Positions 1 to 57,350 of a stretch of DNA of 57,350 nt are shown piece after piece. The DNA lies in NCBI GenBank assembly GCA_001768195.1, contig MENI01000017.1:18338-75687 (forward strand). Direction: 5' to 3'. The DNA is from Bacteroidetes bacterium GWA2_40_15 (GTDB lineage Bacteria > Bacteroidota > Bacteroidia > Bacteroidales > VadinHA17). Position numbers and translations under genes: made by a program. Positions within the stretch are counted from its first letter, which is position 1. Each line of letters starts with the position of its first letter. The notes under the pieces were generated by a model. That model saw nothing but the letters and a program-made list of their open reading frames with translations. It did not search any database and was not told the origin of the DNA.

Positions 1-180
1 CGTCGGTATGGCTGCATTCAATAAAAGTTCTTTTGCATACTCCCATACACGGCGATGATGACCGAGTCCGTGTGAAACGAGGTGGTTTGCCGGGTAAAAA
101 GATAGAAAGAAGGTTTCGACCGGCTGTTTTAGCAGATCCTCAGCAGAATTAATCTTCTCAGAAATTCTATTATTATACAT
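1..180 (-). CDS. HD-domain protein, N-terminal fragment (runs off left edge)
   Basis: An open frame starts at an ATG at 178-180 on the minus strand and stays open for 60 codons to the window edge. Near residues 36-47 it reads HGLGHHRRVWEYAKEL, which resembles the first metal-binding helix of HD-type phosphohydrolases (an H...HxxRVW pattern). Only the N-terminus is present, so the substrate and the aspartate of the HD pair cannot be checked. A terminator for the neighbouring small HTH gene lies just upstream, so this gene is probably a separate unit. The family call is an inference from a short motif. Confidence 0.5.
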   Translation of the reverse strand, partial: MYNNRISEKINSAEDLLKQPVETFFLSFYPANHLVSHGLGHHRRVWEYAKELLLNAAIPT

Positions 181-190
181 TAAGTGGATT

Positions 191-224
191 AAAAAAAAAG
201 CAAAAGACTTAGCCTTTTGCTTTT
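191..224 (-). terminator. Rho-independent terminator downstream of the HTH gene
   Basis: A perfect 11-bp stem (AAAAGCAAAAG / CTTTTGCTTTT) encloses a 7-nt loop. On the minus strand it is followed by an uninterrupted T tract (the complement of the A run at 191-199). It lies about 20 nt beyond the stop codon at 245. The stem is AT-rich, so strength is uncertain. Confidence 0.7.
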
Positions 225-244
225 GAACAGGCATAAAAGTTAAA

Positions 245-490
245 TCAGCTTTTTATCATCGTTTGTGCCATATCAAGTATGGTAGTATCGTCAAACGTAA
301 CAATTCCTCCACCCGGACCCTGTTCAAAATGAATACCAACGCTCTGGCCTTTGTCAAAATTTCTCCCTCCAAAGTAGTTTCTGACAGTCTCCTCATTCAG
401 GTTAAGCTTATCTGCTATCTGTCTCATGCTACCGGAGGGTAATTGGTCTTTGATTTTCCGGAGCTCATTAAAGGTGATTGTTTTTGTCAT
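245..490 (-). CDS. Small helix-turn-helix DNA-binding protein
   Basis: 81 residues. The segment MRQIADKLNLNEETVRNYF (about residues 22-40) has the form of a helix-turn-helix, with two short helices around LNLN. A glycine-rich linker (GPGGG) and an acidic C-terminal helix follow. No enzymatic domain is present. It is a single-gene unit with a plausible Bacteroidetes promoter upstream and an intrinsic terminator downstream. The upstream region has two inverted repeats on the plus strand, GGTATTA(491-497)/TTAATACC(531-538) and CAGATTA(511-517)/TAATCTG(560-566), which could be operator half-sites for autoregulation. That is inference. The family looks like short conserved hypothetical proteins of Bacteroidota, and its target is unknown. 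Confidence 0.7.
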   Translation of the reverse strand: MTKTITFNELRKIKDQLPSGSMRQIADKLNLNEETVRNYFGGRNFDKGQSVGIHFEQGPGGGIVTFDDTTILDMAQTMIKS

Positions 491-538
491 GGTATTATTA
501 CTTTTAATGTCAGATTATAATTAGATCGTATTAATACC

Positions 539-546
539 CAAAGTTA
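539..546 (-). promoter_or_regulatory. Probable -7 element for the small HTH gene
   Basis: On the minus strand the site reads TAACTTTG, matching the Bacteroidetes -7 consensus TAnnTTTG. It lies about 50 nt upstream of the ATG. The -33 region reads TTTT, not TTTG, so the match is partial. The inverted repeat GGTATTA/TAATACC overlaps the expected start of transcription. Confidence 0.4.
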
Positions 547-571
547 ATCAAAAAACAAGTAATCTGAAAAT

Positions 572-1333
572 TTAACTTTCCAATTTCTTCATAAGCGAGA
601 GAAACAGTTCCAGACCCTTCTTCTTTTCGTCATTTAAGTTATAATCAATATTAAATGTAAGATATTGTTTAAGTACCTCCCCTGTAATTGCGCCTGATTC
701 ACCAATATTTCTGACAACATTATCTATATTCATAACTCCCGATTTCAGAGCCTTATTGAATTCTTCAATGAAAATACCGTCAATCTTCTTATTAGCTGTC
801 CAGCATGCAAATACGAAAGGCAGGCCGGTGAATCTCCTCCATTCACCTCCAAGGTCAGTTCCGTACCTGAAACTTTTTTCATACTCAAAGCACTGGTCTC
901 CTATAAGGACCACAGCTTCATTTAATCCAATATTTTGAAAATCAAATCCTTTTGAGGTATTTATCCACTGGAAATTCCGTTTCCAGAAGTTTTTTGCAAG
1001 CACTTTTGAAAGGTTAACGGAGGTCCTTGACCTGTAGTCGAGGTAGATTGTATTGATATCTTCAAACGGACAGTTGCTCAACAGCATTACTGTCCTGACA
1101 TTTCCATTCGATCCGATACAATAATCGCTTATTATGTGATACTCTTTCAACTTGAGTAGTGCAGCAACTGGAATAAGACCTATGTCGACCCTGTTGCCTA
1201 TAAGCTTATCTGCACAGTCTGCAGGATGATCAGTTTCGAGTATTATCCGTTTTTCGAATCCGCTATACTTCAATCCATAAATAAACGGGTAGGTATTGGC
1301 ATATTTAACTGCCGATATCCTGATTTTATTCAT
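572..1333 (-). CDS. mqnA: Chorismate dehydratase MqnA (menaquinone via futalosine)
   Basis: MqnA converts chorismate to 3-[(1-carboxyvinyl)oxy]benzoate, the first step of the futalosine route to menaquinone, in the cytoplasm. The protein begins MNKIRISAVKYANTYPFIYGL, the typical N-terminus of the family, and keeps the periplasmic-binding-like fold signatures DIGLIPVAAL and YLDYRSRTSV. The reading frame could extend to an ATG at 1399, but the extra 22 residues are unlike the family and would leave only 11 bp to purB, so I take the start at 1333. It is about 253 residues, a normal length. The gene diverges from purB. No other mqn gene is in the window. Confidence 0.88.
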   Translation of the reverse strand: MNKIRISAVKYANTYPFIYGLKYSGFEKRIILETDHPADCADKLIGNRVDIGLIPVAALLKLKEYHIISDYCIGSNGNVRTVMLLSNCPFEDINTIYLDYRSRTSVNLSKVLAKNFWKRNFQWINTSKGFDFQNIGLNEAVVLIGDQCFEYEKSFRYGTDLGGEWRRFTGLPFVFACWTANKKIDGIFIEEFNKALKSGVMNIDNVVRNIGESGAITGEVLKQYLTFNIDYNLNDEKKKGLELFLSLMKKLES

Positions 1334-1361
1334 TACCATTTTTTTCAAACATCTAAAATAG

Positions 1362-1369
1362 TATTTTTG
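1362..1369 (+). promoter_or_regulatory. Probable -7 element for purB
   Basis: TATTTTTG followed by C matches TAnnTTTG. It lies about 40 nt before the purB ATG, within the mqnA-purB divergent gap. No clear TTTG at -33 is seen. Confidence 0.4.
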
Positions 1370-1410
1370 CATGTATACTTGTAACAATTGAAAACTCATT
1401 CTGGTTAATA

Positions 1411-2754
1411 ATGGAATTAAATTCTCTAACAGCCATATCGCCTCTCGACGGAAGGTATAGAAGCAAGGTCGATGAACTTCATCTCTACTTTTCCGAGTAC
1501 GGGCTTATAAAATACCGTCTGATGGTGGAGATTGAGTATTTTATTGCACTGTGCGGGATACCACTTCCTCAGCTGAATGATTTCAGGAAAGAAAATTTTA
1601 AACAGCTGAGATCAATTTATGAGGATTTTGATCTTTCTGATGCCGAGAAGATCAAGGAGAGAGAAAAAATAACAAATCATGATATAAAGGCAATCGAATA
1701 CTTTTTGAAAGAGAGGTTTTTCCAGGCAGGGTGGGGAAGATGGAGCGAATTCATTCATTTCGGACTGACATCGCAAGACATTAACAATACAGCCATTCCT
1801 TTATCGGTAAAGGATGCTCTGATCAGCGTATATTATCCTATCCTGTATGAATTAAGAGAGACGCTTGCAACTCTTGCTGATGAGTGGAAAGATATTCCGA
1901 TGCTTGGAAGAACACATGGCCAGCCTGCTTCTCCGACAAGGCTTGGAAAGGAAATACAGGTATTTATCGCAAGGATAGACGGGCAGACCAAATATTTCGG
2001 ACAGATACCTTTTTCAGCTAAATTCGGAGGCGCTACAGGGAATTTTAATGCTCATAAGGTTGCCTATCCTGATATTGACTGGATCACTTTCGCCAATAAC
2101 TTCGTAAATGAAGAACTGGGTCTGCAGCGGTCACATCCGACTACCCAGATCGAACATTATGATAATCTTGCCGCATTATTCGACAACATGCGCAGGATAA
2201 ACACAATACTTATTGATCTTTCAAGGGATGTCTGGACATACATTTCCATGGACTACTTCTCACAGAAGATTAAGAAAGGGGAGATAGGTTCATCAGCCAT
2301 GCCCCACAAAGTAAATCCTATTGATTTTGAGAACGGTGAAGGTAACCTGGGGTATGCAAATGCAATATTTGAACATCTTTCCATGAAGCTTCCCGTATCG
2401 AGGCTTCAGCGCGATCTTACTGATTCCACTGTTATCAGAAATGTTGGTGTTCCCATAGGCCATTCTGTCCTCGCATTTAGTTCCATCCTGAAAGGCCTTA
2501 ACAAGCTTATTGTTAACAGTGAGAGAATGAAAACCGACCTGGAGAATAACTGGGTAGTTGTTTCTGAAGCAATTCAGACAATCCTCAGAAGGGAAGGATT
2601 TCCAAATCCTTATGAAGCCCTTCTCGAACTGACCCGTACAAATCAGAAGATTACGGGTGATTCAATAAAAAAGTTCATTGATGATCTGGATATAAGTGAA
2701 GAATTAAAGGCAGAGCTAAAAGCAATCACGCCAATGAATTATACGGGATTCTAA
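1411..2754 (+). CDS. purB: Adenylosuccinate lyase PurB
   Basis: This fumarase/aspartase-superfamily lyase acts twice in purine synthesis. It splits SAICAR to AICAR and adenylosuccinate to AMP, releasing fumarate each time. At 447 residues it has the usual length. The signature loop GSSAMPHKVNP lies at 293-303 and carries the catalytic serine. THGQPASPT at 168-176 carries the catalytic histidine, and TSQD lies at 120-123. The N-terminal LTAISPLDGRY is characteristic of the E. coli-type enzyme. The stop is 14 bp before the ABC exporter gene, so the two are probably co-transcribed. Confidence 0.95.
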   Translation: MELNSLTAISPLDGRYRSKVDELHLYFSEYGLIKYRLMVEIEYFIALCGIPLPQLNDFRKENFKQLRSIYEDFDLSDAEKIKEREKITNHDIKAIEYFLKERFFQAGWGRWSEFIHFGLTSQDINNTAIPLSVKDALISVYYPILYELRETLATLADEWKDIPMLGRTHGQPASPTRLGKEIQVFIARIDGQTKYFGQIPFSAKFGGATGNFNAHKVAYPDIDWITFANNFVNEELGLQRSHPTTQIEHYDNLAALFDNMRRINTILIDLSRDVWTYISMDYFSQKIKKGEIGSSAMPHKVNPIDFENGEGNLGYANAIFEHLSMKLPVSRLQRDLTDSTVIRNVGVPIGHSVLAFSSILKGLNKLIVNSERMKTDLENNWVVVSEAIQTILRREGFPNPYEALLELTRTNQKITGDSIKKFIDDLDISEELKAELKAITPMNYTGF

Positions 2755-2768
2755 CCTACTCTCTGCAA

Positions 2769-4589
2769 ATGAAGAATATCAGGTTACTCCTTAAATACTT
2801 TGCCCCATACCGATGGTCCGCATTCAGGAGCATATTATACAATATTCTTGGTGGTCTGTTTGCTCTGCTTTCATTTTCCCTTGTAGTACCCTTTCTGACA
2901 ATTCTTTTTAATAATCTGGGAGACGTTGCCAATCCGGGGGAATTCCAGCTAACATCCGTTTATATCCAGCAGTTCTCACGATATTACCTTTCAATTTTTA
3001 TTGAAGCAAACGGTAAGTCCGGTGCTTTAATGCTGGTGGTATTTATTGTAATAGGCGCCAGCCTGTTCAAGAATACATTTATATTCCTCGCAAATAACAG
3101 TATCGCATACATCAGGGCATGCACTGTCCGTGATCTTAGAAAGAGACTTTATGACAAGTTCCTCAAACTTCCGATATCATTTTTTACTGATACGAGAAAA
3201 GGGGATGTGATGACAAGGATGTCAAATGATGTACAGGAAGTTGAGATTTCTGTAATAGCTTCACTGACAATGTTGTTCAGGGATCCGATGTATATCATAA
3301 TCTTTGTGGTTTATCTGTTTGTAAGCAATTATCAGCTGACTCTGTTTGCCATGGTGCTTCTTCCGCTTAGCGGCTGGCTGATAGGAAGGGCAAGCCGTAC
3401 ATTAAGATCATCATCACTAATAGGACAGGAAAACCTGGGCAGGCTTCTGACAGTTGTGGAAGAGACTCTTACCGGACTTAGAATTGTAAAGGTTTTCAAT
3501 GCTGAAGTGAAGATGAAAAAGCAATTCGCTTCGGCCAATGAAAGATATTCAAAGGTCTTCAAGAGAGTTACCAGGAAGTATTTCCTTGCTTCCCCGCTTA
3601 GCGAGTTTCTATCCACAATTGTTATTATGATGCTTCTTTATGCAGGAGGCAGTATGGCCCTGAAAGGTACAGGAACTATGTCCCCAGAACAGCTGATAGC
3701 CTACCTGGTCATATTTTCTCAGATTATACAACCTGCCAAGAATATAACTACAGCATATTTCAGCATTCAGAAAGGAATGGCATCAATTCAAAGGATCGAC
3801 GAGATAATTGATGCAGAGGAAAAGATAATTGAGAAGGAAAATGCTGTTTCGGTTGATGGATTTAATGATTCAATTGAATTCAGAGGTGTCTGGTATGGAT
3901 ATAACAGTGAACCGGTGCTGAAAGAGATAAACCTTAAAATCAAAAAGGGACAGACAATAGCAATTGTCGGGAAGTCTGGCGCTGGCAAATCAACACTTGC
4001 TGATCTTCTGCCACGACTAATCGATGTCGATCAGGGCAATGTGCTGGTAGATGGCATTGATGTTCGTGACATGAAGTTGAAAGAATTGAGGAACCTGATG
4101 GGATTTGTAAGTCAGCAGCCAATATTGTTTAACACTTCATTCACAGAGAATATAGCTTTCAGTATGGATGTAGCTGATAAAGATGCTGTTGAGAGTGCCG
4201 CCAGAATAGCCAATGCACATGATTTTATAATGGACACTGAATCGGGTTATGAAACACCTGTGGGTGAATCAGGCAATAAACTGAGCGGAGGTCAGAGGCA
4301 GAGAATAAGCATAGCCAGGGCAATTATGGCCAATCCACCTATACTTATTCTCGATGAGGCAACCTCAGCTCTTGATACCGAATCGGAGAGATTGGTTCAG
4401 GATGCAATACTTAACCTGATGAAGAACAGGACCTCTGTTGTAATTGCTCACAGGCTCTCAACTATCCAGCATGCAGATCTTATTGTAGTGATGGATGAAG
4501 GAAGAATAGTTGAAACTGGCAGTCATGATGAATTAATGAACAGGCAGGATGGATTTTACAGGAAGCTGCATAGTTATCAGGCAATCTGA
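2769..4589 (+). CDS. MsbA-type ABC exporter (fused TM-ATPase half-transporter)
   Basis: 606 residues. An N-terminal six-helix transmembrane domain (about 1-330) is fused to a nucleotide-binding domain (about 365-600). The ATPase motifs are complete: Walker A GKSGAGKST 401-409, Q-loop near 449, signature LSGGQ 505-509, Walker B ILILDE 525-530 and H-loop H561. Architecture and length fit the lipid A/lipid flippase group of the inner membrane, working as a homodimer. Substrate cannot be read from sequence, so a drug or peptide exporter remains possible. It follows purB by 14 bp. Confidence 0.85.
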   Translation: MKNIRLLLKYFAPYRWSAFRSILYNILGGLFALLSFSLVVPFLTILFNNLGDVANPGEFQLTSVYIQQFSRYYLSIFIEANGKSGALMLVVFIVIGASLFKNTFIFLANNSIAYIRACTVRDLRKRLYDKFLKLPISFFTDTRKGDVMTRMSNDVQEVEISVIASLTMLFRDPMYIIIFVVYLFVSNYQLTLFAMVLLPLSGWLIGRASRTLRSSSLIGQENLGRLLTVVEETLTGLRIVKVFNAEVKMKKQFASANERYSKVFKRVTRKYFLASPLSEFLSTIVIMMLLYAGGSMALKGTGTMSPEQLIAYLVIFSQIIQPAKNITTAYFSIQKGMASIQRIDEIIDAEEKIIEKENAVSVDGFNDSIEFRGVWYGYNSEPVLKEINLKIKKGQTIAIVGKSGAGKSTLADLLPRLIDVDQGNVLVDGIDVRDMKLKELRNLMGFVSQQPILFNTSFTENIAFSMDVADKDAVESAARIANAHDFIMDTESGYETPVGESGNKLSGGQRQRISIARAIMANPPILILDEATSALDTESERLVQDAILNLMKNRTSVVIAHRLSTIQHADLIVVMDEGRIVETGSHDELMNRQDGFYRKLHSYQAI

Positions 4590-4596
4590 AAAGAAG

Positions 4597-4630
4597 GATG
4601 GAGCGATATGGCGATGGGACGATTATGCGA
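4597..4630. repeat. Degenerate octamer array after the ABC exporter gene
   Basis: Four imperfect 8-base units follow one another, each starting GAT and ending C: GATGGAGC, GATATGGC, GATGGGAC, GATTATGC. The array starts 8 nt after the stop codon at 4587-4589. It is a weak member of the stop-codon-adjacent tandem arrays found across this window. Confidence 0.5.
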
Positions 4631-4665
4631 ATTAAATGCAAAATGAAGAATTAACTTAATTAGAT

Positions 4666-4693
4666 CCCCTCCCGGGAGGGGAAGGGGTGGGTT
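4666..4693. repeat. GC-rich palindromic intergenic repeat, copy 1
   Basis: CCCCTCCCGGGAGGGG (4666-4681) is a perfect 16-bp palindrome, followed by AAGGGGTGGGTTT. Almost the same sequence occurs inverted at 32927-32956, differing by one inserted base and one substitution. It could form a hairpin between the exporter and GH35 genes and act as a terminator or a dispersed repeat. Confidence 0.75.
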
Positions 4694-4747
4694 TATTATT
4701 TATAACATATCTACTTATTTGAAAAATTAATTATATAGTATAAAGCT

Positions 4748-6574
4748 ATGATAGTCAGAAATATAAAGTATTTATTTATTCTATTGTTATTAACATGTTC
4801 TATATCAGGAGTAAGCTCCCAGAAGGGTAAACAAACCTTCTCTTTCAGTCCGACCGAATTTCTGCTTGATGATAAACCTTTTCAGATCATAAGCGGTGAA
4901 ATGCATCCCGCAAGGATCCCGGCTGAATACTGGAGGCACAGGATACAAATGGCTAAAGCCATGGGATGCAATACGATATCAGCATATATATTCTGGAACT
5001 ACCATGAGTCAGAAGAGGGAGTTTATGATTTTGAAACAGGTAACCATAATCTTGCTGAGTTTTTCAGGATAGTTCAGGAGGAGGATCTGTGGCTTATAGT
5101 CCGACCCGGGCCTTATGTATGTGCTGAATGGGAATTGGGAGGCATTCCTCCTTATCTTCTGCGTATTCCCGATATAAAGCTGCGTTGTATGGATCCAAGG
5201 TATATGGCTGCAGCGGAACGATATATCGGAAAACTGGCTGAAGTGATAAAGCCTTTCATGGTAACACAGGGAGGCCGTTTGCTTATGATACAGATAGAGA
5301 ATGAGTACGGAAGCTATGGAAATGACCGGGACTACATGATGAGGCTTAAGGAAGTATGGAAAAATAACGGAGTCGATGTACAGACATTTACCGGCGACGG
5401 ACCAACAACATATATGCTTGAGGCAGGAACTCTTCCTGGAAGCGCTGTCGGGCTTGATCCGGGAAGCTCTATGGCTGATTTTGAACTGGCAGCCAAGATG
5501 AATCCCGGCGTGCCTGTTTTCAGCAGCGAAACATACCCGGGATGGCTTACTCACTGGGGTGAGGAGTGGGTCAGACCTGATACCTCAAAGCTTCTGAATG
5601 AGGTAAGATTCCTTATGGATAATAAAAAGTCATTCAACCTTTATGTAGTTCATGGAGGTACCAATTTCGGATTTACAGCCGGAGCAAACTCCGGTGGCAA
5701 AGGGTATGAACCTGATGTAACAAGCTACGATTATGATGCGCCAATTTCGGAGCAGGGTCAGCCAACCCCTAAGTATATGGCCCTTCGTAACCTTATAGGT
5801 TCATATCTTCCCAAGGGGAAGAAACTACCCCCCATACCTGAGCCGATACCTGCTATTGAGCTGACTGCAATAGGGCTGCAGCCTTTTAACTCAATGTGGA
5901 ATCTTCTTCCTGAACCGGTCAGTTCTGTACAGCCTAAGCCTTTTGAGGCTTATGGACAGGATTATGGTTTTATTCTGTATAAGACTGAACTTATCGGACA
6001 TAAATCGGGCAAACTGGTTATAACAGAGCTTCACGATTATGCTACAGTATTCCTGAATGGCAATTACATTGGAAAGATTGACAGGAGGCTGGGAGAGAAT
6101 TCAATAGAGATCCCTGCAACTGATGTAAAGAACCCTGTTCTCGAAATACTGGTTGAAGCTATGGGCCGGATCAATTTTGCCCAGCATATTATTGACAGGA
6201 AGGGTATTACGGAACGAGTCACCCTTAACGGAATGACACTAATGAACTGGCAGGTGTATAATCTTCCAATGAACAGGAAAAGCATTTATGATCTCCGTTC
6301 CTCAGGAAAGAATCTTAACAAACCAGGATTAATCTTCAAGGGAAATTTCATGTCAATGGAAAAGGGAGATACTTTTTTTGATCTGTCAAATTATACCAAA
6401 GGCATTGTGTGGATCAACGGGCATAACCTTGGAAGATACTGGAACATAGGGCCGCAGAAAAGGCTTTACTGTCCCGATTCATGGATTAAAGAGGGTCTCA
6501 ATGAAGTCATCATATTTGACCTTCATCAGACTGAGCCAAAACCGATATTCAGTTTTAAAACTCTTTATCAGTAA
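4748..6574 (+). CDS. Exported GH35 beta-galactosidase
   Basis: A retaining glycosidase that releases terminal beta-linked galactose from glycans. A signal peptide covers about residues 1-24 (hydrophobic core LFILLLL, cleavage after VSS). The GH35 barrel starts with LDDKPFQIISGEMHPAR. The acid/base is E186 in IENEYGSYG and the nucleophile is E261 in SSETYPGWLTHWG, by homology to human GLB1. GGTNFGF at 303-309 is a third family hallmark. The C-terminal part (about 380-608) has the jelly-roll domains usual for the family, including WINGHNLGRYWNIGPQ. At 608 residues it is full length. It probably acts in the periplasm on galactose-containing side chains, fitting the neighbouring polyuronide genes. 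Confidence 0.92.
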   Translation: MIVRNIKYLFILLLLTCSISGVSSQKGKQTFSFSPTEFLLDDKPFQIISGEMHPARIPAEYWRHRIQMAKAMGCNTISAYIFWNYHESEEGVYDFETGNHNLAEFFRIVQEEDLWLIVRPGPYVCAEWELGGIPPYLLRIPDIKLRCMDPRYMAAAERYIGKLAEVIKPFMVTQGGRLLMIQIENEYGSYGNDRDYMMRLKEVWKNNGVDVQTFTGDGPTTYMLEAGTLPGSAVGLDPGSSMADFELAAKMNPGVPVFSSETYPGWLTHWGEEWVRPDTSKLLNEVRFLMDNKKSFNLYVVHGGTNFGFTAGANSGGKGYEPDVTSYDYDAPISEQGQPTPKYMALRNLIGSYLPKGKKLPPIPEPIPAIELTAIGLQPFNSMWNLLPEPVSSVQPKPFEAYGQDYGFILYKTELIGHKSGKLVITELHDYATVFLNGNYIGKIDRRLGENSIEIPATDVKNPVLEILVEAMGRINFAQHIIDRKGITERVTLNGMTLMNWQVYNLPMNRKSIYDLRSSGKNLNKPGLIFKGNFMSMEKGDTFFDLSNYTKGIVWINGHNLGRYWNIGPQKRLYCPDSWIKEGLNEVIIFDLHQTEPKPIFSFKTLYQ

Positions 6575-6575
6575 G

Positions 6576-6748
6576 CGGTAATCAGTAATTGGTAATCGGT
6601 AATCGGTAATCGGTAATCAGTAATCGGTAATCAGTGATCGGTAATCAGTAATCGGTAATCAGTAATCGGTAATCAGTGATCGGTAATCAGTAATCGGTAA
6701 TCAGTAATTTTAACAGATACCGAATACCGGATACCGGATACCGAATAC
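6576..6748. repeat. Heptamer tandem array between convergent genes
   Basis: About 19 copies of a 7-base unit (TAATCGG, with TAATCAG and TGATCGG variants) run from 2 nt after the GH35 stop to about 6708. They are followed at 6715-6748 by a second heptamer array of the form ACCGAAT/ACCGGAT. Together they fill the whole gap to the stop codon of the convergent ceramidase-like gene. No open frame or protein signal was seen. Confidence 0.95.
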
Positions 6749-6755
6749 TTGTACC

Positions 6756-8027
6756 TCAGAACTGATGAATTAACTCAACACACTTGTCAATCAGGGGCTT
6801 CTCAACACCAGGCATAAACCTCGTAACACGTACCTCATAACCACCTTCAGGGAACATTTTATCAGTGCAGATATACCCGCTTGAACCATTGCAGTGGGTA
6901 GCAACTATTGTTCCTGAATAGGGCGAACGGTTCTTGATCTCCATACCTATTTCATTCACTAATTCACCTGAAATGCCGGAAATTACAAGTTCTCCTATCT
7001 TGAATACAGTCAGTCTGATTTCTGCATCAGATGCAGGCTCCAGTTTATCAACAGGAATATCGGCTGATGACGGTTTTTTACCCGGGAATGCCATAACACC
7101 GCTGACAGTCTGGACTTCTTTGAGAGGATATGTCTTAATATCTGCCAGAATCCTGTTAGCTTCCCTTGCCACATGAAATCCCACAGCTTCAATTTCAGTG
7201 AAATTTTTACCGGGCCCATATAACGGATTAATGTCGCCTGAAGCTCCGGCTGTAACAGCCACCACTACATCGTTTCCGATAGAATTCTTAATATGTCTTG
7301 CTGCAGCTCCCGGCCAATCGCCTGTGATAAGAGTATTATCCTGACCGCTGACTGTTCCATGGCATGGCCAGTTAACAAGTACAGCAACAGGTTTATCGTT
7401 CATATCCTCAAACCTGGCAACTACAAGGTCATGGTCGCAGGGACCTTCCGGATTCCTGCCGAGAAAGATTGTTCCATTTGCAGCAAGAGCCCTGCGGTTG
7501 ATATTCATTCTGCATTCACCCTTGCTGATCCCCATCTTAACCGGTACAGGATTCATGCTTGCTGTTCTGGCCATAGTTAAAAGTCTTTCTTTCATGAATT
7601 TAACGTATGCAGGAACCGTGTTGGTAGTATCTGAATCAGTCGATCTTGGCGATGGCGCTCCATGGTTATGGGCTGCAGTAATCATAATGTTTTCCGGAGA
7701 AACGCCTGAAGCTTTTGAAATATCGGTCTTTAATTCATCAACGTATGCTGAAGTGAATCCGATCAGGTCAACGGAAATGATCATGGCTTTGATTTTTTCT
7801 CCGGAAAAATAAAGAGCTGTTGCATAAAGGCTGTCATGAACTCCTGTTGAAGGCTGGGTACGTGCAGCATAGCCTGCCATTACTGTTGGTGCCGGTGGGG
7901 TAATGTTCACCTGGCTGACTCCCATTCCGATTAACGGTTTATCCTGTGGCTTAACTTGAGCTTCTGACACTGAAGGCAGCAGAAGTATTATCATTATAAT
8001 GATACCGGGTATAAGACTCTTCTTCAT
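6756..8027 (-). CDS. Neutral/alkaline ceramidase-like exported hydrolase
   Basis: 423 residues with a signal peptide (core IIIMIILLLPSV, cleavage after SEA). The start of the mature protein, GMGVSQVNITPPAP.VMAGY, and the motif ITAAHNHGAPS (H120, H122) match the zinc-binding N-terminal domain of the neutral/alkaline non-lysosomal ceramidase family. The C-terminal immunoglobulin-like domain of full ceramidases (total about 650-700 residues) is absent. Bacteroidota carry many short members of this type near carbohydrate genes, and their substrates are not known. A role as ceramidase is therefore not assured. It lies 19 bp after the deacetylase-GH3 gene, in the same operon. Confidence 0.75.
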   Translation of the reverse strand: MKKSLIPGIIIMIILLLPSVSEAQVKPQDKPLIGMGVSQVNITPPAPTVMAGYAARTQPSTGVHDSLYATALYFSGEKIKAMIISVDLIGFTSAYVDELKTDISKASGVSPENIMITAAHNHGAPSPRSTDSDTTNTVPAYVKFMKERLLTMARTASMNPVPVKMGISKGECRMNINRRALAANGTIFLGRNPEGPCDHDLVVARFEDMNDKPVAVLVNWPCHGTVSGQDNTLITGDWPGAAARHIKNSIGNDVVVAVTAGASGDINPLYGPGKNFTEIEAVGFHVAREANRILADIKTYPLKEVQTVSGVMAFPGKKPSSADIPVDKLEPASDAEIRLTVFKIGELVISGISGELVNEIGMEIKNRSPYSGTIVATHCNGSSGYICTDKMFPEGGYEVRVTRFMPGVEKPLIDKCVELIHQF

Positions 8028-8046
8028 ATCTATGATTATTAATTGG

Positions 8047-11000
8047 TTATTTTATCTCGAATTTTCCTTTAACTCTGATATCCTGCGATGAACCTCCAAC
8101 CATCACTTCAAAGGTACCCGGCTCCACAACCCTGTCCATATATTTATTGTACAGGGACAGATCATCGTGTGTAAGCTTAAAACGAACTGTTTTCTGTTGG
8201 CCCGGTTGTAAAAGCACTTTATCAAACCCTTTGAGCTCTTTAACAGGTACTGTAACTGAAGCTATGAGATCCCTTATGTATAATTGAGCTACCTCTTTCC
8301 CTTCACGTCTGCCCGTGTTTTTTACATCAACGCTTACATGAATATCACCATGAGTACCTGTTTCAGAAGGAGTGATCTGCAGATTGGAATATTCAAATTC
8401 TGTATAGCTGAGACCGAAACCAAACTCCCATAAAGGTGTTGCAGGCATATCAGCATACGCTTTGCCCCAGCCTTCATTTATCCAATGCTCTTTTTCAGGC
8501 ATATAGTTGTAATATGAAGGAAGCTGACCTGAATGCCTTGGAACTGTAATTGTAAGTTTTCCGCTTGGATTGCAATCACCGAATAGAATATCTGCAACAG
8601 CATGACCTCCCATTTCGCCGGGGATCCAGGCTTCAACTATTGCAGGAATTTTTTCTGCTGCCCATCGTATGGACAGAGGTCGCCCGTTTATCAGCACAAG
8701 AATGACAGGGGTTCCGGTTTCATAAACAGCCTTTAGCAGATCCTCCTGCGATCCGGTGAGATCAAGGCTGGCAACATCATAGCCCTCGCCATTGGTGCCG
8801 GTTTTATCAGGAGACTGCCACTCGTTCTCTCCAAGCACTACGATTGCAATATCGGATGCTTTGGCAATCTTTCTGGCTCCTGCTATATCCTGGTATTTAT
8901 CACCGATTACATCACATCCTTTTATATATTTTACAGATGTCCCTGAACCAACTTTAGCTTTAACTCCGTCGAGTACAGTTACAATTTCCTGAAGAACCAC
9001 TTTGGAAGTATAGTCTCCGAGCTGGTTTTTTTCATTGTCGGCATTCGGACCGATAACCGCAATGCTTCTTATCTCCTTTTTCAGGGGAAGCAGATCTTTC
9101 TCATTTTTAAGCAGAACTATACCTTCCCTTGCAGCTTCAAGTGCAACATACTGACTCTCTTTAGTATGAGTAACATTAACGGCATAAGCAGAATCAACAA
9201 AGGGATTTTCGAACAATCCCAGCCTGAATTTCTGTTCCAGTATTCTTGTTACGGCCCGGTCAATGAGCTCCATTGAAACCTTACCCCCTTTAACATTCTC
9301 AATCATAGGCAGAATGTAGCCATCCTCATAAGATATTCCGACATCGAGGCCTGCCTTAAGTGCAAATTCGCCTGTCTCCCCGGCATTCTTTGCAAGATTC
9401 ATGTAGGAAATAGTGTTGAGCCCTCCGCCTTCGCTGAGAACCAGGCCTTTAAATCCAAACTCTTCGCGTAGTATTTTAGTTAGTAGGAATTCGTTTGCAT
9501 GAGTGGGGATCCTGTCTATTGCAGGGTAAGTTGCCATTACTCCGAGCGCTCCGGCAATTTTTATGCCTGTTTCCCATGGAGGCAGGAACACTTCCCTGAG
9601 AGTTCTTTCGGATATCTCCATGGCGCCCCGTTCAAGTCCGCCAGAAGGCTGGCTCTGGCCCGGATAGTGACATAATCCGGCCACCGTTTTATCCCTTGCT
9701 GACACATCGCTACCCTGTACCGCATTAACAATAGTCTTCGCCATCATCGAGCAGAACCATGGATCCTCACTGTATCCCTCCTGGTTCCTGCCAAGTCTTG
9801 GATCTCTGTTTGGTTCCACAACCAGTGTGAATATCTGATGAATACCAACTGATCTGGCCTCCCGGGCTGCGATCGTATAAATATCATTGATGAGTTTCAT
9901 GTTCCATGTACTTCCCAGTGCAAGTCCTTCCGGAAAAATTGTTCCCCCCGAACACATAAGCCCGTGAGTCCCCTCCTCAGTCTGAAGCAGGGGTATTCCA
10001 AGCCTTGTTTTATTGATTGCCGTTTTCTGAAGCTCATTAAAGAAATTTGCCTGCTGAAGTGTTCCTTCATGCAGTATAGTGTTTGCAAGTGTAAAAAATC
10101 CTCCTATCGGTCCGGGCATTCCCTCGAATTTACCCTCTGTAAGCTTCCTGACTGCTTCAGTTTTTTCCTGAATTGTTTTGCCAAGCGGACCTTCATAAAC
10201 ACATGGCATATTAATTTGTCCGATTTTCTCTTCAAGAGTCATTTGCGTGAGGAGGTCACTTACTCTCATGGCAACAGGGTAAACAGGATTCCTGTAGAGA
10301 GGCATTTTTTCGTGTGCTTTTTCACCTCTCTTTTCTTTTACATATGAAGCAATATTGTGTACATTATCAATCCAGACTCCGTTTGCAGGATCTGATGCAT
10401 ATTTACAGATTGCCTCGAGTGTCTCCAGCCTCGATGTCTGAACTCCATCTACATTCATCTCATGTCCTGCAAGTACGAGCCACTGCCCACCGGCTTTTGC
10501 AGTCTCGATGAGTTTGAGGATCTGGTCAAAAGATTTCCCATCCAGTTCCATCCCTGTCAGCTGGGCCATATCGCAATAGGATGGATCGTTTGCTGCTTCA
10601 TCCAGCCAGCCGCGGCCCGATTCAAACATCGAGGCAATTACAGGGATATAGCTTTTTGTGTTCACGCCTTTACCCGTGAATTTCTGTCCGCAGGGATAAG
10701 CAAAAGATACCGGGTCGATACCAAGTGCCTCTTTAATAATATTACTGGCTGAATCGAGCTCACTTTTCATTGAGAGAAGGGAATAATCTTCCAGAGCCTT
10801 CGATCTTGCCCATGTAAAATTGCCTGTACAAGGATGAACAACAGAATGATTTCCGATATCATGACCTGTTTTAACAGCTTTTTTCCAGCCGTCCAGACGT
10901 TGCATAAGACTACCGGGCGAAACGTAGAACGTACCTTTTACCCCGTATTTATCGAGCAAAGGAATTCCCTTATCAATCTGAGATAACCTGGCATCATCAA

Positions 11001-11157
11001 ATGTAAGGCTGATGGCCATTTTTTTCCCTTCGGGCCACTGGAATGAAGATGTAACTTTTTTTGAACCGTCATCGTATGCCTGTCCTGAACATATGTCAGG
11101 AGTAATAATACTGAAAAGAGAAAGAGTTATAAGGAGAGTAGTAGTTCTTTTAATCAT
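8047..11157 (-). CDS. NodB deacetylase-GH3 glycosidase fusion, exported
   Basis: 1036 residues with a signal peptide ending near DICSGQ. Residues about 40-275 form a NodB-type polysaccharide deacetylase: TFDDA 52-56, metal ligands H104 and H108 in HDIGNHSVVHP, and a FAYPCG motif at 152-157. Residues about 290-1036 form a complete GH3 glycosidase: N-terminal barrel, C-terminal sandwich with the probable acid/base E791 in GEGYDVASLDL, and a fibronectin-III-like end. Two GH3 positions differ from the norm. The nucleophile loop reads LSEGGG with E576 where Asp of SDW is usual. The KH(F/Y) substrate loop reads LCHYPG, with Cys496 for Lys. It probably acts in the periplasm on an acetylated oligosaccharide. 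Linkage is unknown. Confidence 0.88.
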   Translation of the reverse strand: MIKRTTTLLITLSLFSIITPDICSGQAYDDGSKKVTSSFQWPEGKKMAISLTFDDARLSQIDKGIPLLDKYGVKGTFYVSPGSLMQRLDGWKKAVKTGHDIGNHSVVHPCTGNFTWARSKALEDYSLLSMKSELDSASNIIKEALGIDPVSFAYPCGQKFTGKGVNTKSYIPVIASMFESGRGWLDEAANDPSYCDMAQLTGMELDGKSFDQILKLIETAKAGGQWLVLAGHEMNVDGVQTSRLETLEAICKYASDPANGVWIDNVHNIASYVKEKRGEKAHEKMPLYRNPVYPVAMRVSDLLTQMTLEEKIGQINMPCVYEGPLGKTIQEKTEAVRKLTEGKFEGMPGPIGGFFTLANTILHEGTLQQANFFNELQKTAINKTRLGIPLLQTEEGTHGLMCSGGTIFPEGLALGSTWNMKLINDIYTIAAREARSVGIHQIFTLVVEPNRDPRLGRNQEGYSEDPWFCSMMAKTIVNAVQGSDVSARDKTVAGLCHYPGQSQPSGGLERGAMEISERTLREVFLPPWETGIKIAGALGVMATYPAIDRIPTHANEFLLTKILREEFGFKGLVLSEGGGLNTISYMNLAKNAGETGEFALKAGLDVGISYEDGYILPMIENVKGGKVSMELIDRAVTRILEQKFRLGLFENPFVDSAYAVNVTHTKESQYVALEAAREGIVLLKNEKDLLPLKKEIRSIAVIGPNADNEKNQLGDYTSKVVLQEIVTVLDGVKAKVGSGTSVKYIKGCDVIGDKYQDIAGARKIAKASDIAIVVLGENEWQSPDKTGTNGEGYDVASLDLTGSQEDLLKAVYETGTPVILVLINGRPLSIRWAAEKIPAIVEAWIPGEMGGHAVADILFGDCNPSGKLTITVPRHSGQLPSYYNYMPEKEHWINEGWGKAYADMPATPLWEFGFGLSYTEFEYSNLQITPSETGTHGDIHVSVDVKNTGRREGKEVAQLYIRDLIASVTVPVKELKGFDKVLLQPGQQKTVRFKLTHDDLSLYNKYMDRVVEPGTFEVMVGGSSQDIRVKGKFEIK

Positions 11158-11162
11158 GATTT

Positions 11163-11291
11163 TCAGGTTTTTGTTGATGATTTTTTTATTTCCAGTATCG
11201 TACCGGCAATATGCCTGGTGCCGTTTTCCATATTGAAGTAGTAAGTTACAAGAACATGGTTTTTCTCAAGCATAACAGGCCCGTTATTCAT
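11163..11291 (-). pseudogene. 42-residue ORF, possible remnant of a BNR/sialidase-like gene
   Basis: An ATG at 11289-11291, 5 nt after the M28 peptidase stop, opens a frame of 42 codons ending at TGA 11163-11165, just before the GH3 fusion gene. The translation contains NHVLVTYYFNMENGTRHIAG followed by TILEI. This resembles the last beta-strands of BNR-repeat/sialidase-type proteins, which would make it the tail end of a lost gene. The frame has no signal peptide. It could instead be an unrelated leader sequence. Confidence 0.35.
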
Positions 11292-11296
11292 TTTTC

Positions 11297-12334
11297 CTAT
11301 GGCCGCCCGTTTGCATCAAGGTTTAGCAATGCGGCGAGCGTAAGCTGGACTGTTACTCTTGCATTGGCATAATCTACCTTATCAGCGGTATCGTCTTCAG
11401 TATGATAGTTAGGATCCCCATAAGGCATTGATCCGATGTTCAGTACTGCCCAGGGAAAACCGGCATTAATAAAGGAACCATCATCATCACCAGGTCGCTG
11501 GCTTAGATACTTTGTCTGCTGAAGGCCCAGAGCATGTCTGGTATTGAGCATGTCCATCATATCTGCAAGCCGTTCTCCCTCCGGTGTGGTATAACGTGTT
11601 ACGTTTGTCATCTGCCCTGCCTGGGACGGACCTTTAACTCCTATTCCATCCATATTGATGACTGCCAGTACTTCATCACCTGAAGCTTTGATAGCCTCAG
11701 CAGCTGTTACACTGGTCCATGGTGTATGTTCCTCGTTGCAAAAGATAAACAGAATAGTATTTTTAGGCTTATAATCCTTCAAAACAATAGCCAGTTCAAG
11801 TGCACCACATGTTCCGATGGCGTTATCATTTGCTCCCGGTGATTCGATCCAGCTCTGGGAATCTTTGTGAGCCACAATAATTATAAGCTTATCAGGATAC
11901 TCACTACCCACTTTTCTGGCATAGATGTTCCTGGCAATATACCATGGAGAATTTTTATGAGGAGTGACGTACTGGTGAGCAAGTGGTTTTGAAAGATCCC
12001 TGCTGAAAGCCCGTACCATTGTTGTGTCAAATGTTAGATTATAGCCTGATCTGCTGAGCTGCTTAATTATCCATTTATCCGCCTCTTCAAGGCTTGATAC
12101 TTTATGACCAGGACGCGACCAGTTTAAAACACGACGCTGAAGGGTGCCGTCAGCAAGATAATATACTCCTGTGGAGATACGATCTTTATCCACCTTATAA
12201 GTCAGTTTTTTATAGATATCCTCATAACTATTGCCTTCTGTGCTGATTCCTGCCTGACCATGCAGATCCGGTACTGTGGCTGAGATGATACCAACTAAAA
12301 TAAAGAGAATTCCTGAATGTTTAATGGCTCTCAT
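11297..12334 (-). CDS. Exported M28-family zinc peptidase
   Basis: 345 residues with an N-terminal signal segment (core ILFILVGIISATV). The metal ligands of family M28 (aminopeptidase Y/S type) are all present: H156 in IIVAHKDS, bridging D170 in GANDNAIG, catalytic E201 with E202 in CNEEH, D229 in NMDG and H311 in NYHTEDD. It is expected to be a periplasmic di-zinc aminopeptidase. It ends 5 bp before a short remnant ORF and follows the KdgK-like kinase gene by 29 bp. Its place between sugar genes suggests co-transcription and not a shared pathway. Confidence 0.88.
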   Translation of the reverse strand: MRAIKHSGILFILVGIISATVPDLHGQAGISTEGNSYEDIYKKLTYKVDKDRISTGVYYLADGTLQRRVLNWSRPGHKVSSLEEADKWIIKQLSRSGYNLTFDTTMVRAFSRDLSKPLAHQYVTPHKNSPWYIARNIYARKVGSEYPDKLIIIVAHKDSQSWIESPGANDNAIGTCGALELAIVLKDYKPKNTILFIFCNEEHTPWTSVTAAEAIKASGDEVLAVINMDGIGVKGPSQAGQMTNVTRYTTPEGERLADMMDMLNTRHALGLQQTKYLSQRPGDDDGSFINAGFPWAVLNIGSMPYGDPNYHTEDDTADKVDYANARVTVQLTLAALLNLDANGRP

Positions 12335-12363
12335 ATTTGATCGTTGTTTTGAGATTTATTTTA

Positions 12364-13437
12364 TCAGCGTTTTACCCTCGCATTTCCTTTCCAGATGCTC
12401 CATACCTGTTCCTCATCGGCAGGCAGGGCATAATCAGTCAGGGAAGTTGTTGCCAGGGCTCCCGATGCCCATCCGAACTCAACCCACTTTTCAGGGCTCC
12501 ACCCTTTAAGAATGGCATAGAGCATTCCTCCCACGAAGCCGTCACCGCCTCCGATACGGTCAAGTACATCAATCTCCCTTGGTTCCACAATGTGCCATTT
12601 ATTGTTTTCCAGCATAAGTGCACCCCACAGATGTCTGCTGACACTTACTACCTGCCTGAGTGTTGTTGCGAATACAGAGGCATTCGGGAATGCGTCTTTC
12701 ACCCTTTTGATCATCTCCTTAAAGCTCTCAATCTGTGCTGCAAGTTCTTTTCCTCCCTCTTCCGGACCCTTTATTCCAAGGCATAACTGGAAATCTTCTT
12801 CATTTCCTACAAGGATATCGGATGCTGCAGCTATTTCACAAAAAATGCTGCTGAGTTCCTTTTCCCTTCCTTTCCAGAAAGATTCCCTGTAGTTGAGGTC
12901 GAAGGAGATAAGAGTACCTGATTTTTTTGCCGTTCTGGCAAGTTCCAGGCAGAAGTTACCTGTCTCAGGCGAGAGCGCAGCAATCAGCCCTGAAAGATGC
13001 AATAACTGAACACCCTCTTGTTCAAATAGTTTCTTAAGATTGAAATTATTTACATTCAATGTTCTGCCAACCTCGCCGGCCCTGTCATTATGCACCCTCG
13101 GGCCGCGGGTTCCGAATCCGCTGTCGGCAATGTTGAACTGATGACGGAAACCCCATGGACCTCCCTGTTCAACTTCAACTCCTTCATACGTAAGATGCCG
13201 GCTTGCCAGATTGTCCTTTATCAGCCTCGCTACCGGACTATCCTTTACAAACGTAGTAAGCACCCTGACAGGCAATCCGAGATATGCTGAGATAGTTGCA
13301 ACGTTTGTTTCAGCGCTGGTAGCCTGCATGAAGAATGTATTGCTGGTATGTACAGGCTGGCTGTTCAGCGGAGTGATGCGCACGCCCATGCTGGTCGGCA
13401 CAACCAGTGACCATTTGAAATCCGTTTTCAGTTTCAC
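12364..13437 (-). CDS. kdgK: PfkB-family kinase, probably 2-keto-3-deoxygluconate kinase
   Basis: A 357-residue ribokinase/PfkB-fold kinase. The anion-hole motif IGGGDGF at 295-301 carries the catalytic base D299. SFDLNYR at 178-184 and GNEED at 211-215 are the usual KDG-kinase signatures. KdgK phosphorylates 2-keto-3-deoxygluconate to KDPG, the meeting point of the hexuronate and KduI/KduD routes encoded nearby, which supports the assignment over other sugar kinases. The N-terminus (KTDFKWSLVVPTSMGVR) begins close to the first strand. A heptamer array separates it from the upstream aminotransferase gene. The KDPG aldolase partner is not in the window. Confidence 0.78.
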   Translation of the reverse strand: MKLKTDFKWSLVVPTSMGVRITPLNSQPVHTSNTFFMQATSAETNVATISAYLGLPVRVLTTFVKDSPVARLIKDNLASRHLTYEGVEVEQGGPWGFRHQFNIADSGFGTRGPRVHNDRAGEVGRTLNVNNFNLKKLFEQEGVQLLHLSGLIAALSPETGNFCLELARTAKKSGTLISFDLNYRESFWKGREKELSSIFCEIAAASDILVGNEEDFQLCLGIKGPEEGGKELAAQIESFKEMIKRVKDAFPNASVFATTLRQVVSVSRHLWGALMLENNKWHIVEPREIDVLDRIGGGDGFVGGMLYAILKGWSPEKWVEFGWASGALATTSLTDYALPADEEQVWSIWKGNARVKR

Positions 13438-13441
13438 GGTA

Positions 13442-13531
13442 TATAAGTTTAAAGTTCAAAGTTCCAATGTTCCAGGTTTCAGGTTCCAGGGGTCTTTTGC
13501 CCTGAGCCCTGCGCCCTGCGCCCTGAGCCTT
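13442..13531. repeat. Two consecutive heptamer arrays abutting a stop codon
   Basis: The first block runs as heptamers of the type AGTTCAA/AGTTCCA/AGGTTCC (13446-13490). The second is CCCTGAG/CCCTGCG (about 13500-13530). The array lies between the kinase start codon and the aminotransferase stop at 13532-13534, which it touches. Confidence 0.85.
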
Positions 13532-14719
13532 TTACTCTTTACAGGCATTTACAAATTGTGCTGCTGCTTCCTTTATTTCTTCCTCGGTTGAATTAATGTT
13601 CATTCCCCAACCTGCTCCAAGCCCTCCGTCAACAACTCCTATACTGATATTCATACTTCTGCTCAGTATATCATCGGTTTTCGGATAAGAACCTTTTGTG
13701 TGAGGCTGTCCAACGCTCTTAAGGTGTGCAAGTACGTGCTCCATATTGGCATAAACATGCCATCCGCTCTTATCCACAGTCTTTGATCCAAGTGCCGATG
13801 AAACCTTTGCTGCCTGCTCCCTTGTTTCAAATATTACTGTGCAAAGAGTTCCACAATCGCCTTCAGGATCATTCAATACTCTGAATTTGAATCCTTTTGC
13901 TTCTGATATAAGATTTTTGAAATATGCTCTTTTTTGTCTTAGTACCGAGACAATACTGTCAAGTTTCTTAAGCTGGGCAAGAGCAACTGCAGCTGTGAGT
14001 TCATTAATCCTGAAATTCAGTCCAAGTAATGAACGGTTTCCTATCTCAACACCTGTGCGGTTCGGACTATGTCCCTGATCGTGCATGCCAAATGCAATTT
14101 CGTAAAGAGATTTATCATTGGTAATTATGAATCCGCCATCGCCTGTGTTGATAGTCTTAAAGAAATTAAGCGAAAAGGCGCCGATATTACCAATTGTTCC
14201 AATCTTTTTGCCTTTATATGATGCTCCCGCTGCCTGACAGCAGTCTTCCAGCACCAGGAGATTATGCTTCCTGGCAACAGCCATTATCCTGTCCATATTA
14301 CATGGATTACCAAGCATATGTACAGGCATAATAGCCTTTGTACGATCTGTAATTCTGCGCCCGATGTCGTCCGGGTCAAGTGAAAGGCTCTCATCTATTT
14401 CAGCCAGCACGGGTATAAGCCCCAGGAATACTACTGATGAATAGCTGGCAACAAAAGTATAGGCAGGAATGATTATTTCATCTCCCGGTTTAAGTCCCAG
14501 TGCAAATGCCGAGCATAAAAGAGCAGAGGTGCCTGAAGAGGTTGCAAGGGCGTGTTCAGCACCTGTATATCTGACGAGCTCATTTTCTAAGGTAAAGACT
14601 TTTTTGAGGAATTTAGGATCATTTTCATTTCCATAACGGAAAAGATAACCATCCTTCATAACCTCAAGGGCTGCTTCCATTTCCTCTTTTCCATACCAAT
14701 AAGCTCCCGGACCTGGCAT
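13532..14719 (-). CDS. DegT/DnrJ/EryC1/StrS-type PLP aminotransferase
   Basis: 395 residues. The start at 14719 is chosen because an AAGGAGGT ribosome-binding site sits 4 nt upstream. The longer frame to 14887 translates an intergenic inverted repeat. The PLP fold is complete: TSSGTSAL at 60-67, EDCCQAAG with D159, and K188 in SLNFFKTINTGDGG as the Schiff-base lysine. Family members transfer amino groups to keto-sugars bound to nucleotides, but some act on free keto-inositols or sugars. Its place in a catabolic uronate block, with no nucleotide-sugar genes nearby, leaves the substrate open. Confidence 0.82.
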   Translation of the reverse strand: MPGPGAYWYGKEEMEAALEVMKDGYLFRYGNENDPKFLKKVFTLENELVRYTGAEHALATSSGTSALLCSAFALGLKPGDEIIIPAYTFVASYSSVVFLGLIPVLAEIDESLSLDPDDIGRRITDRTKAIMPVHMLGNPCNMDRIMAVARKHNLLVLEDCCQAAGASYKGKKIGTIGNIGAFSLNFFKTINTGDGGFIITNDKSLYEIAFGMHDQGHSPNRTGVEIGNRSLLGLNFRINELTAAVALAQLKKLDSIVSVLRQKRAYFKNLISEAKGFKFRVLNDPEGDCGTLCTVIFETREQAAKVSSALGSKTVDKSGWHVYANMEHVLAHLKSVGQPHTKGSYPKTDDILSRSMNISIGVVDGGLGAGWGMNINSTEEEIKEAAAQFVNACKE

Positions 14720-14764
14720 AATGACCTCCTTTTTAATATTAACTATAATAATAAATAATTTCCC

Positions 14765-14854
14765 GAAAATCAATTTTCTACCCCAAACCACCGGGAGGGG
14801 GTAAATTGATTTTCTTCGCGCCCCCCGGGGATGGGGTAAACGAAGAAAATCAAT
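14765..14854. repeat. Intergenic inverted-repeat cluster upstream of the aminotransferase gene
   Basis: A perfect 14-bp inverted repeat, ATTGATTTTCTTCG (14805-14818) and CGAAGAAAATCAAT (14841-14854), flanks a 22-nt GC-rich spacer. A third, partial arm (AAAATCAATTTT, near 14766) lies to the left, separated by ACCCCAAACCACCGGGAGGG. The gap 14720-14992 holds no gene that I can see. On the minus strand the hairpin sits 45-135 nt upstream of the aminotransferase ATG. Confidence 0.8.
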
Positions 14855-14992
14855 ATGAGAATGATCAAAAGTAAGAATTTCCGTCATTTATTCAGCAATT
14901 GAACTGCTATTTCGGGTTAGAATAGGAATGTACTATTTGAACATCGATAGAACATTAAGTTTAAATGCCCCTAAATGACCTTTCCCAGAGGA

Positions 14993-16371
14993 TCAGTTGT
15001 ATTCAAGCCATGCAGTAACCTTACAGTATTTATCACTCCTGAATCTGATCCATCTTGAACTGAAATTTTCAGGGAATTCATATTCAAAAGTTTTCTGTGG
15101 TTCAACACTGACTTTTTTGAATTCCATCCATAGCCCCTGGCCTGTTGGATCGGTTTCAATAGTGAAGGTGACTCTGTTTTTTGAATTATGAGATAATTGC
15201 AGTTTTTTTCTGTCGTAAAAACCAATAAGATAAGGGTCCGATGGTTCCCCTGCCTTTACTTCCGAATTCTTCCACGGCCCTCCGCGATCAACTGGCTTTC
15301 CCAGCTTCCATAAATCATCTATCACACCGGCCCATACTGCAGCTTTCCTGTCATCTGAAACTATAGTATGAGCGTTGCCATCAGCTTTTTCAGTATCTAT
15401 GCCGGTCATAATCAGCATTCCCCTGTATGATGCATAATCATTGATCCTGAAGCTATGCGAGCTGACCGGCCTGATCTTTGAAAATCCGTCAGCATTCTCG
15501 GCAGGGAGTTCATAAAATGTACCCATGCAATTCAGAAGGTCCCACCTTTAAATATATCGTCAGCTTCTGTTGACCTGTTGTCATTATCAGAATAAGAAAA
15601 ATGTATCGTAGCTTTTGTATCGGAATCAGTAATTACCCTTATCCACTCTCCCTGATCGGATGAAGCGAATTCAGTGAAGATTGCCTGTTTTGGATTTACC
15701 CTCACAGACTTCATTTTCTGCCAGTTTCCATCACCATTAAGGTCCGTTTCAAAAGTGAATGTAACACTCCTGTTTCCATCATTATCGATCCAGACACTGC
15801 GTTTTGGCCAGACTGGAATTCTTTCTGCGCAGAGTCATCGCAACCAAACACCAGTCTTCCGTTCCATAGTGTAAAATCTCCAATGACTTTCAGGTAGGCC
15901 GAGCGTGGCCTGATCCCTTTACTGTTTCCTGATGTAAAGGTCGCAGGAAAATGCCAGAACATGCCGTGCATTTCCTGTGTGACGTCCTGGCATTGATTCG
16001 TAAGGGATTACCTTTATGTTGCCTTTGCTGTCGATTGCATATGGCCCGATAAACAGCTGTTTGCTTTCCGGATGGATCATCCTGTTCGCAGGAGTTCCTC
16101 CTATGCTTCCTTCGAATGTTTTCTGTTCAAGGTCATCAGTAATTGAGTATAACTTATCGGATGATCCAAATGGGAAGTGAGGTCCGTATGTTACCACCCA
16201 TAACCTGTCAGCCCATGGGACAACTGCTCCCGTACCGCATTCACCTTCATTGTTGTATCTTGCAAGATGAGGGTAGATGCCGCTGAATGATTTATATTCA
16301 ATCTCCTTCTTAATATCTGTACAGTTTGTTAAAAAAAGAAGAACCAGGAAGGCTGCTGTATTTTTTTTCAT
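14993..16371 (-). pseudogene. Decayed lipoprotein gene with frameshifts and an internal deletion
   Basis: Four consecutive open segments on the minus strand read as one protein in changing frames: 16371-15919, 15971-15711, 15714-15532 and 15526-14993. The first starts with a lipoprotein signal (LLFLTNC) and encodes a beta-propeller-like sequence (GAVVPWADRLWVVTYGP). The second begins inside it at GGAAATGCACGGCATG, where both frames read sensible protein, so a stretch appears to be missing at that junction. Near 15805 a further shift restores a frame reading VWIDNDGNRSVTFTFETD. A third break lies at 15526-15534. I do not recognise the family. Sequencing error could explain single shifts but not the apparent loss. 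Confidence 0.75.
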
Positions 16372-16413
16372 GACCTGCTAAGTATAGGTATTTTACAAGG
16401 GAGGCACTTTTTT

Positions 16414-16499
16414 ACCACGGAGTGACAAAGAGTTTTACACAGAGTTACACTGTTTTTGACTCTGTGTTAACTCCGTGAAACCTCGTGCAACTCCGTGGT
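16414..16499. repeat. Intergenic inverted repeat (CACGGAGT type)
   Basis: ACCACGGAGT (16414-16423) and ACTCCGTGGT (16490-16499) form perfect arms. Inside are degenerate copies of ACACAGAGTTACAC and ACTCTGTGTTAACTCCGTG, so the element is a long imperfect hairpin. It fills the gap between uxaE and the decayed gene and could end transcription of the upstream operon. Confidence 0.8.
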
Positions 16500-16509
16500 T
16501 AAATTATTC

Positions 16510-17763
16510 TTATTCAATGTCAAACAACCTGCAAATGTGCCGGTTATAAATATTTTCATAAACGCACTTCGAAATCACCTTTTCATTAGCATCGAGCAAC
16601 CTGAAATACTCATCTTTTTTCCCGGCAGCAAGCTTATAGGCTACATGAACAAGCTGTCGCATATTTAAATTGTATTTCTCATTTTCCTGATCATGTCTGA
16701 GGGCACCTGTAAACTCTTCTGCACTCCATTTCGAAACAATGATTTTTGATGGCAGGGATGATACGTTTATGTCAATAACATCAGAATATGGTGCGGTGAG
16801 CTCATCAATTTTATCAAGAGATTTTATATAGATATCCTTTGCAAATAAGAGAGCTTCTCCTCCCGATTCAGCAAGACCAATAACCTCCTCAAGCCATGTT
16901 GTGCCGGCTGTTTTTAAGTGGATCCCTTTGTCGTATTTTCTTATCAGCGATCCTATAATCGGATATATAGCGAATTTGTCTGATCCTGAGTGAATACTCA
17001 TCTTAAGGTTTTCCGGGAGACCGAATTCCTTAATTGCAAAATCAATGATCTGCAGGTCAGCTTCAAACTCAGTACTGAACTGGTCAGTATCCCCGGCATA
17101 ATCTACGCCTTTATTGAACCTGCCGGAGAATTTTGGTGCGATTGTCTGAAGAGGGATATTCTCAAGAGCAAGCATATTAAGAATAAAGAATAGTTCAACC
17201 GGAGTTTGCGGATGAGCTACTTCATCCATCGAAACCTCTGTAACGAAATTTCCTTTTCCTTTTGCCTTTTCGATCTTCCTGTAAATTTCCCAGGCCTTTA
17301 TAGCTGCAAACAGATACTTTTCTGCGATCTTATGGATGAGAGTATCCGGTGTACTGAACGACAATTTTGTTCCCGGAACAGAGAGTTTTCCGGCATATTT
17401 CTTAACACCTGACATAAATTCACGGATCTCTTTATCTTCAGTTTTTTTCCCTATATATGAAGCTACATCTATAGTAAAGAAATCTGAGCTCTCAATGAAT
17501 TTCTCGACATTATCGAGGTTTATATGATCCGCATCTGCGAAATAGGGCTTTTTATATCCTGCATTTTTTGTAACAGTATCAGCCTCAAGCCTTACATCGG
17601 AAGGTTTTGTACCAATGATAGTATGTTCCCTGTTCGATTTGTTCCATACGGGAGTTATCTCAATACCCCTGGAGGAAGCCTCCATAATGGCTTTAAGCTG
17701 AGCGCTGCCCTGGTGACCGAACCTGTCACCAAGGCCTATTGAATATTTACCGAGTTTTTTCAT
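16510..17763 (-). CDS. uxaE: Tagaturonate epimerase UxaE
   Basis: 417 residues. UxaE interconverts D-tagaturonate and D-fructuronate and so joins the galacturonate branch to the glucuronate branch, bypassing UxaA/UxaB. The N-terminus MKKLGKYSIGLGDRFGHQG and the internal KMSIHSGSDKFAIYPIIG, with conserved His and Asp residues, match the UxaE family known from Thermotoga. The length is that of the family. It lies 37 bp after the ExuT-like transporter gene, and uxaC is further up the same strand, so the predicted order galacturonate to tagaturonate (UxaC) to fructuronate (UxaE) to mannonate (UxuB-like SDR) fits. Confidence 0.85.
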   Translation of the reverse strand: MKKLGKYSIGLGDRFGHQGSAQLKAIMEASSRGIEITPVWNKSNREHTIIGTKPSDVRLEADTVTKNAGYKKPYFADADHINLDNVEKFIESSDFFTIDVASYIGKKTEDKEIREFMSGVKKYAGKLSVPGTKLSFSTPDTLIHKIAEKYLFAAIKAWEIYRKIEKAKGKGNFVTEVSMDEVAHPQTPVELFFILNMLALENIPLQTIAPKFSGRFNKGVDYAGDTDQFSTEFEADLQIIDFAIKEFGLPENLKMSIHSGSDKFAIYPIIGSLIRKYDKGIHLKTAGTTWLEEVIGLAESGGEALLFAKDIYIKSLDKIDELTAPYSDVIDINVSSLPSKIIVSKWSAEEFTGALRHDQENEKYNLNMRQLVHVAYKLAAGKKDEYFRLLDANEKVISKCVYENIYNRHICRLFDIE

Positions 17764-17800
17764 ATTGGTTACTTAATGATTCATTTACTTCCTGCCATTT

Positions 17801-19099
17801 TCAGTCCAGTACCACCATTTTGTTTTTTGGTGCAAAAACAGCCATTATGATCCAGGCCAGAAGGTACATGCTAGCTGCAATGGCGAACATAACCACATAG
17901 CCTGTTTCAATATGCCCGAGGTTTTTATAATATTCAAGTATTCCTCCGGCAATATATGAAATAAAACCTCCGCCAAGCGCTCCGGCCATCCCTCCAATAC
18001 CTGTAACTGAACTGACAGCTCTCTTTGGGAAGGCATCTGAAACAGTTGTGAAGATATTAGCTGACCATGCCTGGTGTGCTGATGCTGCCAGGGCAATCAG
18101 ACTTACAGCGCCCCAGGTACTTATTGTTGAAGATGAGGCAAATACGATCGGAACAACCAGAAAAGCAAATATCAGCATGGCGATCTTCCTGGCCCTGTAT
18201 GGAGTCATCCCTTTTTTAATAAACCAGGAGGAGAGCCATCCTCCGCCTATACTTCCAACTGTGGTCGCAGAGTAAATAAATGCAAGTGGTAATCCGAATG
18301 ATTTGAGATCCAGTCCGGTTCCCCTTACCTGGGCAAGCCATCCCGGTATCCAGAAGAGGTAGAACCACCAGATGGGATCGGTAAGTCCTTTCCCTATAAA
18401 GAAAAGCCACGTTTGTCTGTATTTCAATAGTTTACTCCATTTAACAGCTTCCTGTGGTTCCTCTTTTTCTCCGGCATCACTGTTTATGTATTCAAGTTCA
18501 GCTGCAGATAGTTTTCTCTGTTTTTCAGGAATTTCATAATAGATGAACCATAAAATAATCCACACAAAACCGATTGCACCTGTAATAATGAATGCAGCCT
18601 GCCATCCCCAGGCCACTACAATGGCAGGCACAGCCAACGGCGCTACAATTGCCCCGACGTTGGTACCTGAATTGAAAATACCTGTTGCCAGCGCTCTTTC
18701 TCTTTTCGGGAACCATTCAGCTACAGTTTTGATTGCAGCCGGAAAGTTACCTGCCTCGCTTACTCCAAGGAATGCCCTCCAGAAACCAAAGCTTAGAGTC
18801 CCTTTTGCAAAAGCATGCCCCATTGCAGCAATGCTCCACAGGATTACCGATGCCCCGTATCCTATTTTTGTCCCGAATTTGTCAATCAGCCTACCGGCAA
18901 TTACCATTCCAATTGCATATGAGAGCTGGAAGGCCATAATGATCTGAGAATACTCTTTTTCTCCGATCCCAAGGTCGGATTCCAGCAGTGGCTTCAATAT
19001 ACCTATAACCTGTCTGTCGAGATAGTTGACAGTTGTGGCGAAGAATATCAGTGCACATACAGTCCATCTGTAGTTACCGGGTTTTTTTATTTCAGGCAT
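17801..19099 (-). CDS. MFS hexuronate transporter, ExuT/ACS family
   Basis: 432 residues with about 12 membrane helices. The first loop reads NYLDRQVIGILKPLL and the cytoplasmic loop after helix 2 has GRLIDKFGTK, both hallmarks of the anion:cation symporter family that includes E. coli ExuT. It would carry galacturonate or glucuronate across the inner membrane with protons. The gene is 21 bp after gnd and 37 bp before uxaE, in a tight operon, which supports a uronate substrate. Confidence 0.85.
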   Translation of the reverse strand: MPEIKKPGNYRWTVCALIFFATTVNYLDRQVIGILKPLLESDLGIGEKEYSQIIMAFQLSYAIGMVIAGRLIDKFGTKIGYGASVILWSIAAMGHAFAKGTLSFGFWRAFLGVSEAGNFPAAIKTVAEWFPKRERALATGIFNSGTNVGAIVAPLAVPAIVVAWGWQAAFIITGAIGFVWIILWFIYYEIPEKQRKLSAAELEYINSDAGEKEEPQEAVKWSKLLKYRQTWLFFIGKGLTDPIWWFYLFWIPGWLAQVRGTGLDLKSFGLPLAFIYSATTVGSIGGGWLSSWFIKKGMTPYRARKIAMLIFAFLVVPIVFASSSTISTWGAVSLIALAASAHQAWSANIFTTVSDAFPKRAVSSVTGIGGMAGALGGGFISYIAGGILEYYKNLGHIETGYVVMFAIAASMYLLAWIIMAVFAPKNKMVVLD

Positions 19100-19120
19100 G
19101 ATCTTGTTATTAAATGACTG

Positions 19121-20575
19121 TTATACATTATATGTTGTAGACGCAGTCGTTCCACCTCTTCCTGTCCAGTTGGTATGGAAGAATTCACCCCCGGGTTTGT
19201 CAGTTCTTTCATAAGTATGTGCACCGAAATAATCGCGTTGTGCCTGCAACAGGTTGGCAGGCAGTTTTTCACATCGGTATCCGTCGTAATATCCTAATGC
19301 TGAAGATATAGAAGGTGCAGGTATTCCATTTGAAACAGCTGTTGCTACAACATTTCTCCAACCAGCCTGTGCCTTGTCAATTTTCTCTTTGAAGAATGGA
19401 TAAAGAAGAAGATTTGAGATTGAAGGGTTGTTATCGAAGGCCTCTTTGATCTTTCCGAGGAATGCCGATCTTATAATACAACCGCCTCTCCACATAAGCG
19501 CAATGCCTCCATAGTTCAGGTCCCATTTGTATTCTTCTGCAGCAGCTCTCATAAGAGCATATCCCTGTGCATACGAGACTAATTTTGAGGCATATACGGC
19601 ATCTTTAAGATCTGAGATAAACCTGGTTTTATCACCAGTAAACATTGGTTTCGGGCCATTTAAAATTTTGGATGCTTGTACGCGTTCTTCCTTCATTGCT
19701 GAAAGACATCTCGAGAATACAGCTTCACCGATCAGAGTCAGAGGAATACCCAGGTCGAGAGCAGTTACTGCAGTCCATTTGCCTGTACCTTTCTGTCCGG
19801 CAGTATCAAGTATTTTATCTACAAGAGGTTTTCCATCTGTGTCCTTATAAGCAAGTATGTCCCTTGTAATTTCAATCAGATAGCTGTCGAGATCACCTTT
19901 GTTCCACTCTTTGAAGACAATGTGCATCTCATCAGCATTCATATTTAACAGATCTCTCATAATCTGATAAGCTTCTGTAATAAGCTGCATATCACCGTAT
20001 TCAATGCCATTGTGTACCATTTTGACAAAGTGTCCGGCCCCATTTTCACCTACCCAGTCGCAGCATGGTGTGCCATCGTCTACTTTGGCAGCAATAGCCT
20101 GGAATATAGGTTTTACGGAAGGCCAGGCCTTTTTTGATCCTCCCGGCATGATTGATGGTCCAAGCAATGCTCCTTCTTCTCCTCCGGAAACACCTGTCCC
20201 GATATATAACATGCCCTTGCTTTCAACATATGCAGTCCTCCTGTTGGTATCAGGAAAATGGGTGTTACCTCCGTCGATAATAATGTCGCCAGGGGAGAGG
20301 TGGGGGATAAGTGTATCAATCATCTCATCAACTGCTTTTCCTGCTTTTACCATTATCATTATCTTTCGCGGACGTTCCAGTGAACTGATCAGCTCTTCAA
20401 TTGTATGTGCCCCGGTTATCCTTTTCCCTTTTGCCCTGCCGGCAAGGAAATCATCAACCTTCTGAGTTGTCCTGTTGAAGACTGACACCTGAAATCCTTT
20501 GCTTTCCATATTAAGCACAAGGTTTTCACCCATTACTGCCAGTCCTATTAATCCGATGTCTGATTTGTTTTTCAT
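19121..20575 (-). CDS. gnd: 6-phosphogluconate dehydrogenase (decarboxylating)
   Basis: 484 residues, the length of long-form enzymes. It oxidises 6-phosphogluconate to ribulose 5-phosphate and CO2. The coenzyme loop is GLAVMGENL near residue 10, and the substrate motifs GGNTHFPDT, GVSGGEEGA, HNGIEYGDMQ and ILDTAGQKGTGKWT are all intact. It lies within the uronate gene run, 21 bp before the transporter, and not beside glucose-6-phosphate dehydrogenase. Here it may serve sugar-acid catabolism. A tandem octamer array lies just upstream. Confidence 0.93.
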   Translation of the reverse strand: MKNKSDIGLIGLAVMGENLVLNMESKGFQVSVFNRTTQKVDDFLAGRAKGKRITGAHTIEELISSLERPRKIMIMVKAGKAVDEMIDTLIPHLSPGDIIIDGGNTHFPDTNRRTAYVESKGMLYIGTGVSGGEEGALLGPSIMPGGSKKAWPSVKPIFQAIAAKVDDGTPCCDWVGENGAGHFVKMVHNGIEYGDMQLITEAYQIMRDLLNMNADEMHIVFKEWNKGDLDSYLIEITRDILAYKDTDGKPLVDKILDTAGQKGTGKWTAVTALDLGIPLTLIGEAVFSRCLSAMKEERVQASKILNGPKPMFTGDKTRFISDLKDAVYASKLVSYAQGYALMRAAAEEYKWDLNYGGIALMWRGGCIIRSAFLGKIKEAFDNNPSISNLLLYPFFKEKIDKAQAGWRNVVATAVSNGIPAPSISSALGYYDGYRCEKLPANLLQAQRDYFGAHTYERTDKPGGEFFHTNWTGRGGTTASTTYNV

Positions 20576-20654
20576 ATTTTATGCTTTGTGAAGTTAATAA
20601 TCATTGTTAAAGCTATTTGTTGCTTGTTGCTTGTTATTTACCTACCCGGCATCC

Positions 20655-20782
20655 AGCACCGTCGCACCGTCACACCGTTGCACCGTTGCACCGTCGCACC
20701 GTCGCACCTTCGCACCGTCGCACCGTCACACCGTCGCACCGTCGCACCGTTGCACCGTCGCACCGTCACGCCGTCGTACCGT
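20655..20782. repeat. Octamer tandem array overlapping the 3' end of the oxidoreductase gene
   Basis: About 16 units of an 8-base repeat (CACCGTCG with CACCGTTG, CACCTTCG and CACCGTCA variants). The array runs through the stop codon (20766-20768) of the Gfo/Idh/MocA gene, so the last codons (GTTA) are made of repeat units. All three frames are open for long stretches because 8 bases repeat every 24. Confidence 0.95.
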
Positions 20783-21752
20783 AATATTCTGCCACAATCT
20801 CATCCATCACCTTACTGGTACGTGCTGCTGACATACCTGTGCTTGGTGATTCCCCGGTTCCTTCAAGCGACCTTACAATTTTATCGATAAGGTAATACTG
20901 CACGTGTTCAGGACGCTCATTTATTAATTCCCTTCTACCTTTGTCGTTTGTAATTACTATATTCTCAAAATCAAAAGTTGAAAACTTTATTGATCCCTTT
21001 TCACCGATAAACTCAATTGTGTCCCTGTAACTGTAGCCAGATACATTGAAGCACCATGTGCCTGTACCGGTTATACCGTTGTTGTATTCAAGCTCTGCGG
21101 TTACGAAATCTTCTGCCTTGTACAGTCCTCCATTATTTCTCACCATCGATCTGACCTTTTTTACAGGTCCGAAAAGGTAGTCAAAGTAATCGAGCTGATG
21201 GCTGGCAAGGTCGAAAAAGTGACCACCTCCTGCTATGGCAGGATCAACCCGCCATGGAAGCTTTCCTGCCTTTTCATCTTCTGAAGCAGGCTTGAACAGC
21301 TGGATATGAAAGAACAGAACTTTGCCAATGGTACCTGTTTCAATAAGCTCCTTCACCTTAAGGAACCCCGGGAGGGCTCTCCTGTAGTAGGCAACAAATA
21401 CAGGAACTCCATACTTTTCTGATGCATTGTTAATTCTTTCACATTCGGCATAGTTGAGAGCCATTGGTTTTTCGATGTAAACAGGTTTTCCGGCCTTAAG
21501 TGTTGCAATGGCATATTCTGCATGGCTTCCGGGAGGCGTGGCAACATATACAGCATTTATTTCTTCATCATTTATAAGCTTATGCGCCTCAGAGTAAACT
21601 TTAGGTACATTATGCCTCCTCGCATAATCTTCTGCCAGTGCCCTGTCCCGTCTCATAACAGCAATAAGTCTTGAACCTTTTACTTTACTGAATGCAGGAC
21701 CGCTTTTAACTTCGGTTACACTCCCGCATCCTATCATGCCCCATTTTATCAT
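20766..21752 (-). CDS. Gfo/Idh/MocA-family NAD(P)-dependent oxidoreductase
   Basis: 328 residues. An N-terminal Rossmann domain begins WGMIGCGSVTEVKSGPAF (GxGxxxE-like). The EKPMALN loop near residue 94, with its catalytic lysine, and HFFDLASHQLDYFDYLFG define the family. Members oxidise or reduce sugars, inositols and sugar acids. Substrate is not predictable. The 3' end reads into a tandem repeat, so the final residues GTTA are probably a recent change. It lies between larA-like and gnd genes in the uronate block. Confidence 0.88.
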   Translation of the reverse strand: MIKWGMIGCGSVTEVKSGPAFSKVKGSRLIAVMRRDRALAEDYARRHNVPKVYSEAHKLINDEEINAVYVATPPGSHAEYAIATLKAGKPVYIEKPMALNYAECERINNASEKYGVPVFVAYYRRALPGFLKVKELIETGTIGKVLFFHIQLFKPASEDEKAGKLPWRVDPAIAGGGHFFDLASHQLDYFDYLFGPVKKVRSMVRNNGGLYKAEDFVTAELEYNNGITGTGTWCFNVSGYSYRDTIEFIGEKGSIKFSTFDFENIVITNDKGRRELINERPEHVQYYLIDKIVRSLEGTGESPSTGMSAARTSKVMDEIVAEYYGTTA

Positions 21753-21783
21753 AATTCAATCATAAAATTTTTAACATACGAGC

Positions 21784-21888
21784 TCGCAAAGTTACTACGC
21801 AAAGCTCGCTAAGAGATTTAAATATATCACTCTGCGTCCTTAGCGCTTTTCCGAGCCTGAGCGAGGGACTTTGTGTCCGGGTATAAAA
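21784..21888. repeat. Imperfect inverted repeat (CGCAAAG/CTTTGTG type)
   Basis: The gap between the LarA-like and oxidoreductase genes contains CGCAAAGT...ACGCAAAGCTCGCTAAG (21785-21813) and the facing CTTAGCG (21839-21845) and ACTTTGTG (21868-21875). The same words appear in the larger element at 24276-24376, so the two are related intergenic repeats. Confidence 0.65.
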
Positions 21889-21894
21889 ATAACT

Positions 21895-23169
21895 TTATTT
21901 TTCTACTTTGTCTTTCGAAGCCCAAAGCCCTAAAGCAGGATTCGAAATATAAAAAATCTCTTCTCCGTCAGCCAATGTGTTGAAACCATCCTTCAGTTTA
22001 CCAGGATCATATTTCTTTATCATTTCTGAAAGATCAGTATACCTGAAATTTACCGATTCTATCTCTTCCTTTGACAATTTGCCAGGGCAATATGTTATTG
22101 AAAACCTGCCCTCAGAGCTGCCATGAATAAGATGTGCTGCTGCACTGAGGTTATTACGGAGTTCTTCATTCTCATTAAGTGATTTAAGGGTGGCTGGCGT
22201 ACCTCTATAGCCATATTTCCTTATCAGCCTGTCTATCTCCTTATCCTCACCAAACTCTTTCAATCCGGGTGCAAGAACTATCAGTTCTCCTTTATCAGCC
22301 ATTGCCATGCGGGTTCTGTAAATACTTTTATTACCCAGCCATGTGCTCCTGTATTCTGACGGATCAAGATAAACTACAACTTTGCTGAGTGGTTTTTCAA
22401 CCATTGTAAAGTTGACCTTTACCGACAGTTCTGAGGCCAGTTTAAATACCTCAATATCGTCACCTATATATAACCCCCTGATGACAAGTTTGCCAGAATG
22501 GTCGCGGCCAATAACAGTCTGGATATATACTACAGGCAGATGATACATGAATTCAGAAGCCGCTTTATTGAGAAGGCTTCTTACCGGATTTTCTGCTTTT
22601 CCCATTATCCTTTCCATGCCATAAACTGCACCGACAAAATGGCTTTTATTTATCCCTTCCGGTCCGCCCGTTCCTATCAGAAGGTTTTTATTGTAATTGG
22701 CCATTCCGATCACTTCATGTGGCACCACCTGTCCGACTGACAGGATTAAATCATGTCCGCCTTTGAATACCAGCTTGTTAAGTTGAGCCGGCCAGTCATA
22801 GTCCAGCGTTCCGTTGGTTATTTCAGAAACAAATTTGCCCGGAACTGTACCGATTGTTACCACATCATTCCTCCAGTCGTGAACCCTGAAAAGATCCTTT
22901 GGAACTCCCCTGAACATCTCCTCTATTTCTTTTCCCGACATTGGTGTATGTGTCCCAAGGGCCGGAAGAATATCTTTCAGGTTTTCCCTGTAATAATTAT
23001 ATATCAGTGTGGTAATATCACCTGCTCTTGAGTGAAAACGTGTACAATCGGGAGGTACAACAAGTACCTTTTTTCTTTCACCCAGTTTTGCAAGAGCTGA
23101 ATAGAGGCCCATCTCCAGGTCATTCTGACTTAGAGATGTACTTTCTGAACCGGTTTGAAAATATATCAT
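21895..23169 (-). CDS. LarA-family (nickel-pincer) racemase/epimerase homologue
   Basis: 424 residues. The N-terminal domain has DCTR at 41-44 and GTHTPMS at 72-78. VVPHEVIGMANYNKNLLIG gives H151 and K161, and NKSHF gives H177. The spacings H151-K161 (10) and K161-H177 (16) equal those of H174, K184 and H200 in Lactobacillus plantarum LarA. These are a catalytic base, the lysine that binds the pincer cofactor, and a nickel ligand. The fold therefore looks active. Lactate is not the obvious substrate here: with uxaC, gnd and SDR genes around, a sugar-acid 2-epimerase is a reasonable guess. The cofactor genes larB, larC and larE are not in the window. Confidence 0.8.
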   Translation of the reverse strand: MIYFQTGSESTSLSQNDLEMGLYSALAKLGERKKVLVVPPDCTRFHSRAGDITTLIYNYYRENLKDILPALGTHTPMSGKEIEEMFRGVPKDLFRVHDWRNDVVTIGTVPGKFVSEITNGTLDYDWPAQLNKLVFKGGHDLILSVGQVVPHEVIGMANYNKNLLIGTGGPEGINKSHFVGAVYGMERIMGKAENPVRSLLNKAASEFMYHLPVVYIQTVIGRDHSGKLVIRGLYIGDDIEVFKLASELSVKVNFTMVEKPLSKVVVYLDPSEYRSTWLGNKSIYRTRMAMADKGELIVLAPGLKEFGEDKEIDRLIRKYGYRGTPATLKSLNENEELRNNLSAAAHLIHGSSEGRFSITYCPGKLSKEEIESVNFRYTDLSEMIKKYDPGKLKDGFNTLADGEEIFYISNPALGLWASKDKVEK

Positions 23170-23230
23170 ATTAACAATTTATTGGTTGTATATAAGAATT
23201 AACATTCCTATACTAAACAACTGTTTCAGG

Positions 23231-23331
23231 TTCAAGGTTCAAGGTTCAAGGTTCAAGGTTCAAGGTTCAAGGTTCAAGGTTTTAAACATTAAGCATTAAA
23301 CTTTAAACTTTGAATTTTGAACCAGGAACCT
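23231..23331. repeat. Perfect TTCAAGG heptamer array plus degenerate heptamers
   Basis: Seven perfect copies of TTCAAGG occupy 23231-23279. They are followed by degenerate 7-base steps (CATTAAG, CATTAAA, CTTTAAA, CTTTGAA, TTTTGAA, CCAGGAA) that reach the stop codon of the SDR gene at 23330-23332. Confidence 0.95.
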
Positions 23332-24172
23332 ATACCCCGCTGTACGCACTGAACCCCCCATCAACCGGAATCACAATTCCCGTAACAAACTTCGATAAAT
23401 CTGATGCCAGATATATTAGGGTTCCGGTTAATTCTTCAGGAAGGCAATAGCGCTCCATTGGTGTTCCGTTTATGATCTTTTTTCCCCTTGGAGTCAATCC
23501 TCCCGTGGCTTCATCAATAAGAAGAAACCTGTTCTGGTTTGTGAGAAGGAATCCGGGGGCAATGGCATTAACCCTTACACCTGTTTTGGAGAAATGAACA
23601 GCCAGCCATTGTGTGAAATTATTAACAGCAGCTTTTGCAGCTGAATAGGCGGCAATCTTGGTCAGGGGACGGTAGGAATTCATTGATGAGATGTTTATTA
23701 TAACCCCTGATTTCTTCCTGACCATTCCGGATGCAAATACCATAGTGGGCAGGAGAGTTCCTTTAAAGTTGAGATTGAATACTTTATCGAAGCCCTCTTC
23801 TTTGAGTCCGAAGAATGTATCTTCAGGGTTCTCATTGTCAGTGCCTTCCATTCTTTCAACCTTTGTTGTGGCCATTGGGGAATTTCCCCCGGCACCGTTT
23901 ACCAGGATATCGATAGTGCCGAATTTCTCTTTGATTTCCATGGCTGCGGCTTCAAGCGATGCCTTATCGAGGACATTTGCTGATACGCCTATAGATTGTG
24001 TTTTAAATTCCTGCTCAATCTCTCCGGCAACAGCAACTGCCGATTCCTTGTTCAGATCAAGTATTATGGTCTTAACACCCTGAGCTGCAAGCGATTTTGC
24101 CATTACAGAGCAGATCACACCTGCACCACCTGTGATAACAGCCACCTTACCATTTAAGTTTAATTCGTTCAT
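23330..24172 (-). CDS. SDR oxidoreductase, UxuB-type (fructuronate reductase)
   Basis: 280 residues with a classical short-chain dehydrogenase fold: coenzyme loop TGGAGVIC 14-21, NGAGG 92-96, and the catalytic Ser162/163, Tyr176 and Lys180 in YSAAK. The long insert after residue 100 (KVERMEGTDNENPEDTFF) and the C-terminal IPVDGGFSAYSGV are features of the Bacillus YjmF/UxuB-type D-mannonate oxidoreductases. It would reduce D-fructuronate to D-mannonate, the step after UxaE. Genes for UxaC, UxaE and KdgK nearby support this. The next enzyme, mannonate dehydratase, is not in the window. Confidence 0.8.
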   Translation of the reverse strand: MNELNLNGKVAVITGGAGVICSVMAKSLAAQGVKTIILDLNKESAVAVAGEIEQEFKTQSIGVSANVLDKASLEAAAMEIKEKFGTIDILVNGAGGNSPMATTKVERMEGTDNENPEDTFFGLKEEGFDKVFNLNFKGTLLPTMVFASGMVRKKSGVIINISSMNSYRPLTKIAAYSAAKAAVNNFTQWLAVHFSKTGVRVNAIAPGFLLTNQNRFLLIDEATGGLTPRGKKIINGTPMERYCLPEELTGTLIYLASDLSKFVTGIVIPVDGGFSAYSGV

Positions 24173-24202
24173 TTTTATTGTTTTCGTTACTTCTTTACGG
24201 AC

Positions 24203-24412
24203 CTCACCCTAAATCCCTCTCCCGGGGGAGAGGGACTTTTTAACTTAGGGGGTGTTGAAAAAGAGGAAATCCATTAACCGCAAAGGTCGCTAAGGATTTA
24301 CGCTAAGATCGCAAAGATCTGAATTTTAATGTTTTAACTTTGTGTGCTTTGCGCTTACTTTGTGTCCTTTGCGGTTTAAAAGGTCTTTTTCAACAGCCCC
24401 CAGGGGGATGAG
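24203..24412. repeat. Composite nested inverted-repeat element
   Basis: The whole gap between uxaC and the SDR gene is one nested structure. Inner arms are AACCGCAAAGG (24276-24286) and CCTTTGCGGTT (24366-24376). Next outward, GGGGTGTTGAAAAAG faces CTTTTTCAACAGCCCC (near 24380-24400) with one mismatch. At the left, CCCTCTCCCGGGGGAGAGGG is a near-perfect palindrome. Outermost are CCTCACCCTAAATCC-like and GGGGGATGAGG sequences. No coding frame was found. Confidence 0.8.
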
Positions 24413-24413
24413 G

Positions 24414-25817
24414 TTAAAATCCAAAAAACTCTTTTGCATTATTATATGATATTCCTTCAATCAATGGTTTCAGTAACTCCTCCTCATTTGGTATAAGACC
24501 CTTCTCAACCTCTTCACCTATGTAATTGCATGCCAATCTTCTGAAATATTCGTGACGTGGATAGGAGAGGAAGCTTCGCGAGTCTGTCACCATGCCTACA
24601 AAACGTCTTAGTAACCCAAGCGATGACAGATCCCTCAGATGCTTCTCCATCGCGTTTTTCTGATCGAGGAACCACCAGGCTGCTCCGTACTGCACCTTCC
24701 CGGGGAATGAGCCGTCATTGAAATTGCCTGCCATGGTTATCATCATCTCATTATCAGCAGGATTGAGATTATAGAGGATAGTTTTTGCCAGCTGTTCGGT
24801 CATATCGAGGGAACTCAGGAATTTCGACATTCTGAATACGTCCTGAGCGGAACCAATTGAGTCCCACCCTGTATCTGGTCCCATCTTCCTGAACATCCTC
24901 TCATTGTTATTCCTGGTTGCCCCTACATGAAACTGCTGTGTCCAACCGCGTTTGTGATTCATCCTGCATAGTTCAGTCATGACTGCAGTTTTATACTTTT
25001 CATTTTCTTCAGCTGATATTTTCTCTCCTTTGAGTAATTTCCGAAAGATACTTTCAATTTCTGAAGAGGAATACTTTTCAAAATAAAATCTGTCGAGACC
25101 GTGATCAGAAAGCCTTCCTCCATTGTTATGAAAAAACTCATGCCTCTTATCAAGAACCTCTGTAAGGTTATCAAAAGTCCGTATGGATGTGCCACTTGTA
25201 CTTTCAATTTTTCCGATATATGCCAGATACTTTTCATTGTCTTCTGTCTTAAGTACACCGTCGGGACGCCATGTTGGAAGCACTTTGATCTCAAATGAGG
25301 TTTTAAGCCTGATGTGATGTTCCAGAGTATCTGAAGGATCATCGGTTGTGCAGATAACCTTTACATTCATCTTTCTTATCAAACCTTTTGTTGAAAATTC
25401 CCCTGAACTGAGCATGGCAGAGGCAGATTCAAATATTGCATCAGATGTTGAAGGTGAAAGGAGATCATAGATCCCGAAATACCTTGCGAGTTCAAGATGG
25501 GTCCAGTGATACAGAGGATTACCGATAGTTGCGGGAACAGTTTCCGCCCATTTACGAAACTTGCTGAAGTCACTCTCCCTTCCGGTGCAGAATGATTCAT
25601 CCACCCCGTTCATCCTCATAGCCCTCCATTTATAATGATCGCCTTCAAGCCAGGCCTGAGTCAGATTTTCAAACCTGCGGTCATCAGCGATCATGGCAGG
25701 GGAGAGGTGGCAGTGAAAATCTATAATAGGCTTATTTTCAGCGAATTTATGATATAAACTTTCTCCGGTTTTATTTGTCAGCAGAAAATTTTCATTTATG
25801 AATTGTTTCATCTTCAT
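24414..25817 (-). CDS. uxaC: Uronate isomerase UxaC
   Basis: 467 residues, the usual length. UxaC isomerises D-glucuronate to D-fructuronate and D-galacturonate to D-tagaturonate in the cytoplasm. Amidohydrolase-like motifs are present: IDFHCHLSP near residue 33, CTTDDPSDTL near 156, and HVGATRNNN near 297. GMVTDSRSFLSYPRHEYFRR near the C-terminus is the family signature. It starts the minus-strand uronate run and diverges from kduI with 124 bp between the starts. Confidence 0.95.
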   Translation of the reverse strand: MKMKQFINENFLLTNKTGESLYHKFAENKPIIDFHCHLSPAMIADDRRFENLTQAWLEGDHYKWRAMRMNGVDESFCTGRESDFSKFRKWAETVPATIGNPLYHWTHLELARYFGIYDLLSPSTSDAIFESASAMLSSGEFSTKGLIRKMNVKVICTTDDPSDTLEHHIRLKTSFEIKVLPTWRPDGVLKTEDNEKYLAYIGKIESTSGTSIRTFDNLTEVLDKRHEFFHNNGGRLSDHGLDRFYFEKYSSSEIESIFRKLLKGEKISAEENEKYKTAVMTELCRMNHKRGWTQQFHVGATRNNNERMFRKMGPDTGWDSIGSAQDVFRMSKFLSSLDMTEQLAKTILYNLNPADNEMMITMAGNFNDGSFPGKVQYGAAWWFLDQKNAMEKHLRDLSSLGLLRRFVGMVTDSRSFLSYPRHEYFRRLACNYIGEEVEKGLIPNEEELLKPLIEGISYNNAKEFFGF

Positions 25818-25909
25818 GGTTTTTATGACAAGATATTTAAGTCTTGCAGGGCCTTCGCTTTGCGTTTCGAAAATATGGATTTCAGATCATATTATCAAGA
25901 AATATGTGA

Positions 25910-25917
25910 TATGTTTG
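25910..25917 (+). promoter_or_regulatory. Probable -7 element for kduI-kduD
   Basis: TATGTTTG matches TAnnTTTG and lies about 25 nt before the kduI ATG, a typical distance for a short leader. A matching TTTG at -33 is not clear. The site lies in the divergent uxaC-kduI gap, the natural control point for the uronate genes. Confidence 0.45.
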
Positions 25918-25941
25918 TAATATAAGAAAAAACCGGCAGAT

Positions 25942-26778
25942 ATGAAAACAGAGCTCAGATATGCATCACATCCTCAGGATGTTAAGAAATATGGCACTGA
26001 GGAATTAAGAAAAGCCTTTCTCATTCAGGATATTTTTCAGCAGGATGAAATAACTCTTGTCTATTCAATGTACGACCGTCTTATAGCAGGCGGTGCTATG
26101 CCTGTCAATATGCCTCTAAAACTGGAAGCTACTGATGAACTTAAGGCCAAAGAATTTCTCGAGAGGAGGGAGATCGGAATAATCAATGTCGGAGGAGATT
26201 CTGAGATAACTGCTTCCGGAACTGTTTTTAAGCTTGGTTATAAAGAGGCCTTGTATCTCGGTAAAGGAACCACTGATGTAATTTTCAGTTCAAAGGAATC
26301 GGGCAAGCCTGCCAGGTTCTATTTTAATTCTGCACCCGCCCATCAGACCTACCCATCGAAGAAGGTCTCAATTTCTGACGGAGAGACGGTTGTTCTTGGA
26401 AATATGGAGTCATCAAACCATCGGGCTGTTAATAAATTGCTGGTGAACAGTGTTTTACAGACATGCCAGCTTCAGATGGGAATGACTGAGCTTAAACCGG
26501 GAAGTGTATGGAACACAATGCCTGTTCATACTCATAGCAGACGGATGGAGGCATACTTCTATTTTGAGGTTCCTGAGAAGCAGGGGATATGTCATTTTAT
26601 GGGAGAGCCTGATGAAACAAGGCATATCTGGATGAAAAATGAAGAGGCTGTATTGTCCCCATCATGGAGCATTCACAGTGCTGCGGGGACATCTAATTAT
26701 ACCTTTATATGGGGAATGGCAGGAGAGAATCTCGATTATGGTGATATGGATGTAAGGCATCCTGATACACTGAAATAA
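25942..26778 (+). CDS. kduI: 5-keto-4-deoxyuronate isomerase KduI
   Basis: 278 residues, identical in length to the E. coli enzyme. The zinc ligands fall at the same positions: H196 and H198 in [17 protein letters not shown]203 in the same motif, and H245 in [17 protein letters not shown]. KduI turns 4-deoxy-L-threo-5-hexosulose uronate, released by pectate or other polyuronide lyases and unsaturated glucuronyl hydrolases, into 3-deoxy-D-glycero-2,5-hexodiulosonate. kduD follows, after a GC-rich repeat. Confidence 0.96.
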
Positions 26779-26781
26779 TCC

Positions 26782-26890
26782 CCAAACCCCCCAGGGTGGG
26801 CTTTGAAGACGAAGGGAAGGTGAAAAATGAATTGAAATGAAGTAACTGATAGGATTTTAAAGTCCCCCTCCGGGGGATTTAGGGGTAAAA
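26782..26890. repeat. GC-rich palindrome-bearing spacer between kduI and kduD
   Basis: The 120-bp spacer contains CCCCAAACCCCCCAGGGTGGG at its left and CCCCCTCCGGGGG (26864-26876), followed by ATTTAGGGG, at its right. The words overlap those of the elements at 4666, 14780, 24210 and 32927. It may reduce read-through into kduD, or be an inert repeat. Confidence 0.65.
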
Positions 26891-26898
26891 AATAAAAT

Positions 26899-27693
26899 AT
26901 GAATAACTTGTTTGATTTAACCGGAAAAGTTGCCCTTGTAACAGGAGGCACACAGGGTATTGGACTTGCAACTGGAATCGTACTGGCGAAAGCAGGTGCA
27001 ATGGTATGTGTAAACGGCAGGAATGATGATAAGCTTTTGAAGTGCAAAAAAGCTTTCAACGAAGAAGGACTGGAGGTTTATACACTTAAATTCGACATAA
27101 CTGACGAAAAGGATGTTGACATAGGCATTTCGGAGATTGAAAAGAAGTTTGGTTCAATAGATATCCTGGTAAACAATGCCGGTATAATTAAACGTATGCC
27201 GATACTCGATATGCCTGTTTCTGATTTTAAGGAAATAATTGATATTGATCTTGTTGCTGCTTTTATAATGTCAAAGCGCGTTGTTCCGAAGATGATTGAA
27301 AAGAGGAGCGGGAAGATCATTAATATGTGTTCAATGATGAGCGAATACGGCAGGAAGACAGTTTCAGCTTATGCATCAGCAAAGGGAGGACTTAAACTGC
27401 TGACAAAAAATATGTGCGTTGAATGGGCAAAGTATAACATCCAGGTGAATGGGATTGGTCCGGGGTATATTGCTACTGAAATGACAGGTGCTTTAAGGGA
27501 AAAGGGCAATCCGTTCAATGACCTCGTAATGTCGAGAACACCTGCCGGCAAATGGGGAACGCCTGAGGATATAGCCAATGTAGCGCTTTTTCTTGCATCA
27601 AAAGCCAGTGATTTCGTAAATGGACATATTCTATATGTTGACGGAGGTATACTTGCCAATTTCGGTTATGTAAAAGGAGAGAATGATCTATAG
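26899..27693 (+). CDS. kduD: 2-keto-3-deoxygluconate 5-dehydrogenase KduD
   Basis: 264 residues. An SDR that reduces 3-deoxy-D-glycero-2,5-hexodiulosonate, the KduI product, to 2-keto-3-deoxygluconate. It begins LFDLTGKVALVTGGTQGIG with the TGxxxGIG coenzyme loop. NNAG near residue 92, the catalytic Ser in MCSMMSEYG, and YASAKGG with Tyr and Lys follow. The adjacent kduI and the length support KduD over other SDRs. The product feeds the KdgK-like kinase. Confidence 0.9.
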   Translation: MNNLFDLTGKVALVTGGTQGIGLATGIVLAKAGAMVCVNGRNDDKLLKCKKAFNEEGLEVYTLKFDITDEKDVDIGISEIEKKFGSIDILVNNAGIIKRMPILDMPVSDFKEIIDIDLVAAFIMSKRVVPKMIEKRSGKIINMCSMMSEYGRKTVSAYASAKGGLKLLTKNMCVEWAKYNIQVNGIGPGYIATEMTGALREKGNPFNDLVMSRTPAGKWGTPEDIANVALFLASKASDFVNGHILYVDGGILANFGYVKGENDL

Positions 27694-27732
27694 AGGTTCC
27701 CCTCCTGGCCTTGCTCTGCCGAAGCGCCGTTG

Positions 27733-27772
27733 AGCTGTGAAGCCATTGCGCCGTCGCACCGCAGTACCGTTA
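27733..27772. repeat. Short degenerate octamer array between convergent genes
   Basis: Between the kduD stop and the stop of the membrane-protein gene the sequence runs GAAGCCATTGCGCCGTCGCA then CCGCAGTACCGTTAC. It has a loose 8-base spacing and shares GCGCCGTCGCACCG with the array at 20655-20782. It touches the stop codon at 27773-27775. Confidence 0.5.
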
Positions 27773-28702
27773 CTACATATCTTTCCTCTCCGGATTCTCC
27801 GGATGATCATCAGCATATGGCCTCGCATAAAGATCTTCCACCTTTACCCTCTTTTCCTCTTTTATCGATTGATAATCAGGTTCCGTCTTATCTTCCCTTG
27901 CCTTAGCGTTAAAATAGAGTATTGCAGAAATAATTGGCATTAAAGGTACAGTAATGGCGTTGGCCAGAGATGTGAGGATAAGGTAGAGCGGATTTTTTAC
28001 AAGGTCAGCAGCTGCAGTTGCTTCTTCCGGATTGAAAACGGTTTTGAAGAAACTTCCGGCAAATGGCAGCAGTGCAATTCCTGAAAGTACAACTGAGACT
28101 ACTATTACAAGTACAAGAAATGTTGCAACCCATCCGAAATTTGCCCAGAAATTACGGTGTGCAAGTGAGAATACCCTGCTGATAGTACTGCCAATATCAG
28201 TACCTTCTACCATCATCACCGGTAATATGAAAAGGTAAAGCATAATAACATATATGATGGCAAAGAAAGCACCAACCACCAGAACAAGAAGCCCAAGCGC
28301 AATTGCTATTGTACCTGCAACAGAGAGAAGGATTATGATAGTCAGATAAGGAAGATAATACCTGAATGATTTCAGAACAGAACTTACAATATTGTTGCTG
28401 CCGTCAACCGGTTTGTGAATTATGTAATACTGCAGAATCGTGGTAAAAAGCAGGTTTATGAGAGAAATAATGAGCATAGGAACAAAAAAGACTTTCATCT
28501 TCTCAATTATAACAAAAGGATCAGTTTCCGACTGTAATTCACTGAGATTAATATATGTTGAGGAATATTGAATAATAAGCGACATTACAACCGACATCAG
28601 GAATAATGGAAGAAAATTTCTCCTGTAGAAATCCCATAGTGAATTCATTGCACTGTCAATATTATGAACACGGTAAAGAGGATGGTTATTGAAATTTTCC
28701 AT
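27773..28702 (-). CDS. Multi-pass membrane protein of unknown function
   Basis: 309 residues with about six hydrophobic helices: residues 33-46, 75-95, 115-140 and 140-165 (the last two nearly continuous), 195-215, and 240-265. A charged cytoplasmic tail of about 45 residues follows (AREDKTEPDYQSIKEEKR). The helix pattern, with IGSTISRVFSLAHRNFWANF between helices, resembles the glycerophosphoryl diester phosphodiesterase membrane-domain type or DUF4013-like proteins, but I cannot assign a family. It may share a transcript with the UPF0316 gene upstream, although a 230-bp array intervenes. Confidence 0.7.
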   Translation of the reverse strand: MENFNNHPLYRVHNIDSAMNSLWDFYRRNFLPLFLMSVVMSLIIQYSSTYINLSELQSETDPFVIIEKMKVFFVPMLIISLINLLFTTILQYYIIHKPVDGSNNIVSSVLKSFRYYLPYLTIIILLSVAGTIAIALGLLVLVVGAFFAIIYVIMLYLFILPVMMVEGTDIGSTISRVFSLAHRNFWANFGWVATFLVLVIVVSVVLSGIALLPFAGSFFKTVFNPEEATAAADLVKNPLYLILTSLANAITVPLMPIISAILYFNAKAREDKTEPDYQSIKEEKRVKVEDLYARPYADDHPENPERKDM

Positions 28703-28759
28703 AAAAAGCAGTATTAAACTTTGCCAAATCTAGTCAAATATGATTATAAAATGAAAATG

Positions 28760-28940
28760 GTACGACGGTATTGCGGTACGGAGGTACGGCGGTAAGAACC
28801 GTTGTACCATCGAACCGTCGCACCGTCGAACCGTCGCACCGTCGAACCGTCGTACCATCGCACCGTCGAACCGTCGTACCATCGCACCGTCGAACCGTCG
28901 TACCATCGCACCGTCGAACCGTCGCACCATCGCACCGTCA
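28760..28940. repeat. Long octamer tandem array abutting the UPF0316 stop codon
   Basis: About 20 units of 8 bases in the style CGAACCGT/CGCACCGT/CGTACCAT, with some order: the 24-base supra-unit CGTACCAT-CGCACCGT-CGAACCGT repeats three times. The first base of the stop codon (TGA, 28938-28940 on the minus strand) begins the array. It is related in word content to 20655-20782 and 30110-30183. Confidence 0.95.
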
Positions 28941-29537
28941 CTTCCCCTTCCTCCAGTTCCTGAGTATATGGCTGAAATTTGATAATGCATTCTGCTTCTG
29001 TGGCGTAAAAATACCTTCATTGGCAGCCCTTACATCCTCAATTGTATAAAATGCTTTGGGATTGAAAGTGTTTATAACTTCAATCACTTTCCCAAGTTCA
29101 TTCCTGTGAACGATTGTATATACAAGATATACCTCATCCCTTGCTCCGTGAGCCTCAACGGATGTGGCTCCGTACCCGCTCTTATTAAGGATCTGGACCA
29201 GCTCCTGGCCTCTTTCATTTGCAAAAACTCTTATCATCTGAATCCCCATGGCAAGTCTTTCCTCAATTATCATTCCTATCAGGTTCCCTGTTGCAAATCC
29301 TGCAGCATAGGCTATGTAATTTACATAATTGTCGAGGTTCTGCATTATCTTGCTGATTGCAGTAATCCATATCAGAACCTCAAAAAATCCCAGAATGGGA
29401 GCTATATTTCTTTTCCCTTTTGAAACAAATATTATCCGCATTGTGCCAATCGACTGGTCGCAGATACGGGCAAGAAAGATCAGCAAAGGCAAAATGACGT
29501 AACTGAAAAAATCAGTATCAATAAAGGCTGTTTCCAT
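28938..29537 (-). CDS. UPF0316 membrane protein (DUF5698 plus DUF2179)
   Basis: 199 residues from the ATG at 29537. The longer frame to 29645 adds unlikely sequence encoded by an octamer repeat. Three N-terminal helices (about 12-95) contain the family signature DQSIGTMRIIFVSKGKRNIAP. The C-terminal cytoplasmic part (about 105-180) is a DUF2179 ferredoxin-like domain with GYGATSVEAHGARDEVYLVY. DUF2179 domains are also found in YitT-type proteins, and their role is not known. It is normal in length. Confidence 0.85.
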   Translation of the reverse strand: METAFIDTDFFSYVILPLLIFLARICDQSIGTMRIIFVSKGKRNIAPILGFFEVLIWITAISKIMQNLDNYVNYIAYAAGFATGNLIGMIIEERLAMGIQMIRVFANERGQELVQILNKSGYGATSVEAHGARDEVYLVYTIVHRNELGKVIEVINTFNPKAFYTIEDVRAANEGIFTPQKQNALSNFSHILRNWRKGK

Positions 29538-29581
29538 TAGTGGCAGTTTTTGTTTGATTACAAATATAAGAAGAATGGTAT

Positions 29582-29611
29582 TACGGTACGACGGTACGAC
29601 GGTGTGACGGA
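29582..29611. repeat. Short octamer array upstream of the UPF0316 gene
   Basis: ACGGTACG ACGGTACG ACGGTGTG ACGG: three 8-base units in the reverse sense to the 28760 array. It is the only array in the window not directly beside a stop codon. It lies in a divergent gap, 45 nt upstream of the UPF0316 ATG. Confidence 0.8.
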
Positions 29612-29731
29612 TTTGATAAATAAATAATGAGGCAATCTGAAACATATCAGAATATTATTTAAATTTGATTATTAGATCATGCAGGTGGAATTGCATGAAA
29701 ATCATTATGTCTCACTATATTATCTTGCTAA

Positions 29732-30091
29732 ATGGGAAATTATCAGAAACTTCATGTATGGCTACTTGCCAAGGAATTAGCTGTTAAGATCTATAAACTT
29801 ACAGGTAAACAGCCTTTTACAAAAGATTTCGGACTAAAGGATCAAATACAGCGTTCTGCTGTGAGTATTCCAGGCAATATTGCCGAAGGCGATGAATCGG
29901 GAACCAATAAAATTTCAGTCAGATATTTTTACATTGCTAAAGGATCAGTTGCAGAACTTCAGACTCAACTAATAATTGCCTGTGAAATTGGATATGTTGA
30001 GAATAGCGTTATGGAATCCCTGGCAGATAAATGTGACAGGATCTCAATAATGCTTAATAAGTTAATAAAAACCAGGTCAGAAAATTTTTGA
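29732..30091 (+). CDS. Four-helix bundle protein (23S rRNA IVS / S23 type)
   Basis: 119 residues. The sequence starts YQKLHVWLLAKELAVKIYKL. The motifs FGLKDQIQRSAVSIPGNIAEG and FYIAKGSVAELQTQLIIA mark the small four-helix bundle family first named from 23S rRNA intervening sequences. These proteins are very common in Bacteroidota and form pentamers. A function is not established. No rRNA gene lies nearby, so it is free-standing. Another octamer array follows its stop. Confidence 0.92.
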   Translation: MGNYQKLHVWLLAKELAVKIYKLTGKQPFTKDFGLKDQIQRSAVSIPGNIAEGDESGTNKISVRYFYIAKGSVAELQTQLIIACEIGYVENSVMESLADKCDRISIMLNKLIKTRSENF

Positions 30092-30109
30092 TAACTTCTA
30101 AATCAATAT

Positions 30110-30183
30110 CGTAGCACCGCCGTACCGCCGTACCGCCGTACCGCCGTACCGTCGCACCGTCGCACCGCCGTACCGCCGTACCT
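30110..30183. repeat. GTACCGCC octamer array downstream of the four-helix gene
   Basis: About nine 8-base units, mostly GTACCGCC with GCACCGTC variants. The array lies 18 nt after the stop at 30089-30091 and before the promoter of the next gene. Confidence 0.95.
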
Positions 30184-30248
30184 TGAACTTTTTTCCGGCA
30201 GGATTGTTATTTAAGTTATTATGATATTTTTCAGAACTAAAACTGTTA

Positions 30249-30256
30249 TATCTTTG
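30249..30256 (+). promoter_or_regulatory. Probable -7 element for the lipoprotein-rhodanese pair
   Basis: TATCTTTG matches TAnnTTTG. The ATG lies 29 nt downstream, a normal short leader. The -33 region has a T run (30227-30230) and not TTTG. Confidence 0.45.
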
Positions 30257-30284
30257 GAAACTAATTTTAAACAAAAAACGAAGT

Positions 30285-31346
30285 ATGAAACTTAACAAAA
30301 TGATTCTTCCGGCACTCCTTTCAATAGTACTTGGATTAGGTATTGTTGCCTGTACCGGTAAGAGTGAAAAGAAAGATGTAAAAGCAGGTGTTGAATATTA
30401 CAGGAGCCTGCAGTTCAGCGAAACTCCTTACGACACTGAGAATGGTGTTCATGATCTCACCGCTGATAAAGCAAAATCAATCAATAATTACAAATTTACC
30501 TATGATGATTCAGGTCGTTTAACGTCAGTTGAATTCAACAGGAACAATATCCTTCTCGGAAATTCCTCAATGGGAGCCGCCAGAATAACCTATGAATACA
30601 AAGACAATAAACAGATAAAACGATATTTTAATAAGGATAATGAGCAGATAGAATCCGGAGGGGTATTTACTGCTGAATATTCACTTGATGCAAAAGGGAT
30701 CCGTACAGGTCTTAAATTCTATGGAAAGGATGGAACTCCTGTGGAAAACAGGAATAAAATCCATTCATGGACATGGACCATCCTGCCCGACGGTATGGTT
30801 AAAGAGCAGAGATACAATCTTGCTGATGTGGAAGTTGTTATGAATCCCTTCTGCCCGTTCTTTGAGCTCAGATTCTCATATAACGATAAGGGATATGTAA
30901 CCAGAATGGCAAATTATATGGGTGATACCTTATATAATTGTACTGCTGAGAACTGCGGTGATATCGGAGTGTCTTACTTTCTTTTCAACTCAAGTGATAA
31001 AGGTGACCTTCTGAAATTTGAAGTTTTCAATGTATTTGGCCAGATGTCAAATCTTTACTCGGGATGGTCAAAATTTGAAAGAAAGATTGATGAGAACGGT
31101 TATGCACTTGAAACAGTATACTACGATCAGGACAATGAATACCTGGGAGGGAAGAGTGTCCCTGTTGTTCAGAATGTTTATGATGAACACGGCTCAGTTA
31201 CAGAAGTAAAGAATATGGACAAAGACAGGAACCTGATAAACGACCCTGACAACGGAGTTGCTATTACGGAGCATAAGTATGACGAAACCGGTAACCGGAC
31301 GGAGACCCTGCGATACAGTAAGGACAGGGTTCTTATCAAAGAATAA
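30285..31346 (+). CDS. Lipoprotein with RHS-like YD repeats
   Basis: 353 residues. A lipoprotein signal (LGIVAC, Cys near residue 23) anchors it to a membrane. The rest has repeated motifs of the form Y-D-x-x-G-x-x-T: YDDSGRLTSVEF, YNDKGYVTRMAN, YDEHGSVTEVKN and YDETGNRTETLR. These resemble the YD/RHS repeats that build beta-sheet shells, but the toxin part is absent and the total is short. The rhodanese lipoprotein gene starts 21 bp later, so they are likely co-transcribed. A structural or sensing role is a guess. Confidence 0.7.
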   Translation: MKLNKMILPALLSIVLGLGIVACTGKSEKKDVKAGVEYYRSLQFSETPYDTENGVHDLTADKAKSINNYKFTYDDSGRLTSVEFNRNNILLGNSSMGAARITYEYKDNKQIKRYFNKDNEQIESGGVFTAEYSLDAKGIRTGLKFYGKDGTPVENRNKIHSWTWTILPDGMVKEQRYNLADVEVVMNPFCPFFELRFSYNDKGYVTRMANYMGDTLYNCTAENCGDIGVSYFLFNSSDKGDLLKFEVFNVFGQMSNLYSGWSKFERKIDENGYALETVYYDQDNEYLGGKSVPVVQNVYDEHGSVTEVKNMDKDRNLINDPDNGVAITEHKYDETGNRTETLRYSKDRVLIKE

Positions 31347-31367
31347 CCACAGGCAATACTTTAGAGT

Positions 31368-32414
31368 ATGATTCATAATAGTCTCAGGACACTGACTGTA
31401 ATATTGATGATTGCAGTAATTGCCTCTTCATGTACCGGTAACAAATCAGAGAATAAGAAAACTGCAGAGCAGTCACCTGTACCGGCAGTTAAACCCGATC
31501 TGGTAATTGGGAATGAGACATTGCTGCTTCTGAAAGACCTCGAGGAGAATGGTGACTATGTGAACAGCCAGGTATTTCCTTCACTTATAAAAGCTTCTGT
31601 GGTGCATGAGAGCCTGGAAAAGAATCTTCTTGTTGTTGATCTCAGGAACCCTGAGCAATTCAGTGCAGGGCATATTAAGGGAGCAGTTAACAAGAAATTT
31701 GAAGAACTGCCCGGCTGGTTCGAGACCGGGATAAAACCATTTGAATATGACAGGATCATAATGGTTTGTGACGACGGCCAATTGTCGGGTTATACTACAT
31801 GTCTCCTGAGGATGATGGGATACGGAAACGTATTTGCCATGAGATGGGGAATGTGCTCCTGGAACAGCAATTATGCCAAAGATGGATGGCTGAAGTATGT
31901 TTCAGGTAAATATGAGACTCAGCTTGAAACAAAGGCAAACGAAAGACCGGCATCAACCTTAATGCCGTCTGTTAATACAGGTTTGTCTGCAGGCGCCGAT
32001 ATCAGTTCGGCCAGATTCAGTCAACTCTTCAAAGAGGGCACAGCAAATATTCTGATTACAGCTGATGAGGTATTTGCAGATCCTCACTCTTTCTTCGTTA
32101 TAAACCTTGAACGCAAGGATAAGTATGAAGACGGACATATTCCGGGAGCTGTAAGGTATAAACCTGATACTACCCTGGGCTTCACTGAAGAGATGGCATC
32201 AATCCCATCTGACAAAACTGTTGTAGTTTATTGTGGGACCGGACATAATTCGGCATTTGCCACTGCTTACCTGAGACTTTTCGGATATGACGCAAGAACT
32301 TTGAAATACGGGAATAACAGTTTTATGTACAATAAGATGATTGCTCAGAAAACTGCTCTTTCCTGGCTGCCCTTCACTTCGGCAGATGTGAATGATTTTG
32401 AGTCGGTGAAATAA
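31368..32414 (+). CDS. Two-domain rhodanese lipoprotein
   Basis: 348 residues with a lipobox IASSC (Cys22). Two rhodanese domains follow. The first (about 75-170) has VVDLRNPEQFSAGHIKGAV and the active-site-type loop MVCDDGQLSGY with C134. The second (about 230-320) has VINLERKDKYEDGHIPGAVR and VVYCGTGHNS with C289. Both cysteines are present, so each domain could carry a persulfide. Tandem rhodaneses are usually thiosulfate or mercaptopyruvate sulfurtransferases. This one is exported and anchored. It faces three minus-strand sulfur genes. Confidence 0.85.
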   Translation: MIHNSLRTLTVILMIAVIASSCTGNKSENKKTAEQSPVPAVKPDLVIGNETLLLLKDLEENGDYVNSQVFPSLIKASVVHESLEKNLLVVDLRNPEQFSAGHIKGAVNKKFEELPGWFETGIKPFEYDRIIMVCDDGQLSGYTTCLLRMMGYGNVFAMRWGMCSWNSNYAKDGWLKYVSGKYETQLETKANERPASTLMPSVNTGLSAGADISSARFSQLFKEGTANILITADEVFADPHSFFVINLERKDKYEDGHIPGAVRYKPDTTLGFTEEMASIPSDKTVVVYCGTGHNSAFATAYLRLFGYDARTLKYGNNSFMYNKMIAQKTALSWLPFTSADVNDFESVK

Positions 32415-32430
32415 TATTTCTGATCTTTTA

Positions 32431-32898
32431 TTATAATTCCGGTTTGACTGTTGTGTCGGGCCGGAATTCATATTTTAATACCTCAGGTTCAGAATCATCT
32501 GAGAGTATGTATAAATTCTCAATCCCCATCTGACTTAACAGCATCCATATCCTGATTGCAAGATCATTTTCTGCCGAACAGAGTATAACAGGTCCATCAT
32601 GTTTGCGTATCAATCTGATATTCTCTTTATAAAGAATTGAATCAGGAGGAATTATTTTAATGACAACTCCAGCTAAATCATGTTTTATAACATCTTTTCC
32701 GAGAATGATTAAAAGCTTTTCACCATTTAGCTGATTGACTTTATCAGGAATTATTATGTTCGATCCTGAGAAGGATGGTTCAGCAAGTTTCTTTGCGTCT
32801 GTCCTGAAGTGATTTGTATCAAGTGCACGGGTAAGCACCAGAATTACGACTGGTATTAATATGAGAAGTATTACTTTGTACTTTTTTATGAAATTCAT
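32431..32898 (-). CDS. Membrane-anchored rhodanese-like protein
   Basis: 155 residues. One N-terminal helix (about 8-24) is followed by a periplasmic or cytoplasmic part without strong family motifs. Its C-terminal half, with GPVILCSAENDLAIRIWMLL (C107) and MGIENLYILSDD, follows the rhodanese pattern of a strand ending at the active-site cysteine, then a helix, then a strand. The DxRxxxEFxxGHIxGA part is missing, so it is at best a degenerate domain. It is the last gene of the YeeE-rhodanese run. Confidence 0.55.
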   Translation of the reverse strand: MNFIKKYKVILLILIPVVILVLTRALDTNHFRTDAKKLAEPSFSGSNIIIPDKVNQLNGEKLLIILGKDVIKHDLAGVVIKIIPPDSILYKENIRLIRKHDGPVILCSAENDLAIRIWMLLSQMGIENLYILSDDSEPEVLKYEFRPDTTVKPEL

Positions 32899-32926
32899 TT
32901 TATGTGGAATTATTTATTTTTTTAAA

Positions 32927-32956
32927 CCCACCCCTTGCCCCTCCCAGGAGGGGAAC
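32927..32956. repeat. GC-rich palindromic intergenic repeat, copy 2 (inverted)
   Basis: AAACCCACCCCTTGCCCCTC followed by CCAGGAGGGG is the reverse complement of the element at 4666-4693 apart from one inserted base and one substitution. This makes it a dispersed repeat in this genome. It sits upstream of the rhodanese-like gene and next to a heptamer array. Confidence 0.75.
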
Positions 32957-32962
32957 TAAAAT

Positions 32963-33001
32963 CCCTGAGCCCTGAGCCCTGCGCCCTGCGCCCTGTGCCT
33001 T
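32963..33001. repeat. CCCTGAG/CCCTGCG heptamer array
   Basis: Five 7-base units (CCCTGAG, CCCTGAG, CCCTGCG, CCCTGCG, CCCTGTG) end directly against the stop codon of the rhodanese gene at 33002. The same units occur at 13500-13530 and 34300-34330. Confidence 0.9.
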
Positions 33002-33613
33002 TCACTCACACCCCCCGTCAAGCTTTTTTGCAGCAACATGTTTTGCTTCGTAGTATTTTCTCTTGAGACTGTCGGGGAGACTGTTAATCTCCGTAAACAT
33101 TGTACCTGCTCTTTTCCTGTTTTCATACAGGGAATTTTCGCGGGCTGAGATCCTTTCGCCTGTAAAACGGCTGTTCATAACAGTGTTAAACCACTCATTA
33201 AGACCTCCTTTCATCACATAAATGTTCTTTAGCTTAAGTCCTTTGGCTATTACATATGCGTTGTTCGCATCATAATCTCCGTTGGAATAAAGGATAAACT
33301 TCATGTTACCGCTGCCGGAAATTATTCCGGGAGCAATTTCAATGAACCTGTCATAAGGGATATTTACTGAACCTGGAATGTTAAAACGGTTGAACTCGCC
33401 GGAGGACCTTAAATCGATAAGCAGAACAGATGAATCTTCAGTAGCCACGAACCTTGCAGCCTGGTCAACTGTAACCCATGATTTCTCATCGAGGGCATCC
33501 GAAAGCAAATTCTGTGGCTTTACCGTAAATGACCTGCTACCTGTTAAAGGCAGCAAAGCAAGAATAATTCCAATGCTCAAAAGAATTATTGACAGTTTTT
33601 CACGAGTATTCAT
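33002..33613 (-). CDS. Membrane-anchored rhodanese domain, catalytic Cys replaced by Ser
   Basis: 203 residues: one N-terminal helix (about 8-25) and a rhodanese domain (about 45-150). LLIDLRSSGEFNRFNIPGSV fits the family, but the active-site loop reads FILYSNGDYDA, with Ser110 where the persulfide-forming cysteine should be. The protein probably binds rather than transfers sulfur. The C-terminal 50 residues (TGERISARENSLYENRKRAG) are basic. It lies 10 bp after the YeeE gene, so the genes form an operon. Confidence 0.82.
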   Translation of the reverse strand: MNTREKLSIILLSIGIILALLPLTGSRSFTVKPQNLLSDALDEKSWVTVDQAARFVATEDSSVLLIDLRSSGEFNRFNIPGSVNIPYDRFIEIAPGIISGSGNMKFILYSNGDYDANNAYVIAKGLKLKNIYVMKGGLNEWFNTVMNSRFTGERISARENSLYENRKRAGTMFTEINSLPDSLKRKYYEAKHVAAKKLDGGCE

Positions 33614-33623
33614 TTGTTAAAGA

Positions 33624-34226
33624 TTAAATATTATCTGTTATGTCAGGTCTGGCAAATCTCTTCTCAGCAATCTCTGCTATCCAAAACATTACAAGGGCCG
33701 CGACGATCAGCAGCAGAGTAAATAGCCCGGGAGAGATACCCAGAGCCTCGTTGATTTTCACCGGTCCCTTATAAGTGCCGTTGGCCAGATTCTGAATGTA
33801 AGGATATGTTTCTGCAAAAAGGAAAGCACCAGCCAATCCCCCGGCAGCAAATACCATGGCATCAATTTTTCCGATTGAGAGTGCGCTTAATCCTGTCCCG
33901 GGGCAAAAACCGCCCATTATGAATCCTGCACCCATAATAATTCCGCCTATAATTGCTGCTTTTACATAAAATTCATTTACGAACACAAGATTGAGATCGA
34001 GCAGTCCGAAATAACTCAGTAACTGAGATCCGACAAGCGCGACTATGGCAGCTGTAAAGAATACTTTTATAACTGTTGTATCATATCCGTAAAACATACC
34101 GGCCAGTTTGCGGCTTGATGAAAAGCCTGCCTGTTCCAGCGCAAATCCGAATCCGATCCCTATCACCAGAGCAAACAGCAAATCAACCCATTCCGGTAAT
34201 CCTGTTAAAGTAACTATTGGTCCCAT
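33624..34226 (-). CDS. YeeE/YedE-family sulfur-compound transporter, half A
   Basis: 200 residues with about five membrane helices. GFALEQAGFSSSRKLAGMFYG at 27-47 and GGFCPGTGLSA at 105-115 (C108) are the family signatures. In the related thiosulfate transporter TsuA, cysteines at such GxC loops pass thiosulfate through the membrane. The length is half of TsuA, and a second half gene is next to it, as in the two-protein PmpA/PmpB arrangement. It likely works with the following gene. Confidence 0.85.
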   Translation of the reverse strand: MGPIVTLTGLPEWVDLLFALVIGIGFGFALEQAGFSSSRKLAGMFYGYDTTVIKVFFTAAIVALVGSQLLSYFGLLDLNLVFVNEFYVKAAIIGGIIMGAGFIMGGFCPGTGLSALSIGKIDAMVFAAGGLAGAFLFAETYPYIQNLANGTYKGPVKINEALGISPGLFTLLLIVAALVMFWIAEIAEKRFARPDITDNI

Positions 34227-34228
34227 TT

Positions 34229-34333
34229 CGTTATTTTGTTATTTTGTTGTTTTGTTATTTTGTTATGCTGTTTATTTGCGTTTGATGCTGGGTTAATAAC
34301 CCTGTGCCCTGCGCCCTTCGCCCTTCGCCTTTT
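34229..34333. repeat. T-rich octamer array followed by CCCTGCG heptamers
   Basis: About five units of TTGTTATT (8 bases, 34229-34268) are followed by CCCTGTG, CCCTGCG, CCCTTCG, CCCTTCG (7 bases, about 34301-34329). The block fills the gap between the two YeeE genes and touches the stop codon at 34335. Confidence 0.85.
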
Positions 34334-34334
34334 A

Positions 34335-34844
34335 TTATATCCAGTTCTTCCTGAAAAACCATGCAAATACATAGGCCGATCCGAATATGGCCATCATAGT
34401 AACAAATCCGGCAAGCGACAGTACCGCCATTCCCGATAGGGCCGCACCACTGGTACATCCTCTCGCAAGCTGTGCCCCGTATACGAAAAATACACCTCCC
34501 AGAAATGCAAAGACAAGTCTTCTTGTAACAGAAATATCAGGTGACTTCTCAACCTGTAACTTCAGTCTTTTTGATATTGCTCCGGAAATGAAACCTCCAA
34601 TCAACAATCCAAGCAATTCTACGGTAAGCCAGTTTTTTAAGGGCTTGTTCCCGTCTTCGAAATACTTGCCATAGTAGACTGAATTATCAGTATGCTGTCT
34701 GTCGACGGCACCAACAATTGAGACAACGCAATACTTAAGTCCTCCGCTTGCACCCAGTCCTCTTCCCGATAAGAACATTGCCATCAACAGCACCAGCCCC
34801 AATAAGGTTCCTGCAATGTATGGATTCATGTATTTATTCTTCAT
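34335..34844 (-). CDS. YeeE/YedE-family sulfur-compound transporter, half B
   Basis: 169 residues with about four membrane helices. It ends in the second family signature, LARGCTSGAALSGM (C130). A hydrophilic segment near 50-68 (QHTDNSVYYGKYFEDGNKP) probably faces the periplasm. Together with half A the two cysteine loops resemble a split TsuA/YeeE. It is the first gene of the minus-strand run YeeE-B, YeeE-A, Ser-type rhodanese, rhodanese-like protein. Confidence 0.85.
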   Translation of the reverse strand: MKNKYMNPYIAGTLLGLVLLMAMFLSGRGLGASGGLKYCVVSIVGAVDRQHTDNSVYYGKYFEDGNKPLKNWLTVELLGLLIGGFISGAISKRLKLQVEKSPDISVTRRLVFAFLGGVFFVYGAQLARGCTSGAALSGMAVLSLAGFVTMMAIFGSAYVFAWFFRKNWI

Positions 34845-35147
34845 ATTCTTATTGTTACGATTCTGGCTATAATTTTCGATACTACACTTTTAACATAATC
34901 GATATCAGGAATGTTCGGCACTAAAGGTAATAAAGTTCGGGGAAAGAGAAATATACTTATGGCGGCTCGTATTCAGGGATTACTTACCAACAGCCTTTGG
35001 TTATATTAAATAGCATGTTATCAGCACTTTAAATAACAAGTTAGAGTTAATCGCCTATATACCATGTTAATAACATTTGAACCTAATCTACATATAGTTG
35101 TTTGGAAGAGTATGAACTTTGTAAATAAATTAGAAATGAGTGAATTG
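34845..35147. other. Intergenic region with no recognised gene
   Basis: About 300 bp of AT-rich sequence between divergent genes. No open frame with protein-like composition, no array and no strong TAnnTTTG promoter was found. It should contain the promoters for both flanking genes. A near match, TATAGTTG (35093-35100), lies 47 nt before the transglycosylase-like start. Confidence 0.5.
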
Positions 35148-35555
35148 ATGAAAAAGATGGTAATAGCTGTCTTGTGTGTGTGTTTCTCACTGAACCTTTT
35201 TGCACCGGCAACAAATGCCCTTATTATTGAGCCTGCAGTTTCGGTGAATCCCTTCGGCAAGATCATATATGCAATTGGCATGGTTGAAACTAAACTTGAT
35301 ACTCTTGCATATAATGCTGAGGAAGATGCAGTTGGATATTTTCAGATCCGCCCGATCAGGGTCAGGGATTATAACCGGAGAACGGGAAGCAGTTACACTG
35401 TCAATGATATGTATGATTATAATATTGCGGAAAAAATATTCCTCTATTATGCATCCCAGATAGGACCGTATAACCTGGAAAAGATTGCAAAGAACTGGAA
35501 CGGTTCCGGACGAAAAACCAAAATCTACTGGAATAAAGTCAGGAAGCACCTTTAA
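35148..35555 (+). CDS. Small exported lytic-transglycosylase-like protein
   Basis: 135 residues from the ATG at 35148, chosen because MKKMVIAVLCVCFSLNLFA is a clean signal peptide. ATGs at 35064, 35112 and 35136 are possible. The mature part has IYAIGMVETKLDTLAYN with a candidate catalytic Glu, and AVGYFQIRPIRVRDYNRRTG, which recalls the goose-lysozyme/SLT fold (E, then GxxQI). YNLEKIAKNWNGSG near the end fits the NWNG motif of such enzymes. It would cut peptidoglycan, but it is short for the family. Confidence 0.65.
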   Translation: MKKMVIAVLCVCFSLNLFAPATNALIIEPAVSVNPFGKIIYAIGMVETKLDTLAYNAEEDAVGYFQIRPIRVRDYNRRTGSSYTVNDMYDYNIAEKIFLYYASQIGPYNLEKIAKNWNGSGRKTKIYWNKVRKHL

Positions 35556-35594
35556 GCCATTATCTCTTTCTGCGACTCTTCCTTTTATTTGTAC

Positions 35595-35602
35595 TACCTT
35601 TG
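35595..35602 (+). promoter_or_regulatory. Probable -7 element for truA
   Basis: TACCTTTG followed by C matches TAnnTTTGC. It lies 15 nt before the truA ATG, giving a very short leader. The -33 region has CTTTCTG and not TTTG. Confidence 0.45.
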
Positions 35603-35617
35603 CGGAAAAGACAATAA

Positions 35618-36394
35618 ATGGGAAGATATAAGCTTACGATTGAGTACGAAGGGACACGTTATGCAGGCTGGCAGATACAGAAGGGTGGAAAGACTATACA
35701 GGGTGAGATACTGGGTGCGTGCAGAGATTTATTTAAAAGTGAAGCAATCGATCTTTTCGGTGCAGGAAGAACCGACAGCGGTGTTCATGCTATCGGACAG
35801 ACTGCACATCTGGGGGTAGAAACCGACCTTGTTCCGCTTAAAATCAAATATGGAATAAATGACCGTCTTCCTCCTGATATAAGTATTATTCATGTCGGGG
35901 AAGCTCATGATAAGTTTCATGCCCGGTACGATGCCCATGCCAGAAGCTATATTTATCAGATAAGCAGAAGACGAACAGCTTTCGGAAAAAAATTTGTCTG
36001 GTGGATCAAGGATAATCTGGATATCAACCTGATGAACGAGGCTGCAAAAAACTTCCCCGGGTTAAAGGATTACATATCTTTCACCGATGAAGCAGGAGAA
36101 CAGTCATCAACCAAAGCAGAGGTTTTCCATGCATCGGTTTATGATTTCGGCGATCTGATCCTTTTTCACGTTATAGGTTCACATTTCCTCTGGAAACAGG
36201 TCAGACGGATGACGGGAGTGCTGGTGGAAGCAGGGCGGGGCAATCTTAAACCGGACGATGTTGCTTCGTTCTTCAAAGTTAAGTCTGATATACCTGCAAA
36301 ACTTACTGCCCCTCCAAGCGGATTGTTTCTTGAGAAGGTCTATTACAGGAATGAAGAGATATCATACACTGCGAATCCGGTCATAAGATTATAA
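35618..36394 (+). CDS. truA: tRNA pseudouridine(38-40) synthase TruA
   Basis: 258 residues. TruA makes pseudouridine at positions 38-40 of the anticodon stem-loop. The N-terminus MGRYKLTIEYEGTRYAGWQ and the active-site motif FGAGRTDSGVHA with catalytic D53 are typical, as is the C-terminal FLWKQVRRMTGVLVEAGRG. The enzyme is complete. It ends 2-3 nt before a heptamer block. Confidence 0.96.
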   Translation: MGRYKLTIEYEGTRYAGWQIQKGGKTIQGEILGACRDLFKSEAIDLFGAGRTDSGVHAIGQTAHLGVETDLVPLKIKYGINDRLPPDISIIHVGEAHDKFHARYDAHARSYIYQISRRRTAFGKKFVWWIKDNLDINLMNEAAKNFPGLKDYISFTDEAGEQSSTKAEVFHASVYDFGDLILFHVIGSHFLWKQVRRMTGVLVEAGRGNLKPDDVASFFKVKSDIPAKLTAPPSGLFLEKVYYRNEEISYTANPVIRL

Positions 36395-36396
36395 TA

Positions 36397-36436
36397 ACGG
36401 TACTCGGTACTCACTACCCCTCACCCCTCACCCCAC
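36397..36436. repeat. Heptamer block at the truncation point of an FAD oxidoreductase gene
   Basis: CGGTACT CGGTACT, then CCTCACC CCTCACC CC, in 7-base steps, follows the truA stop. It continues into the last codons and stop (36421-36423) of the truncated minus-strand gene. Confidence 0.75.
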
Positions 36437-36582
36437 CTTGCAGACTGTATACCTGCCGATATGCCACTTGTTGTGCCTCCTATTACAAGGACATCTGTAT
36501 TTAATTCTTTCTTTTCAGAGCATGATGCTGAAAGGAACAGTACCAGAACAAATATTGCGTAACTACAAAATTGTTTTCTCAT
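36421..36582 (-). pseudogene. Truncated FAD-dependent oxidoreductase (5' end only)
   Basis: 53 residues from the ATG at 36582. A lipoprotein signal (VLFLSASC) is followed by LNTDVLVIGGTTSGISAGIQ, a GxGxxG-type FAD-binding start (with GGTTSG), as in exported FAD-dependent oxidoreductases of several hundred residues. The frame ends in repeat-encoded codons (RWGEG, stop). Everything after the first Rossmann strand and helix is lost, so no function is expected. Confidence 0.8.
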
Positions 36583-36675
36583 AAAAGATGCTTTTTGCGA
36601 TATTTTCACCAAATATTCCTCCCAATTTACTATCTTTTCAGATTATACGAAAATCATTAACCAGAATCAAAAGCT

Positions 36676-37641
36676 ATGAAGAGAAGGGATTTCATCAAAG
36701 CTGCAGCAATTGCTGCGCCGGCTATCAGCCTGTTTCCGGCAGATCTTTCAGGAATAGAACGAAAAGCTGTTCCCGGTAAAATTGAAAAAAGATCCCTGGG
36801 GCGAACAGGGGAGATGCTTTCAATGATCGGATTCGGAGGCATAATTGTTATGAATGCCACTCCGGATGAGGCAACAGAATCAGTTAAGCTGGCTATCGAC
36901 TCAGGTATCAATTATTTTGATGTTGCTCCAACCTATGGCGATGCGGAAGTAAAACTCGGACCTGCACTGGAACCCTACAGGAAAAATGTTTTTCTTGCAT
37001 GTAAAACTACTCAAAGGAATAAGACAGGGGCATTGGAAGAGCTGGAAAAATCTTTGAAGAACCTTCGTACTGATCATTTTGACCTCTACCAGTTCCATGC
37101 TGTAACAACTATGGAGGATGTGGAAAAGATATTTGCCCCGGGAGGTGCAATGGAGGCTTACCAGGAGGCAAAAAAAGCAGGAAAGATAAGGTTCATTGGA
37201 TTCTCCGCACATTCAGTTGAGGCATCACTTGCCATGATGGACCGGTATGATTTTGATACAATTCTTTTCCCGGTAAATTATGTTACCTGGTATGCCGGCG
37301 ACTTTGGGGCACAGGTTCTTGAAAGGGCAAAACAGAAAAATATGGGTATACTGGCGCTTAAGGCAATGGCAAAAGGCCCCTGGCCAAAGGATGCTCCGGA
37401 TAAGGCAAAATATCCGAAGTGCTGGTATGAACCGCTTACCACTACCGATGATATAAAAATGGGACTGCGATTTACTTTATCTCATCCGGTAACTGCGGCT
37501 CTTACTCCGGGCGATACAGGGCTGTTCAAAATAGCGCTGAATATGAAGAATAGTATTAAGCCATTGAAAGTTAAGGAGATACTAGCAATAAAAGAAAAGG
37601 GTCTGGCAGGAAATCCATTGTTCAAATATCCAAGAACCTGA
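36676..37641 (+). CDS. Aldo/keto reductase with Tat-type signal
   Basis: 321 residues. The N-terminus MKRRDFIKAAAIAAPAISLF has the twin-arginine signal pattern. The AKR tetrad is present: D and Y in NYFDVAPTYGDAE, K in FLACKTTQRNK, H in LYQFHAV. GFSAHSVEASLAMMDRYDFD and the C-terminal KEKGLAGNPLFKYPR fit the AKR group common as exported enzymes in Bacteroidota. It would use NAD(P)H, unusual for an exported enzyme, though Tat allows export with cofactor bound. Substrate unknown. Confidence 0.87.
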   Translation: MKRRDFIKAAAIAAPAISLFPADLSGIERKAVPGKIEKRSLGRTGEMLSMIGFGGIIVMNATPDEATESVKLAIDSGINYFDVAPTYGDAEVKLGPALEPYRKNVFLACKTTQRNKTGALEELEKSLKNLRTDHFDLYQFHAVTTMEDVEKIFAPGGAMEAYQEAKKAGKIRFIGFSAHSVEASLAMMDRYDFDTILFPVNYVTWYAGDFGAQVLERAKQKNMGILALKAMAKGPWPKDAPDKAKYPKCWYEPLTTTDDIKMGLRFTLSHPVTAALTPGDTGLFKIALNMKNSIKPLKVKEILAIKEKGLAGNPLFKYPRT

Positions 37642-37675
37642 CGCCTGTCGCCTGTTCCCTGTCGCCTGTCGCCTA
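37639..37675. repeat. CGCCTGT heptamer array between convergent genes
   Basis: TGA CGCCTGT CGCCTGT TCCCTGT CGCCTGT CGCCTAT: 7-base steps start at the stop codon of the reductase gene (37639-37641) and end at the stop codon of the opposite lipoprotein gene (37673-37675), filling the whole gap. Confidence 0.95.
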
Positions 37676-38092
37676 TTTAGTATACTTAAGTGTCAGGTCC
37701 ATAGTTTTATCATAAATAAAATAGCATGGATTCTCGCACATATCTTCAGTATATCTTACCCGTGGTGTTGAAGAATCGACTACTGTATATGATTTATTAT
37801 TAACAATGTAAGTTGCAGTAATTGTATAAGTTCTGTTCAGAGAAACCTTCTTCTCATATTTTGAAGAATTAATGACTGTTTTTGAGTCATAAATTATATT
37901 GTCCTCAATTCTGCCTTCCCATAATGTAACCAGTACTCCCCGTTCGTTATTTGGGTCAAGTTCTGCTTTAATTATAACATCAAAAGGTTCCACAGAAGTG
38001 CAATCATCGCAATTGGTAAAATTTTTACTGTCCTCACACGAAAACATTGCAACGATAGTCAGTAGAAATATGATTCTGATGATTCTGGTCAT
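37673..38092 (-). CDS. Small lipoprotein of unknown function
   Basis: 139 residues with a lipoprotein signal (VAMFSC, Cys19). The mature part is beta-rich and includes six further cysteines, among them NCDDC and MCENPC, which could pair. KKVSLNRTYTITATYIVNNKS suggests an immunoglobulin-like fold. No family is recognised. It is 5 bp after the ankyrin-repeat gene, so it is probably its operon partner. Confidence 0.65.
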   Translation of the reverse strand: MTRIIRIIFLLTIVAMFSCEDSKNFTNCDDCTSVEPFDVIIKAELDPNNERGVLVTLWEGRIEDNIIYDSKTVINSSKYEKKVSLNRTYTITATYIVNNKSYTVVDSSTPRVRYTEDMCENPCYFIYDKTMDLTLKYTK

Positions 38093-38097
38093 TGTTG

Positions 38098-39564
38098 TTA
38101 TTTCCAGTTTATTCTCTTTAACCTGATATGCTGATTGTCAAAATAATAGTTGTATGCCATGCCAACTCTGAACCATACCGGCCCTGTTTTATAGTATTCT
38201 GATTTAATATATTCTGCTCCTGTAAAGAAGGAAATTGCGTTTTTCGTATATTTTAATGAGGCAGCCGGTATCAGTTTGAAACCATTGTCAGGTGTTCTCA
38301 TAGTTCCCCTGAACTGGTTCCCGAAAGTGTATCCTCCCGATAAGGAGGCAGATAGAATTAATTTCCCCCTGTCAATCCTGTCGGTAAGCATGAAATCTTT
38401 AAAAAAGCCCGCATATAACATGGCTCCCTTGTCATAATACTGAAAATAGCTATTCTCAGAATCTTCAATGAGTATCCTGGTATACCATAATTTCATATCG
38501 CATCCAACGGTAAAACCTGTATTCAGATAAGGTTCTTTAATTGAAATATTTAGTCCCGAGTAGAAATCATGGGGGGTAAATCTCGCCGATCCTGAAAAAG
38601 ATGCCTGGTCAATGCCAAATTTTACCTTGCCCGGGATGCCATTTTCTTTCAGAATTTCTCCTATCTCATTTCTTTTGTATTTTGAGACAATTTTATAGGG
38701 ATCAGTGCCATGGCTGTCTGCAGTTTTCCATTTGTCGCCTTTATTGATCAGGTAATTCACAGCATCTTTGTGCCCGAAGGCAATAGCCAGTGTAAGTGCA
38801 TTGTGATTATAATTGTTCCTGGTATAAATATCAACTCCGTATTTCCTGAGCATATCCATAATGATAGTGTCTCCATATGATGCAGCATTCAGAAAAGGTG
38901 TGTATCCCTCATCATCCCGGGCTTCCATATTTGCTCCGTTCTGGATCAGGAGATCAGCGATCTCAATATCCCCTGACAGTATTGCTGTATGTAAAGGAGT
39001 TATGCCATCATCTGTTTTAAAGTCAATTGATGCATCGTAGTACAATAGCAGGTCAGCTAATTCAATATATCCCATTAATGCTGAATAGTGAAGGGAGGTA
39101 GCTCCGTTAAAATCATTGAAATCGACGTCAGCTCCCGCTCTCAATAAGGTTTCGGCTATTTCGGGAGAGTTATTTTTTATAGAAATAAGCAAAGGAGTCT
39201 CATTATCTGAGGTTATATCATCCAGCCTGGGAAAATGTTTCAGGAGAGTTTTAACAGCTTCTAGGTGGTTGTTGGCAACAGCAAAAACAAGAGGAGTGGC
39301 TCCTTCATCGGTATATGAGTTAATATTCGCACCCAATTCAATAAGCCTGTCAATTTCTGTTGAAAGCCCCTTTGAAGCAGCGATCATGAGGTTATAGTCA
39401 AGCGCCCCGAAATACCATGAAGGGATGTATTCGATTGTATCAGAAGGCTGTATTTTATTATTGACTTGTCTATTTTCTCCACCTTGCGATAATGCAGCAT
39501 TTGGGAGGATTGACAGAAGAAAATAAATTACATACCAAAAAACTGATATTCTTTTTTCCGACAT
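38098..39564 (-). CDS. Exported ankyrin-repeat protein with a C-terminal beta domain
   Basis: 488 residues with a signal peptide (FLLSILPNAALSQ). About eight ankyrin repeats span residues 55-315, for example DEGATPLVFAVANNHLEAVK, DGITPLHTAILSGDIEIADL and DEGYTPFLNAASYGDTIIMD. A C-terminal part of about 170 residues (320-488) consists of amphipathic strands with many aromatic ends (SFSGSARFTPHDFYSGLNIS; YKTGPVWFRVGMAYNYYF), which suggests an outer-membrane beta barrel. An ankyrin periplasmic domain joined to a barrel would be unusual, so I report that part as inference. Confidence 0.75.
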   Translation of the reverse strand: MSEKRISVFWYVIYFLLSILPNAALSQGGENRQVNNKIQPSDTIEYIPSWYFGALDYNLMIAASKGLSTEIDRLIELGANINSYTDEGATPLVFAVANNHLEAVKTLLKHFPRLDDITSDNETPLLISIKNNSPEIAETLLRAGADVDFNDFNGATSLHYSALMGYIELADLLLYYDASIDFKTDDGITPLHTAILSGDIEIADLLIQNGANMEARDDEGYTPFLNAASYGDTIIMDMLRKYGVDIYTRNNYNHNALTLAIAFGHKDAVNYLINKGDKWKTADSHGTDPYKIVSKYKRNEIGEILKENGIPGKVKFGIDQASFSGSARFTPHDFYSGLNISIKEPYLNTGFTVGCDMKLWYTRILIEDSENSYFQYYDKGAMLYAGFFKDFMLTDRIDRGKLILSASLSGGYTFGNQFRGTMRTPDNGFKLIPAASLKYTKNAISFFTGAEYIKSEYYKTGPVWFRVGMAYNYYFDNQHIRLKRINWK

Positions 39565-39670
39565 GTCAGCAAAGTTAGTTTTTTGTTTTATTGTAACGAA
39601 TAATTCCGGATGTCATGGAATATTTTTTTTTGCATTGAATCAGGAACCAGATATCGTAAAAATCAAAAAT

Positions 39671-39703
39671 ATTGTTCATACACCGGAAAACTTCTTATTT
39701 TTG
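39671..39703 (+). promoter_or_regulatory. Promoter of the beta-lactamase-like / SRAP operon
   Basis: ATTG (39671-39674), then 21 bp, then TATTTTTG (39696-39703): a good match to the Bacteroidetes -33/-7 pattern TTTG-N19-21-TAnnTTTG. Transcription would start about 39710, close to the TTG start codon at 39727, which supports that start. Confidence 0.6.
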
Positions 39704-39726
39704 TACTCTGAATTATTACTAAACTA

Positions 39727-41040
39727 TTGAACAGGAACAGGAAGATATTGCTTATAACCCTGCTGGCATCAGTCGTTAGCTTTAATCCCGGAGCAAGAGA
39801 AACGAGTGTTGTTGTGGCTGATAAGCTTGTTCCCGGAAATGTAAGGCTCACAAATGACAGTTCAACAGGAAGTGAGTATGTCCCGGCTGAAAAAACAATT
39901 AACTCTTTTTTACGTAAATGGTCCATCGTAGGCGCTTCTGTGGCAATATCAAAAGACGGTAAGCTTATATACTCCAAGGGGTTTGGATATACTGATACAG
40001 CTTCAAAGACCGAAACTCAGCCATTCAATAAATTCAGAGTCGCGAGTATTTCAAAGCTGATTACGGCAGTTGCCATAATGAAACTCAGAGAGGAAGGGAA
40101 ATTGTCACTTAATGACAGGGTTTTTGGACCAGATGGTATTCTTAATGATCCTTATTTCAGCGAGCCGAGAGACAAAAGAGTTTATAATATAACTGTTGGT
40201 CATCTTCTGAGTCATGAAGGAGGCTGGTCACAAAGACATGGCGACCAGATGTTTATGCCTGTAACAGTGGCAGAGAAGATGGGTGTTGAGCCGCCTGCCG
40301 ATACCAAAACCATTGTCAGGTTCGCACTTAATAAAAGACTTCACTTTACTCCCGGAACCGGTCGTTCATATTCCAATCTGGGCTATTGTATCCTTGGTCT
40401 TATAATAGAGAAAGTATCAGGATTGTCCTACGAAGAATATTGTAAAAACGCTATTATGGAACCACTTGGTATCTATGATATGGCAATTGCAGGCAACCTT
40501 CCGTCAGAGAAAACTCCGTTTGAAGTAACATATTACGAAACTTCCGATCAGGTGTTTAAACCATCGATTTACGGAACAGGGGAGATGGTTACTCCAAGCT
40601 ATGGAGGAAACGACATTCGTTCATTGGGAGGAGCAGGTGCCTGGATTGCAACAGCTCCCGATCTGATGAGGCTGATGCTTGCGGTGGACGGATTCAGCAA
40701 CAGGCCCGACATTCTGAACAATGAGAGTATCCGCATTATGACAGACAATGAAAACGGATATGCACCGGTTGGATGGAAGACAACTATATATAACGGTACA
40801 TGGTGGAGAACCGGCTCATTTCCGGGAAGTGCGGGTATGATGAAACGGCAATCAGACGGCATATCCTGGGTGGTGCTTCTGAATTCAAGCGCATGGAACG
40901 GTCCGGAGATTTATTCCTATATCAACAATATGATGTACAGGGTTATATCGCAAATATCTGAGTGGCCTGAAAAGGATCTTTTTAATTATTCCCTTCCCGT
41001 TCCTGTCAATTTCACATCAACAGAAACTCTTTACTGGTAA
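39727..41040 (+). CDS. Exported serine beta-lactamase-like hydrolase
   Basis: 437 residues, starting with TTG. That start gives a signal peptide (KILLITLLASVVSFNPGA) and fits the promoter. Class C-type catalytic motifs are present: SISK (SxxK) in FRVASISKLITAVAIMKL, and YSN in GRSYSNLGYCILGLIIEKVSG. These mark the beta-lactamase/esterase/D,D-peptidase family. Such exported proteins are mostly esterases or peptidases, and resistance cannot be inferred. The next gene begins 2 nt after its stop, so it shares a transcript with the SRAP gene. Confidence 0.85.
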   Translation: MNRNRKILLITLLASVVSFNPGARETSVVVADKLVPGNVRLTNDSSTGSEYVPAEKTINSFLRKWSIVGASVAISKDGKLIYSKGFGYTDTASKTETQPFNKFRVASISKLITAVAIMKLREEGKLSLNDRVFGPDGILNDPYFSEPRDKRVYNITVGHLLSHEGGWSQRHGDQMFMPVTVAEKMGVEPPADTKTIVRFALNKRLHFTPGTGRSYSNLGYCILGLIIEKVSGLSYEEYCKNAIMEPLGIYDMAIAGNLPSEKTPFEVTYYETSDQVFKPSIYGTGEMVTPSYGGNDIRSLGGAGAWIATAPDLMRLMLAVDGFSNRPDILNNESIRIMTDNENGYAPVGWKTTIYNGTWWRTGSFPGSAGMMKRQSDGISWVVLLNSSAWNGPEIYSYINNMMYRVISQISEWPEKDLFNYSLPVPVNFTSTETLYW

Positions 41041-41042
41041 TT

Positions 41043-41765
41043 ATGTGTTTCACTGTTAATGTCAACCTGATTAAAGAAGAACTTGAAAACAGGTATGGTG
41101 CTACCTTAATAGATCCTGACAAATACAGACCCAGCTACTATTATCATGCTTTTGCCCTTCCCGAGCTGCCTGCAATCTGCTCGGAAGATAAGTCAAATCT
41201 TAAACTACTTAAATGGGGATTGATCCCTTCATGGACCAGAAACATCGAAGATGCAAATGAGATAAGATACAAAACATTCAATGCAAGGTCGGAGAGTATT
41301 GATAAAAAATCCTCTTTTTCCTCAAGCTTTAAAACCAGGCGATGCATAATCCCCCTTCGCGGATTTTTTGAGTGGCAGCATGTTGGTAAAGAGAAGGTCC
41401 CCTGGTATATCAGTCACGCTGAAAATGAGATATTGTCAGTTGCAGGCTTATATGATGAATGGATTGAGAACAATACCGGCGAAAAGTATACAACTTTCTC
41501 CATCGTTACTACCGATGCAAATAAGCTGATGTCAGAAATACACAATTCGGGAAGGAGAATGCCGGCAATTCTTGACAAGGATTCAGAGTTGAAATGGATC
41601 GACCTTTCATTTTCTCCTGACGATGCAAAAAATCTCCTTAAACCTTCATCTGAGAGCATTCTTAAGGCTCATACCATAAGCCCTCTTGTGAACAGCAGAA
41701 CTGCCAACCGCAACAATCCGGAAGTAATCAGGCCATACAATTATAACCAGCAGCTTCTTTTTTAG
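41043..41765 (+). CDS. SRAP-family DNA-protein crosslink protein (YedK/HMCES type)
   Basis: 240 residues. The protein begins MCFTVNV, so after removal of Met the N-terminal residue is the catalytic Cys2 that forms a stable thiazolidine with abasic sites in single-stranded DNA. The other family residues are present: N and R in FNARSESI, the Glu in PLRGFFEWQHVG, and RRMPAIL with GLYDEW. It protects replication forks from abasic lesions. Coupling with an exported beta-lactamase-like gene appears to be chance. Confidence 0.92.
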   Translation: MCFTVNVNLIKEELENRYGATLIDPDKYRPSYYYHAFALPELPAICSEDKSNLKLLKWGLIPSWTRNIEDANEIRYKTFNARSESIDKKSSFSSSFKTRRCIIPLRGFFEWQHVGKEKVPWYISHAENEILSVAGLYDEWIENNTGEKYTTFSIVTTDANKLMSEIHNSGRRMPAILDKDSELKWIDLSFSPDDAKNLLKPSSESILKAHTISPLVNSRTANRNNPEVIRPYNYNQQLLF

Positions 41766-41789
41766 GCTATAATTGGGTTTTATAAGTTA

Positions 41790-42983
41790 TTAAACATTTT
41801 CATCAAAATCAATTTTGTCTGCAGTAATTTTTTGGAGAGGTTTTTCCATTGGTAATGTGAAATAAAAAGATGAGCCTTTACCTTCTTTGCTTTCGACCCA
41901 TATCTCACCTCCGTTTGTTTCTAAAAATCCTTTTACCAATAATAGTCCGATGCCGCTTCCTTTATTCTCTTTACTCATTTTTGAAAGAGGGTTCCTTTGC
42001 GGGGTGAAAAGTTTTTCCTGTATCTCTTTTGACATTCCAATACCAGTATCCCTGATCTGAACAATTATCCTATCCTCTTTTTTCTTCGCAGTAACTGTTA
42101 TTTTTCCTCCTTTATTTGAATGTCTGATAGCATTTGAGACAATATTTTGAATGACAGAGAGTAACATCTTTTCATCTGCAAAAACAGTTGTGTTTTCTTC
42201 TATTTCGTTATGCAGGTTAATGGCGGCTATTTCAGCGACTTCATTTAAAGTATCAAAAACTTTTTTTACATACTGGATAAGCTCAACTTTTTTAGGAGTG
42301 AATGCTTCCGATGCATATTTTATCCGGGCCCACTCCAATAAATAGTCCAGCATTTCTAATTCATTTGTTGATTCTTTATGAAGGAGGTCAATCATATCTT
42401 CCAATTCACTTCGTTGCATTTTGGCAAAATCCGATTTCAGATATTCAGTAATCCCAATAATCCCGCTTAACGGACTTCTTAAGTCATGTGAGAGTATGGC
42501 AAGTATGCTATCCTTATGGTTATTAAGTTCTTCCAGTTCTTTTACGTATTTTTTTACAGCTTCTTCCGATTTCCTTCTTTCAGTAAGATCCCGCAGAATT
42601 TTAACGTATCCAAGCATTTCTCCATCTAATCCGATCAGCGGGAAAACCAAACCGTAAGCATAAAATTTGCTTCCATCCTTACAAATGTGCCATCTGTTAT
42701 CGACAGCCCTGCCTTCTCTGACTGCTTTATCAATTTCCTCTTTTGGAATACCATTTATTTTATCCTCTTCAGTAAAAATCTTACTAAAATGTTCGCCCAG
42801 AATCTCCTCTGTTTCATATCCAAATATTGTTGAAGAGCCGGAACTCCAGCTGTTGATTATTAGTTCTTTATCCAGGGTGAAAATTGAATAATCTTGTAAG
42901 CTGTCAATTATCTGGCTGTAAAATTCTGAAGTTGGGATATAGCTGCTTTTAAGAATTTTTGAATCTGTTTGCTCTTTTTTCAT
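41790..42983 (-). CDS. PAS-domain sensor histidine kinase
   Basis: 397 residues, no membrane helix, so a cytoplasmic sensor. A PAS domain (about 20-135) with WSSGSSTIFGYETEEILG is followed by a coiled linker, the phospho-accepting box LSHDLRSPLSG (H166), an N box NIVSNAIRHS, G1 DTGIGM, G2 GSGIGLLLVKGF, and a final GKGSSFYFTLPM. The kinase is complete. No response regulator gene is beside it, so the partner must be elsewhere. It may be related to the CheB-domain gene 188 bp upstream. Confidence 0.92.
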   Translation of the reverse strand: MKKEQTDSKILKSSYIPTSEFYSQIIDSLQDYSIFTLDKELIINSWSSGSSTIFGYETEEILGEHFSKIFTEEDKINGIPKEEIDKAVREGRAVDNRWHICKDGSKFYAYGLVFPLIGLDGEMLGYVKILRDLTERRKSEEAVKKYVKELEELNNHKDSILAILSHDLRSPLSGIIGITEYLKSDFAKMQRSELEDMIDLLHKESTNELEMLDYLLEWARIKYASEAFTPKKVELIQYVKKVFDTLNEVAEIAAINLHNEIEENTTVFADEKMLLSVIQNIVSNAIRHSNKGGKITVTAKKKEDRIIVQIRDTGIGMSKEIQEKLFTPQRNPLSKMSKENKGSGIGLLLVKGFLETNGGEIWVESKEGKGSSFYFTLPMEKPLQKITADKIDFDENV

Positions 42984-43171
42984 GACTTGTTTAACAGATA
43001 ATGTTCATAATACCCAGAATGAATATTACGGCTAATCAGCTAACAAAGATGGGTGTATAATTGCGAAAAGAGATTACACAATAATTGAAAAGAATTACAA
43101 CATTCACACATTTTATTTTGTCATGGAGCATCACCGGCAGCTGCCTCTATTGACACCTGATATTTACCGGA

Positions 43172-43801
43172 TCATTTATCACTGTGTGAGGCAATTCGCA
43201 CAATTTCTTTAGCAATATCTTCAGGTGATAGAATATAATCTATGCATCCGCTTGCTATTGCGGTTTCCGGCATATCTGGTTGTGCTGCAGTGTCGGGCTT
43301 CTGTGCAATGGTGATGCCACCAGCTTCCTTTATAGCACATAAAGCCTTTGCCCCGTCACCATCATATCCGGAAACAATGACCGCAATGAGTTTCCCATCC
43401 CAGTTTTTAATCAGGGAGCTGAGAAATATTGTAATCACATTGGGCCATCCTTTGGGCTTTGATATCGGCTTAAGCCGGAACTCATCATCAATAACATGTA
43501 AATCGTGCTTTTCAGGAATGATAAACACATGGTTAGGCTGAATGTCAAGCTTTTCAGTGATCAGCTCAACCGGCATTTTTGTATGTTTTGGAAGAATCTC
43601 ATGAAGCAGGGTGGCTACGGTTCTTAAGTGATTAACGATGACAATAGCAACACCCATATCGGACGGAAGATGGCTAAGTAACCTGATGTATGCGTCGAGG
43701 CCTCCAGCTGAACCACCTACACAAACTATCGGAAAGTCTTTTGCAATGCTTCCGTTATTCATCGGTTTTTTGTTAAAAGAGAATAATGTCTTTAAATTCA
43801 A
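43172..43801 (-). CDS. Stand-alone CheB-type methylesterase domain
   Basis: 209 residues (ATG at 43801; a start at 43762 is also possible). Only the CheB catalytic domain is present. The triad appears intact: S31 in CVGGSAGGLDA, H58 in VIVNHLRT, D149 in SGYDGDGAKAL. There is no receiver domain and no CheR, CheW or MCP gene nearby. Such lone CheB domains occur in hybrid CheB-CheR-PAS kinases. Here it may act with the PAS histidine kinase downstream on the same strand. Confidence 0.85.
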   Translation of the reverse strand: MNLKTLFSFNKKPMNNGSIAKDFPIVCVGGSAGGLDAYIRLLSHLPSDMGVAIVIVNHLRTVATLLHEILPKHTKMPVELITEKLDIQPNHVFIIPEKHDLHVIDDEFRLKPISKPKGWPNVITIFLSSLIKNWDGKLIAVIVSGYDGDGAKALCAIKEAGGITIAQKPDTAAQPDMPETAIASGCIDYILSPEDIAKEIVRIASHSDK

Positions 43802-43817
43802 AGTTAAGGATTTAAAT

Positions 43818-44201
43818 CTAAATAATCCTTTTTTCTTTTTTGCTGGCTATAATGGTTTTATTTAATCTTGAGAGTTGGGTTGTTTCCTGTTTTGCGCTCA
43901 TTAAACATTTAATGAGCCCCTTATTTTTGAGCTCTTCTGCCTTTTTGATGTTAATATTACTCCAGTTGCTTGAAGGCTTTCTGGGAGTGAAACGAATACA
44001 GTACCTTTCATTATCAATTGATCTGCGTATCCCGTCTATCCAGCCAAAACAGAGAGCTTCGTCAACAGATTGCGACCAGGTCATACTGGGTTTATAACTG
44101 CCTGCTTTATAATAACCCACCAATAATTCAGTTTCACTTTTGTGGTTTTTCTCCAGCCACTTTCTGAATTCTTTTTGATTCTGAAAGAAAATAGGTGTCA
44201 T
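43818..44201 (-). CDS. YdeI/OmpD-associated family protein, C-terminus altered
   Basis: 127 residues. FFQNQKEFRKWLEKNH, VGYYKAGSYKPSMTWSQSVD, EALCFGWIDGIRRSID and FTPRKPSSNWSNINIKKAEEL are strong matches to the YdeI family, which has about 185-195 residues. After residue 96 the sequence (CLMSAKQETTQLSRLNKTII) no longer resembles the family, where KPAGLKAFE or similar follows. The change coincides with a perfect short palindrome and ends in a dispersed repeat. It is probably shortened by a frameshift or insertion. Function of the family is not clear. Confidence 0.75.
   Translation of the reverse strand: MTPIFFQNQKEFRKWLEKNHKSETELLVGYYKAGSYKPSMTWSQSVDEALCFGWIDGIRRSIDNERYCIRFTPRKPSSNWSNINIKKAEELKNKGLIKCLMSAKQETTQLSRLNKTIIASKKEKRII
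43821..43849. repeat. AATAATCC-T/C tract dispersed repeat, copy 1
   Basis: AATAATCCTTTTTTCTTTTT followed by GCTGGCT. An almost identical 29-base sequence occurs at 45442-45470. In this copy it encodes (in reverse) the last residues, SKKEKRII, of the YdeI-family protein. Coordinates may be off by one base. Confidence 0.7.
43896..43917. repeat. Short perfect palindrome within the YdeI-family gene
   Basis: GCTCATTAAA-CA-TTTAATGAGC: 10-bp arms with a 2-base centre. It lies exactly where the coding sequence departs from its family. Confidence 0.75.
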
Positions 44202-44226
44202 TCTGACTATAATTCTCTATTCTCTA

Positions 44227-44553
44227 TTATTCAGGTTTATTCTTACTGCCTGATAAAAGTGAAAGAAGAAAGATAATCAGTCCTGCTATTACAGCACCTA
44301 TCAAAAGCTCTGCAAAGTACTTGTACTTTATCATTGCAAAAAGAAGAGATGCAAGAAGTATTATTGACGATATAATCAGGACCTTTTTCATGACGGGGCT
44401 TTTCTTCTCAATATACTTAATGGCAGCAAATACGACGAAAAGAGCCAGCCCGATTACAAGCATAATACCTGAACCAGGCAGAGGAACAAGCTTGAAGATT
44501 ATTCCTATAAGGAATATTGATACGGATATCAGAAGCAATACCAGGCTTTTCAT
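44227..44553 (-). CDS. Small membrane protein, unknown function
   Basis: 108 residues, four hydrophobic segments (about 3-21, 28-46, 58-75, 82-100) and few charged residues apart from KYIEKKSPVMKK and the C-terminal KNKPE. GIIFKLVPLPGSGIMLVIGL recalls the GldL-like or DUF308-like small membrane proteins of Bacteroidota. No firm family. Single-gene unit between the YdeI-like and next membrane-protein genes. Confidence 0.6.
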   Translation of the reverse strand: MKSLVLLLISVSIFLIGIIFKLVPLPGSGIMLVIGLALFVVFAAIKYIEKKSPVMKKVLIISSIILLASLLFAMIKYKYFAELLIGAVIAGLIIFLLSLLSGSKNKPE

Positions 44554-44652
44554 ATAACTGTCTTATAGTTTGTTAGTATTAACTTTTAAATATATTTAAA
44601 AAAATGTATTCTGATGTTAAGCCGGCTGATTCCGGTCAATATTAATACTCTG

Positions 44653-45114
44653 TTACCTGCCTGGAATTCTTTCAAGTTGTATTGCTCTCTCTTTTGAATA
44701 ATTCATGAAAAAATGATAGATTTTATTCTTCTCATCGCGGTTGGCAGTTATCAGATTAATCCTTACCGGCTTCCTGCTTTTCAGATTTACCTCGATTTCA
44801 GTTCTCTTCAGTATTATCTTCTCAATCTCTGAATCCTCAGCGATTATTGGTCTTAATTTGTTCATAAGTTTAATAATCAAGCGGTTGTCTTCAGGTCTCA
44901 AATATGATCTGCTCAAACCAAAATCCCTTGTCAGATTTGCTGCTCCGGCTAACAGGTATGTAAATAATATAAAATAATTGTGGAAACCGCTATCAGATAG
45001 TTCTGAAATGAAATATGCGATTCCGGATAGAATAAACATTATACCAATACCATATCTGATAAGTGTCCATGGTTTGTTGTTAATAAACAGCGGTTCCATT
45101 AGTTTAATTATCAC
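44653..45114 (-). CDS. Membrane protein with a C-terminal soluble domain, unknown function
   Basis: 153 residues (start at 45114; a start at 45099, MEPLFINN, is possible). Two membrane helices (about 20-37 and 48-62) are followed by a soluble domain (about 75-150) with alternating strands (EIEKIILKRTEIEVNLKSR) and a final helix (EKNKIYHFFMNYSKERA). This looks like a PH-like membrane-bound domain. Not assigned to a named family. Confidence 0.6.
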   Translation of the reverse strand: MIIKLMEPLFINNKPWTLIRYGIGIMFILSGIAYFISELSDSGFHNYFILFTYLLAGAANLTRDFGLSRSYLRPEDNRLIIKLMNKLRPIIAEDSEIEKIILKRTEIEVNLKSRKPVRINLITANRDEKNKIYHFFMNYSKERAIQLERIPGR

Positions 45115-45254
45115 GAGTGATCAATTCGTACATTTTCTCTTGCAATATTATATTTCGTGCATCTTTTATTAGCTTTGACAATCAGTAAATTTATTAATAA
45201 ATTACTTGAAGAGCTAATTCCAGTATGAGATAATGTTTTGATGGTAACTGAAAA

Positions 45255-45446
45255 ATGGGCTATAAACTTTCAAATACAAAAAAATTAAATCCGATAGAAC
45301 CTTCCTGTAAGAAGAGAATTTATTATTCGCCAGAGGAGGCTGAGGATATGGTCAGGTATATTAAAGAAAACCGGAGAGTAAAGGAAATTCATGCCTATAA
45401 ATGCTTGACCTGCGGTTTCTGGCATTTAACAAGTAAGTCTGAATAA
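45255..45446 (+). CDS. Small zinc-ribbon-like protein
   Basis: 63 residues. An N-terminal basic part (NPIEPSCKKRIYYSPEEAED) and a C-terminal AYKCLTCGFWHLTSK. The CxxCgxWHLT motif recurs in small proteins of unknown function in phages and bacteria. Cys18, the CxxC pair and His form a possible zinc site. Its stop codon lies inside the dispersed repeat at 45442. No operon partner. Confidence 0.65.
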   Translation: MGYKLSNTKKLNPIEPSCKKRIYYSPEEAEDMVRYIKENRRVKEIHAYKCLTCGFWHLTSKSE

Positions 45447-45470
45447 TCCTTTTTTCTTTTTCACTGGCTT
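45442..45470. repeat. AATAATCC-T/C tract dispersed repeat, copy 2
   Basis: AATAATCCTTTTTTCTTTTT followed by CACTGGCTT, nearly identical to 43821-43849. The TAA stop of the small zinc-ribbon gene (45444-45446) is within it. Confidence 0.75.
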
Positions 45471-45489
45471 TGATAGCCCGCCTCTTCCT

Positions 45490-45513
45490 CATGCCGGTCG
45501 CCGGTTACTGGTC
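45490..45513. repeat. Short GCCGGTC heptamer array between convergent genes
   Basis: ATGCCGGTCGCCGGTTACTG then GTCA: three 7-base steps (GCCGGTC, GCCGGTT, ACTGGTC) ending close to the TonB-family stop codon at 45512. Confidence 0.55.
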
Positions 45514-46255
45514 ATTGTGCCACAAAATGATAAGTAAGTGTGCCCATCTGGATTTTCGGTGCCTTAAGGTCCGAATTGAACCGCGTGATCACCGCTGCCC
45601 TGACTGCCGCCTCAACCAGGCAAGGATCGGAGGTAGTGCTTTCACCTGTTATTACAAGGGTCTTCTCCACAGCACCCTTTTGATTAACCTCTATTCTCAA
45701 GGAAACTTTTCCCGATCCCTGACATTTATATATCGGTATTGGCAGATAGGTATGTGTCCTGCCTTTAAGTTCATAGTAGATACGTGTCGGCCCCTTGTAA
45801 TTTGCAGCCATCTCCTGCGATTCGGAGGGCTTATTCTGGTCATCTTTTACTTTCGATTCATCATTGAAAGCAAGATTTTCATCAGTTTTATCTGCAGCTT
45901 TCTTCTGTTCATCAATATAATTATCAACACTTAGCTTTCCGCTTTTTATGAGTTCTTCCTTAACCTTATCAATGTAATCATCAGGATTGACTCTTGCATC
46001 AGCTTTGTTTGCGAGGTTCCTTGCTATGTTCAGCATCTCTTCATCACCCTGGAGTATCTTCTCAATTGTGGTTATTGGTACCTCAATCAGTTTTTCTTCT
46101 TCAGGTTGTTCTTCGGCGAGAAACTCAATTTCAAACATATCCCTTGCCTGAACTTGCAATGACCTGATCTGAAATGACATAATGATGATAGCAACAATAA
46201 GATGAAATATTACTGTACCCAAAATTCCAACCAGCCTGCCTTTGTACTTCTTCAT
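45512..46255 (-). CDS. TonB-family energy-transducer protein
   Basis: 247 residues. One N-terminal helix (GILGTVIFHLIVAIIIMSF, about 11-28), an acidic periplasmic linker (FLAEEQPEEEKLIE), a coiled middle (about 60-160), and a C-terminal TonB-like domain: PIYKCQGSGKVSLRIEVNQK and AVRAAVITRFN. Typical TonB proteins couple the ExbBD motor to outer-membrane receptors. ExbB and ExbD genes are not beside it. The proline-rich linker of E. coli TonB is replaced by an acidic/lysine-rich linker. Confidence 0.8.
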   Translation of the reverse strand: MKKYKGRLVGILGTVIFHLIVAIIIMSFQIRSLQVQARDMFEIEFLAEEQPEEEKLIEVPITTIEKILQGDEEMLNIARNLANKADARVNPDDYIDKVKEELIKSGKLSVDNYIDEQKKAADKTDENLAFNDESKVKDDQNKPSESQEMAANYKGPTRIYYELKGRTHTYLPIPIYKCQGSGKVSLRIEVNQKGAVEKTLVITGESTTSDPCLVEAAVRAAVITRFNSDLKAPKIQMGTLTYHFVAQ

Positions 46256-46381
46256 AATCTGCGAAATTATAAATTATTACATTTGTCACGCTGATATTTG
46301 TGCTATATATTGAACTTGTTGGTTGTTATACTTAAAAGCATAATTCAGTATTATACCGAAATCATATAATAATCAGGAGTC

Positions 46382-46960
46382 ATGAAGAAAGAATTGGTAC
46401 TTGAGGTAATACAGGAGCGATGGAGTCCTTATGCCTTATCTCAGCAAACTGTTGAGGAGTTTAAAATAAAAGCAATGATGGAAGCGGCCGGTCATGCACC
46501 TTCATGCAATAATGAACAGCCATGGTTATTTGTCTATACTACCCGTGAGAATGAGAAGGTGTTCAACGATTATATTGAATTTCTGGTGGAAGGTAATCAG
46601 ATATGGGCTAAGAATGCTTATGCTCTTATAATAAGTATGGCCAGAACAAGATTCTCTCACAACGGAAAGCCAAACAGATTTGCACAGTATGATACAGGTA
46701 TGGCTGTTTCAAACCTGCTTATTCAGGCCACGGCTTTCGATATACATATCCACCAGATGGGCGGCTTCTCGGTTGAAAAGGTACGGGAATATTTCCGGCT
46801 TGGAGATGACGTTGAACCCATTGCAGCAATGGCTGCAGGATTTCTGGGTGATGGAACCAATCTGCCAGCCGATGTACTGAAAAAGGATGAGAACAGAAGA
46901 CCAAGGAAAACCGTCAACGACTATGCCTTTAAGAACAAATTGTATAATCCTGCTTTTTGA
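46382..46960 (+). CDS. Nitroreductase-family FMN protein
   Basis: 192 residues. APSCNNEQPWLFVYTTRENE near residue 39 is the FMN-binding start of the family (here with Cys-Asn-Asn). QYDTGMAVSNLLIQATAFDI and MGGFSVEKVREYF follow. It probably reduces nitro compounds or quinones with NAD(P)H; the true substrate is unknown. A short AGGAG lies 5 nt before the ATG. Single-gene unit. Confidence 0.88.
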   Translation: MKKELVLEVIQERWSPYALSQQTVEEFKIKAMMEAAGHAPSCNNEQPWLFVYTTRENEKVFNDYIEFLVEGNQIWAKNAYALIISMARTRFSHNGKPNRFAQYDTGMAVSNLLIQATAFDIHIHQMGGFSVEKVREYFRLGDDVEPIAAMAAGFLGDGTNLPADVLKKDENRRPRKTVNDYAFKNKLYNPAF

Positions 46961-46983
46961 GATAAATAGCGCTCATAGATTAA

Positions 46984-47005
46984 CTATCAGCTACCAGCCA
47001 TCAGC
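46984..47005. repeat. ATCAGCT heptamer block between convergent genes
   Basis: ATCAGCT ACCAGCC ATCAGCT ATC: three 7-base steps that run to the stop codon of the minus-strand gene at 47005. Confidence 0.65.
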
Positions 47006-47697
47006 TATCTATTCTCAGCATTCTTTATCTTCTTCTTAACCTTGGGTTGCTCGGGTTTGTTGAACTTCTGGTTCTTGAATAATCCGTTCTTTACCCCCTG
47101 CACGAATTTACCCCATGCCCACGGATTGAGAAGATTATTGACCGGAAACTGGTTCTTGGTTGACAAATTACTGAAATTCTGTTCCATAACATATTTATAA
47201 CCTGCTTCAGGTGCGACTTTAAGGTTTGACTGATTTGCTATGGCAACATAAATGGATGCCAGGTTATCATTCATGTTCTCAATTATCGGATCAATCGGTT
47301 TTTGTTGTGTGATATCTCTTATGAACTCACTGTATGTTCTCCATGGAAGAATATTAACTCCGGTGATCTCTACTGTATCAAACTCAAGCCTGATATCCAT
47401 TTTAACATGCTTTTCACTATATGTGAGCGGAATTACAGTATGATACCTCTTGTAACCAAGTGCACGAAAAAAAATTGTGTCTCCCGGAGTGCTCGTTATC
47501 GAATATATACCCGACCTTTCACTTACAGCTCCCTTTTTGAGCTTTTTAGAAATTATTGCTGCGCCCGAGACCAGCCTGTTTGATTCATCAGATATTATTC
47601 CGCTTACCTGAAGATATCTCTCCGGCTCTGATTCCTGCCCGTTGAGCACAGAGATAGTAAGCAATAACAGGATGATAGTGTAAATGAATTTGTTCAA
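47005..47697 (-). CDS. Exported CarboxypepD_reg-like domain protein
   Basis: 230 residues with a signal peptide (YTIILLLLTISVLNGQ). ERYLQVSGIISDESNRLVSG and AAIISKKLKKGAVSERSGIY match the transthyretin-like carboxypeptidase regulatory domain (about residues 28-110) that also begins SusC-type receptors. The rest is not a plug or barrel. It contains a stretch (SNLSTKNQFPVNNLLNPWAW) often found in small outer-membrane-associated Bacteroidota proteins. The C-terminal tail is strongly basic (KKKIKNAENR). Function unknown. Confidence 0.75.
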   Translation of the reverse strand: MNKFIYTIILLLLTISVLNGQESEPERYLQVSGIISDESNRLVSGAAIISKKLKKGAVSERSGIYSITSTPGDTIFFRALGYKRYHTVIPLTYSEKHVKMDIRLEFDTVEITGVNILPWRTYSEFIRDITQQKPIDPIIENMNDNLASIYVAIANQSNLKVAPEAGYKYVMEQNFSNLSTKNQFPVNNLLNPWAWGKFVQGVKNGLFKNQKFNKPEQPKVKKKIKNAENR

Positions 47698-47890
47698 TCA
47701 GCAGGCTATTATTTCCTGTAATAACAGAATTACAGCTGCAAAATACGCATTATTGTGTATAACGGTAAAACATTTAACTATATTTTAACAGGAAAGAGTA
47801 TTGCTTAAAATACTTTATCCTTACTATATCATTTAATGAGGATTTTCGCTGTCAAATATTTAACTTTAGAAGGTAATTAAACCTCCTTTT

Positions 47891-50737
47891 ATGAATAAGT
47901 TTTTGTATATCATCATCTTGCTTTTAATTATACCGTGGCAGGATCATATAATTGCGCAGGATATAGATTATAACAAACTCAGTAACGGATTCAGAATTCC
48001 CCCTGAGACAGCCAGACCAAAAGCTTACTGGTGGTGCCTGAATGGTAATATTGATACTCTCAGGGCTAAAACGGAGTTGATGGCTATGAAAAATGCCGGG
48101 ATAAGCGGGTTTGATATTTTCGAGATAGGTGTTCCAAAATCTGATACCATGATTCCCGGGGGGCCTGCTTTCATGAGCGATGAGTCGCTTAAAATCTTAA
48201 AAGCCGTGATTACCGAAGCCGGACGGTTGGGCCTTACAGCCGGGCTGAACCTGGCAAGCAGCTGGAATGCCGGTGGCAGCTGGGTGGAACCGAAGTATGC
48301 CGGGAAATCACTCTACTTTTCCAAAGTCAGTATGAGAGGTGTTCAGGGACGTCTAGAGACAATCCTGCCATTCCCCGATGTCACTTTTCCAAAGGCTTCC
48401 CTGGTAGGAGGAACCGGCAAACCTCTGGTGCCTTTCAGAGAGAACGGGAGACCAGAATACTATGAGGAGGTTGCAGTACTTGCTCTGCCTGCAGGTGCAG
48501 CAAGAGGCGATATAGATACCTCTTCTGTTATCAACCTGGCACCCTTTTTTAATCAAGTAACCGACGTCCTGAAATGGGATGTTCCGCCGGGAGAATGGGA
48601 TATCTGCCGTTATGTAAGTTCCAATTCAGGTCAGGAGCTGGTGCTTCCGAGTCCTCTTTCCGCTGGTCTTACTATTGACCATTTTGATTCTGTTGCCGTT
48701 GAGACTCACCTGATATACATTATTGACAAACTCAGGCCTGTCCTGGGGGACTTCAGAAATACTGCCCTTAAAAGCCTTTATCTTGCCAGTTATGAAGCCC
48801 GCGGGTTTGTATGGACTTCCTCTCTTCCTTCAGAATTCAGAAAAATCAACGGGTATGAAATAACAAAATTCATTCCCTCACTTTTCAACCCTGAATTATT
48901 CAGCAAGGATATAACTGATATGGTTCAGACTGATTTTAAAAGAACCTTGTCGGAACTTATGATAAATAACCTTTATAAAAAGGCAAAGGAGATTTCGAAT
49001 AAGTACGGACTGAAAATAAACTGCGAAGCAGGAGGCCCGGGGTATCCGCTATACAACGGACCTGCCGAACCATTAAAGGCGCTTGGCGCTCTTGATATTC
49101 CACGGGGTGAATTCTGGGTTAACCATTCAAGATGGTATAAGGATGACAACGGTATCGACAGTATTGATATTCTCCGAGTAGTTAAAGAGGTATCTGCTGC
49201 CTCACATATTTACGGGCTGGGAATTGTAGAGGAGGAATCCTTTACATCGTTCCGGCACTGGCAGGAAGGACCTGCTGATATTAAGCCTTTTGGCGACCGT
49301 GCCTTCTGTGAGGGAATGAACAAAGTTGTGCTTCACGGTTTCAGTCATAATCCGCAGGGTACAGGATTCCCCGGTTATGTATACCATGCCGGAACTCATT
49401 TCAATGATAAAAGGGTTTGGTGGCCAATGATCAGACCATTCTTTGATTATCTCGCAAGAAATTCCTTTATTTTTCAGGAGACTAAATTCGTTGCAGATGT
49501 CCTATGGTATTATGGAGATAAAGTTCCCAATTCAGCTACTCCTAAAAACACTCATTTCAAAGTTGGACCTGGTTATGATTATGAAGTAATAAATACAGAA
49601 ATTCTTGTAAATAACCTGGGTGTTAAAGATGGAAGATTGTTCCTTCCTGATGGCTCATCATTCAGTATACTGGCGCTCGAAAAAGAGAAGATCAGAAAGC
49701 CGGAAGTTGAAGAAGCGTTGAAAAGGTTGTCAGCTGCCGGAGCTGTTATTACCGGTACTGACCCTGAGGAGATGATCAAATACCTGAATGTAAGGCCAGA
49801 TTTTTCTTACAGGGATGATGAAACAGCTCTTCTTGACTATATACATTACAGGATTGATGACCTTGATTTCTATTTTATCAGGAATACAGCCAATGAGTGG
49901 ATTTCACGCAAATGCGGATTTCGGCAGAACCGAAAGGTCCCCGAGTTATGGGACCCGGTATCAGGAGAAATAGTACCGGTAACAATATATGAAACCGGGA
50001 ACACATATATAAATCTGCCTCTTACACTTCCTCCTTTTGGTTCCTGTTTTATTGTATTCAGAAATTCAGATCCTACCCAGACTTATAAAAATATAATGAG
50101 TGAAAGCGAGGATCCTCCTTATCTTCAATTTATGTCGGATGGTGTTGCCATACTCGACCCGGGTGCTTTCAGACAGGTTAGCAATACGCGTTCCAGGAAA
50201 GTGATAAGTAAAATGATCACAAAGATAGAAGGTCCCTGGGAGGTGACATTTCCGGATGGATGGGGAGCCCCTCCTAAGTTTGTCATGAAAGACCTTGTCG
50301 CATGGACCAGTTTGTCTGACAACGGAATCAAATACTTCTCCGGGATAGCAAAATATGAGAAGCCTTTCAGTTTCTGGTTCGGAAAGGAACCGATGAATGA
50401 TAAAAAAATCTTCCTTGATCTTGGCTCCGTTTCACAGGTAGCGGAGGTATGGCTTAATAATAAGCTGCTGGGTATCACATGGACTAAACCCCATCGCTTC
50501 GATATAACAGGTATTATTATCCATGGGGAAAACTTTCTCACTCTTAAAATTGCCAATTCATGGTGCAACCGCATCATTGGGGATGCTATTACCGGTGAAA
50601 AATTTACAAATACAAACATAACACATACCACGCCTCCCGGAGTTGATGGTAAAACTGTTCCCTGGGCAGAAGTTCCGCTTGTAGAATCAGGCTTGCTTGG
50701 GCCGGTAACCATTGAGACAGTTAATATTCTGCATTGA
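47891..50737 (+). CDS. Exported GH106-type alpha-L-rhamnosidase
   Basis: 948 residues with a signal peptide (YIIILLLIIPW). FRIPPETARPKAYWWCLNGN at the start of the catalytic part, AGISGFDIFEIGVP, and GLNLASSWNAGGSWVEPKYA match GH106, which releases alpha-L-rhamnose from pectin side chains and glycosides. A C-terminal jelly-roll (about 780-940) with KIFLDLGSVSQVAEVWLNNK and LGITWTKPHRFDITG fits the family. The next gene starts 4 nt after its stop. Rhamnose side chains of RG-I/RG-II would fit the uronate genes upstream. Confidence 0.85.
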   Translation: MNKFLYIIILLLIIPWQDHIIAQDIDYNKLSNGFRIPPETARPKAYWWCLNGNIDTLRAKTELMAMKNAGISGFDIFEIGVPKSDTMIPGGPAFMSDESLKILKAVITEAGRLGLTAGLNLASSWNAGGSWVEPKYAGKSLYFSKVSMRGVQGRLETILPFPDVTFPKASLVGGTGKPLVPFRENGRPEYYEEVAVLALPAGAARGDIDTSSVINLAPFFNQVTDVLKWDVPPGEWDICRYVSSNSGQELVLPSPLSAGLTIDHFDSVAVETHLIYIIDKLRPVLGDFRNTALKSLYLASYEARGFVWTSSLPSEFRKINGYEITKFIPSLFNPELFSKDITDMVQTDFKRTLSELMINNLYKKAKEISNKYGLKINCEAGGPGYPLYNGPAEPLKALGALDIPRGEFWVNHSRWYKDDNGIDSIDILRVVKEVSAASHIYGLGIVEEESFTSFRHWQEGPADIKPFGDRAFCEGMNKVVLHGFSHNPQGTGFPGYVYHAGTHFNDKRVWWPMIRPFFDYLARNSFIFQETKFVADVLWYYGDKVPNSATPKNTHFKVGPGYDYEVINTEILVNNLGVKDGRLFLPDGSSFSILALEKEKIRKPEVEEALKRLSAAGAVITGTDPEEMIKYLNVRPDFSYRDDETALLDYIHYRIDDLDFYFIRNTANEWISRKCGFRQNRKVPELWDPVSGEIVPVTIYETGNTYINLPLTLPPFGSCFIVFRNSDPTQTYKNIMSESEDPPYLQFMSDGVAILDPGAFRQVSNTRSRKVISKMITKIEGPWEVTFPDGWGAPPKFVMKDLVAWTSLSDNGIKYFSGIAKYEKPFSFWFGKEPMNDKKIFLDLGSVSQVAEVWLNNKLLGITWTKPHRFDITGIIIHGENFLTLKIANSWCNRIIGDAITGEKFTNTNITHTTPPGVDGKTVPWAEVPLVESGLLGPVTIETVNILH

Positions 50738-50741
50738 TTAT

Positions 50742-51986
50742 ATGAAAAGGACCTCCAGGAATTCGTATATCATTATCGTTGGCCTGCTGCTGGTGGCTAC
50801 CTCTTTGAGTTTTCTGGACAGACAGGTTCTCTCAGTATCGATAATAAAGATCAGGGATGAGCTCATAATTTCAGATATCGAATATGGTTTCATTAACTCA
50901 GGCTTTCTTGTCAGTTATGCAATAATGTTCACCCTGGGAGGGGTGTTGATTGACAGATTCGGGAGTCGTTTGGGGCTTGCATTTTCAGTAGGTTTCTGGT
51001 CGTTTGCCACTCTTTTGCATAGTCTTGCAAACTCTGTATTCCATTTTGGATTTTTCAGGTTTCTGCTTGGAGCAGGAGAGGGTGGATGTTTCCCGGGAGC
51101 AGTAAAAGCAGTTATTGAAAAGGTTCCAAAATCGAAACATGCTGTTGCAAACGGAATTGCAATAGGAGGAGCCGCACTTGGAGCAGTAATAGCGCCTCCA
51201 TTGTGTGCGTGGTTGCTGGTATCGGTTGGCTGGAGAACCCTTTTTCTAATTACCGGCAGCTTTGGATTTTTATGGCTTGCCGCCTGGCTTTTCTTTTACA
51301 GAAAAACAGATAATAGCGAAACTGGTTCAGAAGAAACAAGAGTTTACATCCCTCCAATGGAGAAGATTAAATTTATTTCATTGTTAAAGAACAGGAAAGC
51401 TCTTGTATTCATTGTAATAAGGTTTATCCTTGATCCTATATTTTATTTCTATATGTTCTGGATACCCAAATATCTCAATGAAATTCAGTCAATGTCACTA
51501 GAAGTCATAGGCAGTATTTTATGGATTCCATTTCTTGCCCTGGGAGTCGGAAATTTCCTTGGAGGATGGTTTTCAGACCTGATTCTGAAGAAAACTTCAG
51601 ATACCGGTTCCGCCAGAAAAATTGTTATGGGAGTGGCAGCTGCCCTCACAGTTCCGGTTGTAACTATCGGCTTTCTACATTCATCTGTAATTATAATAAT
51701 TCTTATGACACTGGCCTTTTTTGCCCACGGATTGTGGATTACCAACTATATAACATCAATTGGTGATATCTTTGGAAACAGGGTCACGTCAACTGTGGTT
51801 GGTTTATCGGGATCGGCCGGAGCAATATCTGCACTTGTGCTTAATCCGTTTATTGGATTTGTGGTGACAAATTTCTCTTACAGTCCCTTATGGTGGTATG
51901 CAGGATTAATGTATCCTGTTGCCTTCATTATCCTCATTTATTTTATTCCTAAGATAAAACTGATGACCTTAGATTATTCAACTTAA
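50742..51986 (+). CDS. MFS sugar/sugar-acid transporter, ACS family
   Basis: 414 residues from the ATG at 50742. The longer frame to 50712 overlaps the GH106 gene. About 12 helices. SLSFLDRQVLSVSIIKIRDE, GGVLIDRFGSRLGLAFS and AGEGGCFPGAVKAVIEKVPK are hallmarks of the ACS family, like the ExuT-type protein at 17801-19099 but only distantly similar to it. Co-transcription with GH106 and the isomerase gene suggests uptake of a released monosaccharide or uronate. Confidence 0.82.
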   Translation: MKRTSRNSYIIIVGLLLVATSLSFLDRQVLSVSIIKIRDELIISDIEYGFINSGFLVSYAIMFTLGGVLIDRFGSRLGLAFSVGFWSFATLLHSLANSVFHFGFFRFLLGAGEGGCFPGAVKAVIEKVPKSKHAVANGIAIGGAALGAVIAPPLCAWLLVSVGWRTLFLITGSFGFLWLAAWLFFYRKTDNSETGSEETRVYIPPMEKIKFISLLKNRKALVFIVIRFILDPIFYFYMFWIPKYLNEIQSMSLEVIGSILWIPFLALGVGNFLGGWFSDLILKKTSDTGSARKIVMGVAAALTVPVVTIGFLHSSVIIIILMTLAFFAHGLWITNYITSIGDIFGNRVTSTVVGLSGSAGAISALVLNPFIGFVVTNFSYSPLWWYAGLMYPVAFIILIYFIPKIKLMTLDYST

Positions 51987-52013
51987 TATCATATAAAATT
52001 TAAAAACTAATAA

Positions 52014-53489
52014 ATGGTTACAAACGAAAATATAACAGTCGAAAAGACAGGCAAAACATCTAAACCCAGAATAGGAGTATTTGGTGTAGGTTATGAAAAA
52101 TACTGGGAGCAGTTTCCGGGTCTCCTGGATGAGCTGATACAAAAGCAGCAGAAGCTCATCGGTAAAATAAGCAATAATGATGCTGAAATAATCGATTTTG
52201 GAATAATCGATTCCCCGCGGAAAGCTTATGAATCAGTAACTCTGATTGCGGGAGCAAACCTCGATATGGTTTTCTGTGATATGCTTACCTATGCCACATC
52301 AGGAACATTCGGAATCCTAATTAAAACACTGAATATACCAATGGTAATGGTTGCACTGCAGCCCATGAAGGCAATGGACTATACCAAAGCCTCTACCTAT
52401 ATGCAGCTTTATAATGATGATATCTGCTCCCTGCCTGAATTTGCAGGAGTGGCAGTCAGGATGGGCAAACCTGTTCCCGAAATAATTATTGGCACGCTTG
52501 ACGATGATGCAGATGCCGACAATCAGATTGAAGAATTCTGCAGAATTGCCAGGGTCCTTCATGATCTGAAGAATGCTCATCTGGGTCATATCGGTCATCC
52601 TATCAATGCTATGCTCGATATGCACACTGATGCAACAATGATAACCTCATGCTTCGGTAGTCATATTGTGCAGTGCGAGGCTAACCAGCTGATGAAATGT
52701 TACAATGAAGTGACATCTGAAGATATATTGAAAGCGGAGAAGCAGATACTTGGCTTTTTTGATACTCCTGACCCTGTATCCGACCCTATTTCAATGAAGC
52801 TCACAAACGACGATTTGCATATTGCAGCAAGCGTTAGTGTTGCACTGACCAATTTTGTGAAAAGCAATAACCTCGACGGACTTGCTTATTATTATGACGG
52901 ACCGGAGGAGAGTGAGCTTCGGAAAGTGATGTCAAATCTTATTGTGGGTAATTCATTGCTCACAGCTGAACACATTCCAATGTGTGGTGAATCTGATCTC
53001 AAAACACTTATTGCCCTGCTTATCTTTGACAGACTTGGAATTGGCGGAAGTTTCGCAGAGTTCCATCCGGTTGACTTTAATGAAGGGTTCGTTCTGGTTG
53101 GTCATGATGGTCCGCATAATATTTCGATAGCAGACGGGAAACCTGTACTGCGAAGCCTTAAGAAATATCATGGTAAACCAGGGAAGGGTGCCGGGGTTGA
53201 ATTTAAAATCAAGGAAGGACCCATTACAATGCTGTCGATAAACTCAACTTATGAAGGAAGATTTAAATTTGTAATTGCTGAAGGATTATCTGTTAAAGGA
53301 CCCATTCCGCCAACTGGTAATACCAATACCAGGGGCTTTTTTGAACCTGACATTAAAACCTTTCTTAAGAGCTGGATAAAAGAGGGTCCCACTCACCACT
53401 TTGCACTTGGTATCGGACATCATGCATCTTCGCTTGAGAAAATTGCTAACTACCTTAATATTGAATCAAAGGTGGTTACAAGACACTGA
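52014..53489 (+). CDS. L-arabinose/L-fucose isomerase family protein
   Basis: 491 residues. The N-terminal part (RIGVFGVGYEKYWEQFPGLL) and the C-terminal EFHPVDFNEGFVLVGHDGPH match the arabinose/fucose isomerase fold, where Glu and His residues bind Mn(II). EGPTHHFALGIGHHASSLEK at the end has the conserved histidine. These isomerases turn aldoses into ketoses. Substrate is not defined. Rhamnose from the GH106 enzyme is possible but would normally use RhaA, a different family. No kinase or aldolase follows. Confidence 0.8.
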   Translation: MVTNENITVEKTGKTSKPRIGVFGVGYEKYWEQFPGLLDELIQKQQKLIGKISNNDAEIIDFGIIDSPRKAYESVTLIAGANLDMVFCDMLTYATSGTFGILIKTLNIPMVMVALQPMKAMDYTKASTYMQLYNDDICSLPEFAGVAVRMGKPVPEIIIGTLDDDADADNQIEEFCRIARVLHDLKNAHLGHIGHPINAMLDMHTDATMITSCFGSHIVQCEANQLMKCYNEVTSEDILKAEKQILGFFDTPDPVSDPISMKLTNDDLHIAASVSVALTNFVKSNNLDGLAYYYDGPEESELRKVMSNLIVGNSLLTAEHIPMCGESDLKTLIALLIFDRLGIGGSFAEFHPVDFNEGFVLVGHDGPHNISIADGKPVLRSLKKYHGKPGKGAGVEFKIKEGPITMLSINSTYEGRFKFVIAEGLSVKGPIPPTGNTNTRGFFEPDIKTFLKSWIKEGPTHHFALGIGHHASSLEKIANYLNIESKVVTRH

Positions 53490-53565
53490 ACTTCTTTAAA
53501 CTTAACGTAAAATGATCCTTCTTCGCCTATGCTGCTGAGGACAGAGATAATACAAAACGAATTTT

Positions 53566-55170
53566 ATGAAGAATCTTCTACTTCTTGGTGATGAAGCTAT
53601 TGCTCAGGCTGCACTCGACGCGGGACTGAGTGGAATGTATGCTTACCCCGGAACGCCATCGACTGAAATTATGGAGTATATCCAGTCATCAAAAACCGCT
53701 TCAGACAGAAATGTTCACAGAGAATGGTCAGCTAATGAAAAAACGGCAATGGAAGCTGCCCTTGGGATGTCTTACTGTGGAAAGAGAGCAATGGTAGCCA
53801 TGAAGCATGTAGGATTGAATGTAGCAGCCGATCCTTTTATAAATTCTGCGATGACCGGTGTTAATGGTGGTCTGATTGTAGTTTCAGCTGATGATCCTTC
53901 AATGCACTCCTCTCAGAATGAACAGGATTCACGATTCTATGGGAAATTTGCAAATGTTCCCTGTTTTGAGCCATCCGATCAGCAGGAAGCATATGAAATG
54001 ATATTCGATGCATTTGAACTATCGGAGAAATATAAGCTTCCTGTACTTTTTCGTATAACAACGCGTCTTGCCCATTCCAGGGCCAGTGTAACAACGTGTG
54101 AACAATTACCTGAGAAAAAACTATCTCTGCCCTCTGACCCTGTTCAGTTCGTTCTGCTTCCCTCTATCGCCCGCAGGAAATACAAATCACTTTTGGAATC
54201 ATATGAAAAACTTAAATATGATATCAGGATTACCAGGTACAATATCTTCAGGGACGGAACGAAAAGAGATATGGGGATCATTGCCTGCGGTATAGCCTAT
54301 AACTACCTGATGGAGAATATCAGAGATTCAGTAAAAGAATTTCCTGTTCTTAAAATTTCTGCTTATCCATTTCCCAAAGACCTTGTGCAGGACATCACCG
54401 GAAGATGCAAGTCTGTACTTGTTCTTGAAGAAGGAGCTCCAATGGTCGAAGAGAGCCTGCGCGGGATACTGGATGATGGTATAAAGATATATGGCAGACT
54501 CGATGGCACTGTCCCCCGCGACGGAGAGCTTAATCCTTCATTAGTTGCCCGATCACTGGGTATGAAAACCTCATACGGAAGAGGGATTCCCTCTCTCGTA
54601 AAGAACAGGCCTCCATCTTTCTGCAAAGGATGCGGTCATTCAGATGTATTCAATGCACTTATAGAGGCATTGAAATCTTATAGTTCAGGAAGTGTTTTCT
54701 CCGACATTGGTTGTTATACACTTGGAGCATTGCCTCCTTATAGCTCTATTAACTCATGTGTTGATATGGGTGCATCGGTTACTATGGCTGTAGGGGCTGC
54801 AGATGCAGGTTTGTTCCCTTCCGTTTGTGTAATCGGCGATTCGACTTTTACCCATTCAGGTATGACAGGCCTGCTCGATGCCGTTGTGAAGCGATCGTCA
54901 GTTACAATTATTATCTCAGATAACTCTACAACAGGAATGACAGGTGGACAGGATTCCCATGCGACAGGCCGGCTTGTTTCAATTTGCAGAGGACTGGGAG
55001 TAGATGCCGGCCATATCAGGGAGTTAACTCCATTACGTAAAAATCATGAAGAAAATGTACGTATATTGAAAAAAGAGTTTGAATTCAGGGGGGTCTCTGT
55101 CATCATTGCAGCGAGGGAATGCATTCAGACCGCAACAAAGAGAAAACGGACTGAATCATCAAACCGGTAA
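53566..55170 (+). CDS. iorA: Indolepyruvate ferredoxin oxidoreductase, alpha subunit IorA
   Basis: 534 residues. IorA/IorB oxidises aryl pyruvates (from Trp, Phe, Tyr) to aryl-acetyl-CoA, passing electrons to ferredoxin. LLLGDEAIAQAALDAGLSGM and AYPGTPSTEIMEYIQ start the pyrimidine-binding domain. PSFCKGCGHSDVFNAL and GDSTFTHSGMTGLLDA form the TPP-binding domain. The usual C-terminal double [4Fe-4S] ferredoxin domain (about 60-80 residues with two CxxCxxCxxxC motifs) is absent: the protein ends REC.QTATKRKRTESSNR. Bacteroides-type IorA proteins are of similar length, so this may be lineage-typical. iorB follows 15 bp later. Confidence 0.88.
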   Translation: MKNLLLLGDEAIAQAALDAGLSGMYAYPGTPSTEIMEYIQSSKTASDRNVHREWSANEKTAMEAALGMSYCGKRAMVAMKHVGLNVAADPFINSAMTGVNGGLIVVSADDPSMHSSQNEQDSRFYGKFANVPCFEPSDQQEAYEMIFDAFELSEKYKLPVLFRITTRLAHSRASVTTCEQLPEKKLSLPSDPVQFVLLPSIARRKYKSLLESYEKLKYDIRITRYNIFRDGTKRDMGIIACGIAYNYLMENIRDSVKEFPVLKISAYPFPKDLVQDITGRCKSVLVLEEGAPMVEESLRGILDDGIKIYGRLDGTVPRDGELNPSLVARSLGMKTSYGRGIPSLVKNRPPSFCKGCGHSDVFNALIEALKSYSSGSVFSDIGCYTLGALPPYSSINSCVDMGASVTMAVGAADAGLFPSVCVIGDSTFTHSGMTGLLDAVVKRSSVTIIISDNSTTGMTGGQDSHATGRLVSICRGLGVDAGHIRELTPLRKNHEENVRILKKEFEFRGVSVIIAARECIQTATKRKRTESSNR

Positions 55171-55185
55171 ATCAGATTATACAAA

Positions 55186-55764
55186 ATGAAAAATGATATT
55201 ATAATCTCAGGAGTGGGAGGGCAGGGAATAATTTCCATCGCTGCCACCATCGGACTTGCTGCTGTTGCCAATAGCCTTTATCTGAAGCAGTCAGAAGTTC
55301 ATGGCATGAGCCAGCGGGGGGGTGATGTCCAGTCGCATTTCAGGCTCTCGGACAAACCTGTTGCTTCTGATCTGATACCTTATGGCAAAGCTGATCTTAT
55401 AATCTCGGTTGAGCCGATGGAATCACTAAGATATCTGCCATGGCTTTCAAAAGATGGCTGGATAGTCACTAATTCAACTCCGATGATCAACATTCCCGAT
55501 TATCCTCCGATTGAAGACATCCTGAGTGAGATCAGAAAGATAAAGAACAGTGTAATAATAGATGCTGATTCTATTGCAAGGGAGATAGGCTCTGCAAGGG
55601 CAGGAAATATTGTCATCCTCGGGGCAGCCTCTCCGTTTATTGCAATGTCTTACAGCAGCCTTGAAGATGCACTCAGAAGCCTGTTCGGAAAGAAAGGAGA
55701 GGAGATTTTGGAGCTCAATCTGAAAGCTCTTAAAGCCGGTAGGGAACATTCAATAAGAGCCTGA
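55186..55764 (+). CDS. iorB: Indolepyruvate ferredoxin oxidoreductase, beta subunit IorB
   Basis: 192 residues. It starts KNDIIISGVGGQGIISIAAT, the GGQG motif of gamma-type 2-oxoacid ferredoxin oxidoreductase subunits, and has QSEVHGMSQRGGDVQSHFRL, also characteristic. It is the partner of IorA. Together they make the complex without the alpha-subunit iron-sulfur domain, so electrons must leave by another route or a separate ferredoxin. Complete gene. Confidence 0.92.
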   Translation: MKNDIIISGVGGQGIISIAATIGLAAVANSLYLKQSEVHGMSQRGGDVQSHFRLSDKPVASDLIPYGKADLIISVEPMESLRYLPWLSKDGWIVTNSTPMINIPDYPPIEDILSEIRKIKNSVIIDADSIAREIGSARAGNIVILGAASPFIAMSYSSLEDALRSLFGKKGEEILELNLKALKAGREHSIRA

Positions 55765-55842
55765 ATAAGGCATTCAGATATGAAAGTTTACTGTTTAAGA
55801 AATAGATATCATTTTGATAAATTTCAACAGGAAGGAAAATAC

Positions 55843-55850
55843 TATATTTG
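55843..55850 (+). promoter_or_regulatory. Probable -7 element for the SIS-domain gene
   Basis: TATATTTG matches TAnnTTTG and lies 26 nt before the ATG at 55876. A TTTG occurs at 55813-55816, but the 26-bp spacer is longer than the usual 19-21. Confidence 0.45.
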
Positions 55851-55875
55851 AAGTCATAATTTAAAAATTGTTTAA

Positions 55876-57350
55876 ATGTCAGAAGAATCCCTCCTTAAAG
55901 CAGAAAACTTTCTTGCTATATCATCTCAGTATAAACTCGGAGCGCTTGTTACAGAATCATCACATCCCGATACGCGCAATCTATCTGATCTATCTGTAAA
56001 TAACCTTCCTGAAGCAATATCGGTTCTTAAAGGGCTCGACAGGAATACTCTTTCTGTTCTTTCAGAAAAAGTAAAAGAGATCTGTTATCTGAAAGATGCT
56101 GTGAGAGATACTTTTAAATCAGGTAACGATGTATACTTCTGTGGTTGCGGGGCTACAGGAAGACTCTCCCTTACAATTGAAACCTTATGGAGACAGGTAT
56201 ATAATGGTAAACCGATGGAAAACAGGGTTTTCAGCTTTATGTCGGGTGGTGATGTTGCCCTGATAAGATCAATCGAGAATTTTGAGGATTACCCTCTATA
56301 CGGTGCCCGTCAGCTGACAGAGGCCGGATTTAAAGATGGAGATTTACTTATTGGTACCACAGAAGGAGGGGAGACCCCATTTGTTATCGGTGCAGTGGAA
56401 GAGGCGATAAAACTTTCAATGCGCAAGCCATTCTTTCTCTATTGCAATCCTGACGATATCCTTTGCAGCGTAGCCGAAAGATCAAAACGCGTGTTACAGA
56501 ACCAGGGTATTGAAAAGATAAATCTTACTGTCGGCCCAATGGGTATTACAGGAAGTACCAGAATGCAGTCTTCAACAATTCTGCTGGCTGCCGCCGGATT
56601 TGCATTATTCTACAATGACAGAAATGAAGCTGAGCTTGAGAAGACAGTCAGTGAACTTCAAAAGTTCTGGAACTCAACCGACATTAGTTTTATTGGAAAA
56701 TTCACAGAGAGTGAATCTGGTTTTTATAAGAATAACGATTTTCTGCTTTATGAGACCGACCATAGTTTTGGTATTACAATAATTACGGATACCACAGAGC
56801 GCTCTCCGACATTCAGTTTATACCCGTTTGAAAATGTTCATGAATCTGATCTCAAAATATCACTTTGCTACCTCTACATGCCAGAAGCTGAAAATAGTGA
56901 GACTGCATGGGAATCGTTGTTGTGGCACAAACCCAGAACTCTGGAATGGCCTGATATTTCTGGAATTGCCTCAAGAAAACGACTGCTTGGATTTGATTTC
57001 AGCGCGAAAGTTCTTCCTCGCAGAACCAAAGAAGGCAATCCCGGAACACAACATATTTTCAGAATAGGAAAAAACAAACAAGGAATTCAATTTAATCTTG
57101 AAAACAACCAGCATGTACTCTCAACACCTTTCTCTGATCCGTTATGTGACCATCTTGTTCTGAAAATGATCCTGAACATTCACTCAACACTTATAATGGG
57201 ACGACTGGGAAGATATGAAGGCAATGTTATGACTTATGTAAAGGCAAGCAATAATAAATTGATCGACAGATCAATCAGATATATCGATCTTATTCTGAAG
57301 AATAATAATATAAGTGCATCCTACAACGAAATATGTCATGCACTCTATGA
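55876..57350 (+). CDS. MurQ/glucokinase-regulator-like SIS-domain protein, partial
   Basis: An open frame of 491 codons from the ATG at 55876 to the window end, without a stop. VTESSHPDTRNLSDLSVNNL near residue 25 and YFCGCGATGRLSLTIETLWR near residue 87 are typical of the N-acetylmuramic acid 6-phosphate etherase (MurQ)/GKRP family. Then LLIGTTEGGETPFVIGAVEE and TVGPMGITGSTRMQSST contain the SIS-type sugar-phosphate loops. MurQ proteins have about 300 residues. This one is longer and resembles GKRP (about 600 residues, two SIS domains). Bacteroidota GKRP-like proteins are poorly characterised. Confidence 0.82.
   Translation, partial: MSEESLLKAENFLAISSQYKLGALVTESSHPDTRNLSDLSVNNLPEAISVLKGLDRNTLSVLSEKVKEICYLKDAVRDTFKSGNDVYFCGCGATGRLSLTIETLWRQVYNGKPMENRVFSFMSGGDVALIRSIENFEDYPLYGARQLTEAGFKDGDLLIGTTEGGETPFVIGAVEEAIKLSMRKPFFLYCNPDDILCSVAERSKRVLQNQGIEKINLTVGPMGITGSTRMQSSTILLAAAGFALFYNDRNEAELEKTVSELQKFWNSTDISFIGKFTESESGFYKNNDFLLYETDHSFGITIITDTTERSPTFSLYPFENVHESDLKISLCYLYMPEAENSETAWESLLWHKPRTLEWPDISGIASRKRLLGFDFSAKVLPRRTKEGNPGTQHIFRIGKNKQGIQFNLENNQHVLSTPFSDPLCDHLVLKMILNIHSTLIMGRLGRYEGNVMTYVKASNNKLIDRSIRYIDLILKNNNISASYNEICHALY

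Follow-up and report, generated by a model that had tools for sequence, protein, structure and literature searches.

The question raised by this locus is why short tandem arrays with units of 7 or 8 bases, differing in sequence from place to place, are found at the ends of one gene after another. The window, that is the whole stretch of DNA analysed, covers 57,350 nt of contig MENI01000017.1 of Bacteroidetes bacterium GWA2_40_15 (Bacteroidales). Arrays were scored with +1 for a match and -2 for a mismatch, a score of at least 12 defining an array, and 30 dinucleotide shuffles served as the null. The window was compared with the remainder of a sample of its own genome (871 kb; the sample amounts to about one fifth of the genome, with 16,771 of 928,600 bases masked), with named relatives, with a genus sample and with stretches from the order and the phylum. 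L142, which shares 482 of 499 tested words with L023, was excluded from all but an earlier genus count; L137 overlaps L029 (190 of 499 tested words) and neither carries an array, and the order group is without the short contigs L165 and L166.

Heptamer and octamer arrays in the window

At a score of at least 12 the window contains 11 runs of period 7 and five of period 8 but lacks periods 4-6 and 9-13 altogether, in agreement with the first-pass annotation, which had given 7 or 8 bases as the only unit lengths. The shuffles of the window yielded no run of periods 4-13 at this score, TRF was concordant with the match/mismatch scan, and an Rfam search of the window gave no match at the gathering score. 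Across 167 arrays in four sets, base periods 7 and 8 were counted 49/15, 11/5, 62/13 and 8/4 times. Period 7 is the main peak and period 8 the second, and this peak is present in the own genome, the named relatives and the genus sample. With 27.9 arrays per 100 kb, compared to 7.3 in the other 871 kb of the own-genome sample, the window is an unusually array-rich patch of its genome.

Fourteen places had been listed as arrays beforehand, and nine of them were recovered at a score of at least 12 (6576, 13442, 20655, 23231, 30110, 32963, 34229, 36397 through the run at 36416-36434, and 37639). Two more are weak, namely 28760 (score 9, TRF 45) and 46984 (score 8, TRF 38), while 4597, 27733 and 45490 lie within noise, with best scores of 5, 7 and 6. 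All were said to stand directly after a stop codon or to overlap it, and seven of the 11 real ones, starting at 6567, 20656, 30116, 32963, 36398, 37637 and 46984, do either reach into a stop or come no further than 25 nt from one. The statement was nevertheless too strong, because the other four (13445-13490, 23228-23281, 28759-28798 and 34225-34266) do not touch a stop. In each of these four gaps it is another array, at 13499, 23282, 28798 or 34300, that abuts or overlaps the stop.

On the plus strand, a heptamer array of about 20 seven-base units (GGTAATC/AGTAATC, TRF period 14) at 6567-6708 overlaps the stop of ORF 4748-6574 and faces an opposed minus-strand heptamer array at 6717-6748 (CGGTATT in the sense of the minus-strand gene), which is complementary to it and lies 7 nt away from the ORF 6756-8027 stop. 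Minus-strand heptamers with the sense units GGCTCAG/GGCGCAG (13499-13529), GGCGCAG (32963-32999) and GGCGAAG (34300-34329) are found 2, 2 and 5 nt past the stops of ORFs 13532-14887, 33002-33613 and 34335-34844, respectively. The first of these shares its gap with a second, drifting heptamer array (13445-13490) on the start side, roughly 8 nt from the start of ORF 12364-13437 in its longest form and 41 nt from the stop, and the third with an octamer array, ATTTTGTT (34225-34266), which overlaps the ORF 33624-34226 start codon and stands, contrary to the rule, on the start side. Two minus-strand octamer arrays have GACGGTGC in the sense direction: one of about 16 units at 20656-20782, overlapping the stop of ORF 20766-21752 and sharing its gap with a short start-side heptamer array, TTGTTGC (20617-20635), and one at 28798-28939 (GACGGTGC/GACGGTTC, TRF period 24), overlapping the stop of ORF 28938-29645. 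Complementary to the latter, on the far side of the gap, is the weak octamer array at 28759-28798, which is GGTACGGC-like.

At 23282-23321, a minus-strand heptamer array with TTTAAAG-like sense units lies 8 nt past the stop of ORF 23330-24172, and is complementary to a perfect array of 7.7 copies of AGGTTCA (23228-23281), 48 nt from the stop. On the plus strand, the octamer array ACCGCCGT (30116-30182) begins 24 nt past the stop of ORF 29732-30091, and the short heptamer arrays of CGGTACT (score 8) and of ACCCCTC (score 12) begin 3 and 21 nt past that of ORF 35618-36394 (36398-36434). The heptamer array CCTGTCG (37637-37674) fills a convergent gap and overlaps both stops (ORFs 36676-37641 and 37673-38092), and the weak heptamer array CTATCAG (46984-47009) overlaps the stop of ORF 47005-47697. 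The octamer array ACGGTACG at 29583-29610 (score 14), singled out earlier as the sole exception and assigned to a divergent gap, is real; it is near the 5' end of ORF 28938-29645, and the start chosen for this ORF decides whether it lies in a divergent gap or in coding DNA.

Placement at gene ends and strand bias

When the arrays were set against random placement in the sampled fifth of the genome, the stop preference put forward in the first-pass annotation was borne out in tandem gaps: outside the window, 18 of 36 arrays lie within 12 nt of a stop, compared to 7.5 under uniform placement (0/2000 placements), and in convergent gaps 12 of 20 do so compared to 8.1 (89/2000). Pooling gave 52 of 105 arrays in tandem gaps (25.2 expected; 0/2000) and 20 of 32 in convergent gaps (13.8 expected; 13/2000). 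Outside the window, the preference holds for the own genome and the named relatives. In the genus sample stop anchoring was not significant (tandem gaps, 2/6 compared to 1.0 expected; convergent gaps, 1/3 compared to 2.1), and in the order and phylum stretches, with 18 arrays in 683 kb, 2 of the 12 arrays in stop-bearing gaps were within 10 nt of a stop, compared to 1.3 expected. The loci centred on truA, of about 3.3 kb each and with few gaps, contained no period-7 or period-8 array in the genus (96 kb; one period-21 array, in a gene) and two in the phylum (99 kb), both closer to a start.

The arrays are also biased in strand. Among pooled tandem-gap arrays nearer the stop, the coding strand has more G than C in 62 cases and more C than G in 15, while nearer the start the respective counts are 10 and 15 (Fisher p 2.6e-4; Spearman correlation of position and skew -0.48); before starts, the G-rich strand is non-coding by a weak majority only. 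In convergent gaps, arrays richer in G outnumber those richer in C by 22:6. Overlapping genes were omitted from the strand and unit counts, hence the gap totals differ slightly from those of the first position count.

Slippage arrays might also arise anywhere and be purged by selection from coding and promoter DNA, so that 3' ends are where they remain. Convergent gaps hold no promoter to be avoided, and stop hugging persists in them (20/32); since tolerance alone predicts neither this anchoring nor the coding-strand G bias, we regard it as an unlikely explanation. In its favour are the rarity of arrays inside genes (3/51 in the own sample, 3/75 in the relatives), the scarcity in divergent gaps of the own genome (3 arrays in 26.3 kb, compared to 56 in 95.7 kb of other gaps) and the over-representation of heptamers in many bacteria, as cited in Rehm et al. 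(2015; PMC4692102). The scarcity in divergent gaps, claimed earlier, thus stands for the own genome, but 13 of the 75 arrays of the relatives are divergent (11.7 kb of such gaps), which speaks against a strict rule.

Unit sequences, turnover and pairing

The units are unrelated from place to place, as had been noted for the window, with 45 distinct ones among the 64 own-genome arrays outside it and 63 among the 75 arrays of the relatives. At orthologous gene ends, 72 of 91 pairs differ by at least 3 bases or in period, and the same unit within one mismatch was found in 13 of the 91, compared to 30 of 1022 non-orthologous ends. The length differences anticipated between close genomes were observed in the sisters L027 and L036 (mean identity 93.4% over aligned parts), which differ in both array length and unit: one gap has 129 vs 86 bp of array with unlike unit variants, and another carries TGAGGAG in one genome and AAAAGAT (score 10) followed by TGAGGTA in the other.

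Regular spacing and position near stops would suit binding sites for an RNA-binding protein at 3' ends, e.g. an RRM-type or Rho-like factor, but the different units at those 72 orthologous pairs render such sites quite improbable. An assembly artefact or chimera is hardly credible: the assemblies are metagenomic and short repeats may be miscounted, yet the pattern recurs in named MAGs that, by their titles, come from several separate projects, and arrays are present at orthologous gene ends. Insurance of the stop in several frames was rejected, as a stop triplet occurs equally often in sense and antisense units (10 vs 10 of 30 for the relatives and 2 vs 2 of 9 for the window); the own genome outside the window has the opposite lean, sense 5 vs antisense 1 of 16, in a small sample.

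A strong complementary stretch downstream (score of at least 35) accompanies 17 of 65 stop-adjacent arrays, compared to 5 of 65 in a mirror control (Wilcoxon 2e-4). In the own genome outside the window the inverted pairing was not significant (13/22, p 0.52; Wilcoxon 0.19), and the inverted excess is not special to arrays, because array-free 3' ends show one too (own 133/223, relatives 72/117). In a stricter, unit-based test, the inverted unit was preferred over the complement by 8:4 with 15 ties in the own genome outside the window, by 13:4 with 18 ties when the window was included and by 12:7 in the relatives, and it had no advantage over the reversed unit (10:11 in the own genome outside the window, 14:12 in the relatives). 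Inverted arms as a general rule were rejected on this outcome, given that only a subset pairs. Permuting the partners gave a seemingly stronger signal, z 2.3 (132 of 5000) and z 5.4 (0 of 5000) with local composition uncontrolled, and the pairing claim therefore rests on the mirror control.

It is against this background that selected 3'-end stem-loops have to be weighed, i.e., arrays serving as the arms of termination or mRNA-protecting hairpins and expanding by slippage. The 17 arrays with a strong partner, whose units differ among species, are in line with such arms, and post-stop regions fold better than start-upstream regions. However, 48 of the 65 arrays are without a strong partner, array-free ends also pair, and folding of array-bearing 3' regions is not significantly above that of array-free ones (median z -1.37 vs -1.51, p 0.92 in the relatives; -1.31 vs -0.42, p 0.09 in the own genome). 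Nor is a U-tract after the stem enriched, with 6/21 own and 3/34 relative array regions compared to 24/80 and 11/80 sampled array-free regions. We consider these stem-loops distinctly unlikely. With neither a U-tract excess nor a significant folding excess, canonical intrinsic terminators were rejected for the arrays as a class, and the proposed termination role fails in that form; single arrays may qualify.

Proposed slippage at gene ends and known heptamer repeats

The reading that we favour, with a probability of about 0.55, is that the arrays are hypermutable, arise by slippage and have their anchor at 3' ends, governed by a rule of position, step and strand rather than of sequence. It draws on the step, the position, the strand bias, the unit differences between orthologs, the length difference between sisters and the inverted pairing of a subset, all of them established by comparing sequences. 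Minisatellite-like arrays would be built by slippage during replication, mostly in steps of 7 bases and less often of 8; the anchor would be the 3' end of the gene, the array beginning in the stop codon or within about 12 bases of it. Array DNA is probably transcribed yet past the cover of ribosomes, the RNA-like strand being the G-richer one, and ribosome-free 3' RNA, possibly in R-loops, may be what anchors the arrays. Units would drift, be re-homogenised and be replaced, and therefore one gene end would mostly have different words across species. As about a quarter of the cases have a strong downstream complement, the 3' region could fold into a long imperfect hairpin, and any effect on mRNA 3' ends would probably be structural and independent of the unit. 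Among the four roles suggested in the first-pass annotation, slippage hot spots appear to fit best.

A bolder and rather unlikely proposal is a stop-anchored, sequence-independent repeat generator, which would turn almost any word into a tandem array with the G-rich strand coding, the G-quadruplex repeats of Xanthomonas and Nostoc being one sequence outcome. Once ribosomes leave the mRNA, nascent RNA might re-anneal behind RNA polymerase as an R-loop, or the exposed strand might fold, and replication through either structure might add or re-copy steps of 7-8 bases.

Cyanobacterial STRR heptamers share the period of 7 and the intergenic location and use few fixed words per genome, unlike the diverse units found here. 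REP palindromes and intrinsic terminators are likewise intergenic, post-stop and hairpin-capable, whereas the present arrays are tandem, free in unit sequence and not enriched in U-tracts. Calothrix heptanucleotides are mentioned in PMC4692102. Direct TAACTGA repeats have been described in marine Beggiatoaceae and in some Cyanobacteria and Bacteroidetes, in the main genome mostly just 5' of start codons; a few Bacteroidetes gaps contain other heptamer arrays as well, and one set lies right past a stop (MacGregor, 2015; PMC4679880). These are heptamers too, but of a fixed word, which is the unit of none of our 167 arrays.

The closest precedent is that of the GGGNATC and GGGGA(C/T)T heptamers of Xanthomonas and Nostoc. 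They are mostly intergenic, occur preferentially within 50 bp of stops, where they are on the coding strand, and ahead of starts on the non-coding one, are under-represented between divergent genes, form 70-75 inverted pairs per Xanthomonas genome and few in Nostoc, vary in length among species and form G-quadruplexes in vitro (Rehm et al., 2015; PMC4692102). The arrays here resemble them in main period, post-stop position, G-rich coding strand and inverted pairs, so the idea that the arrays are repeats of this kind has to be considered. It is, however, very improbable, since the four-tract G3 motif occurs in a minority of stop-proximal arrays (3/9 in the window, 1/16 in the own genome, 2/30 in the relatives), several units are A-rich (AAAAGAT, AATTACG, TTTAAAG), and none of the 167 arrays has a GGGAATC or GGGGA(T/C)T unit. 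In place of the single G-tract consensus word of those heptamers, there are dozens of unrelated words, octamers among them, mostly without a G-quadruplex motif and mostly differing between species at one gene end.

Location at stop codons, which the first-pass annotation did not know to be described, is thus not new, because position, strand and inverted pairs were already reported for G-quadruplex heptamers (Rehm et al., 2015). What is new is the freedom of the unit, the octamers and the turnover of units, and the rule in this group of uncultured Bacteroidales is a looser version of an oddity known from two unrelated bacteria. For bacterial heptamer repeats, the rule of position, step and strand is thereby set apart from the sequence. 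If it holds with dozens of unrelated words, accounts built on a single word, such as G-quadruplexes or one binding protein, are not general, and the bacterial preference for 7 bases becomes testable as a mutational process linked to translation ends. In practice, such arrays would amount to rapidly evolving 3' regions, with a possible use as markers of strains among uncultured Bacteroidales.

Gene families are unevenly occupied by arrays, perhaps owing to gap length and common descent. A general 7-base periodicity of intergenic DNA was considered and rejected, as after masking of arrays at score 8 in tandem gaps of the own genome lag 7 (z 5.1) does not exceed lags 3-6 (z 4.8-8.1). In the relatives, a residual signal persists after masking at lag 7 (z 9.4) and lag 8 (z 8.2), perhaps from decayed arrays.

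Arrays in the window and in the sampled genomes

Head-to-tail tandem arrays with units of 7 or 8 bases are a real feature of gene ends in GWA2_40_15 and many of its relatives; they are patchy in distribution and partly precedented. A simple run scan of the window (match +1, mismatch -2) returned 11 period-7 and five period-8 arrays at a score of at least 12, with which TRF was concordant. At the same score the scan found no arrays of periods 4-6 or 9-13, and 30 dinucleotide shuffles of the window yielded none. The first-pass annotation had placed arrays immediately after or over stop codons at 14 positions. Nine of these proved to be strong arrays and two weak ones, while three were noise; for seven of the 11 real arrays a stop is overlapped or no more than 25 nt away, and for four it is not, though in the gaps of those four another array overlaps or lies near the stop. 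The listed place 34229 is located at a start codon, not a stop. Along 13445-13490 the heptamer shifts in steps (TTTAAAG, then TTCAAAG, then TTCCAGG), as though every unit had been copied from the one beside it.

The source genome comprises 4.77 Mb in 127 contigs, with an estimated completeness of 99.98%; the window covers 57,350 bases of its contig MENI01000017.1. Fifty further stretches of it (871,250 bases) contained 64 arrays, or 7.3 per 100 kb, and the window, at 27.9 per 100 kb, is therefore a rich patch with about four times that density. Regional clustering within this genome is thus seen from the window versus the remaining sample. Among 29 proteins of the window that were run against Pfam, many are sugar and uronate enzymes, and the glucuronate isomerase shares 67-77% identity with proteins from 25 named MAGs titled Bacteroidales, Bacteroidia or Bacteroidetes. 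In these relatives, 441 kb surrounding uxaC held 75 arrays, a density that may be biased upward because this neighbourhood was picked from the window. Wider samples gave 12 arrays in 380 kb (19 stretches of the genus) and 18 in 683 kb (order and phylum).

Position and strand relative to stop codons

Genes were called with a purpose-made simple codon-usage caller with revised start choice and adjustable training length; stops are exact for any accepted ORF and starts are inexact. In the source genome outside the window, convergent gaps carried 20 arrays in 15.7 kb, tandem gaps 36 in 80.0 kb and divergent gaps three in 26.3 kb, the respective figures for relatives being six in 3.8 kb, 51 in 23.4 kb and 13 in 11.7 kb. 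Stop anchoring was evaluated with each array kept within its own gap at a uniform position (2000 simulations, cut 12 nt). In pooled tandem gaps, 52 of 105 arrays lay within 12 nt of the stop against 25.2 expected (0/2000), and in pooled convergent gaps 20 of 32 against 13.8 (13/2000). The source genome outside the window gave 18/36 against 7.5 in tandem gaps (0/2000) and 12/20 against 8.1 in convergent ones (89/2000), and relatives alone 26/51 against 14.3 (0/2000) and 4/6 against 1.8 (77/2000). The genus sample alone showed no stop anchoring (tandem 2/6, 1.0 expected; convergent 1/3, 2.1 expected), and in the order and phylum stretches 2 of 12 arrays lay within 10 nt of a stop, with 1.3 expected.

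Among tandem-gap arrays closer to the stop, the coding strand had more G than C in 62 cases and the reverse in 15, whereas those nearer the next start were divided 10 to 15 (Fisher p 2.6e-4; Spearman correlation of position with skew -0.48). Convergent-gap arrays, read from the nearest stop, were divided 22 to 6. Pooled non-array DNA from tandem gaps had a skew of 0.006 in the source genome (window excluded) and of 0.063 in relatives.

G-rich heptamers have been described in Xanthomonas and Nostoc (Rehm et al., 2015; PMC4692102). According to that report, they prefer coding-strand positions no more than 50 bp from a stop, occur on the opposite strand before starts, are rare between divergent genes and, in Xanthomonas, frequently form inverted pairs; earlier work is credited there with a general heptamer excess and the idea of polymerase-footprint slippage. 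TAACTGA and other heptamer assemblages were reported in some Bacteroidetes (MacGregor, 2015; PMC4679880). In a 2025 survey of bacteria and archaea, short tandem repeats were no more than weakly enriched around genes, and some of the 6-9 bp units were in excess in prokaryotic phyla (PMC12699852). No report of free-unit heptamer or octamer arrays at Bacteroidales stops was found in a search of mostly open-access literature, which is weak evidence of novelty.

Turnover of the repeat unit

Position, step and strand stay while the word changes, and this is what is new. Distinct canonical units numbered 45 among the 64 arrays of the source genome outside the window and 63 among the 75 of relatives. 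A unit common to both within one mismatch was found in 13 of 91 orthologous gene-end pairs and in 30 of the 1022 pairs that were not orthologous. In 72 of the 91 the units were at least three differences apart or of another period; units at orthologous ends are thus inherited in part and for the most part replaced. At the SDR gene that lies downstream of uxaC, for example, 11 of 20 genomes, window counted, have arrays (score at least 10) at the gene end, with words including GGCTCAG, GGCGCAG, GGTGCTG, TGGTTGC, GGCAAAG, AAATTTGA and TTTAAAG. Array occupancy differed among 18 gene families (chi2 66, 17 df, 0/5000 permutations), an unevenness that may be partly due to gap length and shared descent. 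Two sister genomes, L027 and L036 (mean identity 93.4% over aligned parts), differ in one gap in array length (129 versus 86 bp) and unit variants, and in another by TGAGGAG in one and AAAAGAT followed by TGAGGTA in the other; such differences probably reflect fast slippage with homogenisation. What generates the arrays and what anchors them to stops we can only infer.

Inverted arms and neighbouring elements

On visual inspection, many gaps show an array, a loop and an inverted array. A strong complementary downstream stretch followed 17 of 65 stop-adjacent arrays versus 5 of 65 in a mirror control (Wilcoxon 2e-4 for all, 0.002 for relatives and 0.19 for the source genome outside the window). 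At the same cut, array-free stops also gave an inverted excess (26 of 376 versus 5 in the control, with a shorter first arm of 32 nt), and a stricter unit-based test of opposed arms had a weak outcome. Compared with array-free 3' regions, array-bearing ones neither folded significantly more nor were enriched in U-tracts. Opposed arms therefore characterise a real subset of arrays without being general, and there is no support for canonical termination as a function of the class.

REP-like words at 4666-4693 and 32925-32952 (CCCCTCC..GGAGGGG, GGGGTGGGTT) are dispersed through the genome, with 8 and 12 occurrences, respectively, across 928.6 kb of sampled sequence, and in some gaps, also in relatives, they directly follow a stop-adjacent array. 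A MITE-like element occupies 24248-24400, with outer arms at 24248-24264 and 24384-24400 (94% complementary) and an inner inverted pair at 24276-24294/24358-24376; its end word occurs four times in the same 928.6 kb, two of them here. The ORF at 29732-30091, which matches 23S_rRNA_IVP (PF05635) in Pfam, is flanked on both sides by octamer arrays (29583-29610 and 30116-30182). Finally, the adjacent ORFs 33627-34226 and 34338-34844 each match one half of the Sulf_transp profile (PF04143), and the gap separating them holds two arrays.
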